NCBI GenBank assembly: GCA_020160935.1
Contig: JAIUPL010000023.1
Location: forward strand, 1 to 64,000
Direction of reading: 5' to 3'
DNA from: Bacteroidota bacterium
Lineage (GTDB): Bacteria > Bacteroidota > Bacteroidia > Chitinophagales > Saprospiraceae
DNA: 64,000 nt
Positions 1 through 64,000 of this stretch are shown here, in pieces (the stretch's first letter is position 1; each line of letters opens with the position of its first letter). Made by a program: the position numbers and the translations under genes. The notes under the pieces were generated by a model. It did not search any database, had not been told where the DNA came from, and saw only the letters and a list, made by a program, of their open reading frames with translations.

Positions 1-60
1 AATGCGACTTCCCATTCCCTGGTGTGCAACTAAAGTTGCCGCTCTTTGAATCCTAAAAAG

Positions 61-110
61 TACTACGACTTTTTGAAACTCATGATACTATGACTTAATG
101 AAACTCGGCA
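61..110. repeat. Two-copy 25-bp direct repeat
   Basis: Two imperfect 25-bp copies lie head to tail (61-85 and 86-110), both of the form TACTAYGACTT..TGAAACTC. They directly abut the first long inverted repeat. No gene is visible in positions 1-335 apart from this and the inverted repeat. Confidence 0.6.
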
Positions 111-228
111 GTCCTGAGTCCTAAGTCCGTAGAGTTGACCACGTTACTTTGGAAACTACAGTTAAGAATGCCAAAGTAACGTAGTCAACTCTACGGACTT
201 AGGACTCAGGACTCACGACTCAGGACTT
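110..228. repeat. Long inverted repeat, AGTCCTG heptamer type
   Basis: The arms at about 110-152 and 171-213 are complementary with one mismatch. The outer arm is a tandem heptamer (AGTCCTG, AGTCCTA), the middle stem is GTAGAGTTGACC and the inner stem is ACGTTACTTTGG. A further right-hand heptamer unit runs to about 228. It lies about 110 bp upstream of the sigma factor gene; the gene to its left is outside the window. It belongs to the modular hairpin family described in the findings. Confidence 0.9.
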
Positions 229-335
229 CCCGTTGTAACCTTTTCCCCAAATCCCGTGTCTCGTACAACATCACCCGGAAAAGCCGCGTACACCTGCCCG
301 GCATACCCTAAAAGGCAGGCGTACTATCAAACAAA

Positions 336-911
336 ATGGCAGCCACCCTTTCTGACGAGATATTAATAGAACAAGCCCGCAACGGGCGCCAAACGGCTTT
401 TGCCATGCTGGTAAAACGGTATGAGCAATATGCTTTTACGCTGGCGTTCCGTTTTGTAAAAAACAGGGAAGATGCACACGAGGTAGCGCAGGATGCTTTT
501 TTGAGAGCCTTCCGGTATTTGCCCGATTTCCGGGGTGATGCGAAGTTCAGCACCTGGTTGTACAAAATTGTGTATTCCACGGCACTGAATTTTTTGCGCA
601 AGCAACACCCGGAAATTTTGTCGACCGACGATGAAAACCGCCCGGTGCGACTGCCCGACGAAGGTATGCCGGATGCCTCGCAAGCCATGGAACGCAACGA
701 CCGGAATGCCGCTTTGCAGCGCGCTATTCAGATGTTGTCGCCCGATGATGCCGGTATTATCACACTCTTTTACCTGTATGAGCACAGCCTGGAAGAAATT
801 TGCCAGATCACGGAAATGACCATGACCAATGCCAAAACAAAACTTTGCAGGGCTCGTCAACGTTTAAAAAACATAGTGGAAGATCGTTTTTCCGCTGAAA
901 TCGCTTATTGA
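336..911 (+). CDS. ECF-type RNA polymerase sigma factor
   Basis: A 191-residue sigma-70 family protein that would direct RNA polymerase to a small regulon. Region 2 is at about residues 25-90, with the usual acidic and aromatic pattern (VKNREDAHEVAQDAFLRAF, then FRGDAKFSTWLYKIV). Region 4 is at about 125-180, with a helix-turn-helix ending in NAKTKLCRARQRL. There is no region 1.1 or 3, as expected for the extracytoplasmic-function group. The stop codon is followed after one base by the start of a membrane protein with anti-sigma features, so the two are almost certainly co-transcribed. The inducing signal and the target promoters cannot be read from the sequence. Confidence 0.93.
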   Translation: MAATLSDEILIEQARNGRQTAFAMLVKRYEQYAFTLAFRFVKNREDAHEVAQDAFLRAFRYLPDFRGDAKFSTWLYKIVYSTALNFLRKQHPEILSTDDENRPVRLPDEGMPDASQAMERNDRNAALQRAIQMLSPDDAGIITLFYLYEHSLEEICQITEMTMTNAKTKLCRARQRLKNIVEDRFSAEIAY

Positions 912-912
912 T

Positions 913-1434
913 ATGGAACCATCATTTGAGTTGACCGAAGACATGCTGTGGGACTATGCCGACGGCCTCCTTTCCCCGGCAGAAAAAACGCAGGTGGATA
1001 AGTACCTGGATGTGCACCCGGAGCAGCGCGCCATGCTCGATGCGATTGTGGCAGAAAAACGCCATTTTTCCGCGCTGCCGCTCGAACACCCCGACGCTGG
1101 TTTTTCTGATCGGGTGATGGCCGCCTGGGCTACGGAGCAAAGCGGCAAGACGGATATTTCGTCGGATAAAAGCCGCGACTGGATCATCTATGGCATTGGA
1201 GGGCTGCTGGCGGTGTTTCTGCTGTTGCCCATTGCCATGATTTTTGTTTCTGCACCCGATGCCGCACCCATGGGAATTGATCCATCCAGTTATATCCCCG
1301 AGATTCCCTGGGAGCAAATTTTTTCCGGCCCGGTCGCTCGCTTCGGCATGCCGCTTGCATTGCTGTTTTTTGCTTTCAGGTTTTTAGACCAATATTTGCA
1401 GCAGAAAAAAGTGCTTGCTCAATTGCAGGTGTAA
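913..1434 (+). CDS. Probable membrane anti-sigma factor
   Basis: A 173-residue protein that starts one base after the ECF sigma gene. Residues 1-75 form a soluble acidic region with the pattern of anti-sigma N-termini (DYADGLLSPAEKTQVDKYL..HPEQRAMLD). Two hydrophobic segments follow, at about 90-112 and 143-157. The HxxxCxxC zinc motif of ZAS-type anti-sigma factors is absent. I infer that it holds the sigma factor at the inner membrane, from its position and shape rather than from a clear family match. Confidence 0.75.
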   Translation: MEPSFELTEDMLWDYADGLLSPAEKTQVDKYLDVHPEQRAMLDAIVAEKRHFSALPLEHPDAGFSDRVMAAWATEQSGKTDISSDKSRDWIIYGIGGLLAVFLLLPIAMIFVSAPDAAPMGIDPSSYIPEIPWEQIFSGPVARFGMPLALLFFAFRFLDQYLQQKKVLAQLQV

Positions 1435-1438
1435 GTGC

Positions 1439-1894
1439 ATGGAAAAGGACAAGAAAAAGACAAAATTCATCTTTCAGCCCGAATATCCGGGCGGACCGAA
1501 GGAACTGACCAAGTTTATTTATGCGCAACTGAAATACCCGCAGTCTGCGCTGGAGTCGGGTATAGAAGGCACTGTGCTGGTCGAATACGATATTGACTAT
1601 CAAGGATTTGTAATAGCCACCCGCGTATTGCACAGTCTCGGAAAAGTATTTGATGAAGAAGCCGCCCGGGTGGTTCGACTGCTGAAATTCGACGTTCCCA
1701 GGAACCGGGGCGTCCATGTGGTTTTCCACCAAAAAGCGCGGATCAAATTCACCAAACCGCAACCCCAACCGGTGCAACCTGCGCAAATGCAGGTATCGTA
1801 CACAACGGTAAGCAATTCGCCCGAACCAGCAAAGAAAGAACCAGCGAAGGAAGGGAAAACGTATACGTATACTGTAAGGGTTGATAAAGGTTGA
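1439..1894 (+). CDS. TonB C-terminal domain protein, no membrane anchor
   Basis: A 151-residue protein; the ATG at 1439 lies four bases after the preceding stop. Residues about 15-105 match the TonB C-terminal fold: a YPGG motif, a YPQSAL segment, GIEGTVLVEYDID and DEEAARVVRLLKF. No N-terminal membrane segment or signal peptide precedes it, unlike a true TonB. The tail is rich in Pro, Gln and Lys. The last codons (VDKG and the stop) are read from the GGTTGATA tandem repeat that follows, so the native C-terminus may have been replaced. It is the third gene of the sigma operon; a role in envelope sensing is inference. Confidence 0.75.
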   Translation: MEKDKKKTKFIFQPEYPGGPKELTKFIYAQLKYPQSALESGIEGTVLVEYDIDYQGFVIATRVLHSLGKVFDEEAARVVRLLKFDVPRNRGVHVVFHQKARIKFTKPQPQPVQPAQMQVSYTTVSNSPEPAKKEPAKEGKTYTYTVRVDKG

Positions 1895-2060
1895 TGGGGT
1901 TGATAGGGTTGATGAGGTTGATAGGGTTGATAAAAGTTGATGAGGGTTGATAAGTGTTGATATTCATCGGCTCGATGAAGTGAAAAATCTTCCTACCCGA
2001 GCCGATGAATATCAACACTTATCAACCCTCATCAACTTTTATCAACCCCATCAACCCCTA
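1878..2060. repeat. Long inverted repeat, GGTTGATA type
   Basis: Both arms are tandem units of 9-10 bases (GGGTTGATA on the left, TATCAACCC on the right). They enclose a 19-bp unique stem, GTTGATATTCATCGGCTCG, with a loop of about 22 bases. It lies between converging genes and contains the stop codons of both: TGA at 1892-1894 for the TonB-C gene, and TAG at 2058-2060 for the transglycosylase gene on the minus strand. The stem and loop are almost identical to those of the element at 3671-3870. Confidence 0.92.
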
Positions 2061-2972
2061 CTTCGGCACCTTGATCTTATACGTTTTTCCCGCCTTATTG
2101 GTCAGTTTGTTATCAATCAGCCAGGGGTTGTACAATTTGAGCATGCGGTAATTGGTGCCATGTTCGCGGGCGAAATCGCCCCAGTTGGCTACGGGCCCGC
2201 TCACTTCCACTGTTTTGAAATTGTCCTGCACCGGGTACAAGTGGTCTTTTTCCACCGTGTACTCGTACAAATCGGGGTGTTCCATTACTTCCTTGATGGC
2301 TACGATGCGGAACGGATAGCGCATGGTTTCGTCGGCAGCCAGGTTGAGTTCGTAAAAGGATTTGGCGCGTTGAATCGCCATTTCTTCGGCAATGCGGCCC
2401 GGGCCACCGTTGTAGGCGGCTGCAGCCAGCGTCCAACTGCCGAGGCGTTCTTTTTCTTTTCTCAGGTATTTGCAGGCGGCATGGGTGGCTTTCTCGAGGT
2501 GATAACGTTCGTCTACTTCACTGTTTACTTCGAGGTTGTAGCCGTCGGCGGCGCTTTTCATAAATTGCCATACGCCACGCGCACCCGCCGGCGAGTTGGC
2601 ATTTGACAAAGCGCTTTCCGCTACGGCCAGGTATTTCAGGTCTTCCGGCACACCTTCCTCTTTCATAATGGGAATGATGGTCGGGAAAATGGCATTGGCG
2701 CGTTTGATGGCCAGAATGGTTTGCGAATGGAAATAAACATTGCGCAGCAATTCGGCATCCAGTCGCTGGCGCACATCCCAGTTGTCCATCGGCAGCGCTT
2801 CGCCGCAAAAGTCAAAATCCTTGTCGAGGTTGATGGATCGAACATGCTGATCGGGGCCTGTAAAACCGCCGCCGTCGCCGCCTTTAAAAGAGGAAAAAAA
2901 CAGCGCTCCCAGGCCAAACAGCAGCAACACATTGAATACCAAAAGAATACGGGCACTTTTCGTCCATTCCAT
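2058..2972 (-). CDS. Membrane-bound lytic murein transglycosylase (MltD-like)
   Basis: A 304-residue enzyme expected to cleave peptidoglycan glycan strands with formation of 1,6-anhydro-muramyl ends. An N-terminal membrane anchor is at residues 7-27. The SLT domain spans about 85-205, with the catalytic Glu at 119 (LAVAESALSN), then GARGVWQFM and AAAAYNGGPGRI. The last 45 residues (YRMLKLYNPWL..GKTYKIKVPK) resemble a LysM-type wall-binding module. A promoter box TACCTTTG lies 31-38 bp upstream of the start. The stop falls at the edge of a long inverted repeat. The gene is alone on its strand. Confidence 0.9.
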   Translation of the reverse strand: MEWTKSARILLVFNVLLLFGLGALFFSSFKGGDGGGFTGPDQHVRSINLDKDFDFCGEALPMDNWDVRQRLDAELLRNVYFHSQTILAIKRANAIFPTIIPIMKEEGVPEDLKYLAVAESALSNANSPAGARGVWQFMKSAADGYNLEVNSEVDERYHLEKATHAACKYLRKEKERLGSWTLAAAAYNGGPGRIAEEMAIQRAKSFYELNLAADETMRYPFRIVAIKEVMEHPDLYEYTVEKDHLYPVQDNFKTVEVSGPVANWGDFAREHGTNYRMLKLYNPWLIDNKLTNKAGKTYKIKVPK

Positions 2973-3002
2973 AGTCGATAACTTTTAAACAGTGTGATGA
3001 TA

Positions 3003-3010
3003 CAAAGGTA
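3003..3010 (-). promoter_or_regulatory. -7 promoter box TACCTTTG
   Basis: Read on the minus strand this matches the Bacteroidota -7 consensus TAnnTTTG and sits 31 bp upstream of the transglycosylase start codon. No good TTTG -33 box is evident at the usual spacing, so the call rests on the -7 box and its position. Confidence 0.5.
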
Positions 3011-3670
3011 ACGCAAAAGCGTTCAGTTTTGTATGTATGGCGGTGGTGAGCGCAAAAATGCATGTGGGAGGATTCATATTTTTTTTCAAAAAAACTGATC
3101 GGACAATACTCCTACAATGGTTTGAAAATCAAGGCAATAGTTCATAACATCACCCTGCCGCGCCGCGCTCCCAACATTTTTTTTACGAAAAATTTCAAGC
3201 CCCCCTGTGACCATTTTCAAATACGCCGTTCAAAAGAGGCTTTTCCACAAGAGCCAGTGAAAAGCACTGCCGGGCAACCATGAGTAAAATAACAAGGGAA
3301 GATTAAACGACTGTCATGCAGCAATTGCACTTAAGTCACAACGCGTTGACAATCCATTTCTTAAAAACCGATTTCTAATCACAACGCTTCTGCTGTAAGG
3401 CTACAACAGGACAAGCAAAAACAAACGAAGTAGCCCGGCAAACGCATAGCAAAACAAACAGCAAACACAAACACTACTATTAGAGGCGTACCATACATCC
3501 TGTATTTCACCCAATCAACGCCTCAAAATTTCCCAAACGAAGGCCATACCAAAACCGGTGAGCCGGCGCTTTCCCAAGCAGCCCGGACCATTAAACCGCA
3601 TACTATGTGAACGCTACCCTGCATCGGAAAACCGGTGTGGGGTTTCTTGTTGGAGAAGTGGTAGTTTTGT
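3011..3670. other. 660-bp gene-free spacer between divergent genes
   Basis: This stretch separates the transglycosylase from the repeat ahead of endonuclease III. It is A- and C-rich on the plus strand. It contains a 73-codon open frame (3062-3283) with no recognisable domain and poor coding character, which I do not call. I see no RNA gene, terminator or repeat in it. Confidence 0.4.
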
Positions 3671-3870
3671 GGGGTTGATAGGGTTGATAAGGTTGATAGG
3701 GTTGATAGGGTTGATAGGGTTGATAGGGTTGATAAGGGTTGATGAGGGTTGATGAGGGTTGATATTCATCGGCTCGATGAAGTGAAAAATATCCCTACCC
3801 GAGCCGATGAATATCAACCCTCATCAACCCTCATCAACCCTATCAACCCTATCAACCCTATCAACCCTCA
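3671..3870. repeat. Long inverted repeat, GGTTGATA type
   Basis: The left arm has about ten GGGTTGATA-like units and the right arm about seven complementary units. They enclose GTTGATATTCATCGGCTCG and its complement with loop ATGAAGTGAAAAATATCCCT. Core and loop differ from the 1878-2060 element at only a few positions. The right edge is about 14 bp from the endonuclease III start codon. This makes it one of the few elements placed at a 5' end, and it would be transcribed in the leader if the promoter lies upstream. Confidence 0.92.
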
Positions 3871-3883
3871 AAAAAACATCCAC

Positions 3884-4555
3884 ATGTCAACAAAAAAAAC
3901 GACTGCCTCTCCCAAAATCCCCGCGGCCTTGCAGGAAAAAGCCAATACCATTGCGGAAATGCTGGACAAACTGTATCCGCAGACGCCCATTCCGCTCCAA
4001 CACAAAGACCCGTACACGTTGCTGGTAGCCGTCCTGCTGTCGGCACAATGCACCGATGCGCGGGTGAACATCATTACGCCCTACCTTTTTGCTGCGGCAG
4101 ATAATCCGCAGGATATGTGCAAATTATCAGTCGAGGAAATTAGACAACTCATTCGCACCTGCGGTTTTTCCAATGTGAAATCAAAAGCCATTTGGGAACT
4201 CTCCCATATCCTGGTAGACAAATACAATGGCATCGTGCCCGATACCTTCGAAGCACTCGAAGCACTGCCGGGGGTGGGCCATAAAACGGCATCCGTGGTC
4301 ATGTCGCAGGCATTTGGGTATCCCGCTTTTCCGGTTGATACCCATATTCATCGCCTGGCCGCCCGCTGGGGCCTCAGCAGCGGTAAAAACGTGGAACAAA
4401 CCGAGCGCGACCTCAAGGCGCTGTTTCCGGAGTCGACCTGGAATAAATTGCACCTGCAAATTATCTTTTATGGCAGGGAGTATTGCCCGGCGCGGGGGCA
4501 TAAGGTGGAGAAGTGCCCTATTTGTAAAACAGTCCTGAGTCCTACTGAGTCCTGA
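3884..4555 (+). CDS. nth: Endonuclease III (DNA glycosylase/AP lyase)
   Basis: A 223-residue base-excision repair enzyme for oxidised pyrimidines. The ATG at 3884 is chosen because the frame upstream only translates the tandem repeat. The helix-hairpin-helix LPGVGHKTASVV carries the catalytic Lys134, and VDTHIHRLA carries the catalytic Asp152. The iron-sulfur loop shows Cys201, Cys211 and Cys214 (C-X9-C-X2-C), but a fourth Cys is not present before the stop. The last eight residues (TVLSPTES) and the TGA are encoded by an AGTCCTG repeat, so the original C-terminus, possibly with the fourth Cys, may have been cut off. Whether the cluster still assembles is open. Confidence 0.92.
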   Translation: MSTKKTTASPKIPAALQEKANTIAEMLDKLYPQTPIPLQHKDPYTLLVAVLLSAQCTDARVNIITPYLFAAADNPQDMCKLSVEEIRQLIRTCGFSNVKSKAIWELSHILVDKYNGIVPDTFEALEALPGVGHKTASVVMSQAFGYPAFPVDTHIHRLAARWGLSSGKNVEQTERDLKALFPESTWNKLHLQIIFYGREYCPARGHKVEKCPICKTVLSPTES

Positions 4556-4686
4556 GTCCTAAGTCCTAAGTCCGTAGAGTACACCTTTGTACCCTTGGCA
4601 TTGCCAACAACAAATACCAAGGATACAGAGGTGTACTCTACGGACTTAGGACTTAGGACTCAGGACTCAGGACTTAGTAGGACTTA
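4531..4686. repeat. Long inverted repeat, AGTCCTG heptamer type
   Basis: Arms of AGTCCTG/AGTCCTA heptamers flank the middle stem GTAGAGTACACC and an inner stem ACCCTTGG/CCAAGGAT. It lies between converging genes and contains both stops: nth ends at 4555 and paaZ at 4674. The element therefore supplies the C-terminal codons of both proteins. Confidence 0.92.
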
Positions 4687-6731
4687 CTCCTGACCATCGT
4701 CAAAATCGTCGCCAACGCCACTGTTTCGCCCGTTTCATCATACACATCCACCAGCCATTTGACGATACCGCGCGGAATGGCAGCAATGCCTTCGCGGGAA
4801 GGATCGTGTTCCTGCAAGGCTTTTTCCTTGACCGTCAGTTTGACGCCGATGGTCATGCCCGGATAAACAGGTTTGATAAAACGGCATGATTCAAGGCCGT
4901 AATTGAGCAAAACAGGCCCTTTTTTAGGGTCAGCGAAGAGGCCCGCGGCTTTCGACAGGATGAAATACCCATGCGCTACCCGCCCTGTAAACGGCGTACC
5001 TTCCAACGAAGTCGCGTCCATGTGCGCATAAAAATGGTCGCCGCTCACATTGGCGAAGTTGTGAATATCGGCTTCTGAAACGGTGTGTTTGGCAGTAATC
5101 AGCGTTTCACCGACAAACAAATCTTCAAAGTATTTTTTGAACGGGTGTATCGGCGTTTCGGTTTGCGCAGCGCCCACCTGATATTGCTCCGTAACGGCTG
5201 TAAGATCGGTCGGATGCCCCTGAATGGCCGTGCGTTGCATATAATGCAGTACGCCCCGCATACCGCCCAGTTCCTCGCCGCCTCCGGCGCGGCCGGGGCC
5301 GCCATGTACGAGCATTGGCATAGGCGAGCCGTGGCCCGTGCTTTCTTTGGCCGATGTGCGGTTCAGGATGTGTATGCGGCCGTGGAAAGCGCCGGCTTCC
5401 AGCACGTATGCACGCATGGTAGCCGGGTCGTGGGTGCAGATGGTCGACACCAGCGAACCTTTGCCCATATTGGCCAGTTGAATGGCATCGTCCAGCGTTT
5501 TGTAAGGCATCAGGGTAGAAATCGGGCCGAAACACTCCGTTTCATGGCTGGCAGTTTTTACAAAAGGCTGGTCGTTGAGTAGCAGCACCGGCGGAATGAA
5601 AGCGCCTTTCTGCTGATCGGCGCCTACTACTTCAAAGGCGTCGGGGTTGCCAAAAACAATGGGCGTTTCAGGAATTAGTGACGTAAGTTTTTCCCGCACG
5701 CGCTCCAGTTGCATGCGGTTGATGAGGGCACCCATGCGTACACCTTCTACGGAAGGATCGCCTACCACGTTTTTAGCCAGTTCTTTCGACAGGGCCTGTT
5801 GCACGGCTTCCAGCAGGTGTTCTGGAGCAAGAATACGGCGCACGGCGGTGCACTTTTGCCCGGCTTTCGTAACCATTTCCCGGCGGCACTCTTTGATAAA
5901 CAGGTCAAACTCGGGCGTGCCAGGTTCGGCATCGGGGGCAAGAATTGCTGCATTCAGCGAGTCGGCTTCCATGGTAAACGGCACGGAATGCGCAATAATA
6001 GCCGGGTGTGCACGCAGGTTCCGGCCCGTTTCGGCGGAGCCGGTAAACGTCACCACATCCTGGCTTTGCACCGGATCGAGGATGCCCCTACCAGCGCCCA
6101 CCACGAGTTGCAGGGCGCCTTCCGGCAAGATACCCGAAGCGATAATGTCGCGGAACATGGCCTCCGTAAGGTAGGAGGTTTGTTCGCTGGGTTTGACGAC
6201 CGCAGGAACGCCTGCCATCAAATTGGCGGCTACTTTTTCCAGCATGCCCCAGATCGGAAAGTTGAAGGCGTTGATGTGTACGGCTACGCCGTGTTTGGGC
6301 GTCAGAATATGATGGCCGATAAAGGTATTTTCCTTGGAAAGGCGTATAGTTTCCCCTTCCACATAATAAGGCTGGTCGGGAAATCGGCGGCGCAGGCTGC
6401 TGAAGGCAAACAAATTGCCGATGCCGCCTTCGATGTCGACCCAGGAATCGGCGCGGGTAGCACCCGTTTGGTGTGACACGCGGTAGTAATGTTCCTTGCG
6501 CTCGAGCAGGTACAAGGCCAGGGCTTTGAGCATCCGCCCGCGCTCCGGAAAGGTCATGCGGCGCAGCACAGGACCGCCCGTTTTGCGGCTGTATTCGAGG
6601 ATTTGGGCGAAATCGAGGCCTTCACTGCTGGCCGTGCTGATCAGTTCTCCGCTCAGGGCATGGTACTGCGGAATACCATCACCGTCGCCCGGTATCCACT
6701 TTCCGAGCACATAATTTGATAGAGATTGCAT
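4674..6731 (-). CDS. paaZ: PaaZ-type bifunctional aldehyde dehydrogenase / enoyl-CoA hydratase
   Basis: A 685-residue fusion. In phenylacetate catabolism PaaZ opens the oxepin-CoA ring and oxidises the resulting aldehyde. The N-terminal part is an aldehyde dehydrogenase, with the glycine-rich FTGSAETG, the general-base Glu in PFTMEADSLN and the nucleophile Cys in AGQKCTAVRR. A segment typical of PaaZ (GGPGRAGGGEELGG) follows. The C-terminal 150 residues are a MaoC-like hydratase (FANVSGDHFYAHMD..GRVAHGYF). The ATG at 6731 is preferred over an in-frame TTG at 6755. No other paa gene is in the window. The C-terminal SKSY and stop come from the repeat. Confidence 0.9.
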   Translation of the reverse strand: MQSLSNYVLGKWIPGDGDGIPQYHALSGELISTASSEGLDFAQILEYSRKTGGPVLRRMTFPERGRMLKALALYLLERKEHYYRVSHQTGATRADSWVDIEGGIGNLFAFSSLRRRFPDQPYYVEGETIRLSKENTFIGHHILTPKHGVAVHINAFNFPIWGMLEKVAANLMAGVPAVVKPSEQTSYLTEAMFRDIIASGILPEGALQLVVGAGRGILDPVQSQDVVTFTGSAETGRNLRAHPAIIAHSVPFTMEADSLNAAILAPDAEPGTPEFDLFIKECRREMVTKAGQKCTAVRRILAPEHLLEAVQQALSKELAKNVVGDPSVEGVRMGALINRMQLERVREKLTSLIPETPIVFGNPDAFEVVGADQQKGAFIPPVLLLNDQPFVKTASHETECFGPISTLMPYKTLDDAIQLANMGKGSLVSTICTHDPATMRAYVLEAGAFHGRIHILNRTSAKESTGHGSPMPMLVHGGPGRAGGGEELGGMRGVLHYMQRTAIQGHPTDLTAVTEQYQVGAAQTETPIHPFKKYFEDLFVGETLITAKHTVSEADIHNFANVSGDHFYAHMDATSLEGTPFTGRVAHGYFILSKAAGLFADPKKGPVLLNYGLESCRFIKPVYPGMTIGVKLTVKEKALQEHDPSREGIAAIPRGIVKWLVDVYDETGETVALATILTMVRSKSY

Positions 6732-6769
6732 GGTTGGGCTGGTTTGAGGGCGCAAAGGTCGGAAAAAAA

Positions 6770-6804
6770 AGTCAACAGTCGACAGTCAAGAGTCGACAGT
6801 CGGC
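6770..6804. repeat. Single-arm heptamer tract (AGTCRAC x5)
   Basis: Five heptamers in a row, AGTCAAC AGTCGAC AGTCAAG and two more, start 39 bp upstream of paaZ. The period and the AGTC head match the arms of the long inverted repeats, but there is no partner arm or core. Confidence 0.65.
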
Positions 6805-6938
6805 ATTTGTGGAGAGGTGGATGTCTGGACTTTCTTCAAATTCAATAAAAAACCATATTTACTCAAGCCCAACTCGCGTTTCCAACACTTTTTCAGTGCC
6901 TCACCTTTGTGTCATTGTTTCACGTAAACATCATGCAC

Positions 6939-8045
6939 ATGAAAAAGAATATTGTTACGACCGTTTTTTGCCTGTTGGTGTTGTCGGCATTTTCCCAAAA
7001 TACACCTGCCCTGAAAGAAAAAGTCGGCGTTTTATACATCGATTCCAAAGGTTTTTCGCTCGACCCGGTTCAAATGGGCAACCTCACCCGCCTCGAACTC
7101 GACAAAACCTGCGTGTACGAGGTGCTCGACAAATACGACGTACAGTACCTGATTGAAAAAGAAGGCCTGAAACCCGACAACTGCTACGGCAAAATTTGCC
7201 TGGTAGAAACGGGTCGCAAACTGCGCGCCGACAAAATGCTCACCGGCTCGGTGGAATTGCTCGGCGAACGCGTGGTGGTATCGTTCCGACTCATCGACAT
7301 CGGTACCGAATCGGTAGAAAAAAGCCAGGTTATGGAATTTCTCAACCTGCGCCCGCAGGTGCAGTTGATGATCGAACTGACGCTTCGCCAAATGCTGGGG
7401 CTGCCCAATGACCCGAATGTAGTCAACAAACTCACCCAAGCCGACGACTACGAAAGCGCCCTGAACCTGCCCGATGTGGCCAAACTGAATCTCTCAGGGC
7501 CACGGATGGGTATGACTGTTTTCACCGGCGATATTGTGCGTCGACTGGAAGATACCGAGCGCAACGGCGGACTGAACGTGCGGCCGATCATGTTTCAGTT
7601 TGGTTATCAATTTGAAACGACGTACCTGAACCAGGGTGGTTTGCAGGCCTTGTTCGAATTCATTCCCATCATCACCGGACTCGATCAGGGGCAGGTGTTG
7701 CCCAGCCTGAGTATCTTGCACGGAGTGCGCAGCAATAAAAACGGCTTTGAATTTGCTTTCGGCCCCATTCTGTATGTCAACAAGGAGGCCGACGGCTTTT
7801 ACAACAATGGTACGTGGACGCGCCTGGTCGATTGGGAACGAGCCAACCCGGATACGCCAGCGCCGGCGGAAGTGACGCGCAAATTAGACAGCAGGGGCGA
7901 ACCTCGCCTGACATCTTCTTTTGTATTTGCGTTTGGCAAATCGTTCAAATCCGGAAAGATGAATATCCCGATCAATGCGTTTTTTATTCCCAATAAGTCG
8001 GGGCACAGGTTTGGTATATCGGTAGGGTTTAATGGGCGTGGCTGA
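6939..8045 (+). CDS. Secreted CsgG/TolB-N-like protein with C-terminal beta-rich domain
   Basis: A 368-residue protein with a signal peptide at residues 1-19, ending SAFS before Gln. Residues about 25-150 have the alternating pattern of the CsgG/LpoB/TolB-N class (VGVLYIDSKGF..LTRLELDKT..YEVLDKYDVQYL..MLTGSVELLGERVVVSFRLID). The remainder is beta-rich with repeated aromatic and Gly positions and ends FGISVGFNGRG, as if forming an outer-membrane barrel. The start at 6939 (MKKNIV) gives the best signal peptide. The neighbours are unrelated. The family assignment is tentative; envelope location is the firm part. Confidence 0.6.
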   Translation: MKKNIVTTVFCLLVLSAFSQNTPALKEKVGVLYIDSKGFSLDPVQMGNLTRLELDKTCVYEVLDKYDVQYLIEKEGLKPDNCYGKICLVETGRKLRADKMLTGSVELLGERVVVSFRLIDIGTESVEKSQVMEFLNLRPQVQLMIELTLRQMLGLPNDPNVVNKLTQADDYESALNLPDVAKLNLSGPRMGMTVFTGDIVRRLEDTERNGGLNVRPIMFQFGYQFETTYLNQGGLQALFEFIPIITGLDQGQVLPSLSILHGVRSNKNGFEFAFGPILYVNKEADGFYNNGTWTRLVDWERANPDTPAPAEVTRKLDSRGEPRLTSSFVFAFGKSFKSGKMNIPINAFFIPNKSGHRFGISVGFNGRG

Positions 8046-8057
8046 CAGAGTGTATTT

Positions 8058-8262
8058 CCCGTAGAGTGGTTTCCCGCAGATTTACGCAGATTTTTCCGCA
8101 GATTTACGCAGATCGTAGAGTACACCTTTTTTAGATGATCAAATAAAATGCGTCTACTCTACGATCTGCGTAAATCTGCGGAAAAATCTGCGTAAATCTG
8201 CGGGAAACCACTCTACGGGAAATTACTTTACAGGAAATTAATTTGCGGGAAACTACTCTACC
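8058..8262. repeat. Long inverted repeat, TTTACGCAGATT type
   Basis: The outer stem is GTAGAGTGGTTTCCCGCAG, followed by two units of the 22-bp GCAGATTTACGCAGATTTTTCC type. The middle stem is ATCGTAGAGTACACC and the loop about 25 bases. The main palindrome ends at about 8220. Extra right-hand units (GGGAAATTACTTTACAGG and similar) continue to 8262. It starts 12 bp after the stop of the plus-strand gene and ends just before the bshC stop. Confidence 0.9.
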
Positions 8263-8266
8263 GCAC

Positions 8267-9907
8267 TCACCTCACTTCGAGTAGAATAAAACCCGCTTCC
8301 AACGGATCCAGATTTTCCTGCAAAGCATCCAAAAATGCATCGCCATATTTGAGCATGTACGGCAGGAAATTATCGGTGCGTTCCTGCAAGCCATTGCCGG
8401 GAAACAGTTTTTCCTTGAGCGCGCGCATTTGATTGAGCGTCACTTCATGTTTTTGTTTTTCGGCGCGCAGCAGGCGGCCTTGCCATTGTTCGAAAGCGGC
8501 CACCGATTTGGTTTCGTCGGCCCGCACGGCCTTTTCGAGCGTGGGGTCGATGGCCACGGCTTTAGCAGTGATCTGGTCAAAAATGGACTTTAATTCCGCG
8601 ATTTCCTGTTCCAGGCTCACTTCGCCGGAAGCATTGGCAGCAATGTATTCGCGCACCAGCGATTCCGTATCTTCAAAAAACCGGGCGGGAGAAAATCCGA
8701 ATTTCGCCAGTTTTTTTTGCGCGTCCTGATCCAGCCAAAGCACTGAATTGCGGCGCACCAGCATGGGAAATGCCACTTTGAAATGTGCGAACAGGGAGCG
8801 CCGTTCGAGCCAGTAGGCCAGTTCGCCACCGCCGCCTACATAAGCCAGGTTCGGCAGGATCGTTTCCTGATACAGTGGCCGCAACACCACATTCGGGCTG
8901 AATCGCTCGGGATGCAGGTCGAGTTCGGCCATGATTTCGGCCTCCGAAAAACTCAGGCTGGTTTGCAAAACGCGGTACATCCCGTCTTCCAGGACAATGC
9001 GCTGGCGCATGCCGGGTTTCAAGTAAAACAGGTTAATGTCGCGCGGTGCAGCTTGTGTTTTAAATCCCAGTTGGTTGAGTTGTGCAATGGTTTGTCCCAC
9101 CAGATGAACGGAAGGCTGTTCGAGCAGTTCGGCTTGTATGACCGGAATAAAATGCCGTTTCAGGGCAGGGTCGTTCATATCGAGTACCACCAACCCGTAT
9201 TTTCCCAAAAATTCGTGGAGCAGTGCACGCGTCGCATCGGCAAAGGTAGCAGCCGATGTACAGGCCTTTTGGACGCGTTCGAACAGGGCATGTGCCGACT
9301 CGCTTTCACCCAGAATGGTACGCAATTCCTCCAGAACGGGCGCCAGGGTTTTAGCATCCATGACGCCAGTCGGGCCTTCCGTGCCGGGCTGCCACAAGAG
9401 TTGTTTGCCAAACAAATTGACCTTGTTGACTTCATCGATATCGTGGTCCTCACTGCCCAGCACAAATACAGGAACGATGCGATTTTTGCCGCCCCGATGG
9501 GCCTCCACCTTTTTTGCCAGATTGATGGTTGTCAGCGCTTTGTAAATGAAATAGAGCGGCCCCAGGAGCAGGCTCGGCTGGTGCGCGGTGGTCACCGTAA
9601 AAGTGCTTTCCAGCGCCAGGGCATCGATGTTTTCCGAAACTTCCGGGCGTACAGGAAGGTCGGCGTACTGGCGACGCAGCACCTCCGTCAAATCTTTTCT
9701 TGGAAAAACGCCCTGCGCTTTCAGGCGAATCACTTCATCAAAAGCATCCAGCCGGACAGGGTGCACGTAAAAAGGTGTTAACTGAGGATCACCCGTGGCA
9801 TATGCCACATCAGTTTTCGATAGTTGGGGCGCCTGTTCGTAAGGCAGGAAGGTTTTGTGTGTGAGCATACGTGCAACAGTGAAAGCGCAAAACTCCAAAA
9901 GTTGCAT
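8267..9907 (-). CDS. bshC: BshC, putative cysteine-adding enzyme of bacillithiol synthesis
   Basis: A 546-residue protein matching BshC, the proposed last enzyme of bacillithiol synthesis, which joins cysteine to glucosaminyl-malate. Recognisable segments are TTAHQPSLLLGPLYFIYKA near residues 107-125 and PVFVLGSEDHDIDEVNKV near 148-165, the nucleotide-binding type pattern of the family, plus a C-terminal coiled-coil region. An alternative ATG 13 codons in (MLTHKT, at 9868) would start closer to the family norm. No bshA or bshB is seen nearby. It is followed on the same strand by nothing but the 8.1-kb repeat. Confidence 0.88.
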   Translation of the reverse strand: MQLLEFCAFTVARMLTHKTFLPYEQAPQLSKTDVAYATGDPQLTPFYVHPVRLDAFDEVIRLKAQGVFPRKDLTEVLRRQYADLPVRPEVSENIDALALESTFTVTTAHQPSLLLGPLYFIYKALTTINLAKKVEAHRGGKNRIVPVFVLGSEDHDIDEVNKVNLFGKQLLWQPGTEGPTGVMDAKTLAPVLEELRTILGESESAHALFERVQKACTSAATFADATRALLHEFLGKYGLVVLDMNDPALKRHFIPVIQAELLEQPSVHLVGQTIAQLNQLGFKTQAAPRDINLFYLKPGMRQRIVLEDGMYRVLQTSLSFSEAEIMAELDLHPERFSPNVVLRPLYQETILPNLAYVGGGGELAYWLERRSLFAHFKVAFPMLVRRNSVLWLDQDAQKKLAKFGFSPARFFEDTESLVREYIAANASGEVSLEQEIAELKSIFDQITAKAVAIDPTLEKAVRADETKSVAAFEQWQGRLLRAEKQKHEVTLNQMRALKEKLFPGNGLQERTDNFLPYMLKYGDAFLDALQENLDPLEAGFILLEVR

Positions 9908-9950
9908 AAAGGTTCAAAGAAAAGTTGACAGGCATCTTGAATGACCGTTC

Positions 9951-9978
9951 GCAGGGGCGCCCCTTGTGGTCGCCCTCG
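9951..9978. repeat. Short GC-rich palindromic repeat
   Basis: On the minus strand this reads GGGCGACCACAAGGGGCGCCCC. It is a short imperfect palindrome in the 87-bp gap between the large secreted protein gene and bshC, both on the minus strand. It resembles a repeat common in bacterial intergenic DNA, but that comparison is from memory only. Confidence 0.5.
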
Positions 9979-9994
9979 TAAATCAATCGTGTTT

Positions 9995-12900
9995 TTAGCG
10001 GGGAAGGAGTACATCGCCGGTTTTGTCTTCGGTGGTTCCGTTTCGGTAATGAATGCGCGCCAGCCAGGTGTACACGCCCGGCTCGGCCCATTGACCGCGG
10101 AAACGACCATCCCAGCCCTGTTCCGGCGCGTTGGGTAAAAAATCGCGCCGCTCGAACACCAGGCTTCCCCAACGGTCATACACCTGTAGCCAATCGAGTT
10201 TTTCTACCACTAAAGGATTGGCATACAAAGTAAAATAAGCATTGGCGCCACTTCCCTCGGGGCTGAAAACGTTGGGGGCATACACGGCCGGCGCTATCAC
10301 CTGTATTGCGATGGAAGCCGTGGCACTGCATCCGGCGCTGTCGGTCACCATTAACTGATAGGTAGTATTTGACAAGGGCCTTGCCAGTGGCATAGGGCAT
10401 CGGTCGCAACTCAAACCCTGTGAAGGGCTCCATTCAAATAAGGCCATTTGCGCAGGTTGTACCTGAGGCTGCAAAAGCATGGCCTGGCCTGAAACGAGTG
10501 TCGTATCGGGCTGCAAAAACACCTGCGGCGGCGCTACTGTGCTCAGTTCAAACGACACGGTATCGCGGCATATTCCCTGCTCGAGAAACAGCGTGTATGC
10601 GCCCGCTTGCAATCCCTGAAAGATGGTATCCTGCCCGAAAGCAATACCGTCGAGACTGGTCATCACATCCGGACCTGATAGTGAAAAAGCCACGGTGCCC
10701 AGACTGTCCAGACAACCCGGTTGTGTCAACTGAAGATTGGAAATTTCGGGCGACAATCGCTCTACCATGATCGTATGCGTTGAATCACAACCATTTATAT
10801 CCGGGAAAGACTGGGTAAAAACGCCGGAAGTGGAAACGTAATTTCCAAACACCAGCGTCGAATCGCCCGCACAAATGGTGCGCGTTTCTGACGTTGGAAC
10901 AGGTGCAGGGAAAACACCGACTGTTACGGTGTGCAGCGAATCGCAGCCATTTAAATTGGTGAAAGTTTGGGAAAATACGCCTGCCGTAAATACGTAATTC
11001 CCAAACACCAGCGTCGAATCGCCTGCGCAAATCGTACGCATTTCTGAAGTCGGAACAGGGGCCGGAAATACGCTCACCTTGATGGTATGCAGTGAATCAC
11101 AACCGTTTACATTGGGAAATATTTGGGAAAATACGCCCGCCATAGAAACGTAATTACCGAAAACCAGCGTCGAATCGCCTGCACAAATCGATCGCATTTC
11201 AGCCGTAGGAACAGACGCTGGAAAAACGCTAACGGTAATGGTATGTGTTGAATCACAACTATTTACATCCGGAAATATTTGGGAAAAAACGCCCGCTGTG
11301 GATACATAATTCCCAAACACCAGCGTCGAATCGCCCGCGCAAATCGCACGTGTTTCTGACGTCGGAACAGGCGCAGGGAATACACTGACGGTGATGGTAT
11401 GCGTTGAATCACAGCCGTTGATATCCGGAAATATTTGGGAAAATACGCCCGCCGTAGATACGTAGTTCCCAAACACCAGCGTGGAGTCGCCTGCACAAAT
11501 CGTGCGCGTTTCGCCCGTAGGTACAGGTGCAGGGAATACACTCACTGTGATGGTATGCGTTGAATCACAACCGTTTACATTCGGAAATATTTGGGAAAAC
11601 ATGCCTGCTGTGGAAACGTAATTGCCAAACACCAGCGTCGAATCGCCCGCACAAATCGCGCGCGTTTCTGTCGTGGGCACAGGTGATGGGAATATACTGA
11701 CCGTGATGGTATGCGTTGAATCACAACCGTTTACATCCGGAAATATTTGGGAAAAAACCCCCGCCGTGGAAACGTAATTCCCGAACACCAGCGTCGAATC
11801 GCCCGCACAAATCGCGCGCGTTTCTGTCGTTGGAACAGGTGCTGGAAACACCATAACGGTAATCGTATGTGTTGAATCACAGCCATTTACAACGGGAAAT
11901 ATTTGTGAAAAAACGCCCGCCGAGGAAATGTAATTGCCAAATACCAGCGTCGAATCTCCTGCACAAATCATGCGCGTTTCGGATGATGGAACGGGCGCAG
12001 GGAACACACTCACAGTAACGGAATGCAGTGAATCACAGCCATTTACATCGGGAAAGGCTTGAGAAAACACCCCAGCCGTGGAAACGTAATTACCAAACAC
12101 CAGCGTCGAATCGCCTGCACAAATCATGCGCGTTTCAGAAGATGGAACGGGCGCAGGAAAAACGCCTACCGTGATCGTATGTACCGAATCGCAGCCGTTG
12201 GTATTGACAAAAGTTTGGGAAAATACGCCCGCAGTGGAAACGGAATTCCCGAATACCAGTGTGGAATCACCCGCGCAAATGTTCCTTGTTTCAAAAGTGG
12301 AATCGATCGTCCAGGCGGTCACCTGCACCACAATCGTAGAGTCGCAGCCGCTTGGTTTGGTGTATTTAAAAACATGCGTGCTGTCTGGTGGTATCGGGAT
12401 ACCGTTGAAAGTGTAGGAGGTACCCGGACAAACTTTTGCATTGATTTGTTGCATCGACGCATCTGAAACCACCCGAACACTATCACGGCGGGTATTAGCA
12501 CAGTTATCCGTCGCTTGCAGCCAGTAAGTGCCCGGCAGCGTGGCAGTGAAGGTAGGCCCGGTGGATCCATCCTGCCACAAATACGTGGAAAAACCATTGC
12601 TCGAAACCAGGAGGTGCCCGCCTGGCGGACACCCGGAGCGGTCGGGCCCCAGGTTGAGCGTGGGGGGCGGAAACAGGCCAAACTGAACACGGTTGTTTTG
12701 ATAATCGCATTCCTGCACAGGGAAAGCCAGGTCGAAGGGCAGTGGAATGGCCGTATTGCCGGCATCATTGGCCACCAGATTGAATGTCACCGGCGAGAAA
12801 GGCAGGTCGGTTACAAATATCATACAACTGTCGGGCATCAACGGCGTGGTACGCGCCAGCAGGGTGCCACCGCGCACTGCATTTCCGGAAAAAGGATTTC

Positions 12901-14794
12901 CAAAACGATACCAGGAAATAAATAAACTGTCTTTGAACGGCACGCCGCCCTGGTTGCAAATGCGCAGGGTAAGGGTAAAAGTGGCGCCATGGCACACATT
13001 GCTCACCAGTTCCATCGAAATATCAGGCGTGGGCAGATAGGCTTCATCGGCACGACCATATTTAGGCGCCTGAAAGGAAAAGTTGTTCATGGGGCGCTTC
13101 CCGCTACCCGCAGCAGGCATTTCGAGGTGCCCCTGCTGCTGTGCGATGGGCACCGTCAGGTCGTCGTTGATATTGACCACATTGTAGGCATACTGGTTCC
13201 AGACATCGCGGGCGGGCATCCACGTGTGATGACCGGTAGATTTGCAGCCGATCACATTCAGAATACCATAGTTGGGGTCGGTCGGGCCGCCGTTGCCGTC
13301 AATAACCGTCGTAATGATTTCTGCCTGATTATCGCCATCCACGTCTGCAATAACAGGAAATTCAAACCCTGTTACAGGGTACATGTTCAAATAAGCAAGT
13401 GTACGGTCGGTGCCCACGCCCGGCGGAAACGGACCTGCGCCGCCGTACAGAATGCGCAAACTCGCCTCGTTTCGGGCCACCAATTCCTGCACGCCATCAT
13501 TATTGAAATCGAAACTGCTCACCCCCCCATACCCCAGGATATCATCGGTAGGCATGGTCCACCACAATGGCGAAGCGGGGTTGGCCATAGCAGCGTGCAT
13601 GTTGTAACAACCAATCCAGAAATTGTTGGTATTCACTATTTCAGGCCAATCCTGTGCATATCCCTGCTGGGTATCGTCATATACATTGGAAATGGAAAGC
13701 ACGCCCGGATGATCGCCCGGTGTCGGGTTGGTGCTGGGCATAAATCGCCAGAACCCGGTTTTATTCCAGGCCAGGATGCCAAACTGCCCGTTTCGTGCGC
13801 AGGCTGTCACCACCTCCGGCGTACCATCTAGGTCGAGGTCAGCCACGGCGGTAAAACCGTCGGTAAAGCCCTGTCCGGACGTCGTATTGATATTGCGCTG
13901 TATTTTTATTTGTACACCATCCCCATCGTTCGGGTCGAGGTCGATGGAATAAATGGCATAACCGGCAGCAATTTCCAGCCCTGCACAATCGGGATCGCCA
14001 TTGCAGTCGGCAGGCGTAAGCAGATCAGCAGCAAAAGGGCTGCACAGATCCGAATTGATACGCCCGTACGGGCCGGCGCCTTTTACAATTCTGTTCAACT
14101 GTGGTGCAGCAGGATTGCTCAGATCCAGGGCATACACCTCGTTTCCGGCGTACAGTTCGGACATGCCATCACCATCAAAATCGGCAGGATAGACTACATT
14201 ATACCCATTGGCAACCAGGTCAGTAGAAGTAATCCACAACTGCATGGGCGGTGTGGATGCAGGGTTGAAGCCGTGGTAAATGCGAATCCGCTGGTCGGAG
14301 CCGATAAAAAACAACTCCGGGTTTCCGTCTCGATCCAGGTCTGCAATAGCAGGCTCTCTTGCAAACGTCGAAATGGTCATGCGAGGCGGGTTGTTGCTGT
14401 CGCTTCCGTCGCCTTTAAAAATCAGCATTTCCCGTGTAGCCTGTGCAAGAGCATAGGTGAACACGACGATTTCCGGAAGGGTGTCCTGCCCGGGGTTGAG
14501 ATTACCTACAATTGGGGTAACGGTAGAGAAAATATCGTCTTGCGCATTGAACCATTCCACCTGCATTTGAAAATTGGCAGGCATAGAGGTCACCTTGCAA
14601 TCCCCCAAAGAGTCGCATGGGCAATCCTGATGGTCGAAACAATCGATCAGGGCATCGCCATCATCATCCAGCCCGTTGTCGCATATTTCCTGGGAAGAAG
14701 ATAATGCGGAAAAATGGATATGTTCATTGGATTGGGCAAAAGCGCATGAAATGGCTATAAAAAAGATTAAAATCGGCGGTATTAAACTTTTCAT
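9995..14794 (-). CDS. Giant secreted protein: FG-GAP/VCBS, 52-residue tandem repeats, CHU_C type B sorting tail
   Basis: A 1599-residue surface or secreted protein. The signal peptide is at 1-20. A CDNGLDDDGDALIDC motif follows. At about 60-520 there are FG-GAP/VCBS calcium-binding units (DLDRDGNPELF, DFDGDGMSELY, DLDLDGTPEVV, DVDGDNQAEII), which in this family usually build a propeller. A CARDB-like domain is near 600-720 and a PKD-like domain near 730-775. Ten 52-residue repeats run from about 828 to 1349, each with ICAGDSTLVFGN and NGCDS. The last 90 residues (APNVFSPEG..VYDRWGSLVFER..GWDGRF) are a gliding-motility CHU_C domain, the type B signal for type 9 secretion. An adhesin role is inferred from the architecture. 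Confidence 0.88.
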   Translation of the reverse strand: MKSLIPPILIFFIAISCAFAQSNEHIHFSALSSSQEICDNGLDDDGDALIDCFDHQDCPCDSLGDCKVTSMPANFQMQVEWFNAQDDIFSTVTPIVGNLNPGQDTLPEIVVFTYALAQATREMLIFKGDGSDSNNPPRMTISTFAREPAIADLDRDGNPELFFIGSDQRIRIYHGFNPASTPPMQLWITSTDLVANGYNVVYPADFDGDGMSELYAGNEVYALDLSNPAAPQLNRIVKGAGPYGRINSDLCSPFAADLLTPADCNGDPDCAGLEIAAGYAIYSIDLDPNDGDGVQIKIQRNINTTSGQGFTDGFTAVADLDLDGTPEVVTACARNGQFGILAWNKTGFWRFMPSTNPTPGDHPGVLSISNVYDDTQQGYAQDWPEIVNTNNFWIGCYNMHAAMANPASPLWWTMPTDDILGYGGVSSFDFNNDGVQELVARNEASLRILYGGAGPFPPGVGTDRTLAYLNMYPVTGFEFPVIADVDGDNQAEIITTVIDGNGGPTDPNYGILNVIGCKSTGHHTWMPARDVWNQYAYNVVNINDDLTVPIAQQQGHLEMPAAGSGKRPMNNFSFQAPKYGRADEAYLPTPDISMELVSNVCHGATFTLTLRICNQGGVPFKDSLFISWYRFGNPFSGNAVRGGTLLARTTPLMPDSCMIFVTDLPFSPVTFNLVANDAGNTAIPLPFDLAFPVQECDYQNNRVQFGLFPPPTLNLGPDRSGCPPGGHLLVSSNGFSTYLWQDGSTGPTFTATLPGTYWLQATDNCANTRRDSVRVVSDASMQQINAKVCPGTSYTFNGIPIPPDSTHVFKYTKPSGCDSTIVVQVTAWTIDSTFETRNICAGDSTLVFGNSVSTAGVFSQTFVNTNGCDSVHTITVGVFPAPVPSSETRMICAGDSTLVFGNYVSTAGVFSQAFPDVNGCDSLHSVTVSVFPAPVPSSETRMICAGDSTLVFGNYISSAGVFSQIFPVVNGCDSTHTITVMVFPAPVPTTETRAICAGDSTLVFGNYVSTAGVFSQIFPDVNGCDSTHTITVSIFPSPVPTTETRAICAGDSTLVFGNYVSTAGMFSQIFPNVNGCDSTHTITVSVFPAPVPTGETRTICAGDSTLVFGNYVSTAGVFSQIFPDINGCDSTHTITVSVFPAPVPTSETRAICAGDSTLVFGNYVSTAGVFSQIFPDVNSCDSTHTITVSVFPASVPTAEMRSICAGDSTLVFGNYVSMAGVFSQIFPNVNGCDSLHTIKVSVFPAPVPTSEMRTICAGDSTLVFGNYVFTAGVFSQTFTNLNGCDSLHTVTVGVFPAPVPTSETRTICAGDSTLVFGNYVSTSGVFTQSFPDINGCDSTHTIMVERLSPEISNLQLTQPGCLDSLGTVAFSLSGPDVMTSLDGIAFGQDTIFQGLQAGAYTLFLEQGICRDTVSFELSTVAPPQVFLQPDTTLVSGQAMLLQPQVQPAQMALFEWSPSQGLSCDRCPMPLARPLSNTTYQLMVTDSAGCSATASIAIQVIAPAVYAPNVFSPEGSGANAYFTLYANPLVVEKLDWLQVYDRWGSLVFERRDFLPNAPEQGWDGRFRGQWAEPGVYTWLARIHYRNGTTEDKTGDVLLPR
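10750..12309. repeat. Ten tandem copies of a 156-bp coding repeat
   Basis: The repeat lies inside the giant gene and keeps an exact 156-bp (52-codon) period. The units differ mainly at positions 2-7 (PTSETR, PTTETR, PSSETR) and around FSQIFPDVNGCDS. Two Cys per unit are kept (ICAGD and NGCDS), which could form a disulfide inside each unit. A diverged eleventh unit (VCPGTSYTFNG..SGCDSTIV) precedes them. Confidence 0.95.
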
Positions 14795-14828
14795 TGTTGG
14801 GAGTTGAAATGTGTTTTTGGTGTGGAGA

Positions 14829-14947
14829 CCTCACCCCCCGGCCCCCTCTCCAACGGAGAGGGGGAGCGAGTACCCTTGGCTTTTTCAGATATGAGGCCAA
14901 GCGGGAAGTCACCCCCTCTCCGTTGGAGAGGGGGCCGGGGGGTGAGG
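14829..14947. repeat. Long inverted repeat, CCTCACCCCCCGGCCCC type
   Basis: G+C-rich arms of about 36 bp (14829-14864 and 14912-14947) read CCTCACCCCCCGGCCCCCTC and continue into CCAACGGAGAGGGGG. Inside lies a weaker stem containing ACCCTTGGC and GGCCAAGCG. It sits between two minus-strand genes, ending 12 bp beyond the stop of the upstream gene (14959). Confidence 0.9.
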
Positions 14948-14958
14948 TTCCCCGATCC

Positions 14959-16215
14959 CTATTTCACCCGTTTCACGTAAAAGTACGTCGGCCCTTGTTC
15001 CAGGTACGTGAGCGGGTCTTTATGCAGGTTACGGTCGGCTTTTTCGCTGGGCAAGATAGCGCCGCCTTTCACCACAAAGGCGTATTGAAGGGTTGTTTCT
15101 TTGCCGTCTTTGTCCTTTAGCAGCACATCGACGGTATAATTGCCGTCTTTCAAGTCTTCTTTTTTCAAAAACTTTTTGGAGCCGGCGCCAGTGCCAGTAG
15201 CCACCACAGGATAGGCATGGAGCGTGCCGTCAAATTTGCCCCATTTGCCATTGCGCACCTGTATGTTGCCCGACTCCATACCGTTGCCTACATTCTGGAT
15301 GCGATATGCGCCGGCCATTTTTCCATCGCGGTACAGTTTTATCATGTAGTCGTAGTACTTGACCACATCCCAGTTGGCCTGGTTGGTAATGGCTGTGTTC
15401 ACATCGGTGTAGTAGAAACTGAAAATGAAGTCTTTGTCGGGTCCGAACTCTACCCTGCCCCAGTTTTCCCAGGGGCCTTTGAGGAAATACAGGTCGTGCA
15501 CGGGTGCATACGGGTCGGGGTTGTTCTTTTTTTCCACACTGAACGGGTACGTGTAAAACTGCCGGGTGCCTGCCCAAAAACGGAGTTCGTACTGGCCTTC
15601 CTTGAGGTTGACGGAGTAGGCATAGTTTCGCCCGGTCAGTTGTTTTACGTTGTAGAGCGGCAAAATGTATGGTTTTGCTTCATAGTGCAGCGTGCCTTTG
15701 ATGGCGCCCGTAGCCATATCCACTACTTCCAGGCGCAGTATGGGCGTGGGGTTATCATAACTGGCATAACCTACCGAAGCGCCACTTTTGGTTTTTTGGG
15801 GCAGGAAGATCGCTTCGAGGTTGTTGACGTAAAATTCGCCATTGGTGATGTTGTAGTACCAGTTGCTTTCATTGAGCAAGGAGGCCCAGGTAAGGGCCGG
15901 TGGGAACGGCTGCGATTCAAAATCAAGTTCTACATCGGAAGGTGGAACTGGCTGGTCGGAAGAGGCCGATCGACTCTGCTGGCTCGGTTTTTTGCTGGTT
16001 ACCGGCTGATCGGACTTTGCAGGCTTTTCAACGGGTGTTTCTACCGGTGCCGGGCTGGCGCTTTGCGCGGCAGGTTGTTCGGTTTTGGCTTCTTCTTTTT
16101 TGTCCTTCCCAAAATTTTTGGCTTTGTTTTTCAGGTCGCCAATTTGAGCATTGGCGACCAGTGAAAAACAAATGAAAAAGAGCAAAAGCGTGTGTTTTTT
16201 GTTAAGTGTCGGCAT
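14959..16215 (-). CDS. Secreted protein of unknown function
   Basis: A 418-residue protein; the ATG at 16215 gives a clear signal peptide (HTLLLFFICFSLVANA, cut before Gln at about 23). Residues 25-110 are a low-complexity linker rich in Lys, Glu, Pro, Ala, Gln and Ser. The rest is a folded beta-rich region with many aromatic residues (SLLNESNWYYNITNGEFYV, YELRFWAGTRQFYTYPF, FLKGPWENWGRVEFG). I do not recognise a family. The frame extends 39 codons further upstream but there translates a heptamer repeat, so the longer start is unlikely. Confidence 0.7.
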   Translation of the reverse strand: MPTLNKKHTLLLFFICFSLVANAQIGDLKNKAKNFGKDKKEEAKTEQPAAQSASPAPVETPVEKPAKSDQPVTSKKPSQQSRSASSDQPVPPSDVELDFESQPFPPALTWASLLNESNWYYNITNGEFYVNNLEAIFLPQKTKSGASVGYASYDNPTPILRLEVVDMATGAIKGTLHYEAKPYILPLYNVKQLTGRNYAYSVNLKEGQYELRFWAGTRQFYTYPFSVEKKNNPDPYAPVHDLYFLKGPWENWGRVEFGPDKDFIFSFYYTDVNTAITNQANWDVVKYYDYMIKLYRDGKMAGAYRIQNVGNGMESGNIQVRNGKWGKFDGTLHAYPVVATGTGAGSKKFLKKEDLKDGNYTVDVLLKDKDGKETTLQYAFVVKGGAILPSEKADRNLHKDPLTYLEQGPTYFYVKRVK

Positions 16216-16222
16216 GGGAAAT

Positions 16223-16260
16223 GAGAGGTGAGAGGTGAAAGGTGAGAAGTGAGAGGCGAG
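16223..16260. repeat. Single-arm heptamer tract (GAGAGGT x5)
   Basis: Five heptamers (GAGAGGT GAGAGGT GAAAGGT GAGAAGT GAGAGGC) end 8 bp from the start codon of the secreted protein gene. There is no complementary arm nearby. The 7-base period is that of the inverted-repeat arms. Confidence 0.65.
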
Positions 16261-16381
16261 TCTGGCGGTTGTAATTTTGCCCCTTGCCCCTTGTCTCTTG
16301 CACAATATCCGGCCTCCTCGCCACCCCGGCAAGTGCCGTATGACAAGCGACTAAACCCATTGATTCAACGCCGGGATTCCT

Positions 16382-17149
16382 TTATTCTATTGCGGAGGGA
16401 AGGTTGATACTATTCAGCAAATCAAGCAGTTGCGATTTTTTTCGCTGTGCGACAGGCAGGATGTGCCCGTCGCTCATTTCCACTTCGCCGGAGAAGCGAT
16501 TGTAGTAGCGGCGCAGGTGATCGAGATTGATCAGGTGCGATTTGTGGATACGCTCAAATTGGTAAGGCTGCAGGATAGCCTCCATATCCTTGAGGGTTTT
16601 GGCGATCAGCAGTTTGCTATGATCGTCAAAATGGACGGTCGTGTAATTTCCGTCGGACGCGCAACGCACAATATTTTTTACATAATACAGGTGAACGCCG
16701 TCGGCAGTAGTAAGGGCTACCCGAGCCGCAGAGGGGCCGTGTTGCAGTTGTTGCATCAGGCTGCGGAGTTGGGCATTGAATTCCGACTGGCGGCTGTGCA
16801 TGACTTTGGCAACCGCCGCTTTCAGTTCTTCTGCATCGACGGGTTTGAGCAGGTAATCGAGTGGCGAAAACTTGATAGCACGCAATGCATACTCGCTGTA
16901 AGCCGTGGTAAAAATGACCTTGCAATGGCTGCAATCTACATTTTGAAGAATATCGAACCCGGAGCCGTCGGTCAGTTGAATATCCAGAAACAGCAAATCG
17001 GCACGCGGATGCGCCTCGATCGTATGAATGGCCTCGATCACTGAACCCGCTTCTGCCATGATGCGAATTTCAGGACAATGCAGTTTGATGTCCAGCGTCA
17101 GCGAAGCCCGTGCCGCCGGTTCGTCGTCAATGAGGATCGCGTTGATCAT
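16382..17149 (-). CDS. LytTR-family response regulator
   Basis: A 255-residue regulator. The receiver domain (1-120) has the acidic pair Asp8-Asp9 (ILIDDEPAA), the phospho-acceptor Asp56 (LLFLDIQLTDGSGF) and a conserved Lys in YLLKPVDAEEL. A LytTR DNA-binding domain covers about 150-245 (YVKNIVRCASDGNYTTVHF, FERIHKSHLINLDHLRRY). The ATG at 17149 starts 23 bp inside the 3' end of the histidine kinase gene, so the pair is translationally coupled and forms a two-component system. Target genes are not evident, though the cotH gene at the head of the operon could be one. Confidence 0.93.
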   Translation of the reverse strand: MINAILIDDEPAARASLTLDIKLHCPEIRIMAEAGSVIEAIHTIEAHPRADLLFLDIQLTDGSGFDILQNVDCSHCKVIFTTAYSEYALRAIKFSPLDYLLKPVDAEELKAAVAKVMHSRQSEFNAQLRSLMQQLQHGPSAARVALTTADGVHLYYVKNIVRCASDGNYTTVHFDDHSKLLIAKTLKDMEAILQPYQFERIHKSHLINLDHLRRYYNRFSGEVEMSDGHILPVAQRKKSQLLDLLNSINLPSAIE

Positions 17150-20108
17150 GGTGATGATTTTTTTGAAATGGAATAAACAGCGTGACGGCCGTACCCGCAG
17201 CCACGCCCTGTTCATCGTACAAATCCTGAATTAGAACGGCCGGCGCTGATTGTTCCGGCTTGAGCAATTGCAACCTTTCTGTAGTAATTTGTGTGGCCAG
17301 GTGCTTGTGTTCGCTCTGCAGGCGCATCAGGGAAGCGGCCGATCGGCCAATGCCATTGTCGCGGATATGCACCTTGATTTCGGTATTGTTCAGGTCAAAC
17401 TTGATCGATACCAGCCCCCCTTTGGGCCGGGGAACCAGCCCGTGAATGACCGCATTTTCCACAAAGGGCTGAATCAGCATGGAAGGAATCAGGATGTCGG
17501 CAGCACGCAATTCGGGCGACACCTGCAAGTCCAGCGTAATTTTGTCGGGGTATCGCGTTTGCGACAACTGCACATAAATCTGCAGGAGTTCCAGTTCCCG
17601 ATCCAGTGGAATAAGGGCATCTGAATAGTCCAGATTGATGCGCAACAAGCGCGCAAATCGACCGATAAAGGCATTTGCCTCTACAAATTTTTCCTGTCCG
17701 TAATACCCTTTGATCGTATTGAGCGCATTGAAAATAAAGTGTGGATTCATTTGCAGACGCAGAGACAGCATCTGAAGTTCAGTATTTCGTTGTTGCAATT
17801 CGGCATTCTCACGGCTACTATCCATCAATCGGCGCTCCACATCATAGGAATGATGCAGCCGTGCTTCCCGCCAGCGGATATAGGCTACTGCTGCAAGCGC
17901 CAGCAAAGCCAGCACAACTACAACAAACCAGGCACTGAGCCAAAACGGTGGCGCCACGTGAAAACGGAGTGTCGCAGGCTGGGCACTCAAATTGCCGGAA
18001 GCATTCGTGCTAAATACCTCCAGCACATAATGGCCCGGGCGCAGTGCGGCAAATTCCACACTTTTCAAGGCCGTTTCATGCCAGTGATCGTCGAAGCCGC
18101 TCAGCCGGTACCGATACCGGATATTGGGCGCTTCCCGAAACGACAGGCCTTCAAACTCCACTACCAATGGCTCCGAACCATAGGCCATTTCCACTTCTTT
18201 ATTGTCAAAATCCTGCGGTTTTCGCCCGATCTGCACCGAACTGATCCGAATGGGAGGCGCGGGAATGGAGCGGGTCAGCACATTTTCCGGAATGACCAGC
18301 AAACCATCATCCTTCCCAAGATACACCTCGCCATTGAGCACTTCAATGGCATTGATTTTTTCGCGTTCGAGGCCATACACGCCCCAGTAACTCGTCAATT
18401 GCCAATGCCCGGGCATGCCGTTTACTTTAAACAGGCCGCCCAGCCCCCCAACCCAGATATTTCCTTTCTCATCGGAACACACATCCTGGCAAATGACATC
18501 TCCCCGGCTGTTGGCGAGGCGCAGGCTATCGATGACGCGGCCGTTTTGCAACACAAAAAGCCCGTCCGTTTCCGTCAGCACCCACATCACCTGGCGGGCC
18601 GAATCCATCAGAATATCGCGGGTGACGTATGGCAGCACTGGAGAATAATGGGTAGAGTCCAGGCCAACATACAGTCCGGTGGACGTTGCCAGCCAAATAC
18701 GACTGGAAGCATCAAATTCAATTTTATTTACCCGCAAGTTGGAAAGCCGTCGAGCCGCACTGTATTTAAAACGCTCCGCTACCCCTGCCATATTCAGAAA
18801 TCTGGTAGAAGTGATGGTCTGTGAAGCCTGGTCGTGTTGAACCCGGTACAAGCCAGTCAGCCCGATCCAGTAATTCCCTTCCACATCTATATTGACATCG
18901 GCGCTGCGGTTGTACAGGTACTGCTCTCGTTTTCCATCTATCATCAGGGTGCCACCCAGCCCGCTCACCCAGGTGCGGTTTCCCGGAAAATGTCGGATGC
19001 TGAGGATAGACACATACTTGGGAGCATCCGATATAACCCTTCGGGTACGCAGTTTTTTATTTTCCAAAATAGAAAATGTAGATCCTTCCGAACCGATCCA
19101 CAAACGATTGGAGGCATCGCGGCTCAGACAATAAATCCGGTCGAAGAGCAAACCTTGTGAGGTATCATAATGCAAAATAGCCGGCGCCGGCGCGTAAAAA
19201 AGCCCTGCTTCCAGCGTCGAAAACCACCAGCCTCCTTCGCGGTCTTCGCAAAAAGAGGAGACGGACATATCGGGCAGGTACTTTGCCTGTAGTTGAAAAT
19301 CAGGGTAAGAATAGGTGTACATACCTTTGCGCGTGCCCACCCACAGCAAACCGTTTTGATATTTCAAACTGATAATATGTTCGCCAGCGGGAGCAGGTGA
19401 GAACTGTTGTAACAGGCGCCACGAGGCCAGGTCGCATAGATAGATCGACTGCATACTGGTAAAAATCAGCGTGTCGCCAATGGCAAGCGCCCTGAATGGC
19501 TTGTTGAATACCGGCAGGCCCGCTAATTCTATGGGGTTTCGGCCTGTTGTGTAAATGCGTTGTCGATCGTACCAGGAAATACTGCCGTCTGCATTTTCCC
19601 AAATATCCAGGATACTGGTCGACCCGGAAGCAAGCACTTCGACCTGACTGGTTTCGATGTCGATCGCAATAATTTTGGCAGCCGATGCCATCACAATACT
19701 GCCATCGCGGCGTTCGAGCAGCCGAAAAACCAGCCCTTCCATTTGGCACTGGCGCAACAGCGGCAGGTTTTTTTCGCTGTATATCAATCCTTTATGGTAA
19801 AAACAGGGTTTGCCATTGAGGGTAGCAAACCAGAGCCGTTCGTGCCGATCTTCCAGCATCGAAAAAACTTCATTGCACGACAAACCGTGCCCGGTGTTGA
19901 AATGTGTAAAAGTATTGCCGTCGAATCGGCTTACACCCACATCCGAGGCTGTCCACATATACCCTCTTTTGTCCTGATAAACATAGTAGGTGTAATGGGA
20001 AAACAGCCCTTCTTTTGTCTGATAATTGATATAAAAAGGCTGCTGCGCCAAACAGGTGATTCCTGTTCCGAACAGTACAAACAAAACGATCAGCAGCCTG
20101 GCGTACAT
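17127..20108 (-). CDS. Propeller sensor histidine kinase, LytS type
   Basis: A 993-residue membrane sensor. The signal peptide or first membrane segment is at the start (MYARLLIVLFVLFGTGITCLA). Repeated two-component-regulator propeller units follow (YQDKRGYMWTASDVGVSRF, CEDREGGWWFSTLEAGLF, SDEKGNIWVGGLGGLFKV), then a Y_Y_Y domain before one membrane span (WFVVVVLALLALAAVAYI). The cytoplasmic part has the His_kinase motif LQMNPHFIFNALNTIKGYY, with His as the likely phospho-acceptor, and an ATPase domain with DNGIGRS. It lies downstream of cotH and overlaps the LytTR regulator. The ligand is unknown; in gut relatives propeller sensors often bind glycan fragments. Confidence 0.9.
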   Translation of the reverse strand: MYARLLIVLFVLFGTGITCLAQQPFYINYQTKEGLFSHYTYYVYQDKRGYMWTASDVGVSRFDGNTFTHFNTGHGLSCNEVFSMLEDRHERLWFATLNGKPCFYHKGLIYSEKNLPLLRQCQMEGLVFRLLERRDGSIVMASAAKIIAIDIETSQVEVLASGSTSILDIWENADGSISWYDRQRIYTTGRNPIELAGLPVFNKPFRALAIGDTLIFTSMQSIYLCDLASWRLLQQFSPAPAGEHIISLKYQNGLLWVGTRKGMYTYSYPDFQLQAKYLPDMSVSSFCEDREGGWWFSTLEAGLFYAPAPAILHYDTSQGLLFDRIYCLSRDASNRLWIGSEGSTFSILENKKLRTRRVISDAPKYVSILSIRHFPGNRTWVSGLGGTLMIDGKREQYLYNRSADVNIDVEGNYWIGLTGLYRVQHDQASQTITSTRFLNMAGVAERFKYSAARRLSNLRVNKIEFDASSRIWLATSTGLYVGLDSTHYSPVLPYVTRDILMDSARQVMWVLTETDGLFVLQNGRVIDSLRLANSRGDVICQDVCSDEKGNIWVGGLGGLFKVNGMPGHWQLTSYWGVYGLEREKINAIEVLNGEVYLGKDDGLLVIPENVLTRSIPAPPIRISSVQIGRKPQDFDNKEVEMAYGSEPLVVEFEGLSFREAPNIRYRYRLSGFDDHWHETALKSVEFAALRPGHYVLEVFSTNASGNLSAQPATLRFHVAPPFWLSAWFVVVVLALLALAAVAYIRWREARLHHSYDVERRLMDSSRENAELQQRNTELQMLSLRLQMNPHFIFNALNTIKGYYGQEKFVEANAFIGRFARLLRINLDYSDALIPLDRELELLQIYVQLSQTRYPDKITLDLQVSPELRAADILIPSMLIQPFVENAVIHGLVPRPKGGLVSIKFDLNNTEIKVHIRDNGIGRSAASLMRLQSEHKHLATQITTERLQLLKPEQSAPAVLIQDLYDEQGVAAGTAVTLFIPFQKNHHHDQRDPH

Positions 20109-20190
20109 AAGGCTGTGAAGGTAACCGTTTCCGGCACGCCCGAAAACTGCGTTCAATAAATGTGTGCTATCGAAAACTCAGTGCATCGCA

Positions 20191-21729
20191 TCATTTTCCA
20201 CTTTTTACAAACGGTAGCGATTGTTCGACAGCACCTGCTTTCAGGTAGATTCGATACAAGCCGGCCGGCAGCGACTGAATGGGCAAACGATACGGCGTCG
20301 CAGTCGTATTCCAGTCCTGATGCAACACCGAACGGCCTTCCTTGTCGAATATGGTACAGTTGATCGTGTCCACAGGCAATGAACTCAGGGTTTGCACATA
20401 CAGCCATTCCGTGGCAGGATTGGGGAAGGTGAAAAAATAACCGGGCGATTTGGCAGCCAGGTCTTTAACAGGCGTGAGGAAATCAGCAATCTGTTGCATC
20501 GTGCTGTCGTAGCGCAGGCTCAAAAAAGGCTTGATGCCGTAAGGAGTATGATTATCAACAGTTTGTGTAAATCCATTGTGAAAATCGCCCATATCGTACC
20601 CATAATCGAGCGTTCGATAGGTGTCGTTGAATGCAGCCGGCGTCACCAGGTTGTGCAGGGCATTGATATGTGGGAAAATAGAATCCGGGTAAGTGATGTA
20701 CCGAGAAATGCTATCGAGGTAATGAATAAACTGGTTTTTGAAGGCAGGCACTGCCAGCAGTTTGGTAGCCAGCGGGCGCGGTTCGCCGCTTTTTTGCCAG
20801 GAGAGGCAGTTACGCTTGGCCCAGTCTTTTCCGAGCCAATCCACACCGAAAGTATTATCGGTGTCGAAGGTAAAAAACTCGAACTTGCCCGTAGCCGGGT
20901 TGTCGTACAGGTAGTAGTTGTTTTTGTTGTAGAAATAATCGTCCCAATTACCGGTAGCGATGTCCAGCGCAAAACTTTTGAGTACCGACTGCACGTTCAG
21001 GATGGCGCTGATGTGTTCGCCAAAAGCGGCATCTACAGGCTGGTTGAGCGTGGAAATAAGTAGTACGAGGCGCGAATAATCGTCTTCCGTTTCATTCGTA
21101 CTCAGGTCGTAGGCGCGTTCTTCCGGGTTGTTCATAATGGCTTTGTAGGTCGCCTGGTTGTCGCCCAAGTAGTTCAGATCGGCCGGGTAGGTACATTTGT
21201 ACAGGTTGCCGGTATCGACACCGAACGCATCTTCCAGCCACTCCTTGTCTATTTCTTCCGTATTGGAATACAGTCCCCGGTATTCGCCGTTCAGGTAAAA
21301 TTTGACAAAGGCTATGCGGCGATGTGGCATGTCGGTTTTGTTCCAGACGTCGTAGAACAGTTTTTCCCGCACCATGGTCGGGTCGTTGTGGCTGCCACGC
21401 AGGTTGATTTTTTTTACGCCCTGGTATTTCCGGCCCGCAACGAACTCGTTGAAACTGAATTTGAACGATTTTTTTTGCGCCTGCAGAGATGTGTTGCCGC
21501 GCAGGCGAATACCTACCTGCTGCAGCGTATCGCGCATATTTCCATCAACAAAAATGAACATCGCAGGGGTGTAATGGTCATTCACCAGGTGCTCTATCAT
21601 GTATGACAGTGAGTCGGCCGGCATTTCTACCCGGATTTCACAGATTTTCTGGTCGTCGAACAAGGCATTGGATTGAGCGAACAGGGGCGTTCCAGCCAGC
21701 GCCAGGAACAGTAGCAGTAAATATTTCAT
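20191..21729 (-). CDS. Secreted CotH-family protein with type 9 sorting tail
   Basis: A 512-residue protein with a signal peptide at 1-18. The CotH domain spans about 25-400 (IRLRGNTSLQAQKKSFKF, INLRGSHNDPTMVREKL, EEIDKEWLEDAFG, FFTFDTDNTFGVDWLG). CotH proteins are atypical kinases first known from spore coats; the role in Bacteroidota is not established. The last 80 residues (FTFPNPATEWLYV..LPAGLYRIYLK) are a type A type 9 secretion signal. It precedes the kinase gene on the same strand by 82 bp, so an operon is likely. Confidence 0.88.
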   Translation of the reverse strand: MKYLLLLFLALAGTPLFAQSNALFDDQKICEIRVEMPADSLSYMIEHLVNDHYTPAMFIFVDGNMRDTLQQVGIRLRGNTSLQAQKKSFKFSFNEFVAGRKYQGVKKINLRGSHNDPTMVREKLFYDVWNKTDMPHRRIAFVKFYLNGEYRGLYSNTEEIDKEWLEDAFGVDTGNLYKCTYPADLNYLGDNQATYKAIMNNPEERAYDLSTNETEDDYSRLVLLISTLNQPVDAAFGEHISAILNVQSVLKSFALDIATGNWDDYFYNKNNYYLYDNPATGKFEFFTFDTDNTFGVDWLGKDWAKRNCLSWQKSGEPRPLATKLLAVPAFKNQFIHYLDSISRYITYPDSIFPHINALHNLVTPAAFNDTYRTLDYGYDMGDFHNGFTQTVDNHTPYGIKPFLSLRYDSTMQQIADFLTPVKDLAAKSPGYFFTFPNPATEWLYVQTLSSLPVDTINCTIFDKEGRSVLHQDWNTTATPYRLPIQSLPAGLYRIYLKAGAVEQSLPFVKSGK

Positions 21730-21813
21730 GGATACAAATTTGGGAAACTTTTCCGGAGCAAACGCAGTTTGTTTTCCGCAACATATACATCAATCAAAAT
21801 TGTACCACTTTTT

Positions 21814-22602
21814 ATGGATCATCAGGAAGCAGGCGACTTTTGGAACAACAATGCAGAAGCCTGGACCGCCCTGGCCCGTGCAGGCTACGACCTCTACCGC
21901 GACTACCTGAATACACCCGCTTTTTTTGCCAATTTGCCTGTCATTGATGGCTTGAACGGCCTCGATGTGGGCTGCGGCGAAGGGCACAATACACGCCTGC
22001 TGGCCCGGCAGGGCGCAAGGATGCAGGCGGTAGACATTGCACCCGTTTTTATCCGGCATGCGCAGGAAGAAGAGCAAAAACAACCATTGGGCATTCAGTA
22101 TCAGGTAGCCAGCGCCGTTCAACTGCCTTTTGAGGACGAAGCGTTCGATTTTGCGACCGCTTTTATGTGCCTGATGGATGTGCCTGAAACGGAACTGGCA
22201 TTGCAGGAGATATTTCGCTTGCTGAAGCCCGGCGGTTTTCTTCAGTTTTCCATTTCCCATCCTTGTTACACTACGCCGCACCGAAAAAACCTGCGGGATA
22301 CGCTTGGAAACACGTATGCGGTGGAAATTGGCGGTTATTTCGACAAACTGAACGGCCGTGTGGAGGAGTGGATTTTCGGCGCAGCACCCCATGAATTGAA
22401 ACGCTCTTTTTCAAAATTCAAGGTACCTGTTTTTAACCGAACACTATCGGAATGGATCAATCTGCTCATCGCCTGCGGTTTTGTGCTGGAAATGATGCAT
22501 GAACCTTGCCCGGGTAAGGAAACCGTACGGCAAATGCCGTATTTGCAGGATAGCAGCGTGGTGGCGTATTTTTTGCATGTGCGCTGTAGAAAACCGGGCT
22601 GA
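21814..22602 (+). CDS. Class I SAM-dependent methyltransferase
   Basis: A 262-residue enzyme. Motif I LDVGCGEGHNTRLLA is at about 50-64, the acidic end of strand 2 (QAVDIAP) at about 74, and the post-I/II segment VQLPFEDEAFDFATAFMCLMD at about 105-125 of the Methyltransf_11 type. The substrate is not predictable. The ATG at 21814 begins MDHQEAGDFWNN, which fits the family better than an upstream start. It is divergent from cotH. A long inverted repeat starts 8 bp after the stop. Confidence 0.88.
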   Translation: MDHQEAGDFWNNNAEAWTALARAGYDLYRDYLNTPAFFANLPVIDGLNGLDVGCGEGHNTRLLARQGARMQAVDIAPVFIRHAQEEEQKQPLGIQYQVASAVQLPFEDEAFDFATAFMCLMDVPETELALQEIFRLLKPGGFLQFSISHPCYTTPHRKNLRDTLGNTYAVEIGGYFDKLNGRVEEWIFGAAPHELKRSFSKFKVPVFNRTLSEWINLLIACGFVLEMMHEPCPGKETVRQMPYLQDSSVVAYFLHVRCRKPG

Positions 22603-22609
22603 GGTGATT

Positions 22610-22865
22610 TCTAGCGGATTTTTCCGTAAAGTTGTTTCCCGCAGGTCACACAGATTCATTTCCGTAGAATAGTTTCCCGCAGATTTACGCAGATTTTCCC
22701 GCAGATTTACGCAGATCATAGAGTACACCTTGTACTAGATTTGAAGAAATAGGTGTACTCTATGATCTGCGTAAATCTGCGGGAAAATCTGCGTAAATCT
22801 GCGGGAAACTACTCTGAGTGAAACTACTCTGAGGGAAACTACTCTACGAGAAAAATCCGCTAGAA
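22610..22865. repeat. Long inverted repeat, TTTACGCAGATT type
   Basis: The outermost stem TCTAGCGGATTTTTC pairs with its complement at the far end. Inside are GTTTCCCGCAG units, two GATTTACGCA units per arm and the middle stem ATAGAGTACACC, with the loop at about 22733-22752. It is one of the longest elements (about 256 bp). It fills most of the 319-bp gap between two plus-strand genes and begins 8 bp after a stop. Confidence 0.9.
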
Positions 22866-22921
22866 TGCACCCTGCAAGAAACACCCCCAGCCAAAAAATT
22901 CGAGTTTCTTACCTTTACGGT

Positions 22922-24697
22922 ATGAAAAAGAAACACGTTCCAGCAAAGGAAACCCCGGCCCCTGCCGGCAATCGGCTCCTGGCCGCTATGGGTGCAGCCG
23001 TCATCGCTTTTCTGGTATATCTACCCTCCCTGAAAAACGGTTTTGTCAATTGGGACGACGACGCAACGATCGTCAATAATCCGTTGTTGGCGCAGGTGAA
23101 CAGCCAGAACTTGTTGGGCATTTTTGACCTGCAACAGGGCTCGGCCGGTTTGGGCAACTACAATCCGCTCTCGATCTTCAGTTTTTTTCTGGAAAAATGG
23201 GTGTCGGGCTCGCTCAATCCCGGTTTGCTGCATTTCGACAACGCCTTGTTGCATGCGCTCACCGTCTTTTTTGTAGTGCGTGTTTTGCTGGCGCTGGGCC
23301 TGGGGCAGGGCGGTGCATTTGTGGGCGGACTGTTGTTCGGCATTCATCCCATGCGGGTAGAATCGGTGGCCTGGGCAACCGAACGCAAAGACGTGTTGTT
23401 TGCCGTGTTTTTCTTCGCAGCGCTGTGGTACTATATCCGCTGGGTCAAAAGCGAGCCAAAATCGTCGCGCCTGTACACCACAGCCGTCGTGCTTGCCTTG
23501 TTGTCGTGTCTTGCCAAAGTGCAGGCTGTTGCCTTGCCACTCAGTATGCTGGCTGTCGATTACTGGTTGAAACGGCCATTCAACGTCAGAACCGTTTTGC
23601 TTGAAAAAGCGCCGTTTTGGGCATTTTCAGTCATTTTCGGCGCTATCAATGTGTACACACTCGGGCTACAGGGCGCCACCGACAATAGTATGACGCATTT
23701 CGGACTCGGGCAGCGGCTGGTGATCGGCGCCTGGTCGTTTTGCGTGTATTTGTACAAACTGGTTTTTCCCTGGCCGATGCTGCCGTTTTACACCTACCCA
23801 AGGCAGTTGGAAGGCTGGATGTATGCCGGGCCGCTGGTTTTTATCGCACTCTGCGCGCTCGTGTGGTGGTTGCATAGCACAGGCAGGCGTGTATGGGTAT
23901 TCGCTTTTCTGTTTTTCTTTTTCAATGTAATGTTTTTGCTACAGGTGCAAACAGCCGGGCAGGGCTACCTGGCCGACCGCTTTACATATGTAGCCTATTT
24001 CGGCTTTTTTGCGTTGTTTGCCTGGAAATTCGATCAGAATGCGGAAGATGTCGTCTGGTCGGGCAGATGGAAAACTGGTACAGTCATCCTGGGTATGTTG
24101 TATGTGTTGTTCACCTATGAACAAATTGGTGTCTGGAAAAACAGCGACACCCTGTGGTCACACGTCATTCAATACGAAGGAGAAAAAAGCGGGCTACCCC
24201 ACTGGTACCGCGGACAGTATTACCGCAGTCAGGGACAATACGACAAAGCGCTGGCCGATTATCAGCAGGCTCTGAGTAAAGAGCCGCAGAATGGCGAATT
24301 GCTCAATAGTCGCGGGAAAACATATTTCGATATGGCTGTTTCCGGGAAATACCCCAAAGAGCAGTTTCCGGATCTGATGAAAAAGTCGCTCGACGACTAC
24401 AATGCCAGCCTGCAATATGCCAACACGGTGCGCCCTGTCACCAAAGCCGCCATGCTCATCAACCGTGGCGCCGCCTATGGCACCGTCGGCCAGGTGGAAA
24501 AGGCCCTGCAAGATTTCACCCAGGGACTGCAACTCGATCCAAACAATAAAATGGGATATATGAACCTCGGCGCCGTGTACCAGAAAATGCGCCAGCCGGA
24601 AAAGGCGGCAGCGGCGTACCGGGAATATTTGAAACTGGACCCGGGGAATGTGAGGGTTCAGAAAGAACTTAGTAAAGTCCTGAGTCCTAAGTCCTGA
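22922..24697 (+). CDS. TMTC-like membrane glycosyltransferase-fold protein with TPRs
   Basis: A 591-residue protein with about ten membrane segments in residues 20-400. The first extracytoplasmic loop has FVNWDDD and a later one HPMRVESVAWATERKDVLF. These are the marks of TMTC-like GT-C fold proteins, whose eukaryotic relatives are O-mannosyltransferases. Three or four tetratricopeptide repeats follow (YDKALADYQQALSKEP, VEKALQDFTQGLQLDP, PEKAAAAYREYLKLDP). The activity in bacteria is uncertain. The last residues VLSPKS and the stop are read from the AGTCCTG repeat. The ATG at 22922 is chosen because the frame upstream enters another repeat. Confidence 0.82.
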   Translation: MKKKHVPAKETPAPAGNRLLAAMGAAVIAFLVYLPSLKNGFVNWDDDATIVNNPLLAQVNSQNLLGIFDLQQGSAGLGNYNPLSIFSFFLEKWVSGSLNPGLLHFDNALLHALTVFFVVRVLLALGLGQGGAFVGGLLFGIHPMRVESVAWATERKDVLFAVFFFAALWYYIRWVKSEPKSSRLYTTAVVLALLSCLAKVQAVALPLSMLAVDYWLKRPFNVRTVLLEKAPFWAFSVIFGAINVYTLGLQGATDNSMTHFGLGQRLVIGAWSFCVYLYKLVFPWPMLPFYTYPRQLEGWMYAGPLVFIALCALVWWLHSTGRRVWVFAFLFFFFNVMFLLQVQTAGQGYLADRFTYVAYFGFFALFAWKFDQNAEDVVWSGRWKTGTVILGMLYVLFTYEQIGVWKNSDTLWSHVIQYEGEKSGLPHWYRGQYYRSQGQYDKALADYQQALSKEPQNGELLNSRGKTYFDMAVSGKYPKEQFPDLMKKSLDDYNASLQYANTVRPVTKAAMLINRGAAYGTVGQVEKALQDFTQGLQLDPNNKMGYMNLGAVYQKMRQPEKAAAAYREYLKLDPGNVRVQKELSKVLSPKS

Positions 24698-24822
24698 GTC
24701 CTAAGTCTGTAGAGTACACCTATATACCCTTGGTTTTTGTTGATGTAAAAACCAAGGGTATATAGGTGTACTCTACAGACTCAGGACTCAGGACTTAGGA
24801 CTCAGGACTCAGGACTTTATTC
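24673..24822. repeat. Long inverted repeat, AGTCCTG heptamer type
   Basis: Heptamer arms flank the middle stem GTAGAGTACACCTATATACCC, and the inner stem TTGGTTTTT/AAAAACCAA is nearly perfect. It lies between converging genes. The TPR gene's TGA (24695-24697) is inside it, and the ilvE stop (24821-24823) is at its edge. Confidence 0.93.
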
Positions 24823-25936
24823 AGTCGGCCAACGCCATCACCCCCGAATTCACACAACTCGTCATCCAGCCATGCGTATCGGGTTCAAGGCCCATACGCA
24901 GGCGATTGAGGTAGTTTTTCAGGTGGGAGGCTACGGGGCGGTGTTCGTCGTCGATGGGCGGGAGTTCCATTTTCCGGTCGCGCCAGGTGATGTCGCTGAC
25001 ATTGCTCACCACAGCAGCCGTGCCGGCGCCGAAGCATTCCTGGAGGGTGCCGCGCCAGTAAGCATCGGCGATTTCAGCGATGCTCAGCAGGCGGTCTTCC
25101 ACCGTATAGCCCCAGTCTTTCAGCAGGGTTATGAAACTTTCGCGGGTAACGCCGCGCAGGATAGTACCGGTCGTAGCAGGAGTAATGACTTTGCCGTCGA
25201 TCACAAAGAACAGGTTCATGGTACCCACTTCCTGCACGTATTTTTTTTCATCGGCATCCATCCACATGATCTGGTCGTAGCCGGCTTGTTTGGCGCGCAT
25301 GGCCGGAAGGAGGGATGCGCCGTAGTTGCCGGCGCATTTGGCTTCGCCCGAACCACCCTGGGCGGCGCGGGTAAAGACCTCCTCCACCCACAGTTTAACG
25401 GGTTTTGGATAATAAGGGCCTACAGGGCCGGTAAAAATGAGGAATCTGTATTTTTCAGATGCATGTACACCGAAGTAATCGTCGGTCGCAAACATCAGCG
25501 GGCGCAAATAGAGCGAGTAGTCGGGTTTCTCCGGAATCCAGTCGGCATCCAGTTCGACCAGCATTTTGCAGGCTTGCATAAAAATTTCTTCCGGCAGGGC
25601 AGGCATGCACATGCGTTCAGCGGAAGCGTTGAGGCGGCGGGCGTTCATTTCCGGGCGGAAGAGCACGGGTTCGCCATTGCGTTTGGTGGCTTTCAGGCCT
25701 TCAAAAATGCTTTGTCCATAGTGCAAAGCCAGGTTGGCAGGTGAAATCTGCATATCCTGAAACGGTTCGATGCGAGCATCTACCCAATTTTTTCCATCAT
25801 AGTCGATGATGAACATATGGTCGGAAATAACCTTGCCAAAAGGCAGGTTGTCAAAATCGACTTGTGCTATCCTGGACTTGGTAGTTGGGGTAACGGTAAC
25901 TGGATATTTTAGGTCCATAGTGAGGGAATTTGACAT
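24821..25936 (-). CDS. ilvE: Branched-chain amino acid aminotransferase
   Basis: A 371-residue class IV PLP aminotransferase that interconverts Leu, Ile and Val with their 2-oxo acids. The length and the segments fit the BCAT2/eukaryote-like group: GQSIFEGLKATKRNGEPVLFRP, the PLP-binding lysine region GGSGEAKCAGNYGASL, MWMDADEKKYVQEVGTMNLF and GTGTAAVVSNV-like near the C-terminus. An in-frame ATG at residue 7 is an alternative start. A minus-strand promoter box TAACTTTG is 26-33 bp upstream. No other branched-chain biosynthesis gene is near. Confidence 0.93.
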   Translation of the reverse strand: MSNSLTMDLKYPVTVTPTTKSRIAQVDFDNLPFGKVISDHMFIIDYDGKNWVDARIEPFQDMQISPANLALHYGQSIFEGLKATKRNGEPVLFRPEMNARRLNASAERMCMPALPEEIFMQACKMLVELDADWIPEKPDYSLYLRPLMFATDDYFGVHASEKYRFLIFTGPVGPYYPKPVKLWVEEVFTRAAQGGSGEAKCAGNYGASLLPAMRAKQAGYDQIMWMDADEKKYVQEVGTMNLFFVIDGKVITPATTGTILRGVTRESFITLLKDWGYTVEDRLLSIAEIADAYWRGTLQECFGAGTAAVVSNVSDITWRDRKMELPPIDDEHRPVASHLKNYLNRLRMGLEPDTHGWMTSCVNSGVMALAD

Positions 25937-25961
25937 GGAGGAAAACCTGATGAAGTTGCTG

Positions 25962-25979
25962 CAAAGTTAAGTATCTTTG
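25962..25979. promoter_or_regulatory. Overlapping divergent -7 promoter boxes
   Basis: On the plus strand TATCTTTG (25972-25979) points to the gene at 26135. On the minus strand TAACTTTG (25969-25962) points to ilvE, 26 bp ahead of its start. Both fit TAnnTTTG and they lie only two bases apart, so the two transcripts may compete. The -33 boxes are weak. Confidence 0.5.
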
Positions 25980-26134
25980 CGGTAAGAAAAAAATTTTATT
26001 CCAAATCCCAAGAACATCATCCCGTGTTCACGAAATATTTAACTGAAACACTGCGATTTTGTTTGTAAAAATATTTGGTTTCAGAAAAAAACAAACTGGA
26101 ATACCTTTTCTGGATTCAAGATAAAAATTAAAAA

Positions 26135-26569
26135 ATGTTTGGTCCGAAAGAATTGATTTTTGCCACACCCGAGCATTTGCCGAATGAAATTGCGAAAGGT
26201 CAGTTTGCAAAAGGCATTTGGGTGCTTGCATTGGAAGAAGCGGCTGGTAACAGCAACAAGGATTTCCTGAAAAAAGTGCTGTCGGCCGCACAACTTGATC
26301 TGGAGCGCGACACACTTTTTGCAGAAATACCGGAAGGAACGCCTGTCGACATGGCCGCCTGCCTCCGAATAAAACCGGCTACACAGGTTTTGGTTTTCGG
26401 TATTACACCGGCCCAACTCGGCCTGCATGTGGAGGCGCGGCTTTTTCAGCCGTTTTCATTTTATGGAACCACCTGGCTGTTTGCCGACGCCCTGTCGGCC
26501 CTGGAGCCCGACAAAACCAAAAAAGGACTGCTGTGGACAGCCTTGAAGACGATGTTTTTGATCAACTAA
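26135..26569 (+). CDS. Conserved-looking hypothetical protein
   Basis: A 144-residue soluble alpha/beta protein without signal peptide or membrane segment. Features are MFGPKELIFATPEHLP at the start, a hydrophobic strand TQVLVFGITPAQLGL near the middle and a C-terminal helical part ending LKTMFLIN. I do not recognise the family. It lies 85 bp upstream of fabD on the same strand and has its own promoter box at 25972, so co-transcription with fabD is possible. Confidence 0.65.
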   Translation: MFGPKELIFATPEHLPNEIAKGQFAKGIWVLALEEAAGNSNKDFLKKVLSAAQLDLERDTLFAEIPEGTPVDMAACLRIKPATQVLVFGITPAQLGLHVEARLFQPFSFYGTTWLFADALSALEPDKTKKGLLWTALKTMFLIN

Positions 26570-26591
26570 GTGCGGGTTTGATAAATGCCAG

Positions 26592-26599
26592 TACTTTTG
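26592..26599 (+). promoter_or_regulatory. -7 promoter box TACTTTTG ahead of fabD
   Basis: The box matches TAnnTTTG and is 56 bp upstream of the fabD ATG. The nearest TTTG (26577-26580) is closer than the usual spacing, so this is a moderate call. Confidence 0.4.
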
Positions 26600-26654
26600 C
26601 GGGCCTGCATCGGAGGGCTGTATCCGATAACCGATAACTTTCAACGAACAAACC

Positions 26655-27539
26655 ATGGAAAAGAAAGCATACGTATTCCCCGGACAAGGTTCCCAGTCAG
26701 AAGGAATGGGCAAAGAACTGTACGAAAGCAATGCCTTCGCGAAGGAACTCTTCGAACAGGCCAACGATATTTTGGGCTGGCGCATCACCGACATCATGTT
26801 TGAGGGCACCAAAGAAGACCTGACGCAAACTAAAGTGACCCAACCGGCGGTATTTCTCGACAGCATTGTGCGGGCGAAAATTGCCGGTGATGCCTTCCAG
26901 CCCGATGCCGTAGCAGGCCACTCGCTCGGCGAATTCACGGCGCTTTGTGCTGCCGGTGCGCTCTCTTTCGAAGACGCCCTGCGCCTGGTAAGTCAGCGCG
27001 CATTTGCCATGCAAAAAGCCTGCGAACTCACTGAAGGTACCATGGCTGCTGTACTGGGTATGGACGATGCTGTGGTGGAAGACGTGTGCAAATCGATCAC
27101 GTCGGAAGTGGTCGTGGCGGCCAACTACAACTCGCCGGGCCAATTGGTAATTTCAGGTTCCAGAGCCGGTATTGAACTGGCAGTGGCCAAACTCACCGAA
27201 GCCGGCGCCAAACGCGTGGTGGTGCTCCCGGTAGGCGGCGCTTTCCACTCGCCGCTGATGCAACCCGCACAGGACGAACTGGAGCAGGCTATTCGCGCCA
27301 CTACATTTAATACCCCGGTTTGCCCGGTGTACCAAAACGTACACGCCCGCCCGGTAACTTCTCCGGAAGAAATTCAGCAAAACCTGATCGCGCAACTCAC
27401 AGCGCCCGTTCGCTGGACGCAAACGGTGGAAAACATGGTGGCCGACGGCATTAACCTGTTCGTGGAAGTAGGTGCAGGTGCAGTGCTGCGCGGCCTGATC
27501 CGCAAGATCAACAAGGACGCGGCTACGGAAGCGTTGTAG
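26655..27539 (+). CDS. fabD: Malonyl-CoA:ACP transacylase
   Basis: A 294-residue enzyme that loads malonyl groups onto acyl carrier protein for fatty acid synthesis. The oxyanion-loop Gln is in FPGQGSQSEGMG, the nucleophile Ser90 in AGHSLGEF, and the catalytic His198 in GGAFHSPLM. Length and motifs are normal for FabD. The usual fab neighbours are absent; yqgE follows after 92 bp with its own promoter. Confidence 0.96.
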   Translation: MEKKAYVFPGQGSQSEGMGKELYESNAFAKELFEQANDILGWRITDIMFEGTKEDLTQTKVTQPAVFLDSIVRAKIAGDAFQPDAVAGHSLGEFTALCAAGALSFEDALRLVSQRAFAMQKACELTEGTMAAVLGMDDAVVEDVCKSITSEVVVAANYNSPGQLVISGSRAGIELAVAKLTEAGAKRVVVLPVGGAFHSPLMQPAQDELEQAIRATTFNTPVCPVYQNVHARPVTSPEEIQQNLIAQLTAPVRWTQTVENMVADGINLFVEVGAGAVLRGLIRKINKDAATEAL

Positions 27540-27573
27540 GCAGCAGCGCGATTCAACATGCGCTGAAAAAATA

Positions 27574-27605
27574 TTTGCAGACTACCTATTCAACCTTTAC
27601 TTTCG
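27574..27605 (+). promoter_or_regulatory. Bacteroidota-type promoter for yqgE
   Basis: TTTG at 27574-27577 is followed after 20 bases by TACTTTCG at 27598-27605, one mismatch from TAnnTTTG. The predicted start of transcription is about 20 bp before the yqgE ATG. Confidence 0.55.
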
Positions 27606-27631
27606 TACCGGACACAAACTAGGACGAATTT

Positions 27632-28192
27632 ATGGCGACACAATCTCTTGTGAAAAGTGGACAGTTATTGCTGGCTGATCCGTTTATGCTCGATCCGTAT
27701 TTCCACAGGGCGGTTATTTTACTCTGCGAGCACCATCAGCAAGGAAGTGTCGGATTTATCCTGAATAAGAGTATCGATATGAAGGTGAATGATCTGATGA
27801 CTGAATTTCCCGATTTTGACAGTGAAGTATTTTATGGAGGCCCCGTACAGACCGATACGCTCCATTACATTCACAACGTAGGGGATTTGCTGGATGAAAG
27901 TGTGCAGGTATCGAATGGAGTGTGGTGGGGCGGCGACTTCGACAAACTTAAATTCCTGATTGCATCTGAATTGATTCAACCTGAAAATATTCGATTTTTT
28001 GTTGGCTATTCAGGATGGTCTTCCGGCCAGTTGCATGAAGAAATGGAAATAGGTTCCTGGGTCACTGCACCCATGGATGCCAATTATCTTTTCAAATTGC
28101 AACCTGCCCAATTGTGGAGCAAGGTGATGTACAACAAAGGCGACGTGTTCGAGATTATTTCGGATATGCCCGAGCACATCAGTTGGAATTGA
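27632..28192 (+). CDS. YqgE/AlgH family protein
   Basis: A 186-residue member of the YqgE/AlgH (DUF179) family. Typical segments are GQLLLADPFMLDPYFHRAVILLCEH, GSVGFILNKS, FYGGPVQTDTLHYIH, FFVGYSGWSSGQLHEEM and GSW. The biochemical role of this family is unresolved. The stop is one base before the next start, so it is co-transcribed with the two AhpD-like genes. Confidence 0.93.
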   Translation: MATQSLVKSGQLLLADPFMLDPYFHRAVILLCEHHQQGSVGFILNKSIDMKVNDLMTEFPDFDSEVFYGGPVQTDTLHYIHNVGDLLDESVQVSNGVWWGGDFDKLKFLIASELIQPENIRFFVGYSGWSSGQLHEEMEIGSWVTAPMDANYLFKLQPAQLWSKVMYNKGDVFEIISDMPEHISWN

Positions 28193-28193
28193 T

Positions 28194-28757
28194 ATGCCCC
28201 ATATTCCATTGCCTCCACACCTTCCGGGTATTACCGGCTTACTCGAATATCGACAGGATACAGCCGAGCCGATTCGCGGCTTAACGCAACTGATCCTGCG
28301 CGGCGAATCGACACTGACCTTTGCCGAACGTGAACTCATCGCTTCTTTGGTCTCGCACCGCAATGAATGCCGCTTTTGCACGGCCGCACATTCGGCTGTG
28401 ACAGATATCTTAATCGGAGAAAGTGATACCTGTACTTTGGTCAAGGAAAACTACGAAACGGCACCCGTGTCCGACAAAATGAAGGCGCTGTTGCATATTG
28501 CTGCGCTCACCCAGCGTGGCGGCAGGTTTGTGACAGAGAGTGCCGTGACGCGCGCCAAAAATGCCGGCGCCAGCGATCTGGAAATCCATGATACCGTGTT
28601 GATTGCCGCACTTTTTTGTTTTTACAACAAATATGTGGATGGGCTGGCAACCCAACTACCCGATGACCCTGCGTACTTCAAGGCACTCGGTGAGCGGATC
28701 GCTGTGAGTTATGGGAGAAGGCCGGAGGGCTATGAGCACTCGATTCTCGACCACTAA
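28194..28757 (+). CDS. AhpD-like carboxymuconolactone decarboxylase-family protein
   Basis: A 187-residue peroxidase-related protein. The thiol motif C59-X2-C62-X3-H66 (NECRFCTAAHSAV), preceded by a Glu-rich helix (FAERELIASLVSHR), is the AhpD active-site pattern. AhpD-type proteins use it to reduce partner peroxidases or peroxides. Its closest relative in the window is the next gene. Start and stop positions imply translation coupled to yqgE. Confidence 0.88.
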   Translation: MPHIPLPPHLPGITGLLEYRQDTAEPIRGLTQLILRGESTLTFAERELIASLVSHRNECRFCTAAHSAVTDILIGESDTCTLVKENYETAPVSDKMKALLHIAALTQRGGRFVTESAVTRAKNAGASDLEIHDTVLIAALFCFYNKYVDGLATQLPDDPAYFKALGERIAVSYGRRPEGYEHSILDH

Positions 28758-28781
28758 CCAGTTGATTTTCAAATACTTGCC

Positions 28782-29330
28782 ATGCCACATATCACATTAC
28801 CCGAAGGCATCCCCGGCATTCGCAGCCTGGCCGCCTACCGCCCCGATACCGGAAAGTTTTTGTACCAATGGGCCCAATCCCTGCTCCGGGGTGGCGACTC
28901 TCCCCTGTCGGAGGCCGAACGCGAACTGATCGCCGCATACGTGTCCTACAAAAACGAATGCACCTTTTGTTATTCCAGCCATGCTGCTGCCGCCCGGTTT
29001 TTATTTCAGGATCAGGGCGCGGTGGTGGATGTGGTGCTGAGTAATTACCAGCAGGCGCCTATTTCCGAAAAAATGAAAGCGCTGCTCCACATTGCAGGGA
29101 AAGTGCAGGCAGACGCCCGCAGCGTGCTGGACGAAGATGTGGCCGAAGCGCGCAACCGCGGCGCCAATGATCGCGATATCCACGATACAGTACTTATTGC
29201 CGCCACTTTTTGCATGTTCAACCGATATGTGGATGGCTTGGGCACTATTACCCCTTCGGCCGAAGACCGCGACACCTGGGATGCGATGGGGGCGAGAATG
29301 GGAACAATAGGGTACGTGCCGCCTAAGTGA
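28782..29330 (+). CDS. AhpD-like protein, tandem paralogue
   Basis: A 182-residue paralogue of the preceding protein, sharing the start (MPHI.LP..IPGI) and the motif C60-X2-C63-X3-H67 (NECTFCYSSHAAA), and separated from it by 24 bp. Both keep the NRYVDGL-type C-terminal helix (KYVDGL in the first). A tandem duplication is clear. The TGA stop (29328-29330) is the first triplet of a GTGAGAGA octamer repeat. Confidence 0.88.
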   Translation: MPHITLPEGIPGIRSLAAYRPDTGKFLYQWAQSLLRGGDSPLSEAERELIAAYVSYKNECTFCYSSHAAAARFLFQDQGAVVDVVLSNYQQAPISEKMKALLHIAGKVQADARSVLDEDVAEARNRGANDRDIHDTVLIAATFCMFNRYVDGLGTITPSAEDRDTWDAMGARMGTIGYVPPK

Positions 29331-29366
29331 GAGAGGTGAGAGAGTGAGAGAGTGAGAGAGTGAGAA
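29327..29366. repeat. Single-arm octamer tract (GTGAGAGA)
   Basis: About five GTGAGAGA-type units begin at the stop of the second AhpD-like gene. The same vocabulary builds the arms of the inverted repeat at 53654-53892, but no complementary arm is present here. Confidence 0.65.
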
Positions 29367-29391
29367 AATAATTGCATTCAATCATTTTTAT

Positions 29392-29520
29392 CCCAAAACA
29401 GCCCTGAAAGGGCGTATTCAATAGCACAGGGCAACGCCCTGTGAAAAGATAAAACATCAACCCCAAAACAGCCCTGAAAGGGCGTATTCAATAGCACAAG
29501 GCAACACCCTGTGAAAAAAA
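29392..29520. repeat. Two direct copies of a double-hairpin repeat
   Basis: Two copies of about 56 bp start at 29392 and 29462. Each contains a small palindrome GCCCTGAAAGGGC and a second palindrome CACAGGGCAACGCCCTGTG (CACAAGGCAACACCCTGTG in copy 2), separated by GTATTCAATAG. The double mutation in copy 2 weakens its second stem. The other part of the 330-bp gap (29521-29660) shows nothing recognisable. Confidence 0.88.
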
Positions 29521-29660
29521 TCATCCCACGACCGCCCTCGTTTTAGCCCACGCACATTCCCCTCCAAATTCCACCGGGATCATTTCTACCAGGAATTTAC
29601 CTATTTTTCCCCCTGCAACTCAATGGCACCTTCCGAACATACACCTCTTTCATACGCTGC

Positions 29661-30809
29661 ATGAAAACGACATTTTACCTGTCCCTTTTTTGCTGGGCCC
29701 TCTTCGAAATAGCCAATGTATATTTTATTATGCCCATTCCGGGTAGCCAGCGCATGGAAAGCATTGACCTGGCTTATTTTTTATATACCAAACGCTGGAT
29801 TTTCAGAGGCGTTTTTGCGCTTCTCGTTCTTTTTGCCTATTTCAAAACCCAGTTTAAATTCAATTGGGCGCCTCCGTTGGCAATGGTGATGCTGGTTACG
29901 CTGACCTATTATATCAACTTTGAAATGGCGGCCGACCACATGTTTTACCAGCCGGAACAGGTACTGATGAAACCGGCTGCCGACAACAAAGTAGATTCCA
30001 ACCGACTGGTCATCGGTATCGTACACAAGGGAGAGGCGCGCGCCTACCCTATTCAGTACATCGGCTACCACCATCAGGTGCGCGATGTAATTGCGGGCCA
30101 GCCCGTTATGGTAACATATTGCACAGTATGCCGCAGCGGACGCGTTTTTATTCCGGAAGCGGAAGGCAAGCGCGAGCAATTCAGGCTGGTAGGCATGGAT
30201 CACTTCAATGCCATGTTTGAAGACGCCAGTACCGGCAGTTGGTGGCGGCAAGAAAACGGCGTAGCCGTGGCCGGCCCGCTCAAAGGCGCCGTATTGCCCG
30301 AGATGCCTTGCGAGCAAATGGCATTGCGCCAATGGCTGCGCCTGCACCCCGGGAGCCTGGTGATGCAGCCCGACCCGAAATTTGCGGAAGAGTACGACCA
30401 CATGAAAAACTACGAAAGCGGCCGCGGCAAAAGCGACCTCACCCGTACCGACAGTCTCTCCTGGAAAGAAAAATCATGGGTGGTAGGTATAGAAATCGGC
30501 AACGACGCCCGCGCATTCGACTGGAACAAACTGAAAAGGGAACGTATCGTCAACGAATCCGTCGGCAACACGCCCATTGTGCTGCTGATGACGCCTGACA
30601 GCCTTGGATTCGCGGCCTTCCGCCGGCCGGATGCCAAAACGATTTTCTCGCTGCAGCACGACACACTGGTTGCCGGCGCCCAATTGTACAACCTCGCCGG
30701 GAAAGCACTGGGCAACGCCCCCACCTACTCCAATCTCGTCAAGGTAAATGCATACCAGGAATTTTGGCATAGTTGGGGAGTATTTCACCCGCTGGGCACC
30801 CGCTACTGA
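29661..30809 (+). CDS. DUF3179 domain membrane protein
   Basis: A 382-residue protein with three hydrophobic segments in the first 100 residues (about 5-25, 48-65 and 75-92). The DUF3179 region follows (GIVHKGEARAYPIQYIGYHH, VMVTYCTVCRSGRVF, FRLVGMDHFNAMFED, GSWWRQENGVAVAGPLKG). The CTVC cysteine pair is the family signature. Function is unknown. It appears to be a single gene between two repeat regions. Confidence 0.88.
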   Translation: MKTTFYLSLFCWALFEIANVYFIMPIPGSQRMESIDLAYFLYTKRWIFRGVFALLVLFAYFKTQFKFNWAPPLAMVMLVTLTYYINFEMAADHMFYQPEQVLMKPAADNKVDSNRLVIGIVHKGEARAYPIQYIGYHHQVRDVIAGQPVMVTYCTVCRSGRVFIPEAEGKREQFRLVGMDHFNAMFEDASTGSWWRQENGVAVAGPLKGAVLPEMPCEQMALRQWLRLHPGSLVMQPDPKFAEEYDHMKNYESGRGKSDLTRTDSLSWKEKSWVVGIEIGNDARAFDWNKLKRERIVNESVGNTPIVLLMTPDSLGFAAFRRPDAKTIFSLQHDTLVAGAQLYNLAGKALGNAPTYSNLVKVNAYQEFWHSWGVFHPLGTRY

Positions 30810-30810
30810 T

Positions 30811-30987
30811 TTGGTTATTGGTTATTGGTTATTGGTTATCAGGGTGGTAGGGGACCATTTACACAAATGATTTGCCACACAAGATGGGATGCCGAAAATT
30901 TGTGTAAATGGTCCCCTACCACCCTGATAACCAATAACCAATAACCAATAACGGATAACCAATAACGGATAACCAACAACGGATAAC
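30811..30987. repeat. Long inverted repeat, GTTATTG heptamer type
   Basis: Arms of GTTATTG heptamers (about four on the left and eight on the right) enclose the middle stem GGGTGGTAGGGGACCATTTACACAAAT. The loop contains GCCACACAAGATGGGATGC. It begins 2 bp after the stop of the DUF3179 gene. The middle stem and loop are shared with the element at 33619-33764. Confidence 0.92.
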
Positions 30988-31053
30988 AAAAAAAAACAGG
31001 CTGTGTAATATTTCTCTCTTTCCCGCTACTAACAGGAAAAACACAATTTGAAC

Positions 31054-31953
31054 ATGAAAACCTCATTCAAATTTTTTGGCCTGTTGGTACTCTGGGTAAT
31101 GGTCGCCTTACCCATATCAGGCCAGACACTGGAAAAATCCCTGTTGTGGGAAATAAGCGGAAATGGCCTCTCGAAGCCATCCTATCTTTTTGGTACCTAC
31201 CACTTGCTCACCAACGAATACCTGGAAAAGGAACACCCCGGGGCATTTGCCAAATTCAAGGCATCTGAAAACGTAGTTGTGGAAATGGTGATAGATACGC
31301 CCGCCATGATGAAAAGTCAGATGCACATGCTCATGCTGCAAAACAAACTGTCAGCATTGCTCGATTCTGCCACCTATCGTTTGCTTAAAAATGAACTGAA
31401 AGAACAGATGGGGGTGGATGCGGCCATGTTCGAACAAGTAAAGCCCATGGCCATTAATACAATATTAAGCATGCGGTATGCCCAGGCAGCCTCTCCTGAA
31501 TTGTCGCAATATGGAGGAGTGCCGATGGACCTTTACTTTGCCAGGCAAGGCGCTGCCACAAGGAAAAACATTACTGCGCTGGAAACGATAGAAGAGCAAA
31601 TGATCATGTTGTACGATCATTTCAGCATACAGGAACAAGCGCTGCAACTGACTGAATTACTGACAAATAAGGACAAAAATTTGAGTATCAGTGCAGAATT
31701 GGTCGGGCTGTATCGGGACAAAAATATCCAGGGGATGTATGATATTGGAAAACGAATGGAACAGGAAATGCCTTCATTCGGCAGTTTGAACTTCCTGACA
31801 GTAGACCGCAACAAACCCTGGAGCCAAAAATTGCCTTCCCTGATGCAGGCCGGTTCGCAGTTTATCGCCGTAGGCGCCCTGCACCTGCCCGGCCCCGACG
31901 GACTGATCGATCTGTTGCGCAAACAAGGTTATACCGTACGCCCCGTGTTGTAA
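31054..31953 (+). CDS. Secreted TraB/GumN family protein
   Basis: A 299-residue protein with a signal peptide (FFGLLVLWVMVALPISG). The TraB/GumN fold is seen in LLWEISGNGLSKPSYLFGTYHLL at the N-terminus and FIAVGALHLPGPDGLIDLLRKQGYTVRPV at the end, with the GTYH and GALH histidines and the acidic residues in between that suggest a metal-dependent hydrolase. The substrate is unknown. The ATG at 31054 is preferred over a TTG six bases upstream. Confidence 0.87.
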   Translation: MKTSFKFFGLLVLWVMVALPISGQTLEKSLLWEISGNGLSKPSYLFGTYHLLTNEYLEKEHPGAFAKFKASENVVVEMVIDTPAMMKSQMHMLMLQNKLSALLDSATYRLLKNELKEQMGVDAAMFEQVKPMAINTILSMRYAQAASPELSQYGGVPMDLYFARQGAATRKNITALETIEEQMIMLYDHFSIQEQALQLTELLTNKDKNLSISAELVGLYRDKNIQGMYDIGKRMEQEMPSFGSLNFLTVDRNKPWSQKLPSLMQAGSQFIAVGALHLPGPDGLIDLLRKQGYTVRPVL

Positions 31954-32000
31954 TCTGTACATTCCAAATCAAACTTTCATCTTTTCAATTTCTACTCGTA

Positions 32001-32498
32001 ATGAACTGGAACAGCATTGCTCCCAACCAATACGAACTGAAGGACGGTTTTCAAACCCTGGCCACCATGCACCTCAACACCAAAGGCGCTGTGTGCCATA
32101 CCGCACAGCGCACCTTGCGGATCCGGCGGCAAGGGTTTTGGAAATCAACCCTTGAAATGACCGATTCGAACGGGCAGTTCATCCTTCGCGTCGAACCCGT
32201 TCGTTGGTATGGGTCACAGTATCGTTTTGTCCTGAATACCATTCCCTATCGACTTGAGATTCAAAACAGGCCGCTCGCGCATTTTGTCATTACACAGGAT
32301 GGAAAAGACGTGCTATCATATGGACTCAAAGCCAAGGGCGCGCGCGTAGTGGCCGATATACATGCCACAGCGTTGCTTCCGGAGGCATTTTCGCTCGAAT
32401 TGCACGCGTTGTCGTGGTTTTTGTTTCAGCCGATAGCAAAAGGAGAAACCGGCGAAGACAGCATGTCAACGTCAGACATATTCCTGACACTTACCTGA
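32001..32498 (+). CDS. Hypothetical protein
   Basis: A 165-residue soluble protein with a beta-strand-rich pattern (GAVCHTAQRTLRIRRQGFW, FILRVEPVRWYGSQYRFVL, YRLEIQNRPLAHFVIT). The alternation resembles the LURP-one/tubby-like barrel but I cannot support that assignment. It ends 10 bp before the second ECF sigma gene and may be the first gene of that operon. Confidence 0.55.
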   Translation: MNWNSIAPNQYELKDGFQTLATMHLNTKGAVCHTAQRTLRIRRQGFWKSTLEMTDSNGQFILRVEPVRWYGSQYRFVLNTIPYRLEIQNRPLAHFVITQDGKDVLSYGLKAKGARVVADIHATALLPEAFSLELHALSWFLFQPIAKGETGEDSMSTSDIFLTLT

Positions 32499-32508
32499 TT
32501 TTGGTAGC

Positions 32509-33021
32509 ATGGATCACTCCTTACCTCCACCAGACCTGCTGCAACTCTTGCAGCAACATGCCGGTATCCTGCACAAAGTCATCCGTTTATACGCCGATGA
32601 TGAGGAAGACCGCCGCGATTTGTACCAGGAAATGCTGTATGAAAGTTGGCGCGCCTACCCCGGATTCCGGGGTGCTTCCTCATTCAGTACCTGGTTGTAT
32701 CGGGTAGCATTAAACACTGCCCTTACATTCCGGAAAAAAGCCTTGCGCAAAGTACGCACCGTCGACCTCGACCATGCCGTACAGATACCGGATGATACCT
32801 CATCAGCCTTGAGCCCGGCTGCCGAAATGTTGTACATGGCTATTCGCAACCTGTCCGAAACAGACCGCGCGCTCATCACCCTGCACCTCGACGGATACGA
32901 TCATGAGGCCATTTCTGCCATCAGCGGTATTACCAAAAACAACGTGGCGGTGAAACTGCACCGTATTAAATCGGAATTGGAAAACCGCCTAAAACAAGGG
33001 GACTATGGAAGACATCAATAA
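32509..33021 (+). CDS. ECF-type RNA polymerase sigma factor
   Basis: A 170-residue sigma factor with region 2 at about 20-85 (HKVIRLYADDEEDRRDLYQEM, then FRGASSFSTWLYRVALNTAL) and region 4 at about 110-165 (LSETDRALITLHLDGYDHEAISAISGITKNNVAVKLHRI). Its 3' end overlaps the next gene by 17 bp, which implies coupled translation with a membrane partner. It is not a close copy of the sigma factor at 336. Confidence 0.92.
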   Translation: MDHSLPPPDLLQLLQQHAGILHKVIRLYADDEEDRRDLYQEMLYESWRAYPGFRGASSFSTWLYRVALNTALTFRKKALRKVRTVDLDHAVQIPDDTSSALSPAAEMLYMAIRNLSETDRALITLHLDGYDHEAISAISGITKNNVAVKLHRIKSELENRLKQGDYGRHQ

Positions 33022-33616
33022 ACTTTGGAAAGAAATCAGCGAAAAGGCGGCCCCTGTGCCTGCGGAATCGCCGGTTTTTATGCCCACCGCGCAAAATGTA
33101 TTTGAAGAAATGCTGCGCAAAGTGCGCTACAAACTCGGCTTTATTTATGTCTTTGCCGCAATTTACGGCGGTTGGATGCTCTGGAACTGGCTGTCGGGCG
33201 GCAACCCGGAAACTACCTGGCTACTGCTCATCATGGTGGTTTTCACCGTCTGGAACCTGCTGCTCATATTGCCTGCTTACCTGCGTATGAAAAAACACTC
33301 GGCGGTAAAGACCGGCACCATACGAGAAACGCTGGCGTTCTATTACGACAACCTGCGCTTGCTCATCCGCTATGAAAATCGAATCAGCGCCGTATTTATT
33401 CCACTGGCCGCTATGATGGGTTTTTCCTATGCCATCATCGATACCAAAGGCAGCGTTTCCTACATTTTCGAGCGCCCCTGGCTCCTCATTACCATGATCG
33501 TGACCGGCGTGGTCATCGGCGCACTGGGCATTCTCCTGGCCATCTGGATGAACAAAGTGGCTTTCGGAAAGTATCTGGCTTATTTGAAGGAGAATCTGGA
33601 GGGGTTGGAAAGGTAA
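33005..33616 (+). CDS. Four-helix membrane protein coupled to ECF sigma factor
   Basis: A 203-residue protein with four predicted membrane segments (about 43-62, 70-92, 132-150 and 160-182) and a charged N-terminus (MEDINKLWKEISEKAAP). Overlap with the sigma gene suggests it regulates or senses for that factor. It has no zinc-binding or RsiW-like motif, so an anti-sigma role is inference from position. Confidence 0.7.
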   Translation: MEDINKLWKEISEKAAPVPAESPVFMPTAQNVFEEMLRKVRYKLGFIYVFAAIYGGWMLWNWLSGGNPETTWLLLIMVVFTVWNLLLILPAYLRMKKHSAVKTGTIRETLAFYYDNLRLLIRYENRISAVFIPLAAMMGFSYAIIDTKGSVSYIFERPWLLITMIVTGVVIGALGILLAIWMNKVAFGKYLAYLKENLEGLER

Positions 33617-33618
33617 TT

Positions 33619-33764
33619 TAGTTATTGGTTATTGGTTATTAAGTTATTAGGGTGGTAGGGGACCATCTGTACAGATATTTAGCCACACAAAATGGAATGC
33701 TCAACATCTATACAGATGGTCCCCTACCACCCTAATAACTTAATAACCAATAACTTAATAACCA
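33619..33764. repeat. Long inverted repeat, GTTATTG heptamer type
   Basis: GTTATTG/GTTATTA arms enclose the middle stem GGGTGGTAGGGGACCATCTGTA and a loop with GCCACACAAAATGGAATGC. It begins 2 bp after a stop and ends 5 bp before the stop of the converging outer-membrane gene. Confidence 0.92.
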
Positions 33765-33769
33765 CCCAA

Positions 33770-36190
33770 TTACAGTCTGCGCATTTCATCCGCAGCCCCC
33801 GTCGCCCTTCTGCGCTGATCCCTGAGTTTTTTATTGCCAAATTTATTGCTCCAGGTGAGCATAAACGTGCGTTCGGTTTGCTGGTAGGAGGTGCGAACGC
33901 GCAGGTTCAAATCGGGTTGATCTACTCGACTGTACCAGTTGGCAGAAAGGAAAATATCGCTGACATTGAAGTTGAGGGTACCCCATTTTTCACCCAGCGA
34001 TTTCTGGATACCGGCATTCAGGCTGCCGTTGGATTTCCAGCGATACAAACCCCAGTAGCCAGGCGAATAGAAATAGGCAGACACTTCGAGCAAAAACGAT
34101 TTGGGCAGGGTGATCGACTGGGTAGTGTTAAAACCAACAAAACCGCCTTTAATGAGTACATCACTTCCTTCGTATTGCATATAGGTTCTGTTGACAACCC
34201 CCATGACATTGTTCTGCATATCCCACCATTTGGCGGGATGCAACTGGAAAAAAATCGAAGAAAACAAACCCTCCGTGGTGCCCGCATTGATAGGGCGATT
34301 AAACTGGGTGTTCTTCACGTGGTCGATGACCGGAATATCGCGTATCGATTCGTCTTCCCGGTTGTATTCCACAGAAAACTGCCAGGATTTGATGCGATAA
34401 TCGAATTTTACAGCATTGGTAAATGCCGGTTGCAAGGCAGGGTTGCCGCCTTCCAGCGTGGTGGGGTCGTAGAATATCAGATACGGCGCGAGTTGGGTAA
34501 AGCCCGGGCGCATAATACGGCGGCTGTACGACAGGTTGATACTCTGGTGTTCGCTGATGGTGCGGTTGATGTAAGCACTCGGGAACCAACTGCCATAACG
34601 GCGATCCACCACATTGGGCTGCTCTACGGAGCCGAGATTGGTGCGGGTGTATTCGTATCGCAGGCCGAACTTGACGTCGGTTTTTGCATTTAGTTTGATG
34701 GAAAATGAAGAGTACGCGGCAGCAATGTCTTCCATCAATTTGAAACGGGAAGTGAAATCGAGATTGACTACCCAGTTTTCCTGGTTGAGTTCTTCCACGC
34801 GCACATCGTTGTCGAAATGAGAAGATGCGCCTTTTACACCCGTTTCAAACTGCACTTTGGAGCCGAAATGCTGGGTGTAATCTGCCTTTACGACGCCGAT
34901 TCGAATGGGTGTATCCTTAAACAGGCGAATTTTCCGGTCCGGTTCGGGGCCCGTGTATTGCGCGTCGTAGGTGCTCGGATTGTCGATATGGTAATACACA
35001 TAATCGGCGTCGACGGTCAGCGTTTTTTCGGGCGCAAACTGATGGGAAAAATTGACATTGCCCGTCCACGAATTCCAGTGGTTGATTTCGGTGGTGATCA
35101 TTTCCAGGTTGCTGTTCACCTCGCCATTGGTGGAATATTTCACATCATTGACGGCATACATATCCCAGTAGCGATCGAAGTAAGTGCCGAGCACACCTAT
35201 TACGGTTTTGGGCGACAACTGGAAATCGACGCCCAACTGTGCATTTTGCGTGTGCAGATTAGGGTCGCGCACACTGGAACTTTCCGTTTCCAGAAAGCCG
35301 GCATTTTCCTGAATACCGCGATAATTGGTAAATATTTGCGGGTTTTTATTGTATCGGTAGTCGTAATTGCCAAACAGGTTGACCTTTTTCTTGCGGTAGT
35401 TGAAGTTAAGACCCGCGCCGTATTTTTCCCGTTTGCCGTAACCAGCATTGAGCGAGTAGCCGCCGTTCAGACCTTCATCGGCCGTTTTTTTCAGGATAAT
35501 ATTGATGATACCGGCATTGCCTTCCGCGTCAAAACTTGATGGCGGCGTGTGAATCAGTTCGATGCGCTCGATGTTGTCGGAATTCATGCCACCCAACATT
35601 TGAATGAGCGCATCCACCGGCATGCGGTTGATTTTCCCATTGATCATGATAACCACGCCGTTTTTACCGGCCAGGGAAAGGGAGTTGCTCTGGCGGTTGA
35701 CGAGTACACCGGGCGAACGTTGCAGCACTTCCAGTGCGGTGCTGCCTGCATTGGTAGCACTGTTGGCCACATTGATGACCATTCGGTCGATTTTTTGTTC
35801 GAACAGCGGCTTTTTGGCCACCACACTCACCTCACCCAGGATGGCAGAGGCCTCCTGCAATACGGTGGAGCCCAGTTCCATCACCGAATTGGCATGATCT
35901 ACCGTAAAAACAGGTGAAAGATGATAATCATACCCAAGCATACTAACGCCGAGTCGATAGGTTCCATCTGCAATATCGGAAAAGGAGTACGTACCTTCGG
36001 CGCTGCTGAGTTGTCCTTTCACTAGAATGGAATCGGCACTGTTGAGCAAAAGAACCGATGCTGCCGGAAGCGCTTTCCCCTGGTGGTCGGTTACATTTCC
36101 GGAAATCCGGGTTTGAGCATGGGAAAAATGGGCCCCTAAAAAAAACAGGGCTGCAAGAGCAATAGTGAGTTTGTTTGTAGTTGTCTTCAT
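33770..36190 (-). CDS. TonB-dependent receptor-type outer membrane beta-barrel protein
   Basis: An 806-residue outer-membrane protein with a signal peptide at 1-25. A carboxypeptidase-D regulatory-like domain covers about 28-110 (ISGNVTDHQGKALPAASVLLL). A plug-like domain follows (STALEVLQRSPGVLVNRQS, VVIMINGKINRMPVDALIQML, IERIELIHTPPSSFDAEGNAGIINIILKK). A large barrel of the OMP_b-brl_3 type ends in the basic tail KKLRDQRRRATGAADEMRRL. It is not a SusC: the SusC signature is missing and there is no SusD partner. The cargo is unknown. It is preceded by about 215 bp with no other gene. Confidence 0.88.
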   Translation of the reverse strand: MKTTTNKLTIALAALFFLGAHFSHAQTRISGNVTDHQGKALPAASVLLLNSADSILVKGQLSSAEGTYSFSDIADGTYRLGVSMLGYDYHLSPVFTVDHANSVMELGSTVLQEASAILGEVSVVAKKPLFEQKIDRMVINVANSATNAGSTALEVLQRSPGVLVNRQSNSLSLAGKNGVVIMINGKINRMPVDALIQMLGGMNSDNIERIELIHTPPSSFDAEGNAGIINIILKKTADEGLNGGYSLNAGYGKREKYGAGLNFNYRKKKVNLFGNYDYRYNKNPQIFTNYRGIQENAGFLETESSSVRDPNLHTQNAQLGVDFQLSPKTVIGVLGTYFDRYWDMYAVNDVKYSTNGEVNSNLEMITTEINHWNSWTGNVNFSHQFAPEKTLTVDADYVYYHIDNPSTYDAQYTGPEPDRKIRLFKDTPIRIGVVKADYTQHFGSKVQFETGVKGASSHFDNDVRVEELNQENWVVNLDFTSRFKLMEDIAAAYSSFSIKLNAKTDVKFGLRYEYTRTNLGSVEQPNVVDRRYGSWFPSAYINRTISEHQSINLSYSRRIMRPGFTQLAPYLIFYDPTTLEGGNPALQPAFTNAVKFDYRIKSWQFSVEYNREDESIRDIPVIDHVKNTQFNRPINAGTTEGLFSSIFFQLHPAKWWDMQNNVMGVVNRTYMQYEGSDVLIKGGFVGFNTTQSITLPKSFLLEVSAYFYSPGYWGLYRWKSNGSLNAGIQKSLGEKWGTLNFNVSDIFLSANWYSRVDQPDLNLRVRTSYQQTERTFMLTWSNKFGNKKLRDQRRRATGAADEMRRL

Positions 36191-36407
36191 AACCTATTGA
36201 ATGGTGTAACAGCCCTGAGTCTGAGGATTGTTAAATAATGCAAGAAAGGGATTATAACTGGAATCCCAAAAGAGCGTTTGGGAATCCGGAATGTTGCATC
36301 GTGCCGTCCTTCGGCCAGGTGATTTACCTGAAAAGCGGCTTTTTATCGACAAAACTGCCTGAAACTGTTTTTAATTACATAGATTTTCAAATTTGCAAAC
36401 CAATGCC

Positions 36408-38429
36408 ATGCGCCACTTCGCACTGATACTGCTCTCGTTTTTTGCCCTCGCTATCTGGTCGGCCTGCTCCGGCGCCCGCACCGTTTCTAACAGCAATATG
36501 ACCTTTGATCAATACCCTGAATATGCCGGCAACGACCTTGGCGTGAACTGGACGGCACAACGCACCGTTTTCAAACTCTGGTCACCGGCTGCCCAAAAAG
36601 CCCGCCTGCTGTTGTATGCGCAAGGCACGGGCGGCGTTCCCAAACACATCTATTCTTTGAAAAAATCCGATCACGGCGTGTGGCACACCACCCTGAAAGG
36701 CAATATGTTGGGCAAATACTACACCGTGCAGGTGCAGATCGACGGAAAATGGCTCGAAGAAACACCCGATCCCTATGCCAAAGCCGTCGGGCTCAATGGT
36801 CAGCGCGGCATGATCGTCGACTTTAAAAGTACCAATCCGGCAGGCTGGGAACAGGATCGGCGGCCGGAGCAAAAGGCATTTACCGATATTATCCTGTACG
36901 AACTGCATGTACGCGACCTGTCATCCCACATCAATTCCGGCATCAAAAACCGGGGCAAATTCCTGGGTCTTACCGAAACCGGCACCCACAACCTGACCAA
37001 CCAGCGCACCGGCCTCGACCATTTCAAGGAACTGGGTATTACGCACCTGCACCTGTTGCCGGTGTTCGATTTTCGCTCCACTTCCATCGATGAGAGCAAA
37101 CCCCTGGCGTCGCAATATAACTGGGGATACGACCCCGAAAACTACAACGCTCCCGAAGGCAGTTATGCCACCGATGCGGCAGATGGCGCGGTTCGTATCC
37201 GGGAGTTCAAACAAGCCATTCAGGCCCTGCACAAAAACGGTATCCGTGTCATCATGGACGTGGTGTACAACCACACTGGCGCTACGGAAGGCTCGGTGTT
37301 CAACCGCGTAGCGCCGGGTTATTATTACCGGCAAACGGCCGACGGGAAATTCTCCAATGCCTCGGCCTGCGGCAACGAAACGGCCTCCGAACGCTCCATG
37401 ATGCGCCGATACATGATAGAATCCATGAAATATTGGGTGCAGGAATACCACGTCGACGGGTTTCGGGTCGACCTTATGGGCATCCACGACATCGAAACCA
37501 TGAACCAGATCAGCCGCGAACTGCATGCCATCGACCCCACCATTTTTATTTATGGAGAAGGCTGGACGGCCGGTTCGAGTCCGCTGCCCGATGCCCAACG
37601 CGCCCTCAAGGCCAACACGGCCCAACTGGATCGCATCGCTGCTTTCAGCGACGACTTTCGCGATGCGCTGAAAGGCTCCGTGTTCAACCACGAGGAAAAA
37701 GGCTTCGTCAGCGGCAAAGCCGGCCTCGAAGAAAGCATCAAATTTGGCATCGTTGCTTCCACCCAACACCCACAGGTGGATTACAGCAAGGTAAATTACA
37801 GCAAAGCACCCTGGGCAAAAGAGCCTTTCCAGACCATTACCTACGTCGACTGCCACGACAACCACACGTTGTGGGACAAACTCGCCATTTCCTGCCCGGA
37901 GGCATCGGAAGCCGAGCGCATCCGCATGCACGAACTGGCAGCGGCGATGATTCTGACTTCGCAGGGCGTGCCGTTTATCCATGCCGGCACAGAAATGCTG
38001 CGCAGCAAACAAGGCGTCGAAAACTCCTTCAACTCGCCCGACAACATCAACTGGATCGACTGGAGCCGCAAACAGCAGTACGCCGAGGTGTTTGAATTTT
38101 ACCGCGCACTTATCCAACTGCGCAAAAACCACCCGGCTTTCCGCATGCCCTCGACGGCCTTGATTCAACAGCATTTGAAATTTCTGGATACCCCCGCAGG
38201 CAAAAACCTGGTGGCTTACCAGATTTCCGGCCATGCCAATGGCGATGCCTGGAACAATATTCTCGTGGTATTCAACGGCGGCAAATCCGCCCAAACCCTG
38301 GAAATCCCGGCCGGGAAATGGAAAGTGGTGCTGGAAGGTGGGAAAGTCAGCGAGCAAGGGCTGCGGGAAGTGGAAGGCGGGAAGGTGGAAGTGGCGGGGA
38401 TTTCGGGGTTATTGCTCTGCGAGCAATAA
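36408..38429 (+). CDS. Type I pullulanase-like GH13 enzyme
   Basis: A 673-residue alpha-glucan debranching enzyme. The N-terminus is a signal peptide, probably of a lipoprotein (ALAIWSACSG, Cys20), though the lipobox is imperfect. A CBM48-like domain follows (VNWTAQRTVFKLWSPAAQKA). The pullulanase signature is YNWGYDPENYN. The GH13 catalytic regions are VIMDVVYNHTG, FRVDLMGIHD (nucleophile Asp), FIYGEGW (general acid Glu) and YVDCHDNHTLWDKL. The start at 36408 replaces a TTG five codons upstream. It acts on alpha-1,6 bonds of pullulan or limit dextrins and is separate in orientation and substrate from the mannan locus. Confidence 0.93.
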   Translation: MRHFALILLSFFALAIWSACSGARTVSNSNMTFDQYPEYAGNDLGVNWTAQRTVFKLWSPAAQKARLLLYAQGTGGVPKHIYSLKKSDHGVWHTTLKGNMLGKYYTVQVQIDGKWLEETPDPYAKAVGLNGQRGMIVDFKSTNPAGWEQDRRPEQKAFTDIILYELHVRDLSSHINSGIKNRGKFLGLTETGTHNLTNQRTGLDHFKELGITHLHLLPVFDFRSTSIDESKPLASQYNWGYDPENYNAPEGSYATDAADGAVRIREFKQAIQALHKNGIRVIMDVVYNHTGATEGSVFNRVAPGYYYRQTADGKFSNASACGNETASERSMMRRYMIESMKYWVQEYHVDGFRVDLMGIHDIETMNQISRELHAIDPTIFIYGEGWTAGSSPLPDAQRALKANTAQLDRIAAFSDDFRDALKGSVFNHEEKGFVSGKAGLEESIKFGIVASTQHPQVDYSKVNYSKAPWAKEPFQTITYVDCHDNHTLWDKLAISCPEASEAERIRMHELAAAMILTSQGVPFIHAGTEMLRSKQGVENSFNSPDNINWIDWSRKQQYAEVFEFYRALIQLRKNHPAFRMPSTALIQQHLKFLDTPAGKNLVAYQISGHANGDAWNNILVVFNGGKSAQTLEIPAGKWKVVLEGGKVSEQGLREVEGGKVEVAGISGLLLCEQ

Positions 38430-38567
38430 CAGTCCTGAGTCGTAAGTCCTGAGTCCTAAGTCCGTAGAGTACACCTGATTACTCTTGGCTATAATAAAAA
38501 TGATATTCAAGGGTAATCAGGTGTACTCTACGGACTTAGGACTCAGGACTTACGACTCAGGACTTTA
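38430..38567. repeat. Long inverted repeat, AGTCCTG heptamer type
   Basis: Heptamer arms flank the middle stem GTAGAGTACACCTGATTAC and an inner stem CTTGG..CAAGG with an A/T-rich loop. It begins one base after the pullulanase stop and supplies the last codons of the converging DUF1080 gene. Its core is an almost exact reverse complement of the core at 39316-39453. Confidence 0.93.
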
Positions 38568-39285
38568 TCTTGATATTCCTAAACGCAATCCCCTTTGCCC
38601 AGTCCTGCAAAGCGATGTGCCCTTTTGTGTATTTTCCAAATTCCGGAAAACTTTTGAAGCCGGAATTGGCCACCTTTTCTTTCCATTCGGGCGAATTAAA
38701 ATCTTCTTCGGCAGTAAGAAGGCCATTGAGATAAAACTGGACTTTACCGTTTTGTTGCAGGATGCGCGCCTGGTTCCAGGTATCGGCAGGGCGCGGCTCC
38801 ACGGGATTTTTCTGGGCTGCGAATCCATAGAGGCAGCCGGGGCGTTTTTTTTCATTGGCAGCGTAATCGTGGTGCGTTTGTTCGAGCAACTGGTATTCCG
38901 GGCCCGATGCCCAGGCCGTGGGAATGCTTGCTTTTTCCTGCACATTGAGAAATACGCCGCTGTTGCCTTCCTTTGAAATTTTCCATTCGAATGCCAGTTC
39001 GAAGTTTTGGTATTCCTGGTCGGTCACCAGGTCACCATGTTCCACATCTGTCACGCCGGGGCGGCAGTACAATTCGCCGTTCTGCACGATCCAGGCGCTT
39101 TGAATTTTCCCTTTGTTGTACACATGCCAACCGTTGAGGGTCTTTCCGTCAAACAGCAGGGTCCAGCCCTCCTGTTTTTCCATTTTGGATAATTTGTTGA
39201 CACCGGCTTTGCCGGAAGCGCATGCTGAAAACAATACTGCGGCGGCCACGCCCGGCAGGAGGTATTGTAAGAAGGAATGTTGCAT
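38557..39285 (-). CDS. DUF1080 (3-keto-disaccharide hydrolase domain) lipoprotein
   Basis: A 242-residue protein. Residues 1-24 are a lipoprotein signal (AAAVLFSACASG, Cys22). The DUF1080 jelly-roll domain covers about 38-240: GWTLLFDGKTLNGWHVY, YQNFELAFEWKISKEGNSGVFLNVQE, ASGPEYQLLEQTHHD, NQARILQQNGKVQFYLNG and GHIALQDWAKGIAFRNIKI. Some family members act on 3-keto-glycosides. The C-terminal KS and the stop come from the AGTCCTG repeat. The gene is enclosed by two inverted repeats of the same subtype in opposite orientation. Confidence 0.88.
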   Translation of the reverse strand: MQHSFLQYLLPGVAAAVLFSACASGKAGVNKLSKMEKQEGWTLLFDGKTLNGWHVYNKGKIQSAWIVQNGELYCRPGVTDVEHGDLVTDQEYQNFELAFEWKISKEGNSGVFLNVQEKASIPTAWASGPEYQLLEQTHHDYAANEKKRPGCLYGFAAQKNPVEPRPADTWNQARILQQNGKVQFYLNGLLTAEEDFNSPEWKEKVANSGFKSFPEFGKYTKGHIALQDWAKGIAFRNIKIKS

Positions 39286-39315
39286 GGGTGAGAAATTATT
39301 TTGAGTAAAGGTAAT

Positions 39316-39453
39316 AACAGTCCGGAGTCCTGAGTCGTAAGTCCTGAGTCCGTAGAGTACACCTGATTACCCTTGAATATCTTTTTTATTAAAGCCAAGA
39401 GTAATCAGGTGTACTCTACGGACTCAGGACTTACGACTCAGGACTCCGGACTA
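39316..39453. repeat. Long inverted repeat, AGTCCTG heptamer type
   Basis: Arms begin AGTCCGGAGTCCTGAGTCG; the middle stem is GTAGAGTACACCTGATTAC, then ACCCTTGAATATC and an A/T-rich loop. It lies 31 bp upstream of the DUF1080 start, between divergent genes. The remaining part of the 506-bp gap (39454-39791) is A/T-rich and must hold the susC promoter, though no clean TAnnTTTG box is evident (CATCTTTG at 39737 is the nearest). Confidence 0.93.
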
Positions 39454-39791
39454 AAAAAAAGAAGGGCTCGGTATTACTACCGCTCCCTCTCTAACTAACC
39501 CATTTTCGTATGAAGCATTCCTCCTTTCGGAAGGATATGTTGAAAAGTTGTATGCGCGTGTATTGAAAATTTTTACAAAGGTGGAAAATACCAAATGGCC
39601 AAGCCGGTGGTTTTTCGGCCAAATGAGGGGGGCAATTCGGCCACCTCCAACATAAATCGCCTGATATGTTTGATTTGCAAAATTTACCCCTCCTTTTTGA
39701 GTGATTTACCCCCTGGATATTGGGAATCTAAAAGGGCATCTTTGACGCCATACGTGGTCTTGCACCTTTATCATTTAACCAATCTATTGTT

Positions 39792-42700
39792 ATGATGCGA
39801 TCTTCTACTTTCCGGGCAGGAAGGCGATGGTTAGCCTTGCTTCCCATGCTTTGCTGCTCTTTGCTGCTGACGGCTCAATCCCTGACGATCCGCGGCATCG
39901 TAACCGATCCGGGCGGCGAACCGCTGATCGGGGCCACCGTTCGGGTGGTAAATGCACCCAACCGGGGCGCTATCACCGACACCAAAGGCTCGTACACCAT
40001 CCAGGCTTCGCCGGGCGAGCGGCTTTCTTTTACCTACACCGGTTACCTGGATCAAACCGTGACGGTTCCGGCAGACGGTTCGGCAGTGAACCTGCTCATG
40101 AGCCCCAATCCGAAAGTGCTCGATGAAATAGTGGTGGTAGGTTATGGTACGCAAAAGAAAAGCGACCTGACTGGCGCCGTGGCTTCCGTGTCGAGCGAAC
40201 AACTCAAAAACACGGTCGTGACCAACCTCGACCAGGCCTTGCAAGGTCGCATCGCCGGAGTACAGGTGACGCAGAACTCCGGACAGCCGGGTGGCGCCAC
40301 GTCTATTCGTATCCGGGGCGCCAATTCCATCACGGGTTCGAGCGAACCACTGTACGTGATCGACGGCATTCCGTTTCAGGGCGACGGCACTTCGGTGTCC
40401 GGTTTCGACTGGGCCGGCGGCGCCAACGGCCAGAACCGTGTGAATCCGCTCGCTGCCATCAATCCGAACGATATTGTAAGTATAGAAGTGCTGAAAGACG
40501 CTTCCGCTTCGGCCATTTACGGCGCCCGCGCTGCCAACGGCGTGATCCTGATCACGACCAAACGTGGCCAGGCCGGCGAGTCCAAAATTTCCTACAACGG
40601 CTATTATGCCAATCAGACGCTGGGAAAAAAACTCGATATGATGAACCTGCGGGAATATGCCGACTACCAGTTGCAGATTTCCAAAGACCTGGGCCTGCAG
40701 CCCAACCAGCGCTACCTCGACCCTTCCCTGCTGGGCAACGGCACCGACTGGCAGGATGAAATTTTCAGAGATGCCGGTATGCAAAGCCACCAGTTGTCGG
40801 TGAGCGGTGGCAACGACAAAACCACTTACGCCATCACAGGCGGCTATTTCAAGCAGGATGGTATTGTTATTGGCTCCAATTTCGAGCGCTATTCGGCGCG
40901 TATCAACCTCGACAACCAGGTAAAAAACTGGTTCAAAGTGGGTGGTTCGCTGGCATATGCCACCACCAATGAAAAAATTACGCTCAACGACGGCGGCGAC
41001 GGCGTCATCATGCAGGCCCTGCTCACCCAGCCTGATATTGCCGTGCGCGACATCGACGGCAACTACGCGGGCCCCGAAGCGCAATTCACCAGCGCATCCT
41101 ACAACCCTGTAGCAGCGGCGCTGCAACGCAACAACACCCTCGCCCGCCAGCGCCTCATGGGCAATGTATATGGCGACCTGACCCTGTTAAAAAACCTGAC
41201 CTTCCGCTCGGAAATCGGCTTCGACGACAACCACGGCTTGAACAAGGCCTTCCACCCGACCTACCGCTGGGGTGTGCTGGTAAACACCGAAAACCAGTTG
41301 CGCCAACGCGAGGAAAGCAGTTTCTTCTGGGTATGGAAAAATTACCTGACTTACAAAGTACTCGACAACGAAACACACAGACTCACGGCCATGGTGGGCC
41401 AGGAAGCCCAGAAATCTTCGTGGCAGGGTTCACTGGTCACGAAGAAAAACTTCTCTTCCAACGATATTCCCGTGCTGAGTGAAGGCGACGACGTGACTTC
41501 CCGCACTTCGGGCTGGAAAGACGCCGCTGCCATCGCTTCCTATTTCGGCCGTTTCAATTACAGCCTGTTCGACCGCTACCTGCTCACGTTCACCATGCGT
41601 GCCGACGGTTCTTCCAAATTCGGACCGGAAAACCGCTGGGGCTACTTCCCCTCCGCTGCTATTGCCTGGCGCCTCGGCGAAGAGCCGTTTATGAAATCGT
41701 TGAATACTAACCTGAAAATCCGCCTCGGATACGGCGAAGTGGGCAACCAGGCCATCGCCAATTACCTGTACGGCGCTTCGCTGCAAGCCATCAATTCACC
41801 CTTCGGAACGGCCTACCGCCTGGAAAAAATTTCCAACCCGAAACTGAAATGGGAGGCAACCAAACAAACGAACGCCGGGGTGGACATCTCTCTTGTAAAA
41901 GGTCGTATCGACCTCTCGTTCGACCTCTACAACAAGCAGACGACCGATATGCTCCTGCAACTTTCCGTGCCCAGTTACCTGGGCGGCACGGGCTGGCAGG
42001 ATATCCGCGCACCATTCGGCAATGTAGGGAAAATGGAAAACAAAGGTTTCGACCTGGCCCTGCACACCCGCAACATTGAAGGCAAAAAATTTAAATGGGG
42101 CACCGATCTCACCTTCTCCCGCAACCGCAACAAGGTGAAAGAACTTGACGACGCCAACCGCATTTACTGGCGCAACCTGTACTGGTACAGCGAATTCCAG
42201 ACAGCCACCCGCACACAGGCAGGCGCACCGCTCGGCCAGTTCTACGGCTACGTGACCGAAGGCCTGTTTACCAGCAAGGAAGACATCCTGGCACATGCCG
42301 TGCAGGTGAACGACCCGAACAACGACGGCAAAAACCTCGTCGACAAACGCGCTGGCGTGTGGATCGGCGACATCAAATTCAAGGACCTGAATGGCGACGG
42401 CGTGATCAATACCGACGACCAGACCATCATCGGCGACCCGAATCCAAATTTCACATTCGGCCTGAACAACTCGCTGAGTTATGGCCCATTTGATCTGGTC
42501 ATTTATCTCACGGGCTCGTACGGCGCCGACATCCTCAACTACTCGCGTGTGCAAATCGAAGGCATGACCAACGTGTACGCCAACCAGGCGGCCACCGTAT
42601 TCGACCGAGCCCAGTACAGCCTGCGCGACCCGAATGGCTCCGACCTCGATCCAAACAACGTAACACTGGCCAACCCGGGTACCGATATTCCGCGGCCGAC

Positions 42701-42998
42701 CACGACGGACAACAACCGTAATACCCGCATGTCGGATCGCTTCATCGAGGACGGGTCTTACCTGCGTGTGCAAAACATCCGCCTCGGCTACCGACTCCCG
42801 ACCACCTTTACCAAAAAGTACCGCGTGGAAAGCCTGCGGCTGTATGTAAATGCGCAAAACGTGTACACATTCACCAAATACACCGGCTACGACCCGGAAA
42901 TCGGCGCTTTCAACCAGGATCCACTCCTGCAAAACGTCGATATGGGCCGCTACCCGACCCCGAGGGTGTATACGTTTGGGGTAGATGTGGATTTTTAG
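39792..42998 (+). CDS. SusC/RagA-family TonB-linked outer membrane transporter
   Basis: A 1068-residue outer-membrane importer of oligosaccharides. The signal peptide is at about 1-28. The carboxypeptidase-regulatory-like domain at about 30-105 (IRGIVTDPGGEPLIGATVRV) leads into the SusC signature (DEIVVVGYGTQKKSDLTGAV). Plug: ALQGRIAGVQVTQNSGQPGG, ASASAIYGARAANGVILITT. The barrel ends YPTPRVYTFGVDVDF. It is followed by its SusD partner and heads the utilisation locus. The cargo is inferred from the downstream enzymes to be manno- or glucomanno-oligosaccharides. Confidence 0.97.
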   Translation: MMRSSTFRAGRRWLALLPMLCCSLLLTAQSLTIRGIVTDPGGEPLIGATVRVVNAPNRGAITDTKGSYTIQASPGERLSFTYTGYLDQTVTVPADGSAVNLLMSPNPKVLDEIVVVGYGTQKKSDLTGAVASVSSEQLKNTVVTNLDQALQGRIAGVQVTQNSGQPGGATSIRIRGANSITGSSEPLYVIDGIPFQGDGTSVSGFDWAGGANGQNRVNPLAAINPNDIVSIEVLKDASASAIYGARAANGVILITTKRGQAGESKISYNGYYANQTLGKKLDMMNLREYADYQLQISKDLGLQPNQRYLDPSLLGNGTDWQDEIFRDAGMQSHQLSVSGGNDKTTYAITGGYFKQDGIVIGSNFERYSARINLDNQVKNWFKVGGSLAYATTNEKITLNDGGDGVIMQALLTQPDIAVRDIDGNYAGPEAQFTSASYNPVAAALQRNNTLARQRLMGNVYGDLTLLKNLTFRSEIGFDDNHGLNKAFHPTYRWGVLVNTENQLRQREESSFFWVWKNYLTYKVLDNETHRLTAMVGQEAQKSSWQGSLVTKKNFSSNDIPVLSEGDDVTSRTSGWKDAAAIASYFGRFNYSLFDRYLLTFTMRADGSSKFGPENRWGYFPSAAIAWRLGEEPFMKSLNTNLKIRLGYGEVGNQAIANYLYGASLQAINSPFGTAYRLEKISNPKLKWEATKQTNAGVDISLVKGRIDLSFDLYNKQTTDMLLQLSVPSYLGGTGWQDIRAPFGNVGKMENKGFDLALHTRNIEGKKFKWGTDLTFSRNRNKVKELDDANRIYWRNLYWYSEFQTATRTQAGAPLGQFYGYVTEGLFTSKEDILAHAVQVNDPNNDGKNLVDKRAGVWIGDIKFKDLNGDGVINTDDQTIIGDPNPNFTFGLNNSLSYGPFDLVIYLTGSYGADILNYSRVQIEGMTNVYANQAATVFDRAQYSLRDPNGSDLDPNNVTLANPGTDIPRPTTTDNNRNTRMSDRFIEDGSYLRVQNIRLGYRLPTTFTKKYRVESLRLYVNAQNVYTFTKYTGYDPEIGAFNQDPLLQNVDMGRYPTPRVYTFGVDVDF

Positions 42999-43090
42999 GG
43001 GTTGAATGTTGAGGAGTTGAGGGTTGAAAGGTTGAGATACAGCCACTCTACCGAGTCTCAACCCCTCAACCCTCAACCCCTCAACTATCA
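42999..43090. repeat. Short inverted repeat, GGTTGAG type
   Basis: Imperfect GGTTGA/TTGAGG units face complementary TCAACCC units across a core GTTGAGATACAGCCACTCTACCGAGTCTCAAC. It begins at the susC stop and lies 29 bp upstream of the SusD start, so it could set the ratio of SusC to SusD. Confidence 0.8.
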
Positions 43091-43118
43091 AACCAGTTAC
43101 CATTCAATCCAACACAAC

Positions 43119-44771
43119 ATGAAACATTTCAAATATATCCTCTCTCTTTGTGTGGCGCTGAGTTTCGGTTCCTGCTCGAAAGAGTTTCTGGAAATAGAGC
43201 CCCAGGACCGGCTCACAGCCGATAACTTTTACAAAACGCCCGGCGAAATCAAGGCAGCCACGGCATCGCTGTACGGCTTTCCGTGGTTTGATTTCAACGA
43301 CAAATTTTTCTGGCTGGCCGGCGATGTGATGTCGGGCAATATGTACTACACCTACGACCAGGAAGGACAGTTTTTCTACTTTTCCTATTCGGGTGGCAAT
43401 GCGCACCTGACTTCCGGCTGGAAAGGCCTGTTCCGCGTGGTTTCCTACGCCAATTCGATCATCAATGACATGCCGCGCGCCGCTGCGGGTAAGGTAGACC
43501 AGGTGGTCATCGACCGCGCGCTGGGCGAAGCCCGTTTCGTACGGGCCTACTGCTACTACATGCTGGCAGAATACTGGGGCGATGTGCCGATTGTGGAAAA
43601 TTCGACAGAACTGGTGGCCACCAACAACCTGTTCCTGCCGAAAAACACCCGCTCCAGCGTCCTGGAATTCGTCCGCCGCGACCTCGTTTTTGCGGCCGAC
43701 AACCTGCCGGCTGCCGACGCACCGGGCCGTGTAACCAAATGGGCCGCCAAAGCCCTGCTGGCCAAAGTACACCTCACGTTGGCGTCCAATCTGAACGATG
43801 CCGCCTCGGCCGAAAATTTCACCAAGGCGAAAGACTACGCCGCCGATGTGCTGACCAACAGCGGTTTGTCGCTGATGCCGAACTACGCCGATTTGTTTAA
43901 AATTGAAAACAACAACAACCCGGAATCGCTTTTTGCACTCCAATGGATGGAAGGTTCGTATGCTTTCGGCAACAGCCGCCAGGCCAACTGGGCCCGTGGC
44001 AGCCAGATCACCGGCAACAGCGAATGCTGGGGTGGCGGCAAATCCGCTACCTACGATTTCGTTAGCAGCATCGAGCCGGGTGACAAACGCAGAGCGTCCA
44101 TTTTCATGTCGCTCGGCGACCACTATCCGGAAATCAGAAAAGCCGACGGCGGATACACCTACAACATCGTGAGCCGCGACCCGAACGACCAGAATATCGT
44201 GCTGGAAGGCGCCGCGCCGGTGCTCAACAATGCGAAAAAGTACATCGTTGGCAGCGCTGCCGATACCGACGGTAAAGTGTCGACCGGACAGGCAACGGCC
44301 ATCAATCAGTACATGATCCGCCTGGCCGATGTGTACCTGACCTATGCCGAAGCCGCCCTCGGCGCAGCCGCCTCTTCCAGCGACGCGCAGGCGCTCACCT
44401 ACCTGAATGCTGTTCGCTCTCGTGCAGGATTGCCAGCCAAATCCAGTTTCACCTTCGCCGACATCTTGCGCGAACGCCGCGTAGAGTTTGGTTTTGAAAG
44501 CATGTACTGGTTTGATGTGAAACGCGCTTTCTACCGCGACGCCAATGCGACCATTGCTGATCTGAACGCACAGCAGCGTGAAATCACCTACCAGCGCGAT
44601 TTCAGCCCCAATGCTGCCGACGAAAATTCGGTAGCCGGCTACACGGTTGTTCCACCGCCCAGCCCGATTGTCATTGCTGCCTCGCACATGTGGATGCCCA
44701 TTCCGGCTTCTGAAATTGTGACCAACGCCCTGCTGGCGCCATCGGCTCCAGCCGAGGATTACAAGTTCTGA
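43119..44771 (+). CDS. SusD/RagB-family surface glycan-binding lipoprotein
   Basis: A 550-residue lipoprotein; the ATG at 43119 gives the signal LSLCVALSFGSCSKEF with the lipid Cys near residue 19. The SusD fold is seen in EPQDRLTADNFYKTPGEIKAATASLY, GEARFVRAYCYYMLAEYWGDVPIV, AKALLAKVHLTLA, and the C-terminal ILRERRVEFGFESMYWFDVKR. It caps SusC and delivers glycan to it. The frame upstream to 43002 only translates repeat sequence. Confidence 0.96.
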   Translation: MKHFKYILSLCVALSFGSCSKEFLEIEPQDRLTADNFYKTPGEIKAATASLYGFPWFDFNDKFFWLAGDVMSGNMYYTYDQEGQFFYFSYSGGNAHLTSGWKGLFRVVSYANSIINDMPRAAAGKVDQVVIDRALGEARFVRAYCYYMLAEYWGDVPIVENSTELVATNNLFLPKNTRSSVLEFVRRDLVFAADNLPAADAPGRVTKWAAKALLAKVHLTLASNLNDAASAENFTKAKDYAADVLTNSGLSLMPNYADLFKIENNNNPESLFALQWMEGSYAFGNSRQANWARGSQITGNSECWGGGKSATYDFVSSIEPGDKRRASIFMSLGDHYPEIRKADGGYTYNIVSRDPNDQNIVLEGAAPVLNNAKKYIVGSAADTDGKVSTGQATAINQYMIRLADVYLTYAEAALGAAASSSDAQALTYLNAVRSRAGLPAKSSFTFADILRERRVEFGFESMYWFDVKRAFYRDANATIADLNAQQREITYQRDFSPNAADENSVAGYTVVPPPSPIVIAASHMWMPIPASEIVTNALLAPSAPAEDYKF

Positions 44772-44810
44772 AACCCTATATTTTCATAAACGATCAAATG
44801 TTTCTGCAAC

Positions 44811-45992
44811 ATGAAATCTTGGTATAAACTAACGCTGTTGCTGGTACTGGGCTCTATTTTCGCCGGTATCGTGTCCTGTAAAAAAGAGGACGAAAAACCC
44901 AACGGCGGCTCTCCGGTGGTGTACTACATCCGCTCCACCGACCCGGCCCTGTCCGACTCCCTGCTGGTCGGCACCTTTATGGGCAGCCTCATCGCTATTG
45001 TAGGCGACAACCTGGCGGATACGCGGGAAATCTGGTTCAACGACCAGAAAGCAACGCTCAATCCTTCGTACATCACCGATAAAACCATTCTGGTAAATGT
45101 GCCGAGCACCGTACCCAGCACGGTAACCAACAAAATCCGTTTTGTTTTCGGCGATGGCAGCGAGTTGCTGCACGATTTTTCTATCAACATCCCTGCGCCG
45201 GTCATTGCAGGCACCAAGTGCGAATACGTACCCGATGGCGGCACGATGGTGTTGTACGGCGATTTTTTCTTCGAACCAAAAGTGTATTTCCCCGGCGATT
45301 TGCAAGGAGAAATCGTATCGCTGAGCAAAACGGAAATTCAGGTAAAAGTGCCTGATGGCGCCGAGCCCGGAAATGTGGTGGTAAAAACCAATTTCGGTGC
45401 CGCCAAATCCGGTTTTCTGTTCCGCGACAACCGCAATGTGCTGCTCGACTACGACGGCCGCAACCACGAAACCTGGACGGCGCCGATCGTGAATACGCCG
45501 CTGGCGCCTTGTTCCGGCAACTATGCCTTTTTCAAACACGCTGCCGACGGCGCCTGGATGTGGACCAACGAACTCACCATGCAATACTGGGCGCCGCGTG
45601 GTCGTGGCAACGTGCCTGTTGCTACCGGCAATGTGAGCGATCTGGTGCTGCGCTTCGAAGCCAATGTGCCCATCGAATGGAGAGACGTGCGCATGGAAAT
45701 TTTCTTCGCTCCCTATGCCGAAGACCATGGCCGCGATGTGCCAGGCACCGTTTTCGCCCGCTGGAAACCTTGGAAAAGCGGGCCCTACACCACCGATGGC
45801 TGGGTCACCATTTCCATTCCGCTGACGGAGTTCAAATACTCCCGCGATGATTCCGACGACAACGAAAATGGTTCCACTCAAATCAGCAACCTGAACGCAC
45901 TCACCAATGTCACCATGATGCTCTTCGGCCCGGCCAATGGCCCGAATCCGGTGCAGATTGCGATTGATAATGTGCGGATTGTTCAGAAATAG
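44811..45992 (+). CDS. Surface glycan-binding lipoprotein with IPT/TIG domains
   Basis: A 393-residue lipoprotein (LGSIFAGIVSCKKEDE). Two IPT/TIG-like immunoglobulin domains lie at about 35-210 (MGSLIAIVGDNLADTREIWF, GGTMVLYGDFFFEPKVYF). A C-terminal binding domain follows (LLDYDGRNHETWTAP, WKPWKSGPYTTDGWVTISIPL, QIAIDNVRIVQK), as in SGBP-B-type proteins of xyloglucan and mannan loci. It follows SusD by 39 bp. The C-terminal domain is related to that of the next gene. Confidence 0.88.
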   Translation: MKSWYKLTLLLVLGSIFAGIVSCKKEDEKPNGGSPVVYYIRSTDPALSDSLLVGTFMGSLIAIVGDNLADTREIWFNDQKATLNPSYITDKTILVNVPSTVPSTVTNKIRFVFGDGSELLHDFSINIPAPVIAGTKCEYVPDGGTMVLYGDFFFEPKVYFPGDLQGEIVSLSKTEIQVKVPDGAEPGNVVVKTNFGAAKSGFLFRDNRNVLLDYDGRNHETWTAPIVNTPLAPCSGNYAFFKHAADGAWMWTNELTMQYWAPRGRGNVPVATGNVSDLVLRFEANVPIEWRDVRMEIFFAPYAEDHGRDVPGTVFARWKPWKSGPYTTDGWVTISIPLTEFKYSRDDSDDNENGSTQISNLNALTNVTMMLFGPANGPNPVQIAIDNVRIVQK

Positions 45993-46000
45993 TAAAACCT

Positions 46001-46109
46001 GTTATTGGTTATTGGTTATTAGTTATTAGTACACTCTCCCTTGGCATATTTTGATAAAAAAGCCAAGGGTAGTTTGCCCTAATAACTAATAACCAATAAC
46101 CAATAACCC
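46001..46109. repeat. Long inverted repeat, GTTATTG heptamer type with ACCCTTGG core
   Basis: GTTATTG/GTTATTA arms enclose GTACACT and the inner stem CTCCCTTGGC..GCCAAGGGTAG. It combines the outer arms of the 30.8- and 33.6-kb elements with the innermost stem of the AGTCCTG elements. It begins 8 bp after a stop and ends 12 bp before the next start. Confidence 0.9.
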
Positions 46110-46121
46110 AAATCATAAGCC

Positions 46122-48230
46122 ATGTCTCAACTCTTCAAAATAAAGCCGTTGTTGTTGCTTGCCTTGCTTGCTTCCCTGTTCATCATCGAAGCATGTAAAA
46201 AAGACGACGACACGGATTCCGATCAGATTCAACTGCTCAGTTTCGGCCCCTCGCCCGTGTTGCGTGGCGGCGACCTGAGATTTATCGGTACCAACCTCGA
46301 CAAGGTAACAGCCATTGTGCTGCCCAGCAACGTAGAGGTAACAACCTTCAAAACAAAAACGGCGGAACAACTCGTCATCGTCGTGCCGGAAGCCACCGTA
46401 AATGGCAAAGTGGTGCTGAAAACCCCGCAAGGTGATATTCAGACCAAAACGGAATTGCACATTTCCGAACCGATTACGCTGACCTCGTTCAGTCCGGCAG
46501 CCGCACGCCCGGGCACTGTTATCGCCATCAATGGTACCTACCTGAACCTGGTGAAGGAGGTGATTTTTACCAATAAAAAAGTGGTAAAATCCGAAAACTT
46601 CGTCAGCCAGACCAAAGACAAAATCGAGGTGACTGTACCGACGGATGCCAAAACGGGTATCATCGTCATTTCCAACGGAGAAGCCGACCCGATTCTTGTG
46701 GAATCGGAAACACCACTTTCCGTAACGCTACCGACGGTGACAGGCGTAAGCCCCACTCCGGTAAAAGCCGGAACGGCACTTACCATCGACGGTACCGACC
46801 TCGACCTGACCCGCGAAGTGGTATTTACCGGAGGTTCCAAAGTGAACACGTTTACCAGTGCAACGGCCACTCAACTGGTGCTCAACGTACCGGCTGAAGC
46901 CAAAGATGGCCCGATCAAACTGGTGGTAGCGTCGCTCGAAGAAGTGAGCAGCACCCAGCAGGTCGTCATGTCCGTCCCTACCATCAACGGCATCGCGCCC
47001 GACCCGGCCAAAACGGGTAGCAGCGTGACCGTTAGCGGCGTCGACCTCGATCTGGTGACGCGTGTGACCTTCGGAGGCAACAAAGTGGGCACGATCCAAA
47101 GTGCTACTGTTTCCGAAATGACAGTAAGTGTTCCGGCAGATGCCCAGGACGGTGCCCTCACTTTCAGCACAGCCGCTGGCAAAACCGTTACTTCGGCGGC
47201 AGCGCTGACCATGGTGAAACCAACCATCAGCACTATTTCCCCCACAGATATTCAGGTAAATAACTTGCTCACTGTAACGGGAACGGATCTCGATATTGTT
47301 TCCAAAGTACAATTCATGGGTGGCACTGAAGCCCCTGTTGCCAGCGCCACCCTGACCGAACTGACCGTCATGGTGCCGGTAGGTACACAATCGGGCCCCA
47401 TCCACCTGATCGCCGACAACGGCGATGAAGTGATTTCGGCCGTTTCGCTGAATATTCTGGCATCCACTTCGGCCACGGTCACTTCCATGCCAGCCAGCGC
47501 GCGTCCGGGCGATATGATCGACATCGTGGGTGTCAACCTCGATGAAATTACGGAAGTGATCTTCCCAATCGACGTGCCGGCTACCATGTTTGGACTAAAA
47601 ACCGACGTACTGATTCAGGTAGTGGTGCCACAGGCAGCCAAAACCGGCAATGGCGTCATCCGCCTCATCACCGCCACCGGAGAGGTGATCGAAACACCTG
47701 TTATCAATATTACAGGCGTCGATCCGGTTGTCGATCCTTCACTGGTGTTTTTCAATTTTGACGACCTGACTTACTGGTGGAATGACACAGGTAGTCCACA
47801 AAACGACCCGGCCCTGTCGCTCGATGGCTCTTCGTATTACTATGTCGATCATGCCTGCAGCGGCTGGACGGGGTTCTTCTGGCGCAATGGTCAGAACAAT
47901 TTCCCCGGCGCTACCATTGGAACCAATGTGAGCCAGTATGTTCTGAAATTTGACATCAACGTGCTCGAACCCATCACCGGCGGCGAATTCGCCTGGCGCC
48001 TGAAAGGTTCTTCCGGCGACTTCTGGTACTACTGGAAACCCTGGGAATCTACCGGCTCGTACAGCACCAACGGCTGGATTACCGTCACCATCCCGCTCAC
48101 ATCTTTCTATGCCGGCGCAACACCACTCAGCGACCTGTCGACCATCACCGAAGATTTTGGTGTGGCGTTCAACAACGGTTCGTCGTATGTGAAAGCGTGT
48201 GTGGATAATGTGAGATTTGAACAACTGTAA
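46122..48230 (+). CDS. Surface glycan-binding lipoprotein with six IPT/TIG domains
   Basis: A 702-residue lipoprotein (LLASLFIIEACKKDDD). Six IPT/TIG units of about 75-85 residues occupy about 30-530, each with a pattern like SPTPVKAGTALTIDGTDLDL, then VVFTGG and VPAEAKDGPIKL. The last 170 residues (FNFDDLTYWWNDTG, WYYWKPWESTGSYSTNGW, ACVDNVRFEQL) match the C-terminal domain of the preceding protein and probably bind the polysaccharide. The stacked IPT units would hold that domain away from the outer membrane. Confidence 0.88.
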   Translation: MSQLFKIKPLLLLALLASLFIIEACKKDDDTDSDQIQLLSFGPSPVLRGGDLRFIGTNLDKVTAIVLPSNVEVTTFKTKTAEQLVIVVPEATVNGKVVLKTPQGDIQTKTELHISEPITLTSFSPAAARPGTVIAINGTYLNLVKEVIFTNKKVVKSENFVSQTKDKIEVTVPTDAKTGIIVISNGEADPILVESETPLSVTLPTVTGVSPTPVKAGTALTIDGTDLDLTREVVFTGGSKVNTFTSATATQLVLNVPAEAKDGPIKLVVASLEEVSSTQQVVMSVPTINGIAPDPAKTGSSVTVSGVDLDLVTRVTFGGNKVGTIQSATVSEMTVSVPADAQDGALTFSTAAGKTVTSAAALTMVKPTISTISPTDIQVNNLLTVTGTDLDIVSKVQFMGGTEAPVASATLTELTVMVPVGTQSGPIHLIADNGDEVISAVSLNILASTSATVTSMPASARPGDMIDIVGVNLDEITEVIFPIDVPATMFGLKTDVLIQVVVPQAAKTGNGVIRLITATGEVIETPVINITGVDPVVDPSLVFFNFDDLTYWWNDTGSPQNDPALSLDGSSYYYVDHACSGWTGFFWRNGQNNFPGATIGTNVSQYVLKFDINVLEPITGGEFAWRLKGSSGDFWYYWKPWESTGSYSTNGWITVTIPLTSFYAGATPLSDLSTITEDFGVAFNNGSSYVKACVDNVRFEQL

Positions 48231-48369
48231 CTGAGTCCCAAGTCCCGAGTGCTAAGTCCTGAGTCTGTAGAGTAGACCGCGTTTCTTTTTGCATTTCTTT
48301 ACAAAATTGCTCCATGAAACGCGGTCCACTCTACAGACTCAGGACTTAGCACTCAGGACTCAGGACTGT
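48231..48369. repeat. Long inverted repeat, AGTCCTG heptamer type
   Basis: Arms are AGTCCCAAGTCCCGAGTGCTA-like heptamers. The middle stem is GTAGAGTAGACCGCGTTTC, a variant of GTAGAGTACACC, with a loop of about 28 bases. It starts directly after the stop of the IPT protein and ends 14 bp before the GH26 start, inside the presumed operon. Confidence 0.92.
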
Positions 48370-48382
48370 AAACCTCTATTAT

Positions 48383-49552
48383 ATGTTCCGGCTTCTCAGC
48401 CTCCTTTTCGCATGCCTCCTGCTGCATGCCTTGCCATTGGCTGCTCAAAAAAACACTGCTCCCGCCGATCCGAAAGCGAGCAAACGAACCATTGCGCTGT
48501 TTGATAACCTGCGCAATACCAAAGACAACCGCATCCTTTTCGGGCACCAGGACGACCTCGCCTACGGTGTGTACTGGCGCAGTGAAGAAGGGCGTTCGGA
48601 TGTACAGGAAACCTGCGGCAAATTTCCAGCCGTGTTCGGGTGGGATCTCGGCAGCCGCTTTGGTCCGGGAAAAATGACCAATATCGATTCCGTTCGGTTC
48701 CGCGACATGGAGCGCTGGGTGCGCAAAGCCTATGAAATGGGCGCTGTCAACACATTTAGTTGGCACATAGACAACCTCGCGACCGGCGGAAGTTCCTGGG
48801 ACACCACCGCTGCCGTGCGCGACCTGCTTCCCGGTGGCAAATACCACAGCCGGCTCACCGAACAACTCGATGTGCTGGCGCAATTGTTCAACAGCCTGAA
48901 AACCGACGGACTGGTGAAACACCATATCCCTGTCATTTTCCGGCCCTGGCATGAGCACACCGGTAACTGGTTCTGGTGGGGCGCCCACGGCTGCACACCG
49001 GAGGAGTACAAAACACTGTTTCGTTTTACTGTCGACTACCTGCGCAAGGAAAAAGGGGTGCACAATGTGTTGTACGCCTATTCGCCCGACTTTTTTGTAG
49101 ATGCGGAGCATTACATGCGCAACTATCCTGGCGATGATTATATCGACGTTTTTGGCCTGGATTATTACTACCGCAAGGAAAATTTAGAACGCATTCAGGT
49201 AGATTTGCCAGTGAAACTGAACATCATGGCAAGTCTCGCCGAAAGCCACGGAAAAATTGCGGCTTTTACAGAAACCGGCCTCGAAGCCATCCCCAATGAA
49301 AACTACTGGACGCAAATGCTGCTGAACAACCTCAAAGCAGCAGAAAAGCGCATCGCATACGTGCTGGTATGGCGCAATGCTTACCACCACTCCAAATCCG
49401 AACACTATTACGCCCCTTATCCCGGGCAAAAAAGTGCGCAGGATTTCGTGGCCTTTAGCAAAAACGAGCGCATGTGTTTCCAAAATGACCTCCCGAAACT
49501 TTACAAAAAACCCAAAAAAAGAGCCTCGGCAAAGTTGCCGGAAACGAAGTAA
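48383..49552 (+). CDS. GH26 endo-beta-1,4-mannanase
   Basis: A 389-residue secreted or periplasmic enzyme that hydrolyses internal beta-1,4-mannosyl bonds. The signal peptide is at 1-21. GH26 features are LFGHQDDLAYGV, FSWHIDNLATGGSSWD, the acid/base Glu in FRPWHEHTGNWFWWG and the nucleophile Glu in AFTETGLEAI. Length is normal for a single-domain GH26. It is followed by GH9 after 8 bp. This gene is the main evidence that the locus acts on beta-mannan. Confidence 0.94.
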   Translation: MFRLLSLLFACLLLHALPLAAQKNTAPADPKASKRTIALFDNLRNTKDNRILFGHQDDLAYGVYWRSEEGRSDVQETCGKFPAVFGWDLGSRFGPGKMTNIDSVRFRDMERWVRKAYEMGAVNTFSWHIDNLATGGSSWDTTAAVRDLLPGGKYHSRLTEQLDVLAQLFNSLKTDGLVKHHIPVIFRPWHEHTGNWFWWGAHGCTPEEYKTLFRFTVDYLRKEKGVHNVLYAYSPDFFVDAEHYMRNYPGDDYIDVFGLDYYYRKENLERIQVDLPVKLNIMASLAESHGKIAAFTETGLEAIPNENYWTQMLLNNLKAAEKRIAYVLVWRNAYHHSKSEHYYAPYPGQKSAQDFVAFSKNERMCFQNDLPKLYKKPKKRASAKLPETK

Positions 49553-49560
49553 CTGTTGAT

Positions 49561-51672
49561 ATGTACAAACTAACCCATCTGCTCCTCGCCATCTGCCTGT
49601 GCCCCTGGCTGAACGCGCAAAATACCGCATCCCCCCATATCCGGCTCGACCAGTTCGGCTACCGCCCCGACAGTAAAAAAGTGGCCGTGCTGGCCGACCC
49701 CATCAACGGTTTCGATGCCGCCCAGAGTTTTGCGCCCGGCAATACCTGGCAGGTGCGCCGGGTTTCCGATCAGCAAAGTGTATTTTCCGGCACGCCCACA
49801 GCCTGGAAAAACGGCGCCACCCACGCGCAATCGGGCGACCGGGGCTGGTGGTTCGATTTTTCGGCCGTTACTACGCCCGGCGATTACTACCTGTTCGATG
49901 TAAGCAACAACGTGCGCTCCTACCCTTTCCACATCGGCGCCGATGTGTACAAGGATGTACTCAAACAAGCCGTCCGCATGTACTTCTACCAGCGCCTGGG
50001 TTTTGCCAAACAAACACCTTTTGTGCCCGCCAAATGGACCGAAGGTGCGGCCTACGAGGGCCCCAATCAAGACCATGCTGCCCGCAGCCGATGGGCCAAA
50101 AACGACCCTGCCACAGCACGCGACGTACACGGCGGCTGGATGGATGCAGGCGATGTGAACAAATACACCACCTTTGCCGAAGGCGCCGTCATCCAGTTGC
50201 TGGAATCGTATCGCCGCCACCCGGAGGTATTTACCGACGATTTTAATATCCCGGAAAGCGGCAATGGCATTCCCGACTTGCTTGATGAAGTGTTGTGGGA
50301 ACTCGACTGGCTGAAACGCATGCAGGACGCCACAGGTACCAACGGTTTTTTGTTAAAACTGGGCGTCGACAACTACAACGAAGTATCTCCGCCCAGCGCC
50401 GACACCCGTCCGCGCTATTACCTGCCGGAATGTACCTCTGCAACGCTGGCTGGCTGCGCCATGTTTGCGCATGCAGGAATTGTACTTTCCGAAACGAACT
50501 ATCCGGTTTTGCAGGCTTATGGCAGCGACCTGATCGCGAGGGCCGAACTGGCCTGGCAACGCGCCCTGTCAACGACCGCCAATTTTACCCAGTTTGAAGA
50601 AGGCTGCGACGATGGAGACATTAAATCGGGTGATGCCGACCGCAATGCATCCGGCCAGTTGGAAAGCGCTGTGGTGGCTGCCGTGTATTTGTTTCAGGCT
50701 ACCGGAAATGCTGACTACAAAAACTTTGTGGAAACAAATTATGACGCAGTCGAGCCCATCACCAATACCTGGTGGGGGCCTTACAAATCGGCCGTCGAAG
50801 TGGCCTTACTGCGCTATTCGGAAATGCAGGGCGTAACGACCACTGTTGCCAACAACATCCGCAACCAGAAAGGCAATATGAATTATGCCTTTTCCCTTGA
50901 TTCATACGATGCACAAACCGACCTCTACCGCGCCCAAATGGACGACTGGGCGCACCATTGGGGCAGCAACCTCGTGCGCAGTAATTGCGGCAGCCTGAAC
51001 ATGGATTTTGTGGAATTCAACATCAATGCCGACGACGCCGATGCTTACCGTGAAACAGCCGAGCAGTACCTCCACTGGCTGCATGGAACCAATGCCATGG
51101 GAATTGTCATGCTGTCGAATATGTACGATTTCGGCGGTGATGCTTGTGCCAATGAAATTTACCACACCTGGTTCGGCGCCAATACCGAATTCGACAACGC
51201 GCTTACCTCGCCGAAAGGCCCTGCACCGGGATACCTCACCGGCGGCCCCAACAAGGATTTTTCCTACAACCAGTTGTCGCCACCAGCCGCCCAGCCACCG
51301 CAAAAATCCTACCTCGATTTCAACGACGGCTGGCCGGAGAGTTCCTGGGAAATTACCGAACCTGCTATCTACTACAATGCGGCGTATATCATGCTGCTAT
51401 CCAATTTCGTGGCCAATCCGATCGTGTCGACTACCGTGCCTTTTAGCCCCGAAATGACTTTTGACGTATTTCCAAACCCCGCCAGCGACAGTTGTACCCT
51501 GCGGTTTGCTTCGGCCGGAAAAAGAAATATTCGCATTTTTGATGCCGGCGGGAAACTGGTACTGACCCGCCAGATCACCGAAAAAGAAACAGTGCTCGAC
51601 CTGAAAAACCTGCCCGCCGGGGTTTACAGCATTTCCGCAGATGGTATTCAAAAACAGATGGTAAAACAATAA
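49561..51672 (+). CDS. GH9 endo-beta-1,4-glucanase with type 9 sorting tail
   Basis: A 703-residue secreted enzyme with a signal peptide at 1-19. An N-terminal immunoglobulin-like domain (IRLDQFGYRPDSKKVAVLAD) is at about 24-120. The GH9 (alpha/alpha)6 domain holds the catalytic Asp motif GGWMDAGDVNKYTTF and the proton-donor Glu region SSWEITEPAIYYNAAYIML. A type A type 9 sorting domain is at about 635-703 (FDVFPNPASDSCTLRF, LPAGVYSISADGIQKQMVKQ). In a mannan locus it would cut glucose-containing stretches of glucomannan. Cellulose or mixed-linkage glucan cannot be excluded. Confidence 0.93.
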   Translation: MYKLTHLLLAICLCPWLNAQNTASPHIRLDQFGYRPDSKKVAVLADPINGFDAAQSFAPGNTWQVRRVSDQQSVFSGTPTAWKNGATHAQSGDRGWWFDFSAVTTPGDYYLFDVSNNVRSYPFHIGADVYKDVLKQAVRMYFYQRLGFAKQTPFVPAKWTEGAAYEGPNQDHAARSRWAKNDPATARDVHGGWMDAGDVNKYTTFAEGAVIQLLESYRRHPEVFTDDFNIPESGNGIPDLLDEVLWELDWLKRMQDATGTNGFLLKLGVDNYNEVSPPSADTRPRYYLPECTSATLAGCAMFAHAGIVLSETNYPVLQAYGSDLIARAELAWQRALSTTANFTQFEEGCDDGDIKSGDADRNASGQLESAVVAAVYLFQATGNADYKNFVETNYDAVEPITNTWWGPYKSAVEVALLRYSEMQGVTTTVANNIRNQKGNMNYAFSLDSYDAQTDLYRAQMDDWAHHWGSNLVRSNCGSLNMDFVEFNINADDADAYRETAEQYLHWLHGTNAMGIVMLSNMYDFGGDACANEIYHTWFGANTEFDNALTSPKGPAPGYLTGGPNKDFSYNQLSPPAAQPPQKSYLDFNDGWPESSWEITEPAIYYNAAYIMLLSNFVANPIVSTTVPFSPEMTFDVFPNPASDSCTLRFASAGKRNIRIFDAGGKLVLTRQITEKETVLDLKNLPAGVYSISADGIQKQMVKQ

Positions 51673-51682
51673 ACAACACATC

Positions 51683-53653
51683 ATGAAACGCCACTTTTTT
51701 CTGTTGCTTGCCTGTGTTCATTTTGCCTTGAATGCCGATGCTCAGATGCGTTTTGCCCGCATTTTTTCCGACCATGCCGTGTTGCAACGCCAAAAACCGA
51801 TACCCGTCTGGGGCTGGGCGGCGCCCAATGAATCCGTCACGGTAATGTTGAAAGGCGCCACGGAACAAACGCGTCAAGTCAAAGCCGGTTCCGATGGCAA
51901 ATGGCAGGTAGAGTTTTCGATGCTGGAAGCAGGCGGGCCGTATTCGCTGACGGCGACGAGTGCTTCGGGCCGGCAAACGCTCAGCGACCTGCTCATCGGC
52001 GACGTGTGGCTGTGCTCCGGCCAATCCAATATGGAATGGACCGTTCGGCAGGCCGACCATTTTCAGAAAGAACAAAAAAATGCCGATTTTCCACAGATAC
52101 GGCATTTCAGGGTAGCACACGAAGTAGCGCTGACACCACAGCAGGACCTGAACGAAGGCACCTGGGAAGTGAGCAATTCCCAAACCGTGGGCGGTTTCAC
52201 AGCTGTAGGGTTCTTTTTTGCCCGGGAAGTGTACCAGCAAACGGGCGTGCCCATCGGCCTGCTGCATTCATCCTGGGGCGGTTCGCAGGTGGAAAGTTGG
52301 ATCAGCCGCGAAGCCATGCTGGCCTCCGATGTACTCAATGGCTATGGCGCAGCGCTCCCGGCTTCCTGGGAAGATGCCGACCTGCGCCTTGAAAAAAGTA
52401 TCAAAAAGAAACTGCTCGGCAATGCGGACGCCGTGGTGACCACCGCCGATGAAAAGAAGTTTTGCAGCGTCGATTACGATTTTTCCAACTGGCTTACGGC
52501 TGACCCTATGTGGCAATGGGACTGGAAAGGCGTATGGGCCTGGCGCGGCAATGGTTATATGGCAAAAATGGTGGAAATTCCGGCAGAAATGGCGGGGCAG
52601 ATCACCACGCTGGGCCTGGCCGATAACTACAACAACCTGGAAGTGTATATCAACGGTAAAATGGTGTCGTCAGGCTTGTTTAAGGGAAATACCAACCTGC
52701 TGATACCTGCCAACACCTGGAAACCCGGCGCCAATAAACTGATGATAAAACTCAACCAGCGCATCGAGCCGTCGTGGTACGGACTGGGCATGATGGGCTC
52801 TGATAAAGATTTATTCGTCCGCAGCGAAACACAAAGTATCCCCCTCGAAGGCAATGACTGGAAACTGATGCCCTCCTTCGCCGAGCCGCACACATTTGCC
52901 CATTCAAGCAACAACGTAGGCACAACGATTTACAATGCCATGATCGCGCCGTTGCTTCCCTATGGCATCCGCGGCGCTCTGTGGTACCAGGGTGAAACCA
53001 ACGCCGGGCGGGCTTACGAATACCGGCAATCTTTCCCGCTGATGATCAAAGACTGGCGCGCGCGCTGGAAAGAAGATTTCCCGTTCTATTTTGTGCAGTT
53101 GTCGTCCTATGGGCCATTTCAGAACAGCAATGAAGGCAGTGACTGGGCAGAATTGCGCGAAGCCCAAACCATGACCCTCCAATTGCCCAATACGGGTATG
53201 GCTGTTACGACCGACATCGGCAATCCGAAGGATATTCACCCGACAAACAAACAGGACGTGGGCAAACGCCTGGCCGCCAATGCACTCAAGTTTGTGTATC
53301 AGAAAGATGTGTTGTTTTCGGGGCCCATGCTGGAATCAACGCGTTTTGAAAAAGACCGCGCCGTACTCACTTTCAAATTCACTGGCGGCGGCCTGATTGC
53401 CAAAGATAAATACGGCTACCTCAAGGGTTTTGAAATTGCCGGCGAGGATCGCATGTTTTACTACGCTGCCGCTCGTATCGATGGCAATAAAGTGGTCGTA
53501 CAACACCCGAAAGGGCTGAAACCCGTTTCGGTTCGTTATGCCTGGGCCAATTCGCCCGAAGATGCCAACCTGTTTAATGCCGAAGGTTTTCCGGCATGCC
53601 CTTTCCGTACTGATGCGTGGGAAGGGGTGACGGCAAAACGACGATTCGAATAA
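51683..53653 (+). CDS. SGNH/sialate O-acetylesterase-like carbohydrate esterase
   Basis: A 656-residue secreted esterase with a signal peptide at 1-20. The SASA-type catalytic blocks are split: nucleophile Ser in LCSGQSNMEW, then GVPIGLLHSSWGGSQVESW, GALWYQGETNAG and the catalytic His in DIHPTNKQDVGKRLA. A jelly-roll domain (MVEIPAEMAGQITTLGLAD..WYGLGMMG) is inserted near residues 280-380. The name sialate esterase is by homology; next to GH26 and GH9 the likelier substrate is acetylated mannan or glucomannan. It is 10 bp after GH9. Confidence 0.9.
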   Translation: MKRHFFLLLACVHFALNADAQMRFARIFSDHAVLQRQKPIPVWGWAAPNESVTVMLKGATEQTRQVKAGSDGKWQVEFSMLEAGGPYSLTATSASGRQTLSDLLIGDVWLCSGQSNMEWTVRQADHFQKEQKNADFPQIRHFRVAHEVALTPQQDLNEGTWEVSNSQTVGGFTAVGFFFAREVYQQTGVPIGLLHSSWGGSQVESWISREAMLASDVLNGYGAALPASWEDADLRLEKSIKKKLLGNADAVVTTADEKKFCSVDYDFSNWLTADPMWQWDWKGVWAWRGNGYMAKMVEIPAEMAGQITTLGLADNYNNLEVYINGKMVSSGLFKGNTNLLIPANTWKPGANKLMIKLNQRIEPSWYGLGMMGSDKDLFVRSETQSIPLEGNDWKLMPSFAEPHTFAHSSNNVGTTIYNAMIAPLLPYGIRGALWYQGETNAGRAYEYRQSFPLMIKDWRARWKEDFPFYFVQLSSYGPFQNSNEGSDWAELREAQTMTLQLPNTGMAVTTDIGNPKDIHPTNKQDVGKRLAANALKFVYQKDVLFSGPMLESTRFEKDRAVLTFKFTGGGLIAKDKYGYLKGFEIAGEDRMFYYAAARIDGNKVVVQHPKGLKPVSVRYAWANSPEDANLFNAEGFPACPFRTDAWEGVTAKRRFE

Positions 53654-53892
53654 TAGAGCGTGAGAGATGTGAGAGCGTGAGAAATGTGAGAGAGTGAGAG
53701 ATGTGAGAGTTCGTAGAGTGCACCGCTTCGCTATAAAAATTTCAAAATGTATAAACCCAGGCCAATGAAATGCAGGTGTAATCTAAATCGGCTCTCACAT
53801 CTCTCACTCTCTCACATCTCTCACTCTCTCACATCTCTCACTCTCTCACATCTCTCACATCTCTCACTCTCTCACATCTCCCCTCTCACCTC
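53654..53892. repeat. Long inverted repeat, GTGAGAGA type
   Basis: The left arm has GTGAGAGATGTGAGAGCGTGAG units and the right arm a longer run of CTCTCACATCTCTCACT units (53803-53892). A variant middle stem GTAGAGTGCACC has a partner GCAGGTGTA. The right arm is about twice as long as the left. It starts at the esterase stop and ends 10 bp before the GH130 start. Confidence 0.88.
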
Positions 53893-53902
53893 TTTTTTTT
53901 CC

Positions 53903-55069
53903 ATGTCTTCTGATTTCCAAACAAGACTCCAACAACTCCAGGCAGCGCATGAGATACTGCTGGACACGCCCAACCAACCACAAACCCCTGGCAACGGCAT
54001 CTACACCCGCTGGGAAAATCCGGTGCTGACGCCGGCACATACACCCTTGTTCTGGCGATATGACTACAACCCTGACACCAATCCTTTTTTGATGGAACGA
54101 CTGGGGGTAAATGCCACATTCAATTCCGGCGCGCTGCTCTGGAACGGCCGTTATATACTGGTGGTACGCGTGGAAGGCAACGACCGCAAATCGTTTTTCG
54201 CCATTGCAGAAAGTCCGAACGGTATCGATCGATTCAGGTTTTGGGATTTTCCGGTGCTCATGCCTGAAACAGCCGATCCAGACACCAATGTGTACGATAT
54301 GCGCCTGACCGCCCATGAAGATGGCTGGATTTACGGACTGTTTTGCAGTGAAAGAAAAGATATGGAGCGCCCGCACGACCTCTCGGCGGCCACGGCCCAG
54401 TGCGGTATCGCGCGTACACGCGACCTCGTACAATGGGAACGCCTGCCCGATCTGATTACCTATTCCGGACAACAGCGCAATGTGGTGCTGCACCCCGAAT
54501 TTGTACAAGGCAAATACGCACTTTACACCCGCCCGCAGGATGGATTTATTGAAGTGGGCAGCGGTGGCGGTATTGGCTGGGGATTAACCGACAGTATGGA
54601 AAACGCTGAAGTGCGCGATGAAATCATTGTTGATGGAAAAGTGTATCACACCATCAAGGAAGTGAAAAATGGCCAGGGGCCTGCGCCGCTCAAAACGCCG
54701 GAAGGCTGGTTGCACCTGGCACATGGCGTGCGCAATACGGCAGCCGGGCTGCGCTATGTATTGTATATGTTTATGACCGATCTGCACGAGCCCTGGCGAA
54801 TAACACATGCTCCGGGAGGCCATTTTATCGCACCGGAAGGTGCCGAGCGCGTCGGCGATGTGTCGAATGTGGTGTTTTCAAACGGCTGGATCCGCACCGA
54901 AAACGATCAGGTGTTTATTTATTACGGCTCTTCGGATACGCGGATGCACGTGGCCACGACTTCCATTGCCCAATTACTGGATTATGTAAAAAATACACCG
55001 GCCGACGGGTATCGATCTGCAGCGAGCGTAGCACAGCGATTCAAACTGATCGAGCGAAATTTGACATAA
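53903..55069 (+). CDS. GH130 4-O-beta-D-mannosyl-D-glucose phosphorylase
   Basis: A 388-residue cytoplasmic enzyme with no signal peptide. It would split mannosyl-glucose with phosphate into mannose-1-phosphate and glucose. GH130 family 1 traits are [21 protein letters not shown], the likely proton-donor Asp in [23 protein letters not shown] and [22 protein letters not shown]. The ATG at 53903 is chosen; the upstream frame translates the CTCTCACAT repeat. The epimerase that makes its substrate is the next gene. Confidence 0.93.
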
Positions 55070-55226
55070 GTACCAGGTCAATATTAGTTTAGACTATGGA
55101 CATCGGCTTTTGTGCTGTAACAGCGTTTGTTTTTCGTTACAATACCCACGCATTGCGCCTCAAAACAGCCTCGTCACAGCACAAAATCCGATGTCCATAG
55201 TCTAAACTAATATTGACCTGGTACTT
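55068..55226. repeat. Long perfect inverted repeat with 51-bp arms
   Basis: The arms at 55068-55118 and 55176-55226 match with a single mismatch and begin AAGTACCAGGTCAATATTAG. The loop is about 57 bases. Unlike most others the arms have no tandem units. The left edge includes the last two bases of the GH130 stop codon. Confidence 0.95.
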
Positions 55227-55299
55227 ACCGTAAAATATAGTTATTTTAGCGGCCCTTTACACAACCCGACACACACACCTGCTACTTATCAGCGTACCT

Positions 55300-56529
55300 A
55301 TGCAAACCGGTATTTCTGAAATTATCCCCTTGCAACACCTGGCTTTGGAGGCCGGGCGCGAACTGCATGATATTCTTCACTGGTGGGCAACAAAAATGCC
55401 CGATCACGACCATGGAGGTTTCTACGGCCGAATCGATGGAACAGGCCACCTGCACGCCCAGGCCGACAAAAGTGTGATTCTGAATACCCGCATTTTGTGG
55501 ACATTCAGTGCTGCGGCACTTCAAACCGGACAAAAAGAACACCGCGATGTGGCCGAACGGGCATATCACTACATCCTCGATCATTTCTGGGATGCACAAT
55601 ATGGTGGCGTGTACTGGATGCTCGATTACAAAGGCAATCCCTCCCAGGATAAAAAACAGGTGTATGCACAGGCTTTTGCCTTGTATGCCTTTTCGGAATA
55701 TTACCGGCTCACCCACGACGAAACAGCACTTCAAAAAGCCAGAACGCTGTTCGATCTCATGGAGCGGCACAGCCTCGACAAAATGCGTGGCGGGTACTTT
55801 GAAGCGTTCAGCCGCGACTGGCAATTGATTGCCGACCTGCGCCTGAGTGATAAAGACGCCAACGAGGCCAAAACCATGAATACCCACCTGCACGTACTGG
55901 AAGCATACGCCAACCTGCTTCGTGCAGCACCCTCGCAACCCGTAGAAGCAGCATTAAAAGCACTGATACTGCTTTTCCTCGATCGATTTATCGACCCGCA
56001 GACCGCACACCTGCGCCTGTTTTTTGATGAATACTGGAACCTGAAATCGCAGGAAATTTCATTCGGGCATGACATAGAAACCAGTTGGTTGCTCTGCGAC
56101 GCTGCGCAGGTACTGGGCTCCAAAAGCCTGATCAAAAGAACCCGACAGGCAGCCGTACAGGTGGCCGATGCTTGCCTGCGGGAAGGTACCGACCCACAAA
56201 ATGGCGGCATGTACTACACGGCGCATCCACAGCATGGCATCGTTGATGCCCAGAAAGACTGGTGGCCACAAGCCGAGGCCGTGCTGGGCTACCTCAATGC
56301 CTGGGAAATCAGCCAGGCGCCTCGCTTTTTGGAAGCCGCCCATCGCTCCTGGCAATTTATTCTCCAATACCTGCGCGATACCGATCAGGGCGAATGGTAC
56401 TGGGCCTACAACCCCGACGGCCGCCCCGATACCATCAACGATAAAGCCGGGCCCTGGAAATGCCCTTACCACAATGGTCGGGCATGTATGCAAATAGCGC
56501 ATATTTTCAAGCGTTTGTCAGAAAATTGA
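55300..56529 (+). CDS. Cellobiose/mannobiose 2-epimerase
   Basis: A 409-residue cytoplasmic enzyme of the N-acylglucosamine 2-epimerase superfamily that converts the reducing-end mannose of mannobiose to glucose. The (alpha/alpha)6 barrel shows HDHGGFYGRIDGTG, KSVILNTRILWTFSAA, FWDAQYGGVYWMLD, FGHDIETSWLL and GPWKCPYHNGRACMQ; the last two hold the catalytic His residues known in cellobiose epimerases. No signal peptide. With GH130 it forms the intracellular branch of mannan catabolism. No symporter gene accompanies them here. Confidence 0.93.
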   Translation: MQTGISEIIPLQHLALEAGRELHDILHWWATKMPDHDHGGFYGRIDGTGHLHAQADKSVILNTRILWTFSAAALQTGQKEHRDVAERAYHYILDHFWDAQYGGVYWMLDYKGNPSQDKKQVYAQAFALYAFSEYYRLTHDETALQKARTLFDLMERHSLDKMRGGYFEAFSRDWQLIADLRLSDKDANEAKTMNTHLHVLEAYANLLRAAPSQPVEAALKALILLFLDRFIDPQTAHLRLFFDEYWNLKSQEISFGHDIETSWLLCDAAQVLGSKSLIKRTRQAAVQVADACLREGTDPQNGGMYYTAHPQHGIVDAQKDWWPQAEAVLGYLNAWEISQAPRFLEAAHRSWQFILQYLRDTDQGEWYWAYNPDGRPDTINDKAGPWKCPYHNGRACMQIAHIFKRLSEN

Positions 56530-56664
56530 TGCCTTCCGGGCAAAATCTCACCGTGCGCTGATAATTATCCTTTACCACCTTGATAGTGGTCATTTCGTGC
56601 CGTCGGACATTCCCAACAATTTTGCTTCGAATTAATAATCGAACACCTGTAAAATTTTGGGACT

Positions 56665-57069
56665 ATGTTACTCAACACTCCAATCGGCAAACTCATGACG
56701 GAAGACGTTATCGTCATCGATGCCCACGACCAACTACGCGACATCGTCAGCACCTTTAACAACCACGGAATACGCCATGCACCTGTCGTTCAGAGTGGGC
56801 GGCTGGTAGGTATGCTCAGTTGGATCGACCTGAAAAAACTTCCCGTATCGGATGTAGACGGCATCATGACCAGCAATGGAAAAATCGTGGCATCCGAACT
56901 GATGACGCGAGAGCCTGTGAGCGTTCAGACCGACGATACACTGGAAGAACTGGCAGAGATATTTACCGAAAATGAATTCCATGCGGTACCTGTACTCGAA
57001 GGTTCCCGAATCGTAGGAATTGTTTCCACCACCGATGTGATCAAATACTTTTTATACAACGCACAGTAA
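56665..57069 (+). CDS. CBS-domain pair protein
   Basis: A 134-residue protein made of two CBS motifs (LMTEDVIVIDAHDQLRDIV..GIRHAPVV and LMTREPVSVQTDDTLEELAEIF..FHAVPVLEGSRIVGIVSTTDVIKYF). CBS pairs usually bind adenosine nucleotides and sense energy state. It stands alone, with no attached enzyme or channel, and lies directly upstream of a universal stress protein gene, another nucleotide-binding family. Confidence 0.92.
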   Translation: MLLNTPIGKLMTEDVIVIDAHDQLRDIVSTFNNHGIRHAPVVQSGRLVGMLSWIDLKKLPVSDVDGIMTSNGKIVASELMTREPVSVQTDDTLEELAEIFTENEFHAVPVLEGSRIVGIVSTTDVIKYFLYNAQ

Positions 57070-57159
57070 CAACATCACCGTTACTGCTGACGAAGGTCAT
57101 TTATACAGCCCCTCATTCGCAGCACCTTTGTATCGCATAAACCAAACAGCACCCACATC

Positions 57160-58023
57160 ATGAAAAAGATACTTGTACCGATCGATTTTTCCCCCAACTC
57201 CCTGAACGCGATGCATGTTGCGGCTTCCATCGCTCGTAAATTCAATGCTACGCTCGAACTGCTGCACGTCAACCTCGCAGCCATTTATTCCGCCCCTCTT
57301 TCCGAGTTTGTAGCCGCCTCCAAATATGAGTCCGACGACCAGCAGTATGACGATACAGCGGTGACCGAACTGGAAAAACTCAAAATGGAATTGCTGGCTG
57401 AGACAGAATATGCAAATCTCAATGTACAACTGCGCGTGGAAGACGGTTACCTCCACAGTTGCGTGAAAAATGTGGCTCAAACGGACGGCGTCGACCTCGT
57501 TGTGATGGGCACAAAAGGCACTTCCGGCCTCAATGAATTCCTGCTGGGTTCCAACACCGAAAAAGTGATTCGTACCGCTCCATGCCCGATATTGGCAGTG
57601 CCAGAAGGCGTTTCCTCGATTGAGCCTAAAATCGTACTGATGCCTACCACGCTGAGAGACGACCAGGCCGGTGTATTTAAATATGTGGCCGACTGGGAAA
57701 AACAGTACGATTTCCACGTCAAAGTGCTGTACCTCAACAACGTACGCAACCTGCCTACCGATGGTTCCGCCGAATCGGCCAAAAACCGCCTGGCTGAAGC
57801 AGCCGGACTGAAAAAAACAGACGTTATTCTTACACACGAAACGTTTTATGAAGATAATGCCATCCTGGCAACGGCCGACCAACTCAATGCCGATCTGATC
57901 GTCATGGGTACCCACCAACGTCAGGGCTTGTCTCATATCCTTTTTGGTAGCATTACCGAAGATACGGTCAACCATTCACACATTCCCGTATTGGCTATTC
58001 CCGTTGGCTGGAAAGGGAACTGA
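57160..58023 (+). CDS. Tandem-domain universal stress protein
   Basis: A 287-residue cytoplasmic protein with two USP domains. The first (1-145) has ILVPIDFSPNSLNAMHVA and the ATP-binding loop VVMGTKGTSGLNEFLLGSNTEKV. The second (about 155-287) has VMGTHQRQGLSHILFGSITEDTVNHS and ends IPVLAIPVGWKGN. It lies 90 bp after the CBS gene. A stem-loop with a T-run at 58141 could end its transcript. Confidence 0.94.
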   Translation: MKKILVPIDFSPNSLNAMHVAASIARKFNATLELLHVNLAAIYSAPLSEFVAASKYESDDQQYDDTAVTELEKLKMELLAETEYANLNVQLRVEDGYLHSCVKNVAQTDGVDLVVMGTKGTSGLNEFLLGSNTEKVIRTAPCPILAVPEGVSSIEPKIVLMPTTLRDDQAGVFKYVADWEKQYDFHVKVLYLNNVRNLPTDGSAESAKNRLAEAAGLKKTDVILTHETFYEDNAILATADQLNADLIVMGTHQRQGLSHILFGSITEDTVNHSHIPVLAIPVGWKGN

Positions 58024-58140
58024 TTCCGTACCTTTTGGTATGACTGTGGGTAGCCGCCTTTCCTGTATGCGCAGACTGGCCCCATAGTTCGGTTTATCTC
58101 CCGCCCCCCTTTTCTTCCTGTTAGAATAATCCAGATCAGA

Positions 58141-58173
58141 GCAGGAGCCATGCAGTTGGCTCCTGCTTTTTTA
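58141..58173 (+). terminator. Rho-independent terminator
   Basis: GCAGGAGCC and GGCTCCTGC form a perfect 9-bp stem with an 8-base loop and are followed by TTTTTTATTTTTG. It lies 118 bp after the universal stress protein stop. It differs clearly from the long inverted repeats, which mostly lack a T-run. Confidence 0.85.
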
Positions 58174-58230
58174 TTTTTGTATTATACTTTTTACTTTGAT
58201 CCTATTTAGGTGCACGTTTTGAAAGGCCGA

Positions 58231-58238
58231 TACTTTTG
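58231..58238 (+). promoter_or_regulatory. -7 promoter box TACTTTTG
   Basis: The box matches TAnnTTTG and is 29 bp upstream of the aldo/keto reductase ATG. It lies after the terminator at 58141, so the gene probably has its own transcript. A -33 TTTG at standard spacing is not obvious. Confidence 0.5.
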
Positions 58239-58266
58239 CGCCATTCTTTCAAAACCACATCTTGAT

Positions 58267-59283
58267 ATGAAATACAAACTTTTAGGCAACACCGGCCTGT
58301 ATGTGTCTGAACTTTGCCTGGGCACCATGACATTTGGCGGAAAAGGATTCTGGACCAGTATCGGCACCCTCGACCAGCAATCCGTCGACCAACTCGTTCG
58401 CCGCTCCATCGATGGCGGCATCAACTTCATCGACACAGCCAACGTTTATTCGGAAGGACTTTCTGAAGAAATGACTGGAAAAGCCATTCGCAACCTCGGT
58501 CTGCATCGCGACGACCTGGTAATTGCCACCAAAGTGCGCGGCCGCATGAACGAAGGCCCCAATGGCTCCGGCCTTAGCCGAAAACACATCCTCCAGGAAG
58601 TAGATGCCAGCCTGAAACGCCTGCAAACCGACTACATCGACCTGTACCAGATTCACGGCTTCGACGCCCTGACACCTATGGAAGAAATTGTCGATACCCT
58701 CGATACCCTGGTGAAAAGCGGCAAAGTGCGCTACCTCGGCTGCAGCAACCTGGCAGCCTGGCATATTATGAAAGCCGTGGGATATGCTTCGCACCACCGG
58801 CTCGCCAAATTCCAGTCGCTGCAGGCCTACTACACCATTGCCGGGCGCGACCTGGAACGCGAGATCGTACCCTTGCTGAACGACCAAAAAATGGGCCTGC
58901 TGGTATGGAGCCCGCTGGCCGGAGGGCTTCTGAGCGGAAAGTACAACCGAAATGGAGAGGGTGCGGAAGGCGCACGTCGGGCCAATTTTGATTTCCCGCC
59001 AGTCAACAAAGACCGTGCGTTCGACATCCTCGACGTGCTGGAACCAATGGCAAAGGAAAAAGGTGCTTCTGTAGCGCAACTGGCGCTGGCCTGGCTGTTG
59101 CATCAGCCCGTTGTGACCAGTGTTATTATCGGCGCCAACAAACCCGAACAACTCGATGACAACCTGAAGTCTGTATCGGTTTCGTTTACCGCCGAAGAAT
59201 TACAACAACTCGACGAGTTGAGCAAATTGCCACGCGAATACCCCGGCTGGATGATAGAGCGGCAGGGCGCGGATCGAAAATGA
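58267..59283 (+). CDS. Aldo/keto reductase
   Basis: A 338-residue NADPH-dependent oxidoreductase of the AKR superfamily. The catalytic tetrad is visible: Asp and Tyr in FIDTANVYSEG, Lys in VIATKVRGRM and His in DLYQIHGFD. Cofactor-binding segments are VWSPLAGGLLSGKY and SVIIGANKPEQLDDNL. The ATG at 58267 (MKYKLLGNTGL) fits the family; the frame extends upstream through the promoter region. The substrate is unknown. Confidence 0.94.
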   Translation: MKYKLLGNTGLYVSELCLGTMTFGGKGFWTSIGTLDQQSVDQLVRRSIDGGINFIDTANVYSEGLSEEMTGKAIRNLGLHRDDLVIATKVRGRMNEGPNGSGLSRKHILQEVDASLKRLQTDYIDLYQIHGFDALTPMEEIVDTLDTLVKSGKVRYLGCSNLAAWHIMKAVGYASHHRLAKFQSLQAYYTIAGRDLEREIVPLLNDQKMGLLVWSPLAGGLLSGKYNRNGEGAEGARRANFDFPPVNKDRAFDILDVLEPMAKEKGASVAQLALAWLLHQPVVTSVIIGANKPEQLDDNLKSVSVSFTAEELQQLDELSKLPREYPGWMIERQGADRK

Positions 59284-59400
59284 GAAACACGGATTACACG
59301 GATAAAAACAGATTTACACAGATTTGATTACAACGTAATGGTACTTAACGTACAAATCAAATCCGTGTAAATCTGTTTTTATCTGTGTAATCCGTGTTTC
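59283..59400. repeat. Long inverted repeat, ACACGGATTACACGGAT type
   Basis: Arms of about 46 bp (59283-59328 and 59355-59400) with a few mismatches are built from GATTACACGGAT and GATTTACACAGAT words. They resemble, in C/A-shifted form, the TTTACGCAGATT arms at 8.1 and 22.7 kb. It starts at the last base of the reductase stop and lies between converging genes. Confidence 0.92.
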
Positions 59401-59420
59401 CAAATCCGTGTTGCACGTTG

Positions 59421-60590
59421 TCACTTGTTCGGAAATACGTACCTGCGCACATCCTCTTCCGTCACCACCTGATCGCACAAGATGAACAGGCGTTCGATCA
59501 CATTGGCGAGTTCGCGGATATTGCCCGTCCAGTTGTACTCCTGCAAGGCCTTGATGGCATCTGACGTAAAGGACTTGGGGGCATGGCCGTAATCGTCGGC
59601 AATGCGGCGATTGAAATGTTCGAGCAAGAGCGGAATATCGTCGCGGCGGTCATTGAGCGCCGGTACTTTCACGACGATGACTGCCAGGCGGTGGTACAAG
59701 TCTTCCCGGAAACGGCCTGCTGCAATTTCTTCGCGCAGTTCTTTGTTGGTAGCGGCGAGCACCCGCACATCCACCTTAATTTCTTTGCTGTCGCCCACAC
59801 GGGTGATGCGGCTTTCCTGCAAGGCGCGCAGCACTTTGGCTTGCGCGTCGAGACTCATATCGCCGATTTCATCGAGGAAAAGGGTGCCGCCATTGGCTTG
59901 TTCGAATTTGCCGGGGCGATCGGCAATAGCGCCGGTGAATGAGCCTTTTTTATGGCCAAACAATTCACTTTCAATTAATTCTGCCGGAATAGCCGCGCAG
60001 TTTACTTCCACAATAGGCCCGTCGGCGCGGTTGCTTTTTTCATGAATCCAGCGTGCTACCAGTTCCTTGCCGGTGCCGTTCTGGCCGGTAATAAGGACGC
60101 GGCTTTCCGTAGGCGCTACTTTTTCCAGTACACGTTTGATTTCCAGAATCGGAGCGCTTTCACCGATCATGTTGACGCCTTTGCTCGCTTTCACCTGCTT
60201 CCGCAGCACCTGCGTGGTGTTCACCAGTTCGCTGCGTTCCAGGGCATTGCGTACCGTGATGAGCATACGGTTCAGATCCGGCGGTTTGGAAATGAAATCG
60301 AAGGCGCCTTTTTTGACGGCTTCCACGGCAGTGTCGATGGTTCCGTGACCGCTGACCATGATGACCGGCGTTTCGGGTGAAAGGATTTGCAGGCGTTCGA
60401 GGGCTTCGATACCATCCATTTTGGGCATTTTGATATCCGTAATGATGACGTCGAATTTCTCTTTTTGCACCTTCGCCACACATTCCAGTCCGTCGGAGGC
60501 TTCGTCTACATCGTAACCTTCAAATTCAAGGATGTCGCGCAGGGTGCGGCGGATAGGCATTTCGTCGTCAACTATCAGGATTCTGGCCAT
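59421..60590 (-). CDS. Sigma-54-dependent response regulator without C-terminal HTH
   Basis: A 389-residue NtrC-family regulator. The receiver is at 1-115, with the phospho-acceptor Asp in FDVIITDIKMPKMDG. The AAA+ domain is at about 140-375, with Walker A GQNGTGKELVARWIH, the sigma-54 contact loop ESELFGHKKGSFTGAI, Walker B GGTLFLDEIGDM and the arginine-finger region FREDLYHRLAVIVVKVPAL. The protein ends about 20 residues after the AAA+ lid (TEEDVRRYVFPNK), so the Fis-type DNA-binding domain is missing. No histidine kinase is adjacent. Confidence 0.92.
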   Translation of the reverse strand: MARILIVDDEMPIRRTLRDILEFEGYDVDEASDGLECVAKVQKEKFDVIITDIKMPKMDGIEALERLQILSPETPVIMVSGHGTIDTAVEAVKKGAFDFISKPPDLNRMLITVRNALERSELVNTTQVLRKQVKASKGVNMIGESAPILEIKRVLEKVAPTESRVLITGQNGTGKELVARWIHEKSNRADGPIVEVNCAAIPAELIESELFGHKKGSFTGAIADRPGKFEQANGGTLFLDEIGDMSLDAQAKVLRALQESRITRVGDSKEIKVDVRVLAATNKELREEIAAGRFREDLYHRLAVIVVKVPALNDRRDDIPLLLEHFNRRIADDYGHAPKSFTSDAIKALQEYNWTGNIRELANVIERLFILCDQVVTEEDVRRYVFPNK

Positions 60591-60716
60591 TGTCTGGTAT
60601 AGATTATTGGTAAGTGGTTATCAGTGGCGGAGATATAAAAAAGCGGCCACAAAGAAAGCGGCTTTCCGTTATTTAGAAGGCAGATATACAAATGATTTTT
60701 TATAAAAATCTGTGAC

Positions 60717-60744
60717 TTTGGTCCTAAACTGCGTTTTATCTTTG
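60717..60744 (+). promoter_or_regulatory. Bacteroidota-type promoter
   Basis: TTTG at 60717-60720 and TATCTTTG at 60737-60744, 16 bases apart, fit the TTTG / TAnnTTTG pattern with slightly short spacing. Transcription would start about 58 bp before the secreted coiled-coil protein. Confidence 0.6.
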
Positions 60745-60808
60745 TTTGGATGTGTGTCGCCTGCCTGGCTGGCACGTATTTTCCTAATTCGCTCAAAATC
60801 TAAAACTT

Positions 60809-61498
60809 ATGCAACGAAAATTTTTCTTCCCCGTGCTGATGTTCCTCTTCATTGCTTCGGCAGCCTCTGCACAATGGAATAACGTGATTGAAACGGAACG
60901 TATGATGTCGTTCGGTAGCCGCCCCGCCTTCCGAATGGAATTTCCCAATACGGATGCGGGACTGGTAGAAGACCTTTGGAAGGATTATGCCAAGAAAAAT
61001 TTTGGCGCCAAACTCAAAAAAGACAAAAAATCGGGCGAGTGGTCCGCGATGGATTTGAAATCGGCCATTATGGGCGACGATAAATTTGCCATTTATTCCA
61101 CAGTGGAAAAAAATGACAAAAATTCGGCCCTCACGGTATGGTTCGACGCCGGCTCTTATTTTCTCAACCGCCGCGACAATCCCGGCAACACGGAAGAAGT
61201 GAGCCGCGCCTTGCGCCAGTTTTATATCGATGTGCGCCGCGCAGGCATACAGGCCGAGTTGACCGCTGAAGAGAACAAACTGAAAGACCTGGACAAAAAG
61301 CAGAAAAACCTGCAAAAGGACAATGACGGCATGCGCAAGGACATCGATTCGTGGAAAGCCAAAATTGCCAAAGCCGAACAGGATATTGTGAACAACGAAC
61401 GTGAACAGGAACAAAACCTGGTAAACCAGGATGCACAGCGCCGCGCCATAGAGGCCGTTCGCCAACGCCTGAACAACGTGGAAAACGAGCGTAACTAA
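60809..61498 (+). CDS. Secreted protein with C-terminal coiled coil
   Basis: A 229-residue protein with a signal peptide (VLMFLFIASAASA). Residues about 25-145 are a compact domain (MMSFGSRPAFRMEFPNTDAG, DLWKDYAKKNFGAKLKKD). Residues about 150-228 are a long charged coiled coil (ELTAEENKLKDLDKKQKNLQ, RDIVNNEREQ-like to the end). The family is not recognised. It has its own promoter and is followed at once by an inverted repeat. Confidence 0.75.
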   Translation: MQRKFFFPVLMFLFIASAASAQWNNVIETERMMSFGSRPAFRMEFPNTDAGLVEDLWKDYAKKNFGAKLKKDKKSGEWSAMDLKSAIMGDDKFAIYSTVEKNDKNSALTVWFDAGSYFLNRRDNPGNTEEVSRALRQFYIDVRRAGIQAELTAEENKLKDLDKKQKNLQKDNDGMRKDIDSWKAKIAKAEQDIVNNEREQEQNLVNQDAQRRAIEAVRQRLNNVENERN

Positions 61499-61503
61499 AT
61501 CTC

Positions 61504-61616
61504 CGCGTACGCTACGCGTTGTGTACTTTGTGAAACCTTAGGGCCCTTTGTGGTAAAAAAATTTTAACCACGAAGTACACCAAGGTTTCACAAAGGACAC
61601 AACGTGTAGCGTGTAC
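61504..61616. repeat. Long inverted repeat, ACAAAGG/TTTCACAAAG type
   Basis: The arms CGCGTACGCTACGCGTTGTG and ACTTTGTGAAACCTT pair with AAGGTTTCACAAAGGACACAACGTGTAGCGTGTAC-like sequence, and an inner stem CTTTGTGGTAAAA pairs with TTTTAACCACGAAG. It begins 5 bp after the stop of the coiled-coil protein. Pairing is good but not perfect. Confidence 0.85.
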
Positions 61617-61720
61617 CTGCTTTAAGAAAAGAGCCCCGATTTCATGGTTGCTTGATAATGAGCAAGTTGGATCAATTTTCTTGAAAATTCCAGCGAAATT
61701 TTGCGCACATTTTGTTTTAA

Positions 61721-61759
61721 AACGAGCCTGAACGACCTGTTGCGTTCAGGCTCGTTTTT
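61721..61759 (+). terminator. Rho-independent terminator
   Basis: AACGAGCCTGAACG and CGTTCAGGCTCGTT form a 14-bp perfect stem with an 8-base loop, followed by TTTT. It would end transcripts from the coiled-coil gene. By symmetry it may also work on the other strand, where AAAACAAAATG lies next to it. Confidence 0.85.
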
Positions 61760-61862
61760 TAGGAGCGATACTTTTTTTTAGAAAACGGTCGTTTTTGAAA
61801 ACAAACGGCGTTTGAAATCTAAAAAGCCGACACGCAAAAAGTTGCAGGATGTCGAAAAATCA

Positions 61863-61896
61863 TTTGTGCATTTTAAAACAGAATCTTTTAACTTTG
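61863..61896 (+). promoter_or_regulatory. Candidate promoter upstream of dnaB
   Basis: TTTG at 61863-61866 is followed after 22 bases by TAACTTTG at 61889-61896. The spacing is a little long. It would give a leader of nearly 380 bases that includes the DnaA boxes and ends at dnaB. Confidence 0.4.
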
Positions 61897-62053
61897 TGTT
61901 TCCCAAAATCATATCAAAAACTTTTACACTGTGGAAAATTAACCCTGGCTTTACATTAAACACCTCCTGCACCGGCCCTTGCCAAGAGTCATAATGGCCT
62001 ACAATTCAAAGTGTTAAAATAATTTTCCCAACACCCAAAAGCCCTTTTTGGCA

Positions 62054-62141
62054 TGTGGATAACGCAAATACAATGTGGATAACTCCAATGGTTTTTACAC
62101 TTGTCAACAGTTTTCCGGGCAGTTTTCCACAGTTATCCACC
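62054..62141. promoter_or_regulatory. DnaA-box cluster, candidate replication origin or dnaB control region
   Basis: Two exact TGTGGATAA boxes (62054-62062 and 62074-62082) lie 20 bp apart in the same orientation. Inverted near-matches are TTTTCCACA at 62123-62131 and TTATCCACC at 62133-62141. The 61620-62053 stretch to the left is A/T-rich with no convincing gene, as an unwinding region would be. Together they resemble an oriC. Control of dnaB by DnaA is the alternative. Confidence 0.5.
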
Positions 62142-62247
62142 ATACGGATTGTTTGGAAAGTGAAAAAACAAGGGCTGCAAAGTAAGTTTGTAGCCGCGCT
62201 TCAAACCTTCTCACAGAACCCCTGATTCCAACGCACTAAATGAGTTC

Positions 62248-62273
62248 GGACTCAGGACTTACGACTCAGGACT
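62248..62273. repeat. Single-arm AGTCCTG heptamer tract
   Basis: GGACTCAGGACTTACGACTCAGGACT is a right-hand arm of the AGTCCTG family, identical in wording to the arms at 38.5 and 39.4 kb. No left arm or core is near. It ends seven bases before the dnaB start. Confidence 0.75.
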
Positions 62274-62279
62274 ATAACT

Positions 62280-64000
62280 ATGGATGAATCTAGCGGCAAT
62301 AATTCTTCTTATCCGTCGACCGGGCAGCGCAAGCAGCGCAATGCCAGCGGGGCCGACAATCTTTCCAATTACGTTTTTGGAAAGATACAGCCGCAGGCCA
62401 TACCTCTGGAAGAAGCGGTATTGGGCGCGCTAATGCTCGACCGCGATGCCTTGCCCATGGTGATGGACGCCCTGCGCCCCGAAAGTTTTTATGTAGAAGC
62501 ACATCAACTGATCTACCGCGCTATTATCCGGCTGTTTGAACGCTCCAATCCGGTCGATCTGCTCACCGTCACGGAAGAACTGCGCTCCAGCGGCGACCTC
62601 GACAAGGTGGGTGGGCCTTATCAACTCGTCGAACTCAGCAACCGCGTAGCCTCTGCGGCCAATATCGAGTACCACGCCCGCATCATCGCACAAAAACACA
62701 TCCAGCGCGAACTGATCAGCGTGAGCACCAAAACCATCAAAAACGCTTACGAAGACACGACCGACGTATTCGACCTGCTCGACGACGCCGAAAAGGGCCT
62801 GTTCGCCATTACCCAGAACAACCTCAGCCGCAGTTACGAAAGTATGGGCACGCTCAGCAGCAAGGTGCTCAAGATGATCGAGGAAGTGTCGAAAAAAACC
62901 GACGGTCTCACAGGTGTACCTACCGGCTTCACCGACCTCGACCGACTCACTTCCGGCTGGCAGCCCTCCGACCTGATTATTGTGGCGGCCCGTCCGGGTA
63001 TGGGTAAAACCTCGTTCGTACTGGCCGTAGCCCTCAATGCCGCCCGCGATTTCAACAAAGGCGTGGCGCTGTTTTCGCTCGAAATGGCCTCTACACAGTT
63101 GGTACAGCGCCTAATTTCGATGGAAGCCGAAATTTCCGGCTCCAAAATGCGCAATGGCAAACTCGAAGACTACGAATGGCAGCAACTGCAATCGACCGTC
63201 GAACGGCTCAATTCCGTGCCCATCTACATCGACGATACGCCCGCTATCAACATCTTCGAACTGCGCGCCAAATGCCGCCGCCTCAAACAACAACACGACA
63301 TTCAACTCGTCATCATCGACTACCTCCAACTGATGACCGGCGGCGGAGAAAGCACCAAAAACGGCAACCGCGAACAGGAAATTTCCAGCATCTCCCGTGC
63401 CCTGAAATCACTGGCCAAGGAACTGAGCGTGCCCGTCATCGCCCTGTCGCAGTTGAGCCGTGCCGTGGAAACGCGGGGTGGCAGCAAGCGGCCGCAGTTG
63501 AGCGATTTGAGGGAATGCGTTACGGGCGATACCTTGATTTCATTGTGCGATGGAACACGCCGCCCTATATCTGAGTGTGTGGGTGAGCGTCTGGAAGTCT
63601 GGTCTATTGATGTTCAGACACAAAAAATCGTTCCCCAAACGACCGATCTGATTTGGGAAGTTGGCACAAAGCCTGTATACCAAATCACCATGCAAAGCGG
63701 CCGCACACTCCGTGCTACTGCTGAACACCGGTTGCTAACCCTGGAAGGATGGAAAATACTGGGTACAATGGAAGCGGGACAACGAATTGCAGTGCCTCGA
63801 AAAACACCTGGTTCAGTCGCAAAAGAGGAGGCCGATGAACAGGAATTGATACTTCTCGCTCATATGATCGGCGACGGCAGTTATTTGTCGGGTCAACCTC
63901 TCCGGTACACCACTTCTTGTGAAGAGCATAGTTCAGTGGTGAAAAAGGCTGCTGAAATACGTTTTAACTGCACAGTTAACAGACACGAAGGAAAGGGGAA
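62280..64000 (+). CDS. dnaB: Replicative DNA helicase DnaB, interrupted by an intein (3' end outside window)
   Basis: The hexameric helicase of the replication fork. The frame is open from the ATG at 62280 to the window end. The N-terminal domain (about 35-140) has PLEEAVLGALMLDRDALP. The RecA-type core shows Walker A ARPGMGKTSFVLAVALNAA near residue 240, VALFSLEMAS, Walker B QLVIIDYLQLMTGG and ALSQLSRAVETRGGSKRPQLSDLRE. At residue 413 the helicase sequence is broken by an intein beginning CVTGDTLISL. The C-extein is not in the window, so the full length cannot be stated. The ATG sits just after a solo heptamer arm. Confidence 0.95.
   Translation, partial: MDESSGNNSSYPSTGQRKQRNASGADNLSNYVFGKIQPQAIPLEEAVLGALMLDRDALPMVMDALRPESFYVEAHQLIYRAIIRLFERSNPVDLLTVTEELRSSGDLDKVGGPYQLVELSNRVASAANIEYHARIIAQKHIQRELISVSTKTIKNAYEDTTDVFDLLDDAEKGLFAITQNNLSRSYESMGTLSSKVLKMIEEVSKKTDGLTGVPTGFTDLDRLTSGWQPSDLIIVAARPGMGKTSFVLAVALNAARDFNKGVALFSLEMASTQLVQRLISMEAEISGSKMRNGKLEDYEWQQLQSTVERLNSVPIYIDDTPAINIFELRAKCRRLKQQHDIQLVIIDYLQLMTGGGESTKNGNREQEISSISRALKSLAKELSVPVIALSQLSRAVETRGGSKRPQLSDLRECVTGDTLISLCDGTRRPISECVGERLEVWSIDVQTQKIVPQTTDLIWEVGTKPVYQITMQSGRTLRATAEHRLLTLEGWKILGTMEAGQRIAVPRKTPGSVAKEEADEQELILLAHMIGDGSYLSGQPLRYTTSCEEHSSVVKKAAEIRFNCTVNRHEGKG
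63516..64000 (+). mobile_element. DnaB intein with homing-endonuclease motif (partial)
   Basis: The first intein residue is Cys at 63516-63518, right after SDLRE of the helicase. Block A is CVTGDTLISLCDGTRR and block B is GRTLRATAEHRLLTLEGW, with the conserved T-x-x-H. IAVPRKTPG follows. ELILLAHMIGDGSYLSG (from about 63840) is the first LAGLIDADG-type motif, so the element carries a homing endonuclease domain and is not a mini-intein. The C-terminal splicing blocks lie beyond the window. Inteins at this region of DnaB are known in other bacteria. Confidence 0.93.

What the first reader, a model, noticed from the sequence alone, without database searches (positions are those of the whole stretch)
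110..61616. A modular family of long intergenic hairpins with arms of short tandem repeats
About nineteen inverted repeats of roughly 90-260 bp lie between genes across the whole window. Most share a layered plan. The outer arms are tandem units of 7-10 bases (AGTCCTG, GTTATTG, GGTTGATA, GTGAGAGA). The middle stem is GTAGAGTACACC or a variant, and the innermost stem resembles ACCCTTGG. Both arms of each element change together, so pairing is kept while the words differ. Arms made of tandem units are not what REP, MITE or ordinary terminator sequences look like. No protein that would move them is in the window.
Basis: seen in the sequence. Interest (0 to 1): 0.92.

Follow-up and report, generated by a model that had tools for sequence, protein, structure and literature searches.

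The report
Long gene-end palindromes with repeat arms
An uncultured Saprospiraceae bacterium carries long DNA palindromes, mostly just past the ends of genes, whose two arms are built of short repeated words and change together, so that the hairpin persists while its sequence is rewritten or swapped between related species.

Summary
The window has 19 hairpin regions, 15 with tandem arrays. The genome is an uncultured Saprospiraceae. In 864 kb of it I count 180 long hairpins against 25 mirror-repeat controls, about 1,200 per genome by extrapolation. They form some 15 sequence families, not one; the core GTAGAGTACACC marks three of these. They abut stop codons: median 4 bp; 69 of 115 convergent junctions hold one. 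Between G000 and its nearest relative G028 arms change together: 77 columns changed alike in both arms, 22 in one; native arms pair better than arms swapped between species in 19 of 21 cases. Junction occupancy is conserved although some families are exchanged. G.U mismatches do not exceed A.C mismatches, so symmetry looks kept by DNA copying between arms rather than RNA pairing. Best reading: a new, genus-level variant of heptamer-armed hairpins, kept symmetric by intra-hairpin template switching and tolerated or used at 3' ends. Function and means of dispersal are inferred. I found no RAYT link, no displacement of terminators, and no consistent tie to SbcCD loss.

The parts
110..227 (.). hairpin, AGTCCTG arms, GTAGAGTTGACC core
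1856..2087. hairpin, GGGTTGATAA/GTTGATGA arms, TTCATCGGCTCG core; overlaps the 3' end of the upstream gene and reaches the stop of the convergent one (stricter limits 1877-2056)
3672..3870 (.). hairpin, GGGTTGATA arms, same core as 1856-2087
4531..4686 (.). hairpin, AGTCCTG arms, GTAGAGTACACC core, convergent junction
8054..8253 (.). hairpin, CCCGCAGATTTACGCAGAT arms, GTAGAGTACACC core, 8 and 13 bp from two convergent stops
14828..14948 (.). hairpin without tandem arms; inner GTACCCTTGGC
22609..22865 (.). hairpin, CGCAGATTTACGCAGAT arms; the G028 orthologue has CGCAGAACTCGCAGAA in both arms
24673..24819 (.). hairpin, AGTCCTG arms, contains the stop codon of the upstream gene; composite (nested) element in G028
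30811..30976 (.). hairpin, GTTATTG arms, GGTGGTAGGGGACCAT core, 1 bp after a stop codon
33620..33764 (.). hairpin, GTTATTG arms, same core family; a single hairpin stands for this and 30811 in L133
38431..38565 (.). hairpin, AGTCCTG arms, GTAGAGTACACC core
39319..39452 (.). hairpin, AGTCCTG arms, GTAGAGTACACC core, divergent junction
42997..43091 (.). weaker hairpin, GGTTGAG arms
46001..46108 (.). hairpin, GTTATTG arms, CTCCCTTGGC inner stem
48247..48367 (.). hairpin, AGTCCTG arms, GTAGAGTAGACC core
53655..53880 (.). hairpin, GTGAGAGAT arms, GTAGAGTGCACC core
55067..55227 (.). hairpin without tandem arms
59284..59412 (.). hairpin, ACACGGATTACACGGAT arms (not flagged by TRF)
61509..61612 (.). 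imperfect hairpin without tandem arms

Best explanation
These are long intergenic palindromes of a class found across much of one genus-level lineage of uncultured Saprospiraceae. SHOWN: outer arms of mostly 7-10 base tandem words, inner cores of family-specific length, placement against stop codons, concerted change of both arms between species, and conserved occupancy of gene junctions although some word families are exchanged. INFERRED: the arms are kept alike by DNA copying between them (template switching or conversion when the palindrome folds in single-stranded DNA), together with slippage of the tandem units; cores and arms are passed between hairpins by the same kind of copying or by an unidentified mobilising enzyme. 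At gene ends the element acts in both directions as a translation-stop-rich, stable 3' boundary: the 5' arm closes reading frames and the stem can block 3' exonucleases or read-through. This boundary role is the weakest step.
For: 180 hairpins against 25 mirror controls in 864 kb. Edge-to-stop distance median 4 bp, 164 of 227 within -30..+15; for start codons median 61 bp and 25 of 125. Occupied: 69 of 115 convergent, 21 of 112 divergent, 80 of 385 tandem junctions. Arm swap between G000 and G028: native arms more stable in 19 of 21 scored (29 examined), p 6.7e-6; without the five pairs whose families differ, 14 of 16. Columns changed alike in both arms 77, in one arm 22 (17 elements). Core covariation 120 cells against 37.9 shuffled, 19 of 33 pairs changed on both sides. 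G.U 32 against A.C 36 in sense-oriented tandem stems. Occupancy G000 x G028: both 22, neither 76, discordant 14; G000 x G016: both 8, neither 23, discordant 6 (Fisher 1e-11 and 4e-4). Stop trinucleotides per kb 84 in the 5' arm, 37 in the 3' arm, 59 shuffled; 12 of 15 families have more stops in the 5' arm. Template switching is reported to homogenise arms of inverted repeats (PMC8604942, start of abstract seen in the listing).
Against: No copying event was observed directly. Long stems tolerate single mismatches, so the G.U test has limited power against weak RNA selection. Within convergent junctions alone the occupancy association with G028 is not significant (p 0.13). Density varies widely in the genus and no hairpin was seen in 80 kb each of G011 and G035, so gene ends there do without them. 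Hairpins could persist simply because deletion next to coding ends is hard. No transcript data. TAA is commoner in the 3' than in the 5' arm (236 v 145); GTTAT, ACACGGAT and ATTTACGATT families have more stops in the 3' arm, as does G005 overall. Of the 8 junctions shared with G016, the palindrome at 24698 is of a non-tandem kind.
Confidence: 0.5

Rival explanations
1. Selection on the RNA hairpin itself (3' UTR stabiliser or terminator-like element) keeps the arms complementary.
For: Placement at stop codons and in convergent junctions; covariation; occupancy conserved with some family exchange; G-rich 5' arms in 14 of 15 families, AGTC only marginally. At the ilvE junction G006 and G031 show only a short hairpin with a T-rich 3' side.
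Against: No G.U excess over A.C in the sense strand (32 v 36). Terminator-like sites do not fall as hairpins rise (rho 0.28, p 0.40, 11 genomes), and strict terminators are equally rare at 3' ends with (10/211) and without (10/217) a hairpin, antisense controls 8/211 and 6/217.
Confidence: 0.25
2. Ordinary non-autonomous transposons (MITE or REP type) moved in trans by a transposase; symmetry is only that of terminal inverted repeats.
For: The core is in 231 exact copies genome-wide with tight inner length per arm family. Near-identical cores with loops sit on different contigs (0.89 and 0.87 identity). One non-tandem family shows an insertion with a possible TTAGA duplication.
Against: Y1_Tnp in only two copies, with no exact core in either 3.2-3.3 kb locus. 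No clean empty site with target duplication was seen for a tandem-armed family; several discordant sites look like decayed remnants. Same-family hairpins are not significantly clustered. Other transposase families were not searched.
Confidence: 0.2
3. DNA-uptake-type signal sequences paired as terminators.
For: A 12-mer repeated in inverted pairs at gene ends.
Against: Only 1 of 67 copies lies in a gene and 64 are tied to hairpins; most families lack this core.
Confidence: 0.02
4. Assembly artefact or chance palindromes.
For: None found; G000 is unnamed and in 51 contigs, and the nearest named relatives are metagenome assemblies.
Against: Orthologous elements in separately assembled G028 and in the named MAG contig L133, with diverged flanks; mirror-repeat controls.
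Confidence: 0.01

Closest known systems
Heptanucleotide-repeat hairpins of cyanobacteria: the P6b stem of the Nostoc tRNA-Leu intron, and STRR hairpins between genes
   Same: Degenerate heptanucleotide repeats base-pair into a hairpin and copy number varies (PMC3488679, passages). STRR hairpins, usually of 7-bp repeats, lie between genes, one near a 3' end, with suggested transcript-stabilising roles (PMC2670836, passages). Jackman and Mulligan 1995 'highly variable but structured intergenic regions' was seen only as a cited title there.
   Different: Here about 1,200 per genome by extrapolation, some 15 families with inner cores, at gene ends across the sampled genome, with exchange of families at conserved junctions, in Bacteroidota.
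TAACTGA direct heptamer repeats of Beggiatoaceae, cyanobacteria and some Bacteroidetes (PMC4679880, abstract and section 10 read)
   Same: Intergenic heptamer arrays; indels mostly in 7-nt steps between two Cyanothece strains.
   Different: Direct (one indirect repeat reported), and in the main genome mostly just upstream of start codons.
REP/BIME palindromes with RAYT transposases (PMC3733652, abstract)
   Same: Palindromic, dispersed, mostly downstream of genes.
   Different: REPs are 20-40 bp and GTAG/CGTC tagged at one end; here arms of median 50 nt and no core beside the two Y1_Tnp genes.
BOX elements of streptococci (PMC3049150, passages)
   Same: Modular; internal module in variable tandem number; predicted stem-loop.
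   Different: BOX tandem modules lie inside and are predicted to pair little with the rest; here the repeats form both outer arms and change together.
Template-switch homogenisation of inverted-repeat arms (PMC8604942 and PMC7202029, listing only)
   Same: Arms of one repeat become alike.
   Different: Described there for short inverted repeats in a yeast lineage and for E. coli quasipalindrome mutations, not as a genome-wide population of elements.

Membership tests
REP/RAYT elements | 20-40 bp palindrome with an unpaired GTAG or CGTC tag at one end | tested here: not met
   median arm 50 nt; the GTAG of the core is paired in all 36 aligned cores
REP/RAYT elements | RAYT gene flanked by or associated with the repeats | tested here: not met
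   2 Y1_Tnp matches, no exact core in either locus
MITE | terminal inverted repeats matching a full-size transposon | not tested
   only Y1_Tnp (PF01797) was searched
MITE | target-site duplication at empty sites | tested here: inconclusive
   none seen for tandem-armed families among the discordant junctions, few of which are clean empty sites; one possible for the AGAGCGTG family without tandem arms
Intrinsic terminator | short GC hairpin followed by T run | tested here: not met
   10/211 3' ends with hairpins, 8/211 antisense
STRR / heptamer hairpins | tandem heptamers, intergenic | tested here: met
   outer 30 nt periodic in 98 of 180, 70 of them with period 7 (9 too short to test); shuffled 3 of 171; 1 of 180 inside a gene
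STRR / heptamer hairpins | repeats of the two arms pair into a stem | tested here: met
BOX elements | boxA-boxB(n)-boxC sequence modules | not tested
   no sequence comparison with BOX was run
Known Rfam RNA families | match to a curated covariance model | tested here: not met
   0 matches at gathering score in the window
DNA uptake sequences | many copies also inside genes (recalled) | tested here: not met
   1 of 67 core copies in a gene

The most novel reading that the evidence does not exclude
A 'sequence-free' genomic element: what evolution conserves is the presence of a long, nearly perfect hairpin at particular gene ends, while its sequence is continually rewritten by arm-to-arm copying and replaced by hairpins of other word families. 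Structure and position are inherited, words are not.
Probability: 0.35. Interest if true: 0.9.

Novelty: new variant of a known kind. Interest (0 to 1): 0.75.

Why it matters
Long perfect palindromes are usually unstable in bacteria (general knowledge), yet here long hairpins make up 3.67% of the sequence examined. Because orthologous junctions in relatives carry rewritten or different hairpins, the lineage offers a natural experiment to separate selection on hairpin structure from DNA-level homogenisation, and to ask what gene 3' ends need where U-tract terminators seem scarce. It also gives heptamer repeats, noted in cyanobacteria with function unknown, a second lineage with a large sample.

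Tried and rejected
RAYT as mover: two Y1_Tnp genes, no exact core in their loci. Loss of SbcCD as the reason for tolerance: SbcD (TIGR00619) is over its cut-off in 5 of 37 genus genomes (G004, G008, G012, G036, and G014 only when neighbouring stretches are summed) and has no match in G000. But G028 has an Mre11-like and a Rad50-like reading frame side by side (the labels are mine from the sequence), the Mre11-like protein is found in 7 of 9 genomes tested and not in G000 or G008; hairpin-rich G028 and G016 have it, and so do G011 and G035, in which no hairpin was seen; hairpin-poor G008 has a full SbcD. No consistent link. Replacement of intrinsic terminators: no support. Uptake sequence: rejected. 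Local spread: consecutive hairpins of one family 20 against 15.7 permuted, 287 of 2000 permutations at least as high; inner cores less than 6 kb apart are slightly more alike (0.606 v 0.537, 11 and 619 pairs, p 0.01). A first gap-ignoring identity measure of within- against between-species arms was noisy (min within above max between in 11 of 21) and was followed by the arm-swap energy test. Core outside the genus: AGTCYGTAGAGTACACC in 0 of 394 other phylum genomes, a sample that held no other genome of the genus. GTTATTG x3 occurs in 8 other genomes of 395; of 7 such loci read, 2 have a short hairpin by a lax rule.

Literature: searches listed no description of such elements in Saprospiraceae; only open-licence PMC papers are held. 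Surveys looked at in passages (PMC13155455; PMC4060949) or abstract (PMC2267715) did not show one in what I saw.
Full report
Setting. A scan of named genomes with the window's aminotransferase-like protein (24821-25936) returned, as nearest hits, metagenome-assembled Saprospiraceae and Bacteroidota (97% identity for 'Saprospiraceae bacterium isolate new MAG-362', L133). In the unnamed set the nearest relatives by this protein are G028 (97%), G016 (92%) and G006 (88%).

Observation. An inverted-repeat search and a seed-based hairpin finder give 19 hairpin regions in the window; 15 contain arrays found by Tandem Repeats Finder. I fetched 800 kb more. With a fixed rule (at least ten 11-mer seeds within 400 bp) the 864 kb holds 180 hairpins against 25 mirror repeats, 3.67% of the bases and about 1,216 per genome if the sample is representative. 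The contigs sampled were chosen from those listed with core hits, so the density may be somewhat high. No Rfam family matches the window at gathering score.

Anatomy. Outer arms are periodic: of 180 arms, 98 pass a self-match of 65% in their outer 30 nt, 70 of them with period 7; 73 fail and 9 were too short to test; shuffled arms give 3 of 171. By regular expressions 155 of 180 fall in 15 families; one of these (TTCGGCTTCGCC) is not a tandem word. The core GTAGAGT..ACC is found with three arm families: AGTC 35 of 41, GTGAGAG 12 of 14, CGCAGAT 5 of 7, and 1 of 25 unclassified. Its geometry is tight: the 36 AGTC-armed cores measure 76-79 nt, 42-45 nt between the two core halves; 7 others have 22-24 (CGCAGA words in the printed examples), 8 have 28-35 (GTGAGAG words), and one has 70. 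Three hairpins are layered, GTTAT words outside and GTTGAG words inside. The genome-wide core count is 231 exact copies and 443 with up to one mismatch, against 8 for the reversed pattern.

Place. Using my own gene caller (618 genes), 1 of 180 hairpins lies inside a gene and 3 lack a called gene on one side; 176 were classed. Hairpin edges facing a gene's 3' end lie a median 4 bp from the stop codon (164 of 227 within -30 to +15; 76 overlap it); edges facing a start lie a median 61 bp away (25 of 125 within the same range). Occupied junctions: convergent 69 of 115, divergent 21 of 112, tandem 80 of 385.

Polarity. The 5' arm is G-rich (138 of 180 positive skew, 34 negative, 8 zero) and holds more stop trinucleotides than its complement (84 against 37 per kb; shuffled 59 +/- 1.6). 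TGA drives this (499 against 63) with TAG (169 against 58); TAA goes the other way (145 against 236). All three frames are closed within 60 nt in 80 of 163 five-prime arms and in 30 of 163 read as three-prime arms. By family, 14 of 15 have positive mean skew, AGTC only marginally, and 12 of 15 have more stops in the 5' arm. In G028 skew is positive in 23, negative in 8 of 33; G005 is against the trend for stops (36 v 56 per kb).

Arms change together. (a) For 29 hairpins whose flanks map to G028, 21 had a G028 hairpin that could be scored; native left-right pairs were more stable than swapped pairs in 19 (means -138.0 and -80.6, Wilcoxon p 6.7e-6). In five of these the families differ by the labels, where the result is expected; of the other 16, 14 agree. 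(b) In 17 same-family orthologues, ungapped columns were 462 same, 77 changed alike in both arms, 22 changed in one arm, 1 with arms differing alike in both species; 258 gapped columns were left out, and arms were cut to the seeded stem, which favours paired columns. (c) Within G000 the own partner arm was the best of the family in 27 of 41 AGTC, 21 of 22 GTTAT, 7 of 17 GTTGATGA, 7 of 14 GTGAGAG, 6 of 9 TTTTGTG and 4 of 9 GAGTTATGA, where about 1 is expected; the other families were not tested. (d) In 36 aligned AGTC cores, 33 pairs: 91.8% of cells paired, 19 pairs changed on both sides, 12 never vary, covariation 0.296 against 0.108 shuffled and at most 0.077 slid. The clearest example in the window is 22609-22865: CGCAGATTTACGCAGAT in both arms in G000, CGCAGAACTCGCAGAA in both arms in G028.

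DNA or RNA? If base pairing in RNA were selected, G.U should outnumber A.C among isolated stem mismatches read on the transcribed strand. It does not: 32 against 36 in tandem junctions (sense-oriented), and on the plus strand 36 against 35 in convergent and 9 against 6 in divergent ones. I read this as arm-to-arm copying in DNA, with the caveat that one mismatch in a 50-bp stem may be invisible to selection.

Junctions keep hairpins more than sequences. Of 112 junctions mapped to G028, 22 have hairpins in both, 76 in neither, 8 only in G000 and 6 only in G028; by labels 17 of the 22 share a family and 5 do not. Fisher p is 1e-11 overall, 1.5e-6 in tandem, 0.009 in divergent and 0.13 in convergent junctions. 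Against G016 (37 junctions, flanks about 81% identical): both 8, neither 23, discordant 6, p 4e-4. Of these 8, 2 share a label (AGTC at 102444; GGCAAGG, a secondary label, at 101295), 3 have no shared label, and 3 have an unlabelled side. The printed G016 sequences at 85791, 92818, 110989 and 112839 are palindromes clearly different from those of G000 (G000). Some G028 elements (24673, 101272, 113186) look composite, with half-elements joined to complete ones (my reading). Several discordant junctions look like decayed remnants rather than fresh insertions.

Distribution. The exact core occurs 225 times in G028, 53 in G016, 41 in G006, 12 in G031, 7 in G023 and 0-4 times in each other genome of 60. 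For long hairpins of any kind, the genus without G000 has 72 in 1.14 Mb: per 10 kb G016 2.28, G062 1.5 (20 kb only), G028 1.21, G022 and G005 1.0 (with other words, such as TGCGGAA and TTGGACG), G020 0.5 (20 kb), G012 0.38, G007, G009 and G021 0.25, G008 0.12, and none in G011 or G035 (80 kb each), G033 (40 kb), G013, G023, G030 or G032 (20 kb each). Outgroups of the same order: 8 in 330 kb, of which 6 are runs of N, leaving 2. N was counted fully only in G000, which has none.

Dispersal. The two most alike pairs of AGTC cores lie on different contigs (0.89 and 0.87 identity over the inner part), so cores are copied over distance. What does this is not known. Mover, nuclease-loss and terminator hypotheses that failed are in Tried and rejected.

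Conclusion. The feature is real and strong. It works like the heptamer-repeat hairpins described in cyanobacteria and does not meet the REP/RAYT, terminator or uptake-sequence definitions that I tested; MITE membership is untested or inconclusive. I rate it a new variant of a known kind, with a less certain but more interesting reading: inherited hairpin position with free sequence.

Noticed in passing
window 29401-29428 and 29471-29498; L071 1276-1370: A REP-like repeat, GCCCTGAAAGGGCGTATTCAATAGCACA, occurs twice in the window, and its first 14 bases occur 12 times in 864 kb; closely similar words form the hairpin in the locus of one of the two Y1_Tnp genes. It looks like an ordinary RAYT/REP pair, separate from the tandem-armed hairpins.
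   Followed up: partly
window 30811-33764; L133 4808-5012: In the MAG contig L133 one hairpin stands where G000 has two GTTAT hairpins with about 2.7 kb between them, as if recombination between the two had removed or gained the segment.
   Followed up: partly
window 16222-16260 and 29326-29365: Single arrays (TGAGAGG, AGTGAGAG) without an evident partner arm; at the first junction the relative has GTTGATGA words instead.
   Followed up: no
window 10764-12280: Tandem repeat of 156 bp (9.7 copies) inside the long reading frame 9995-14794 on the minus strand.
   Followed up: no
G000:C17 about 178920-179080: A hairpin of the AGAGCGTG family without tandem arms is missing in G028, with a possible TTAGA duplication: MITE-like.
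   Followed up: no
G000 whole genome; L272 3902-7431: G000 has no match to the Mre11-like protein that G028 encodes beside a Rad50-like reading frame; 7 of 9 genomes tested have it. Assembly gap or loss cannot be told.
   Followed up: partly
L083 (G014), downstream of ilvE: Two terminator-like hairpins extended outward into long palindromes without tandem words: possibly how such elements begin.
   Followed up: no
window 39792-56529: A likely polysaccharide utilisation locus: TonB receptor plug, SusD, two proteins with SGBP-B xyloglucan-binding domains, GH26, GH9, GH130, GlcNAc 2-epimerase.
   Followed up: no
L148: A contig labelled Thermoanaerobaculia encodes an 81% identical homologue of the window's aminotransferase; probably misbinned.
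   Followed up: no
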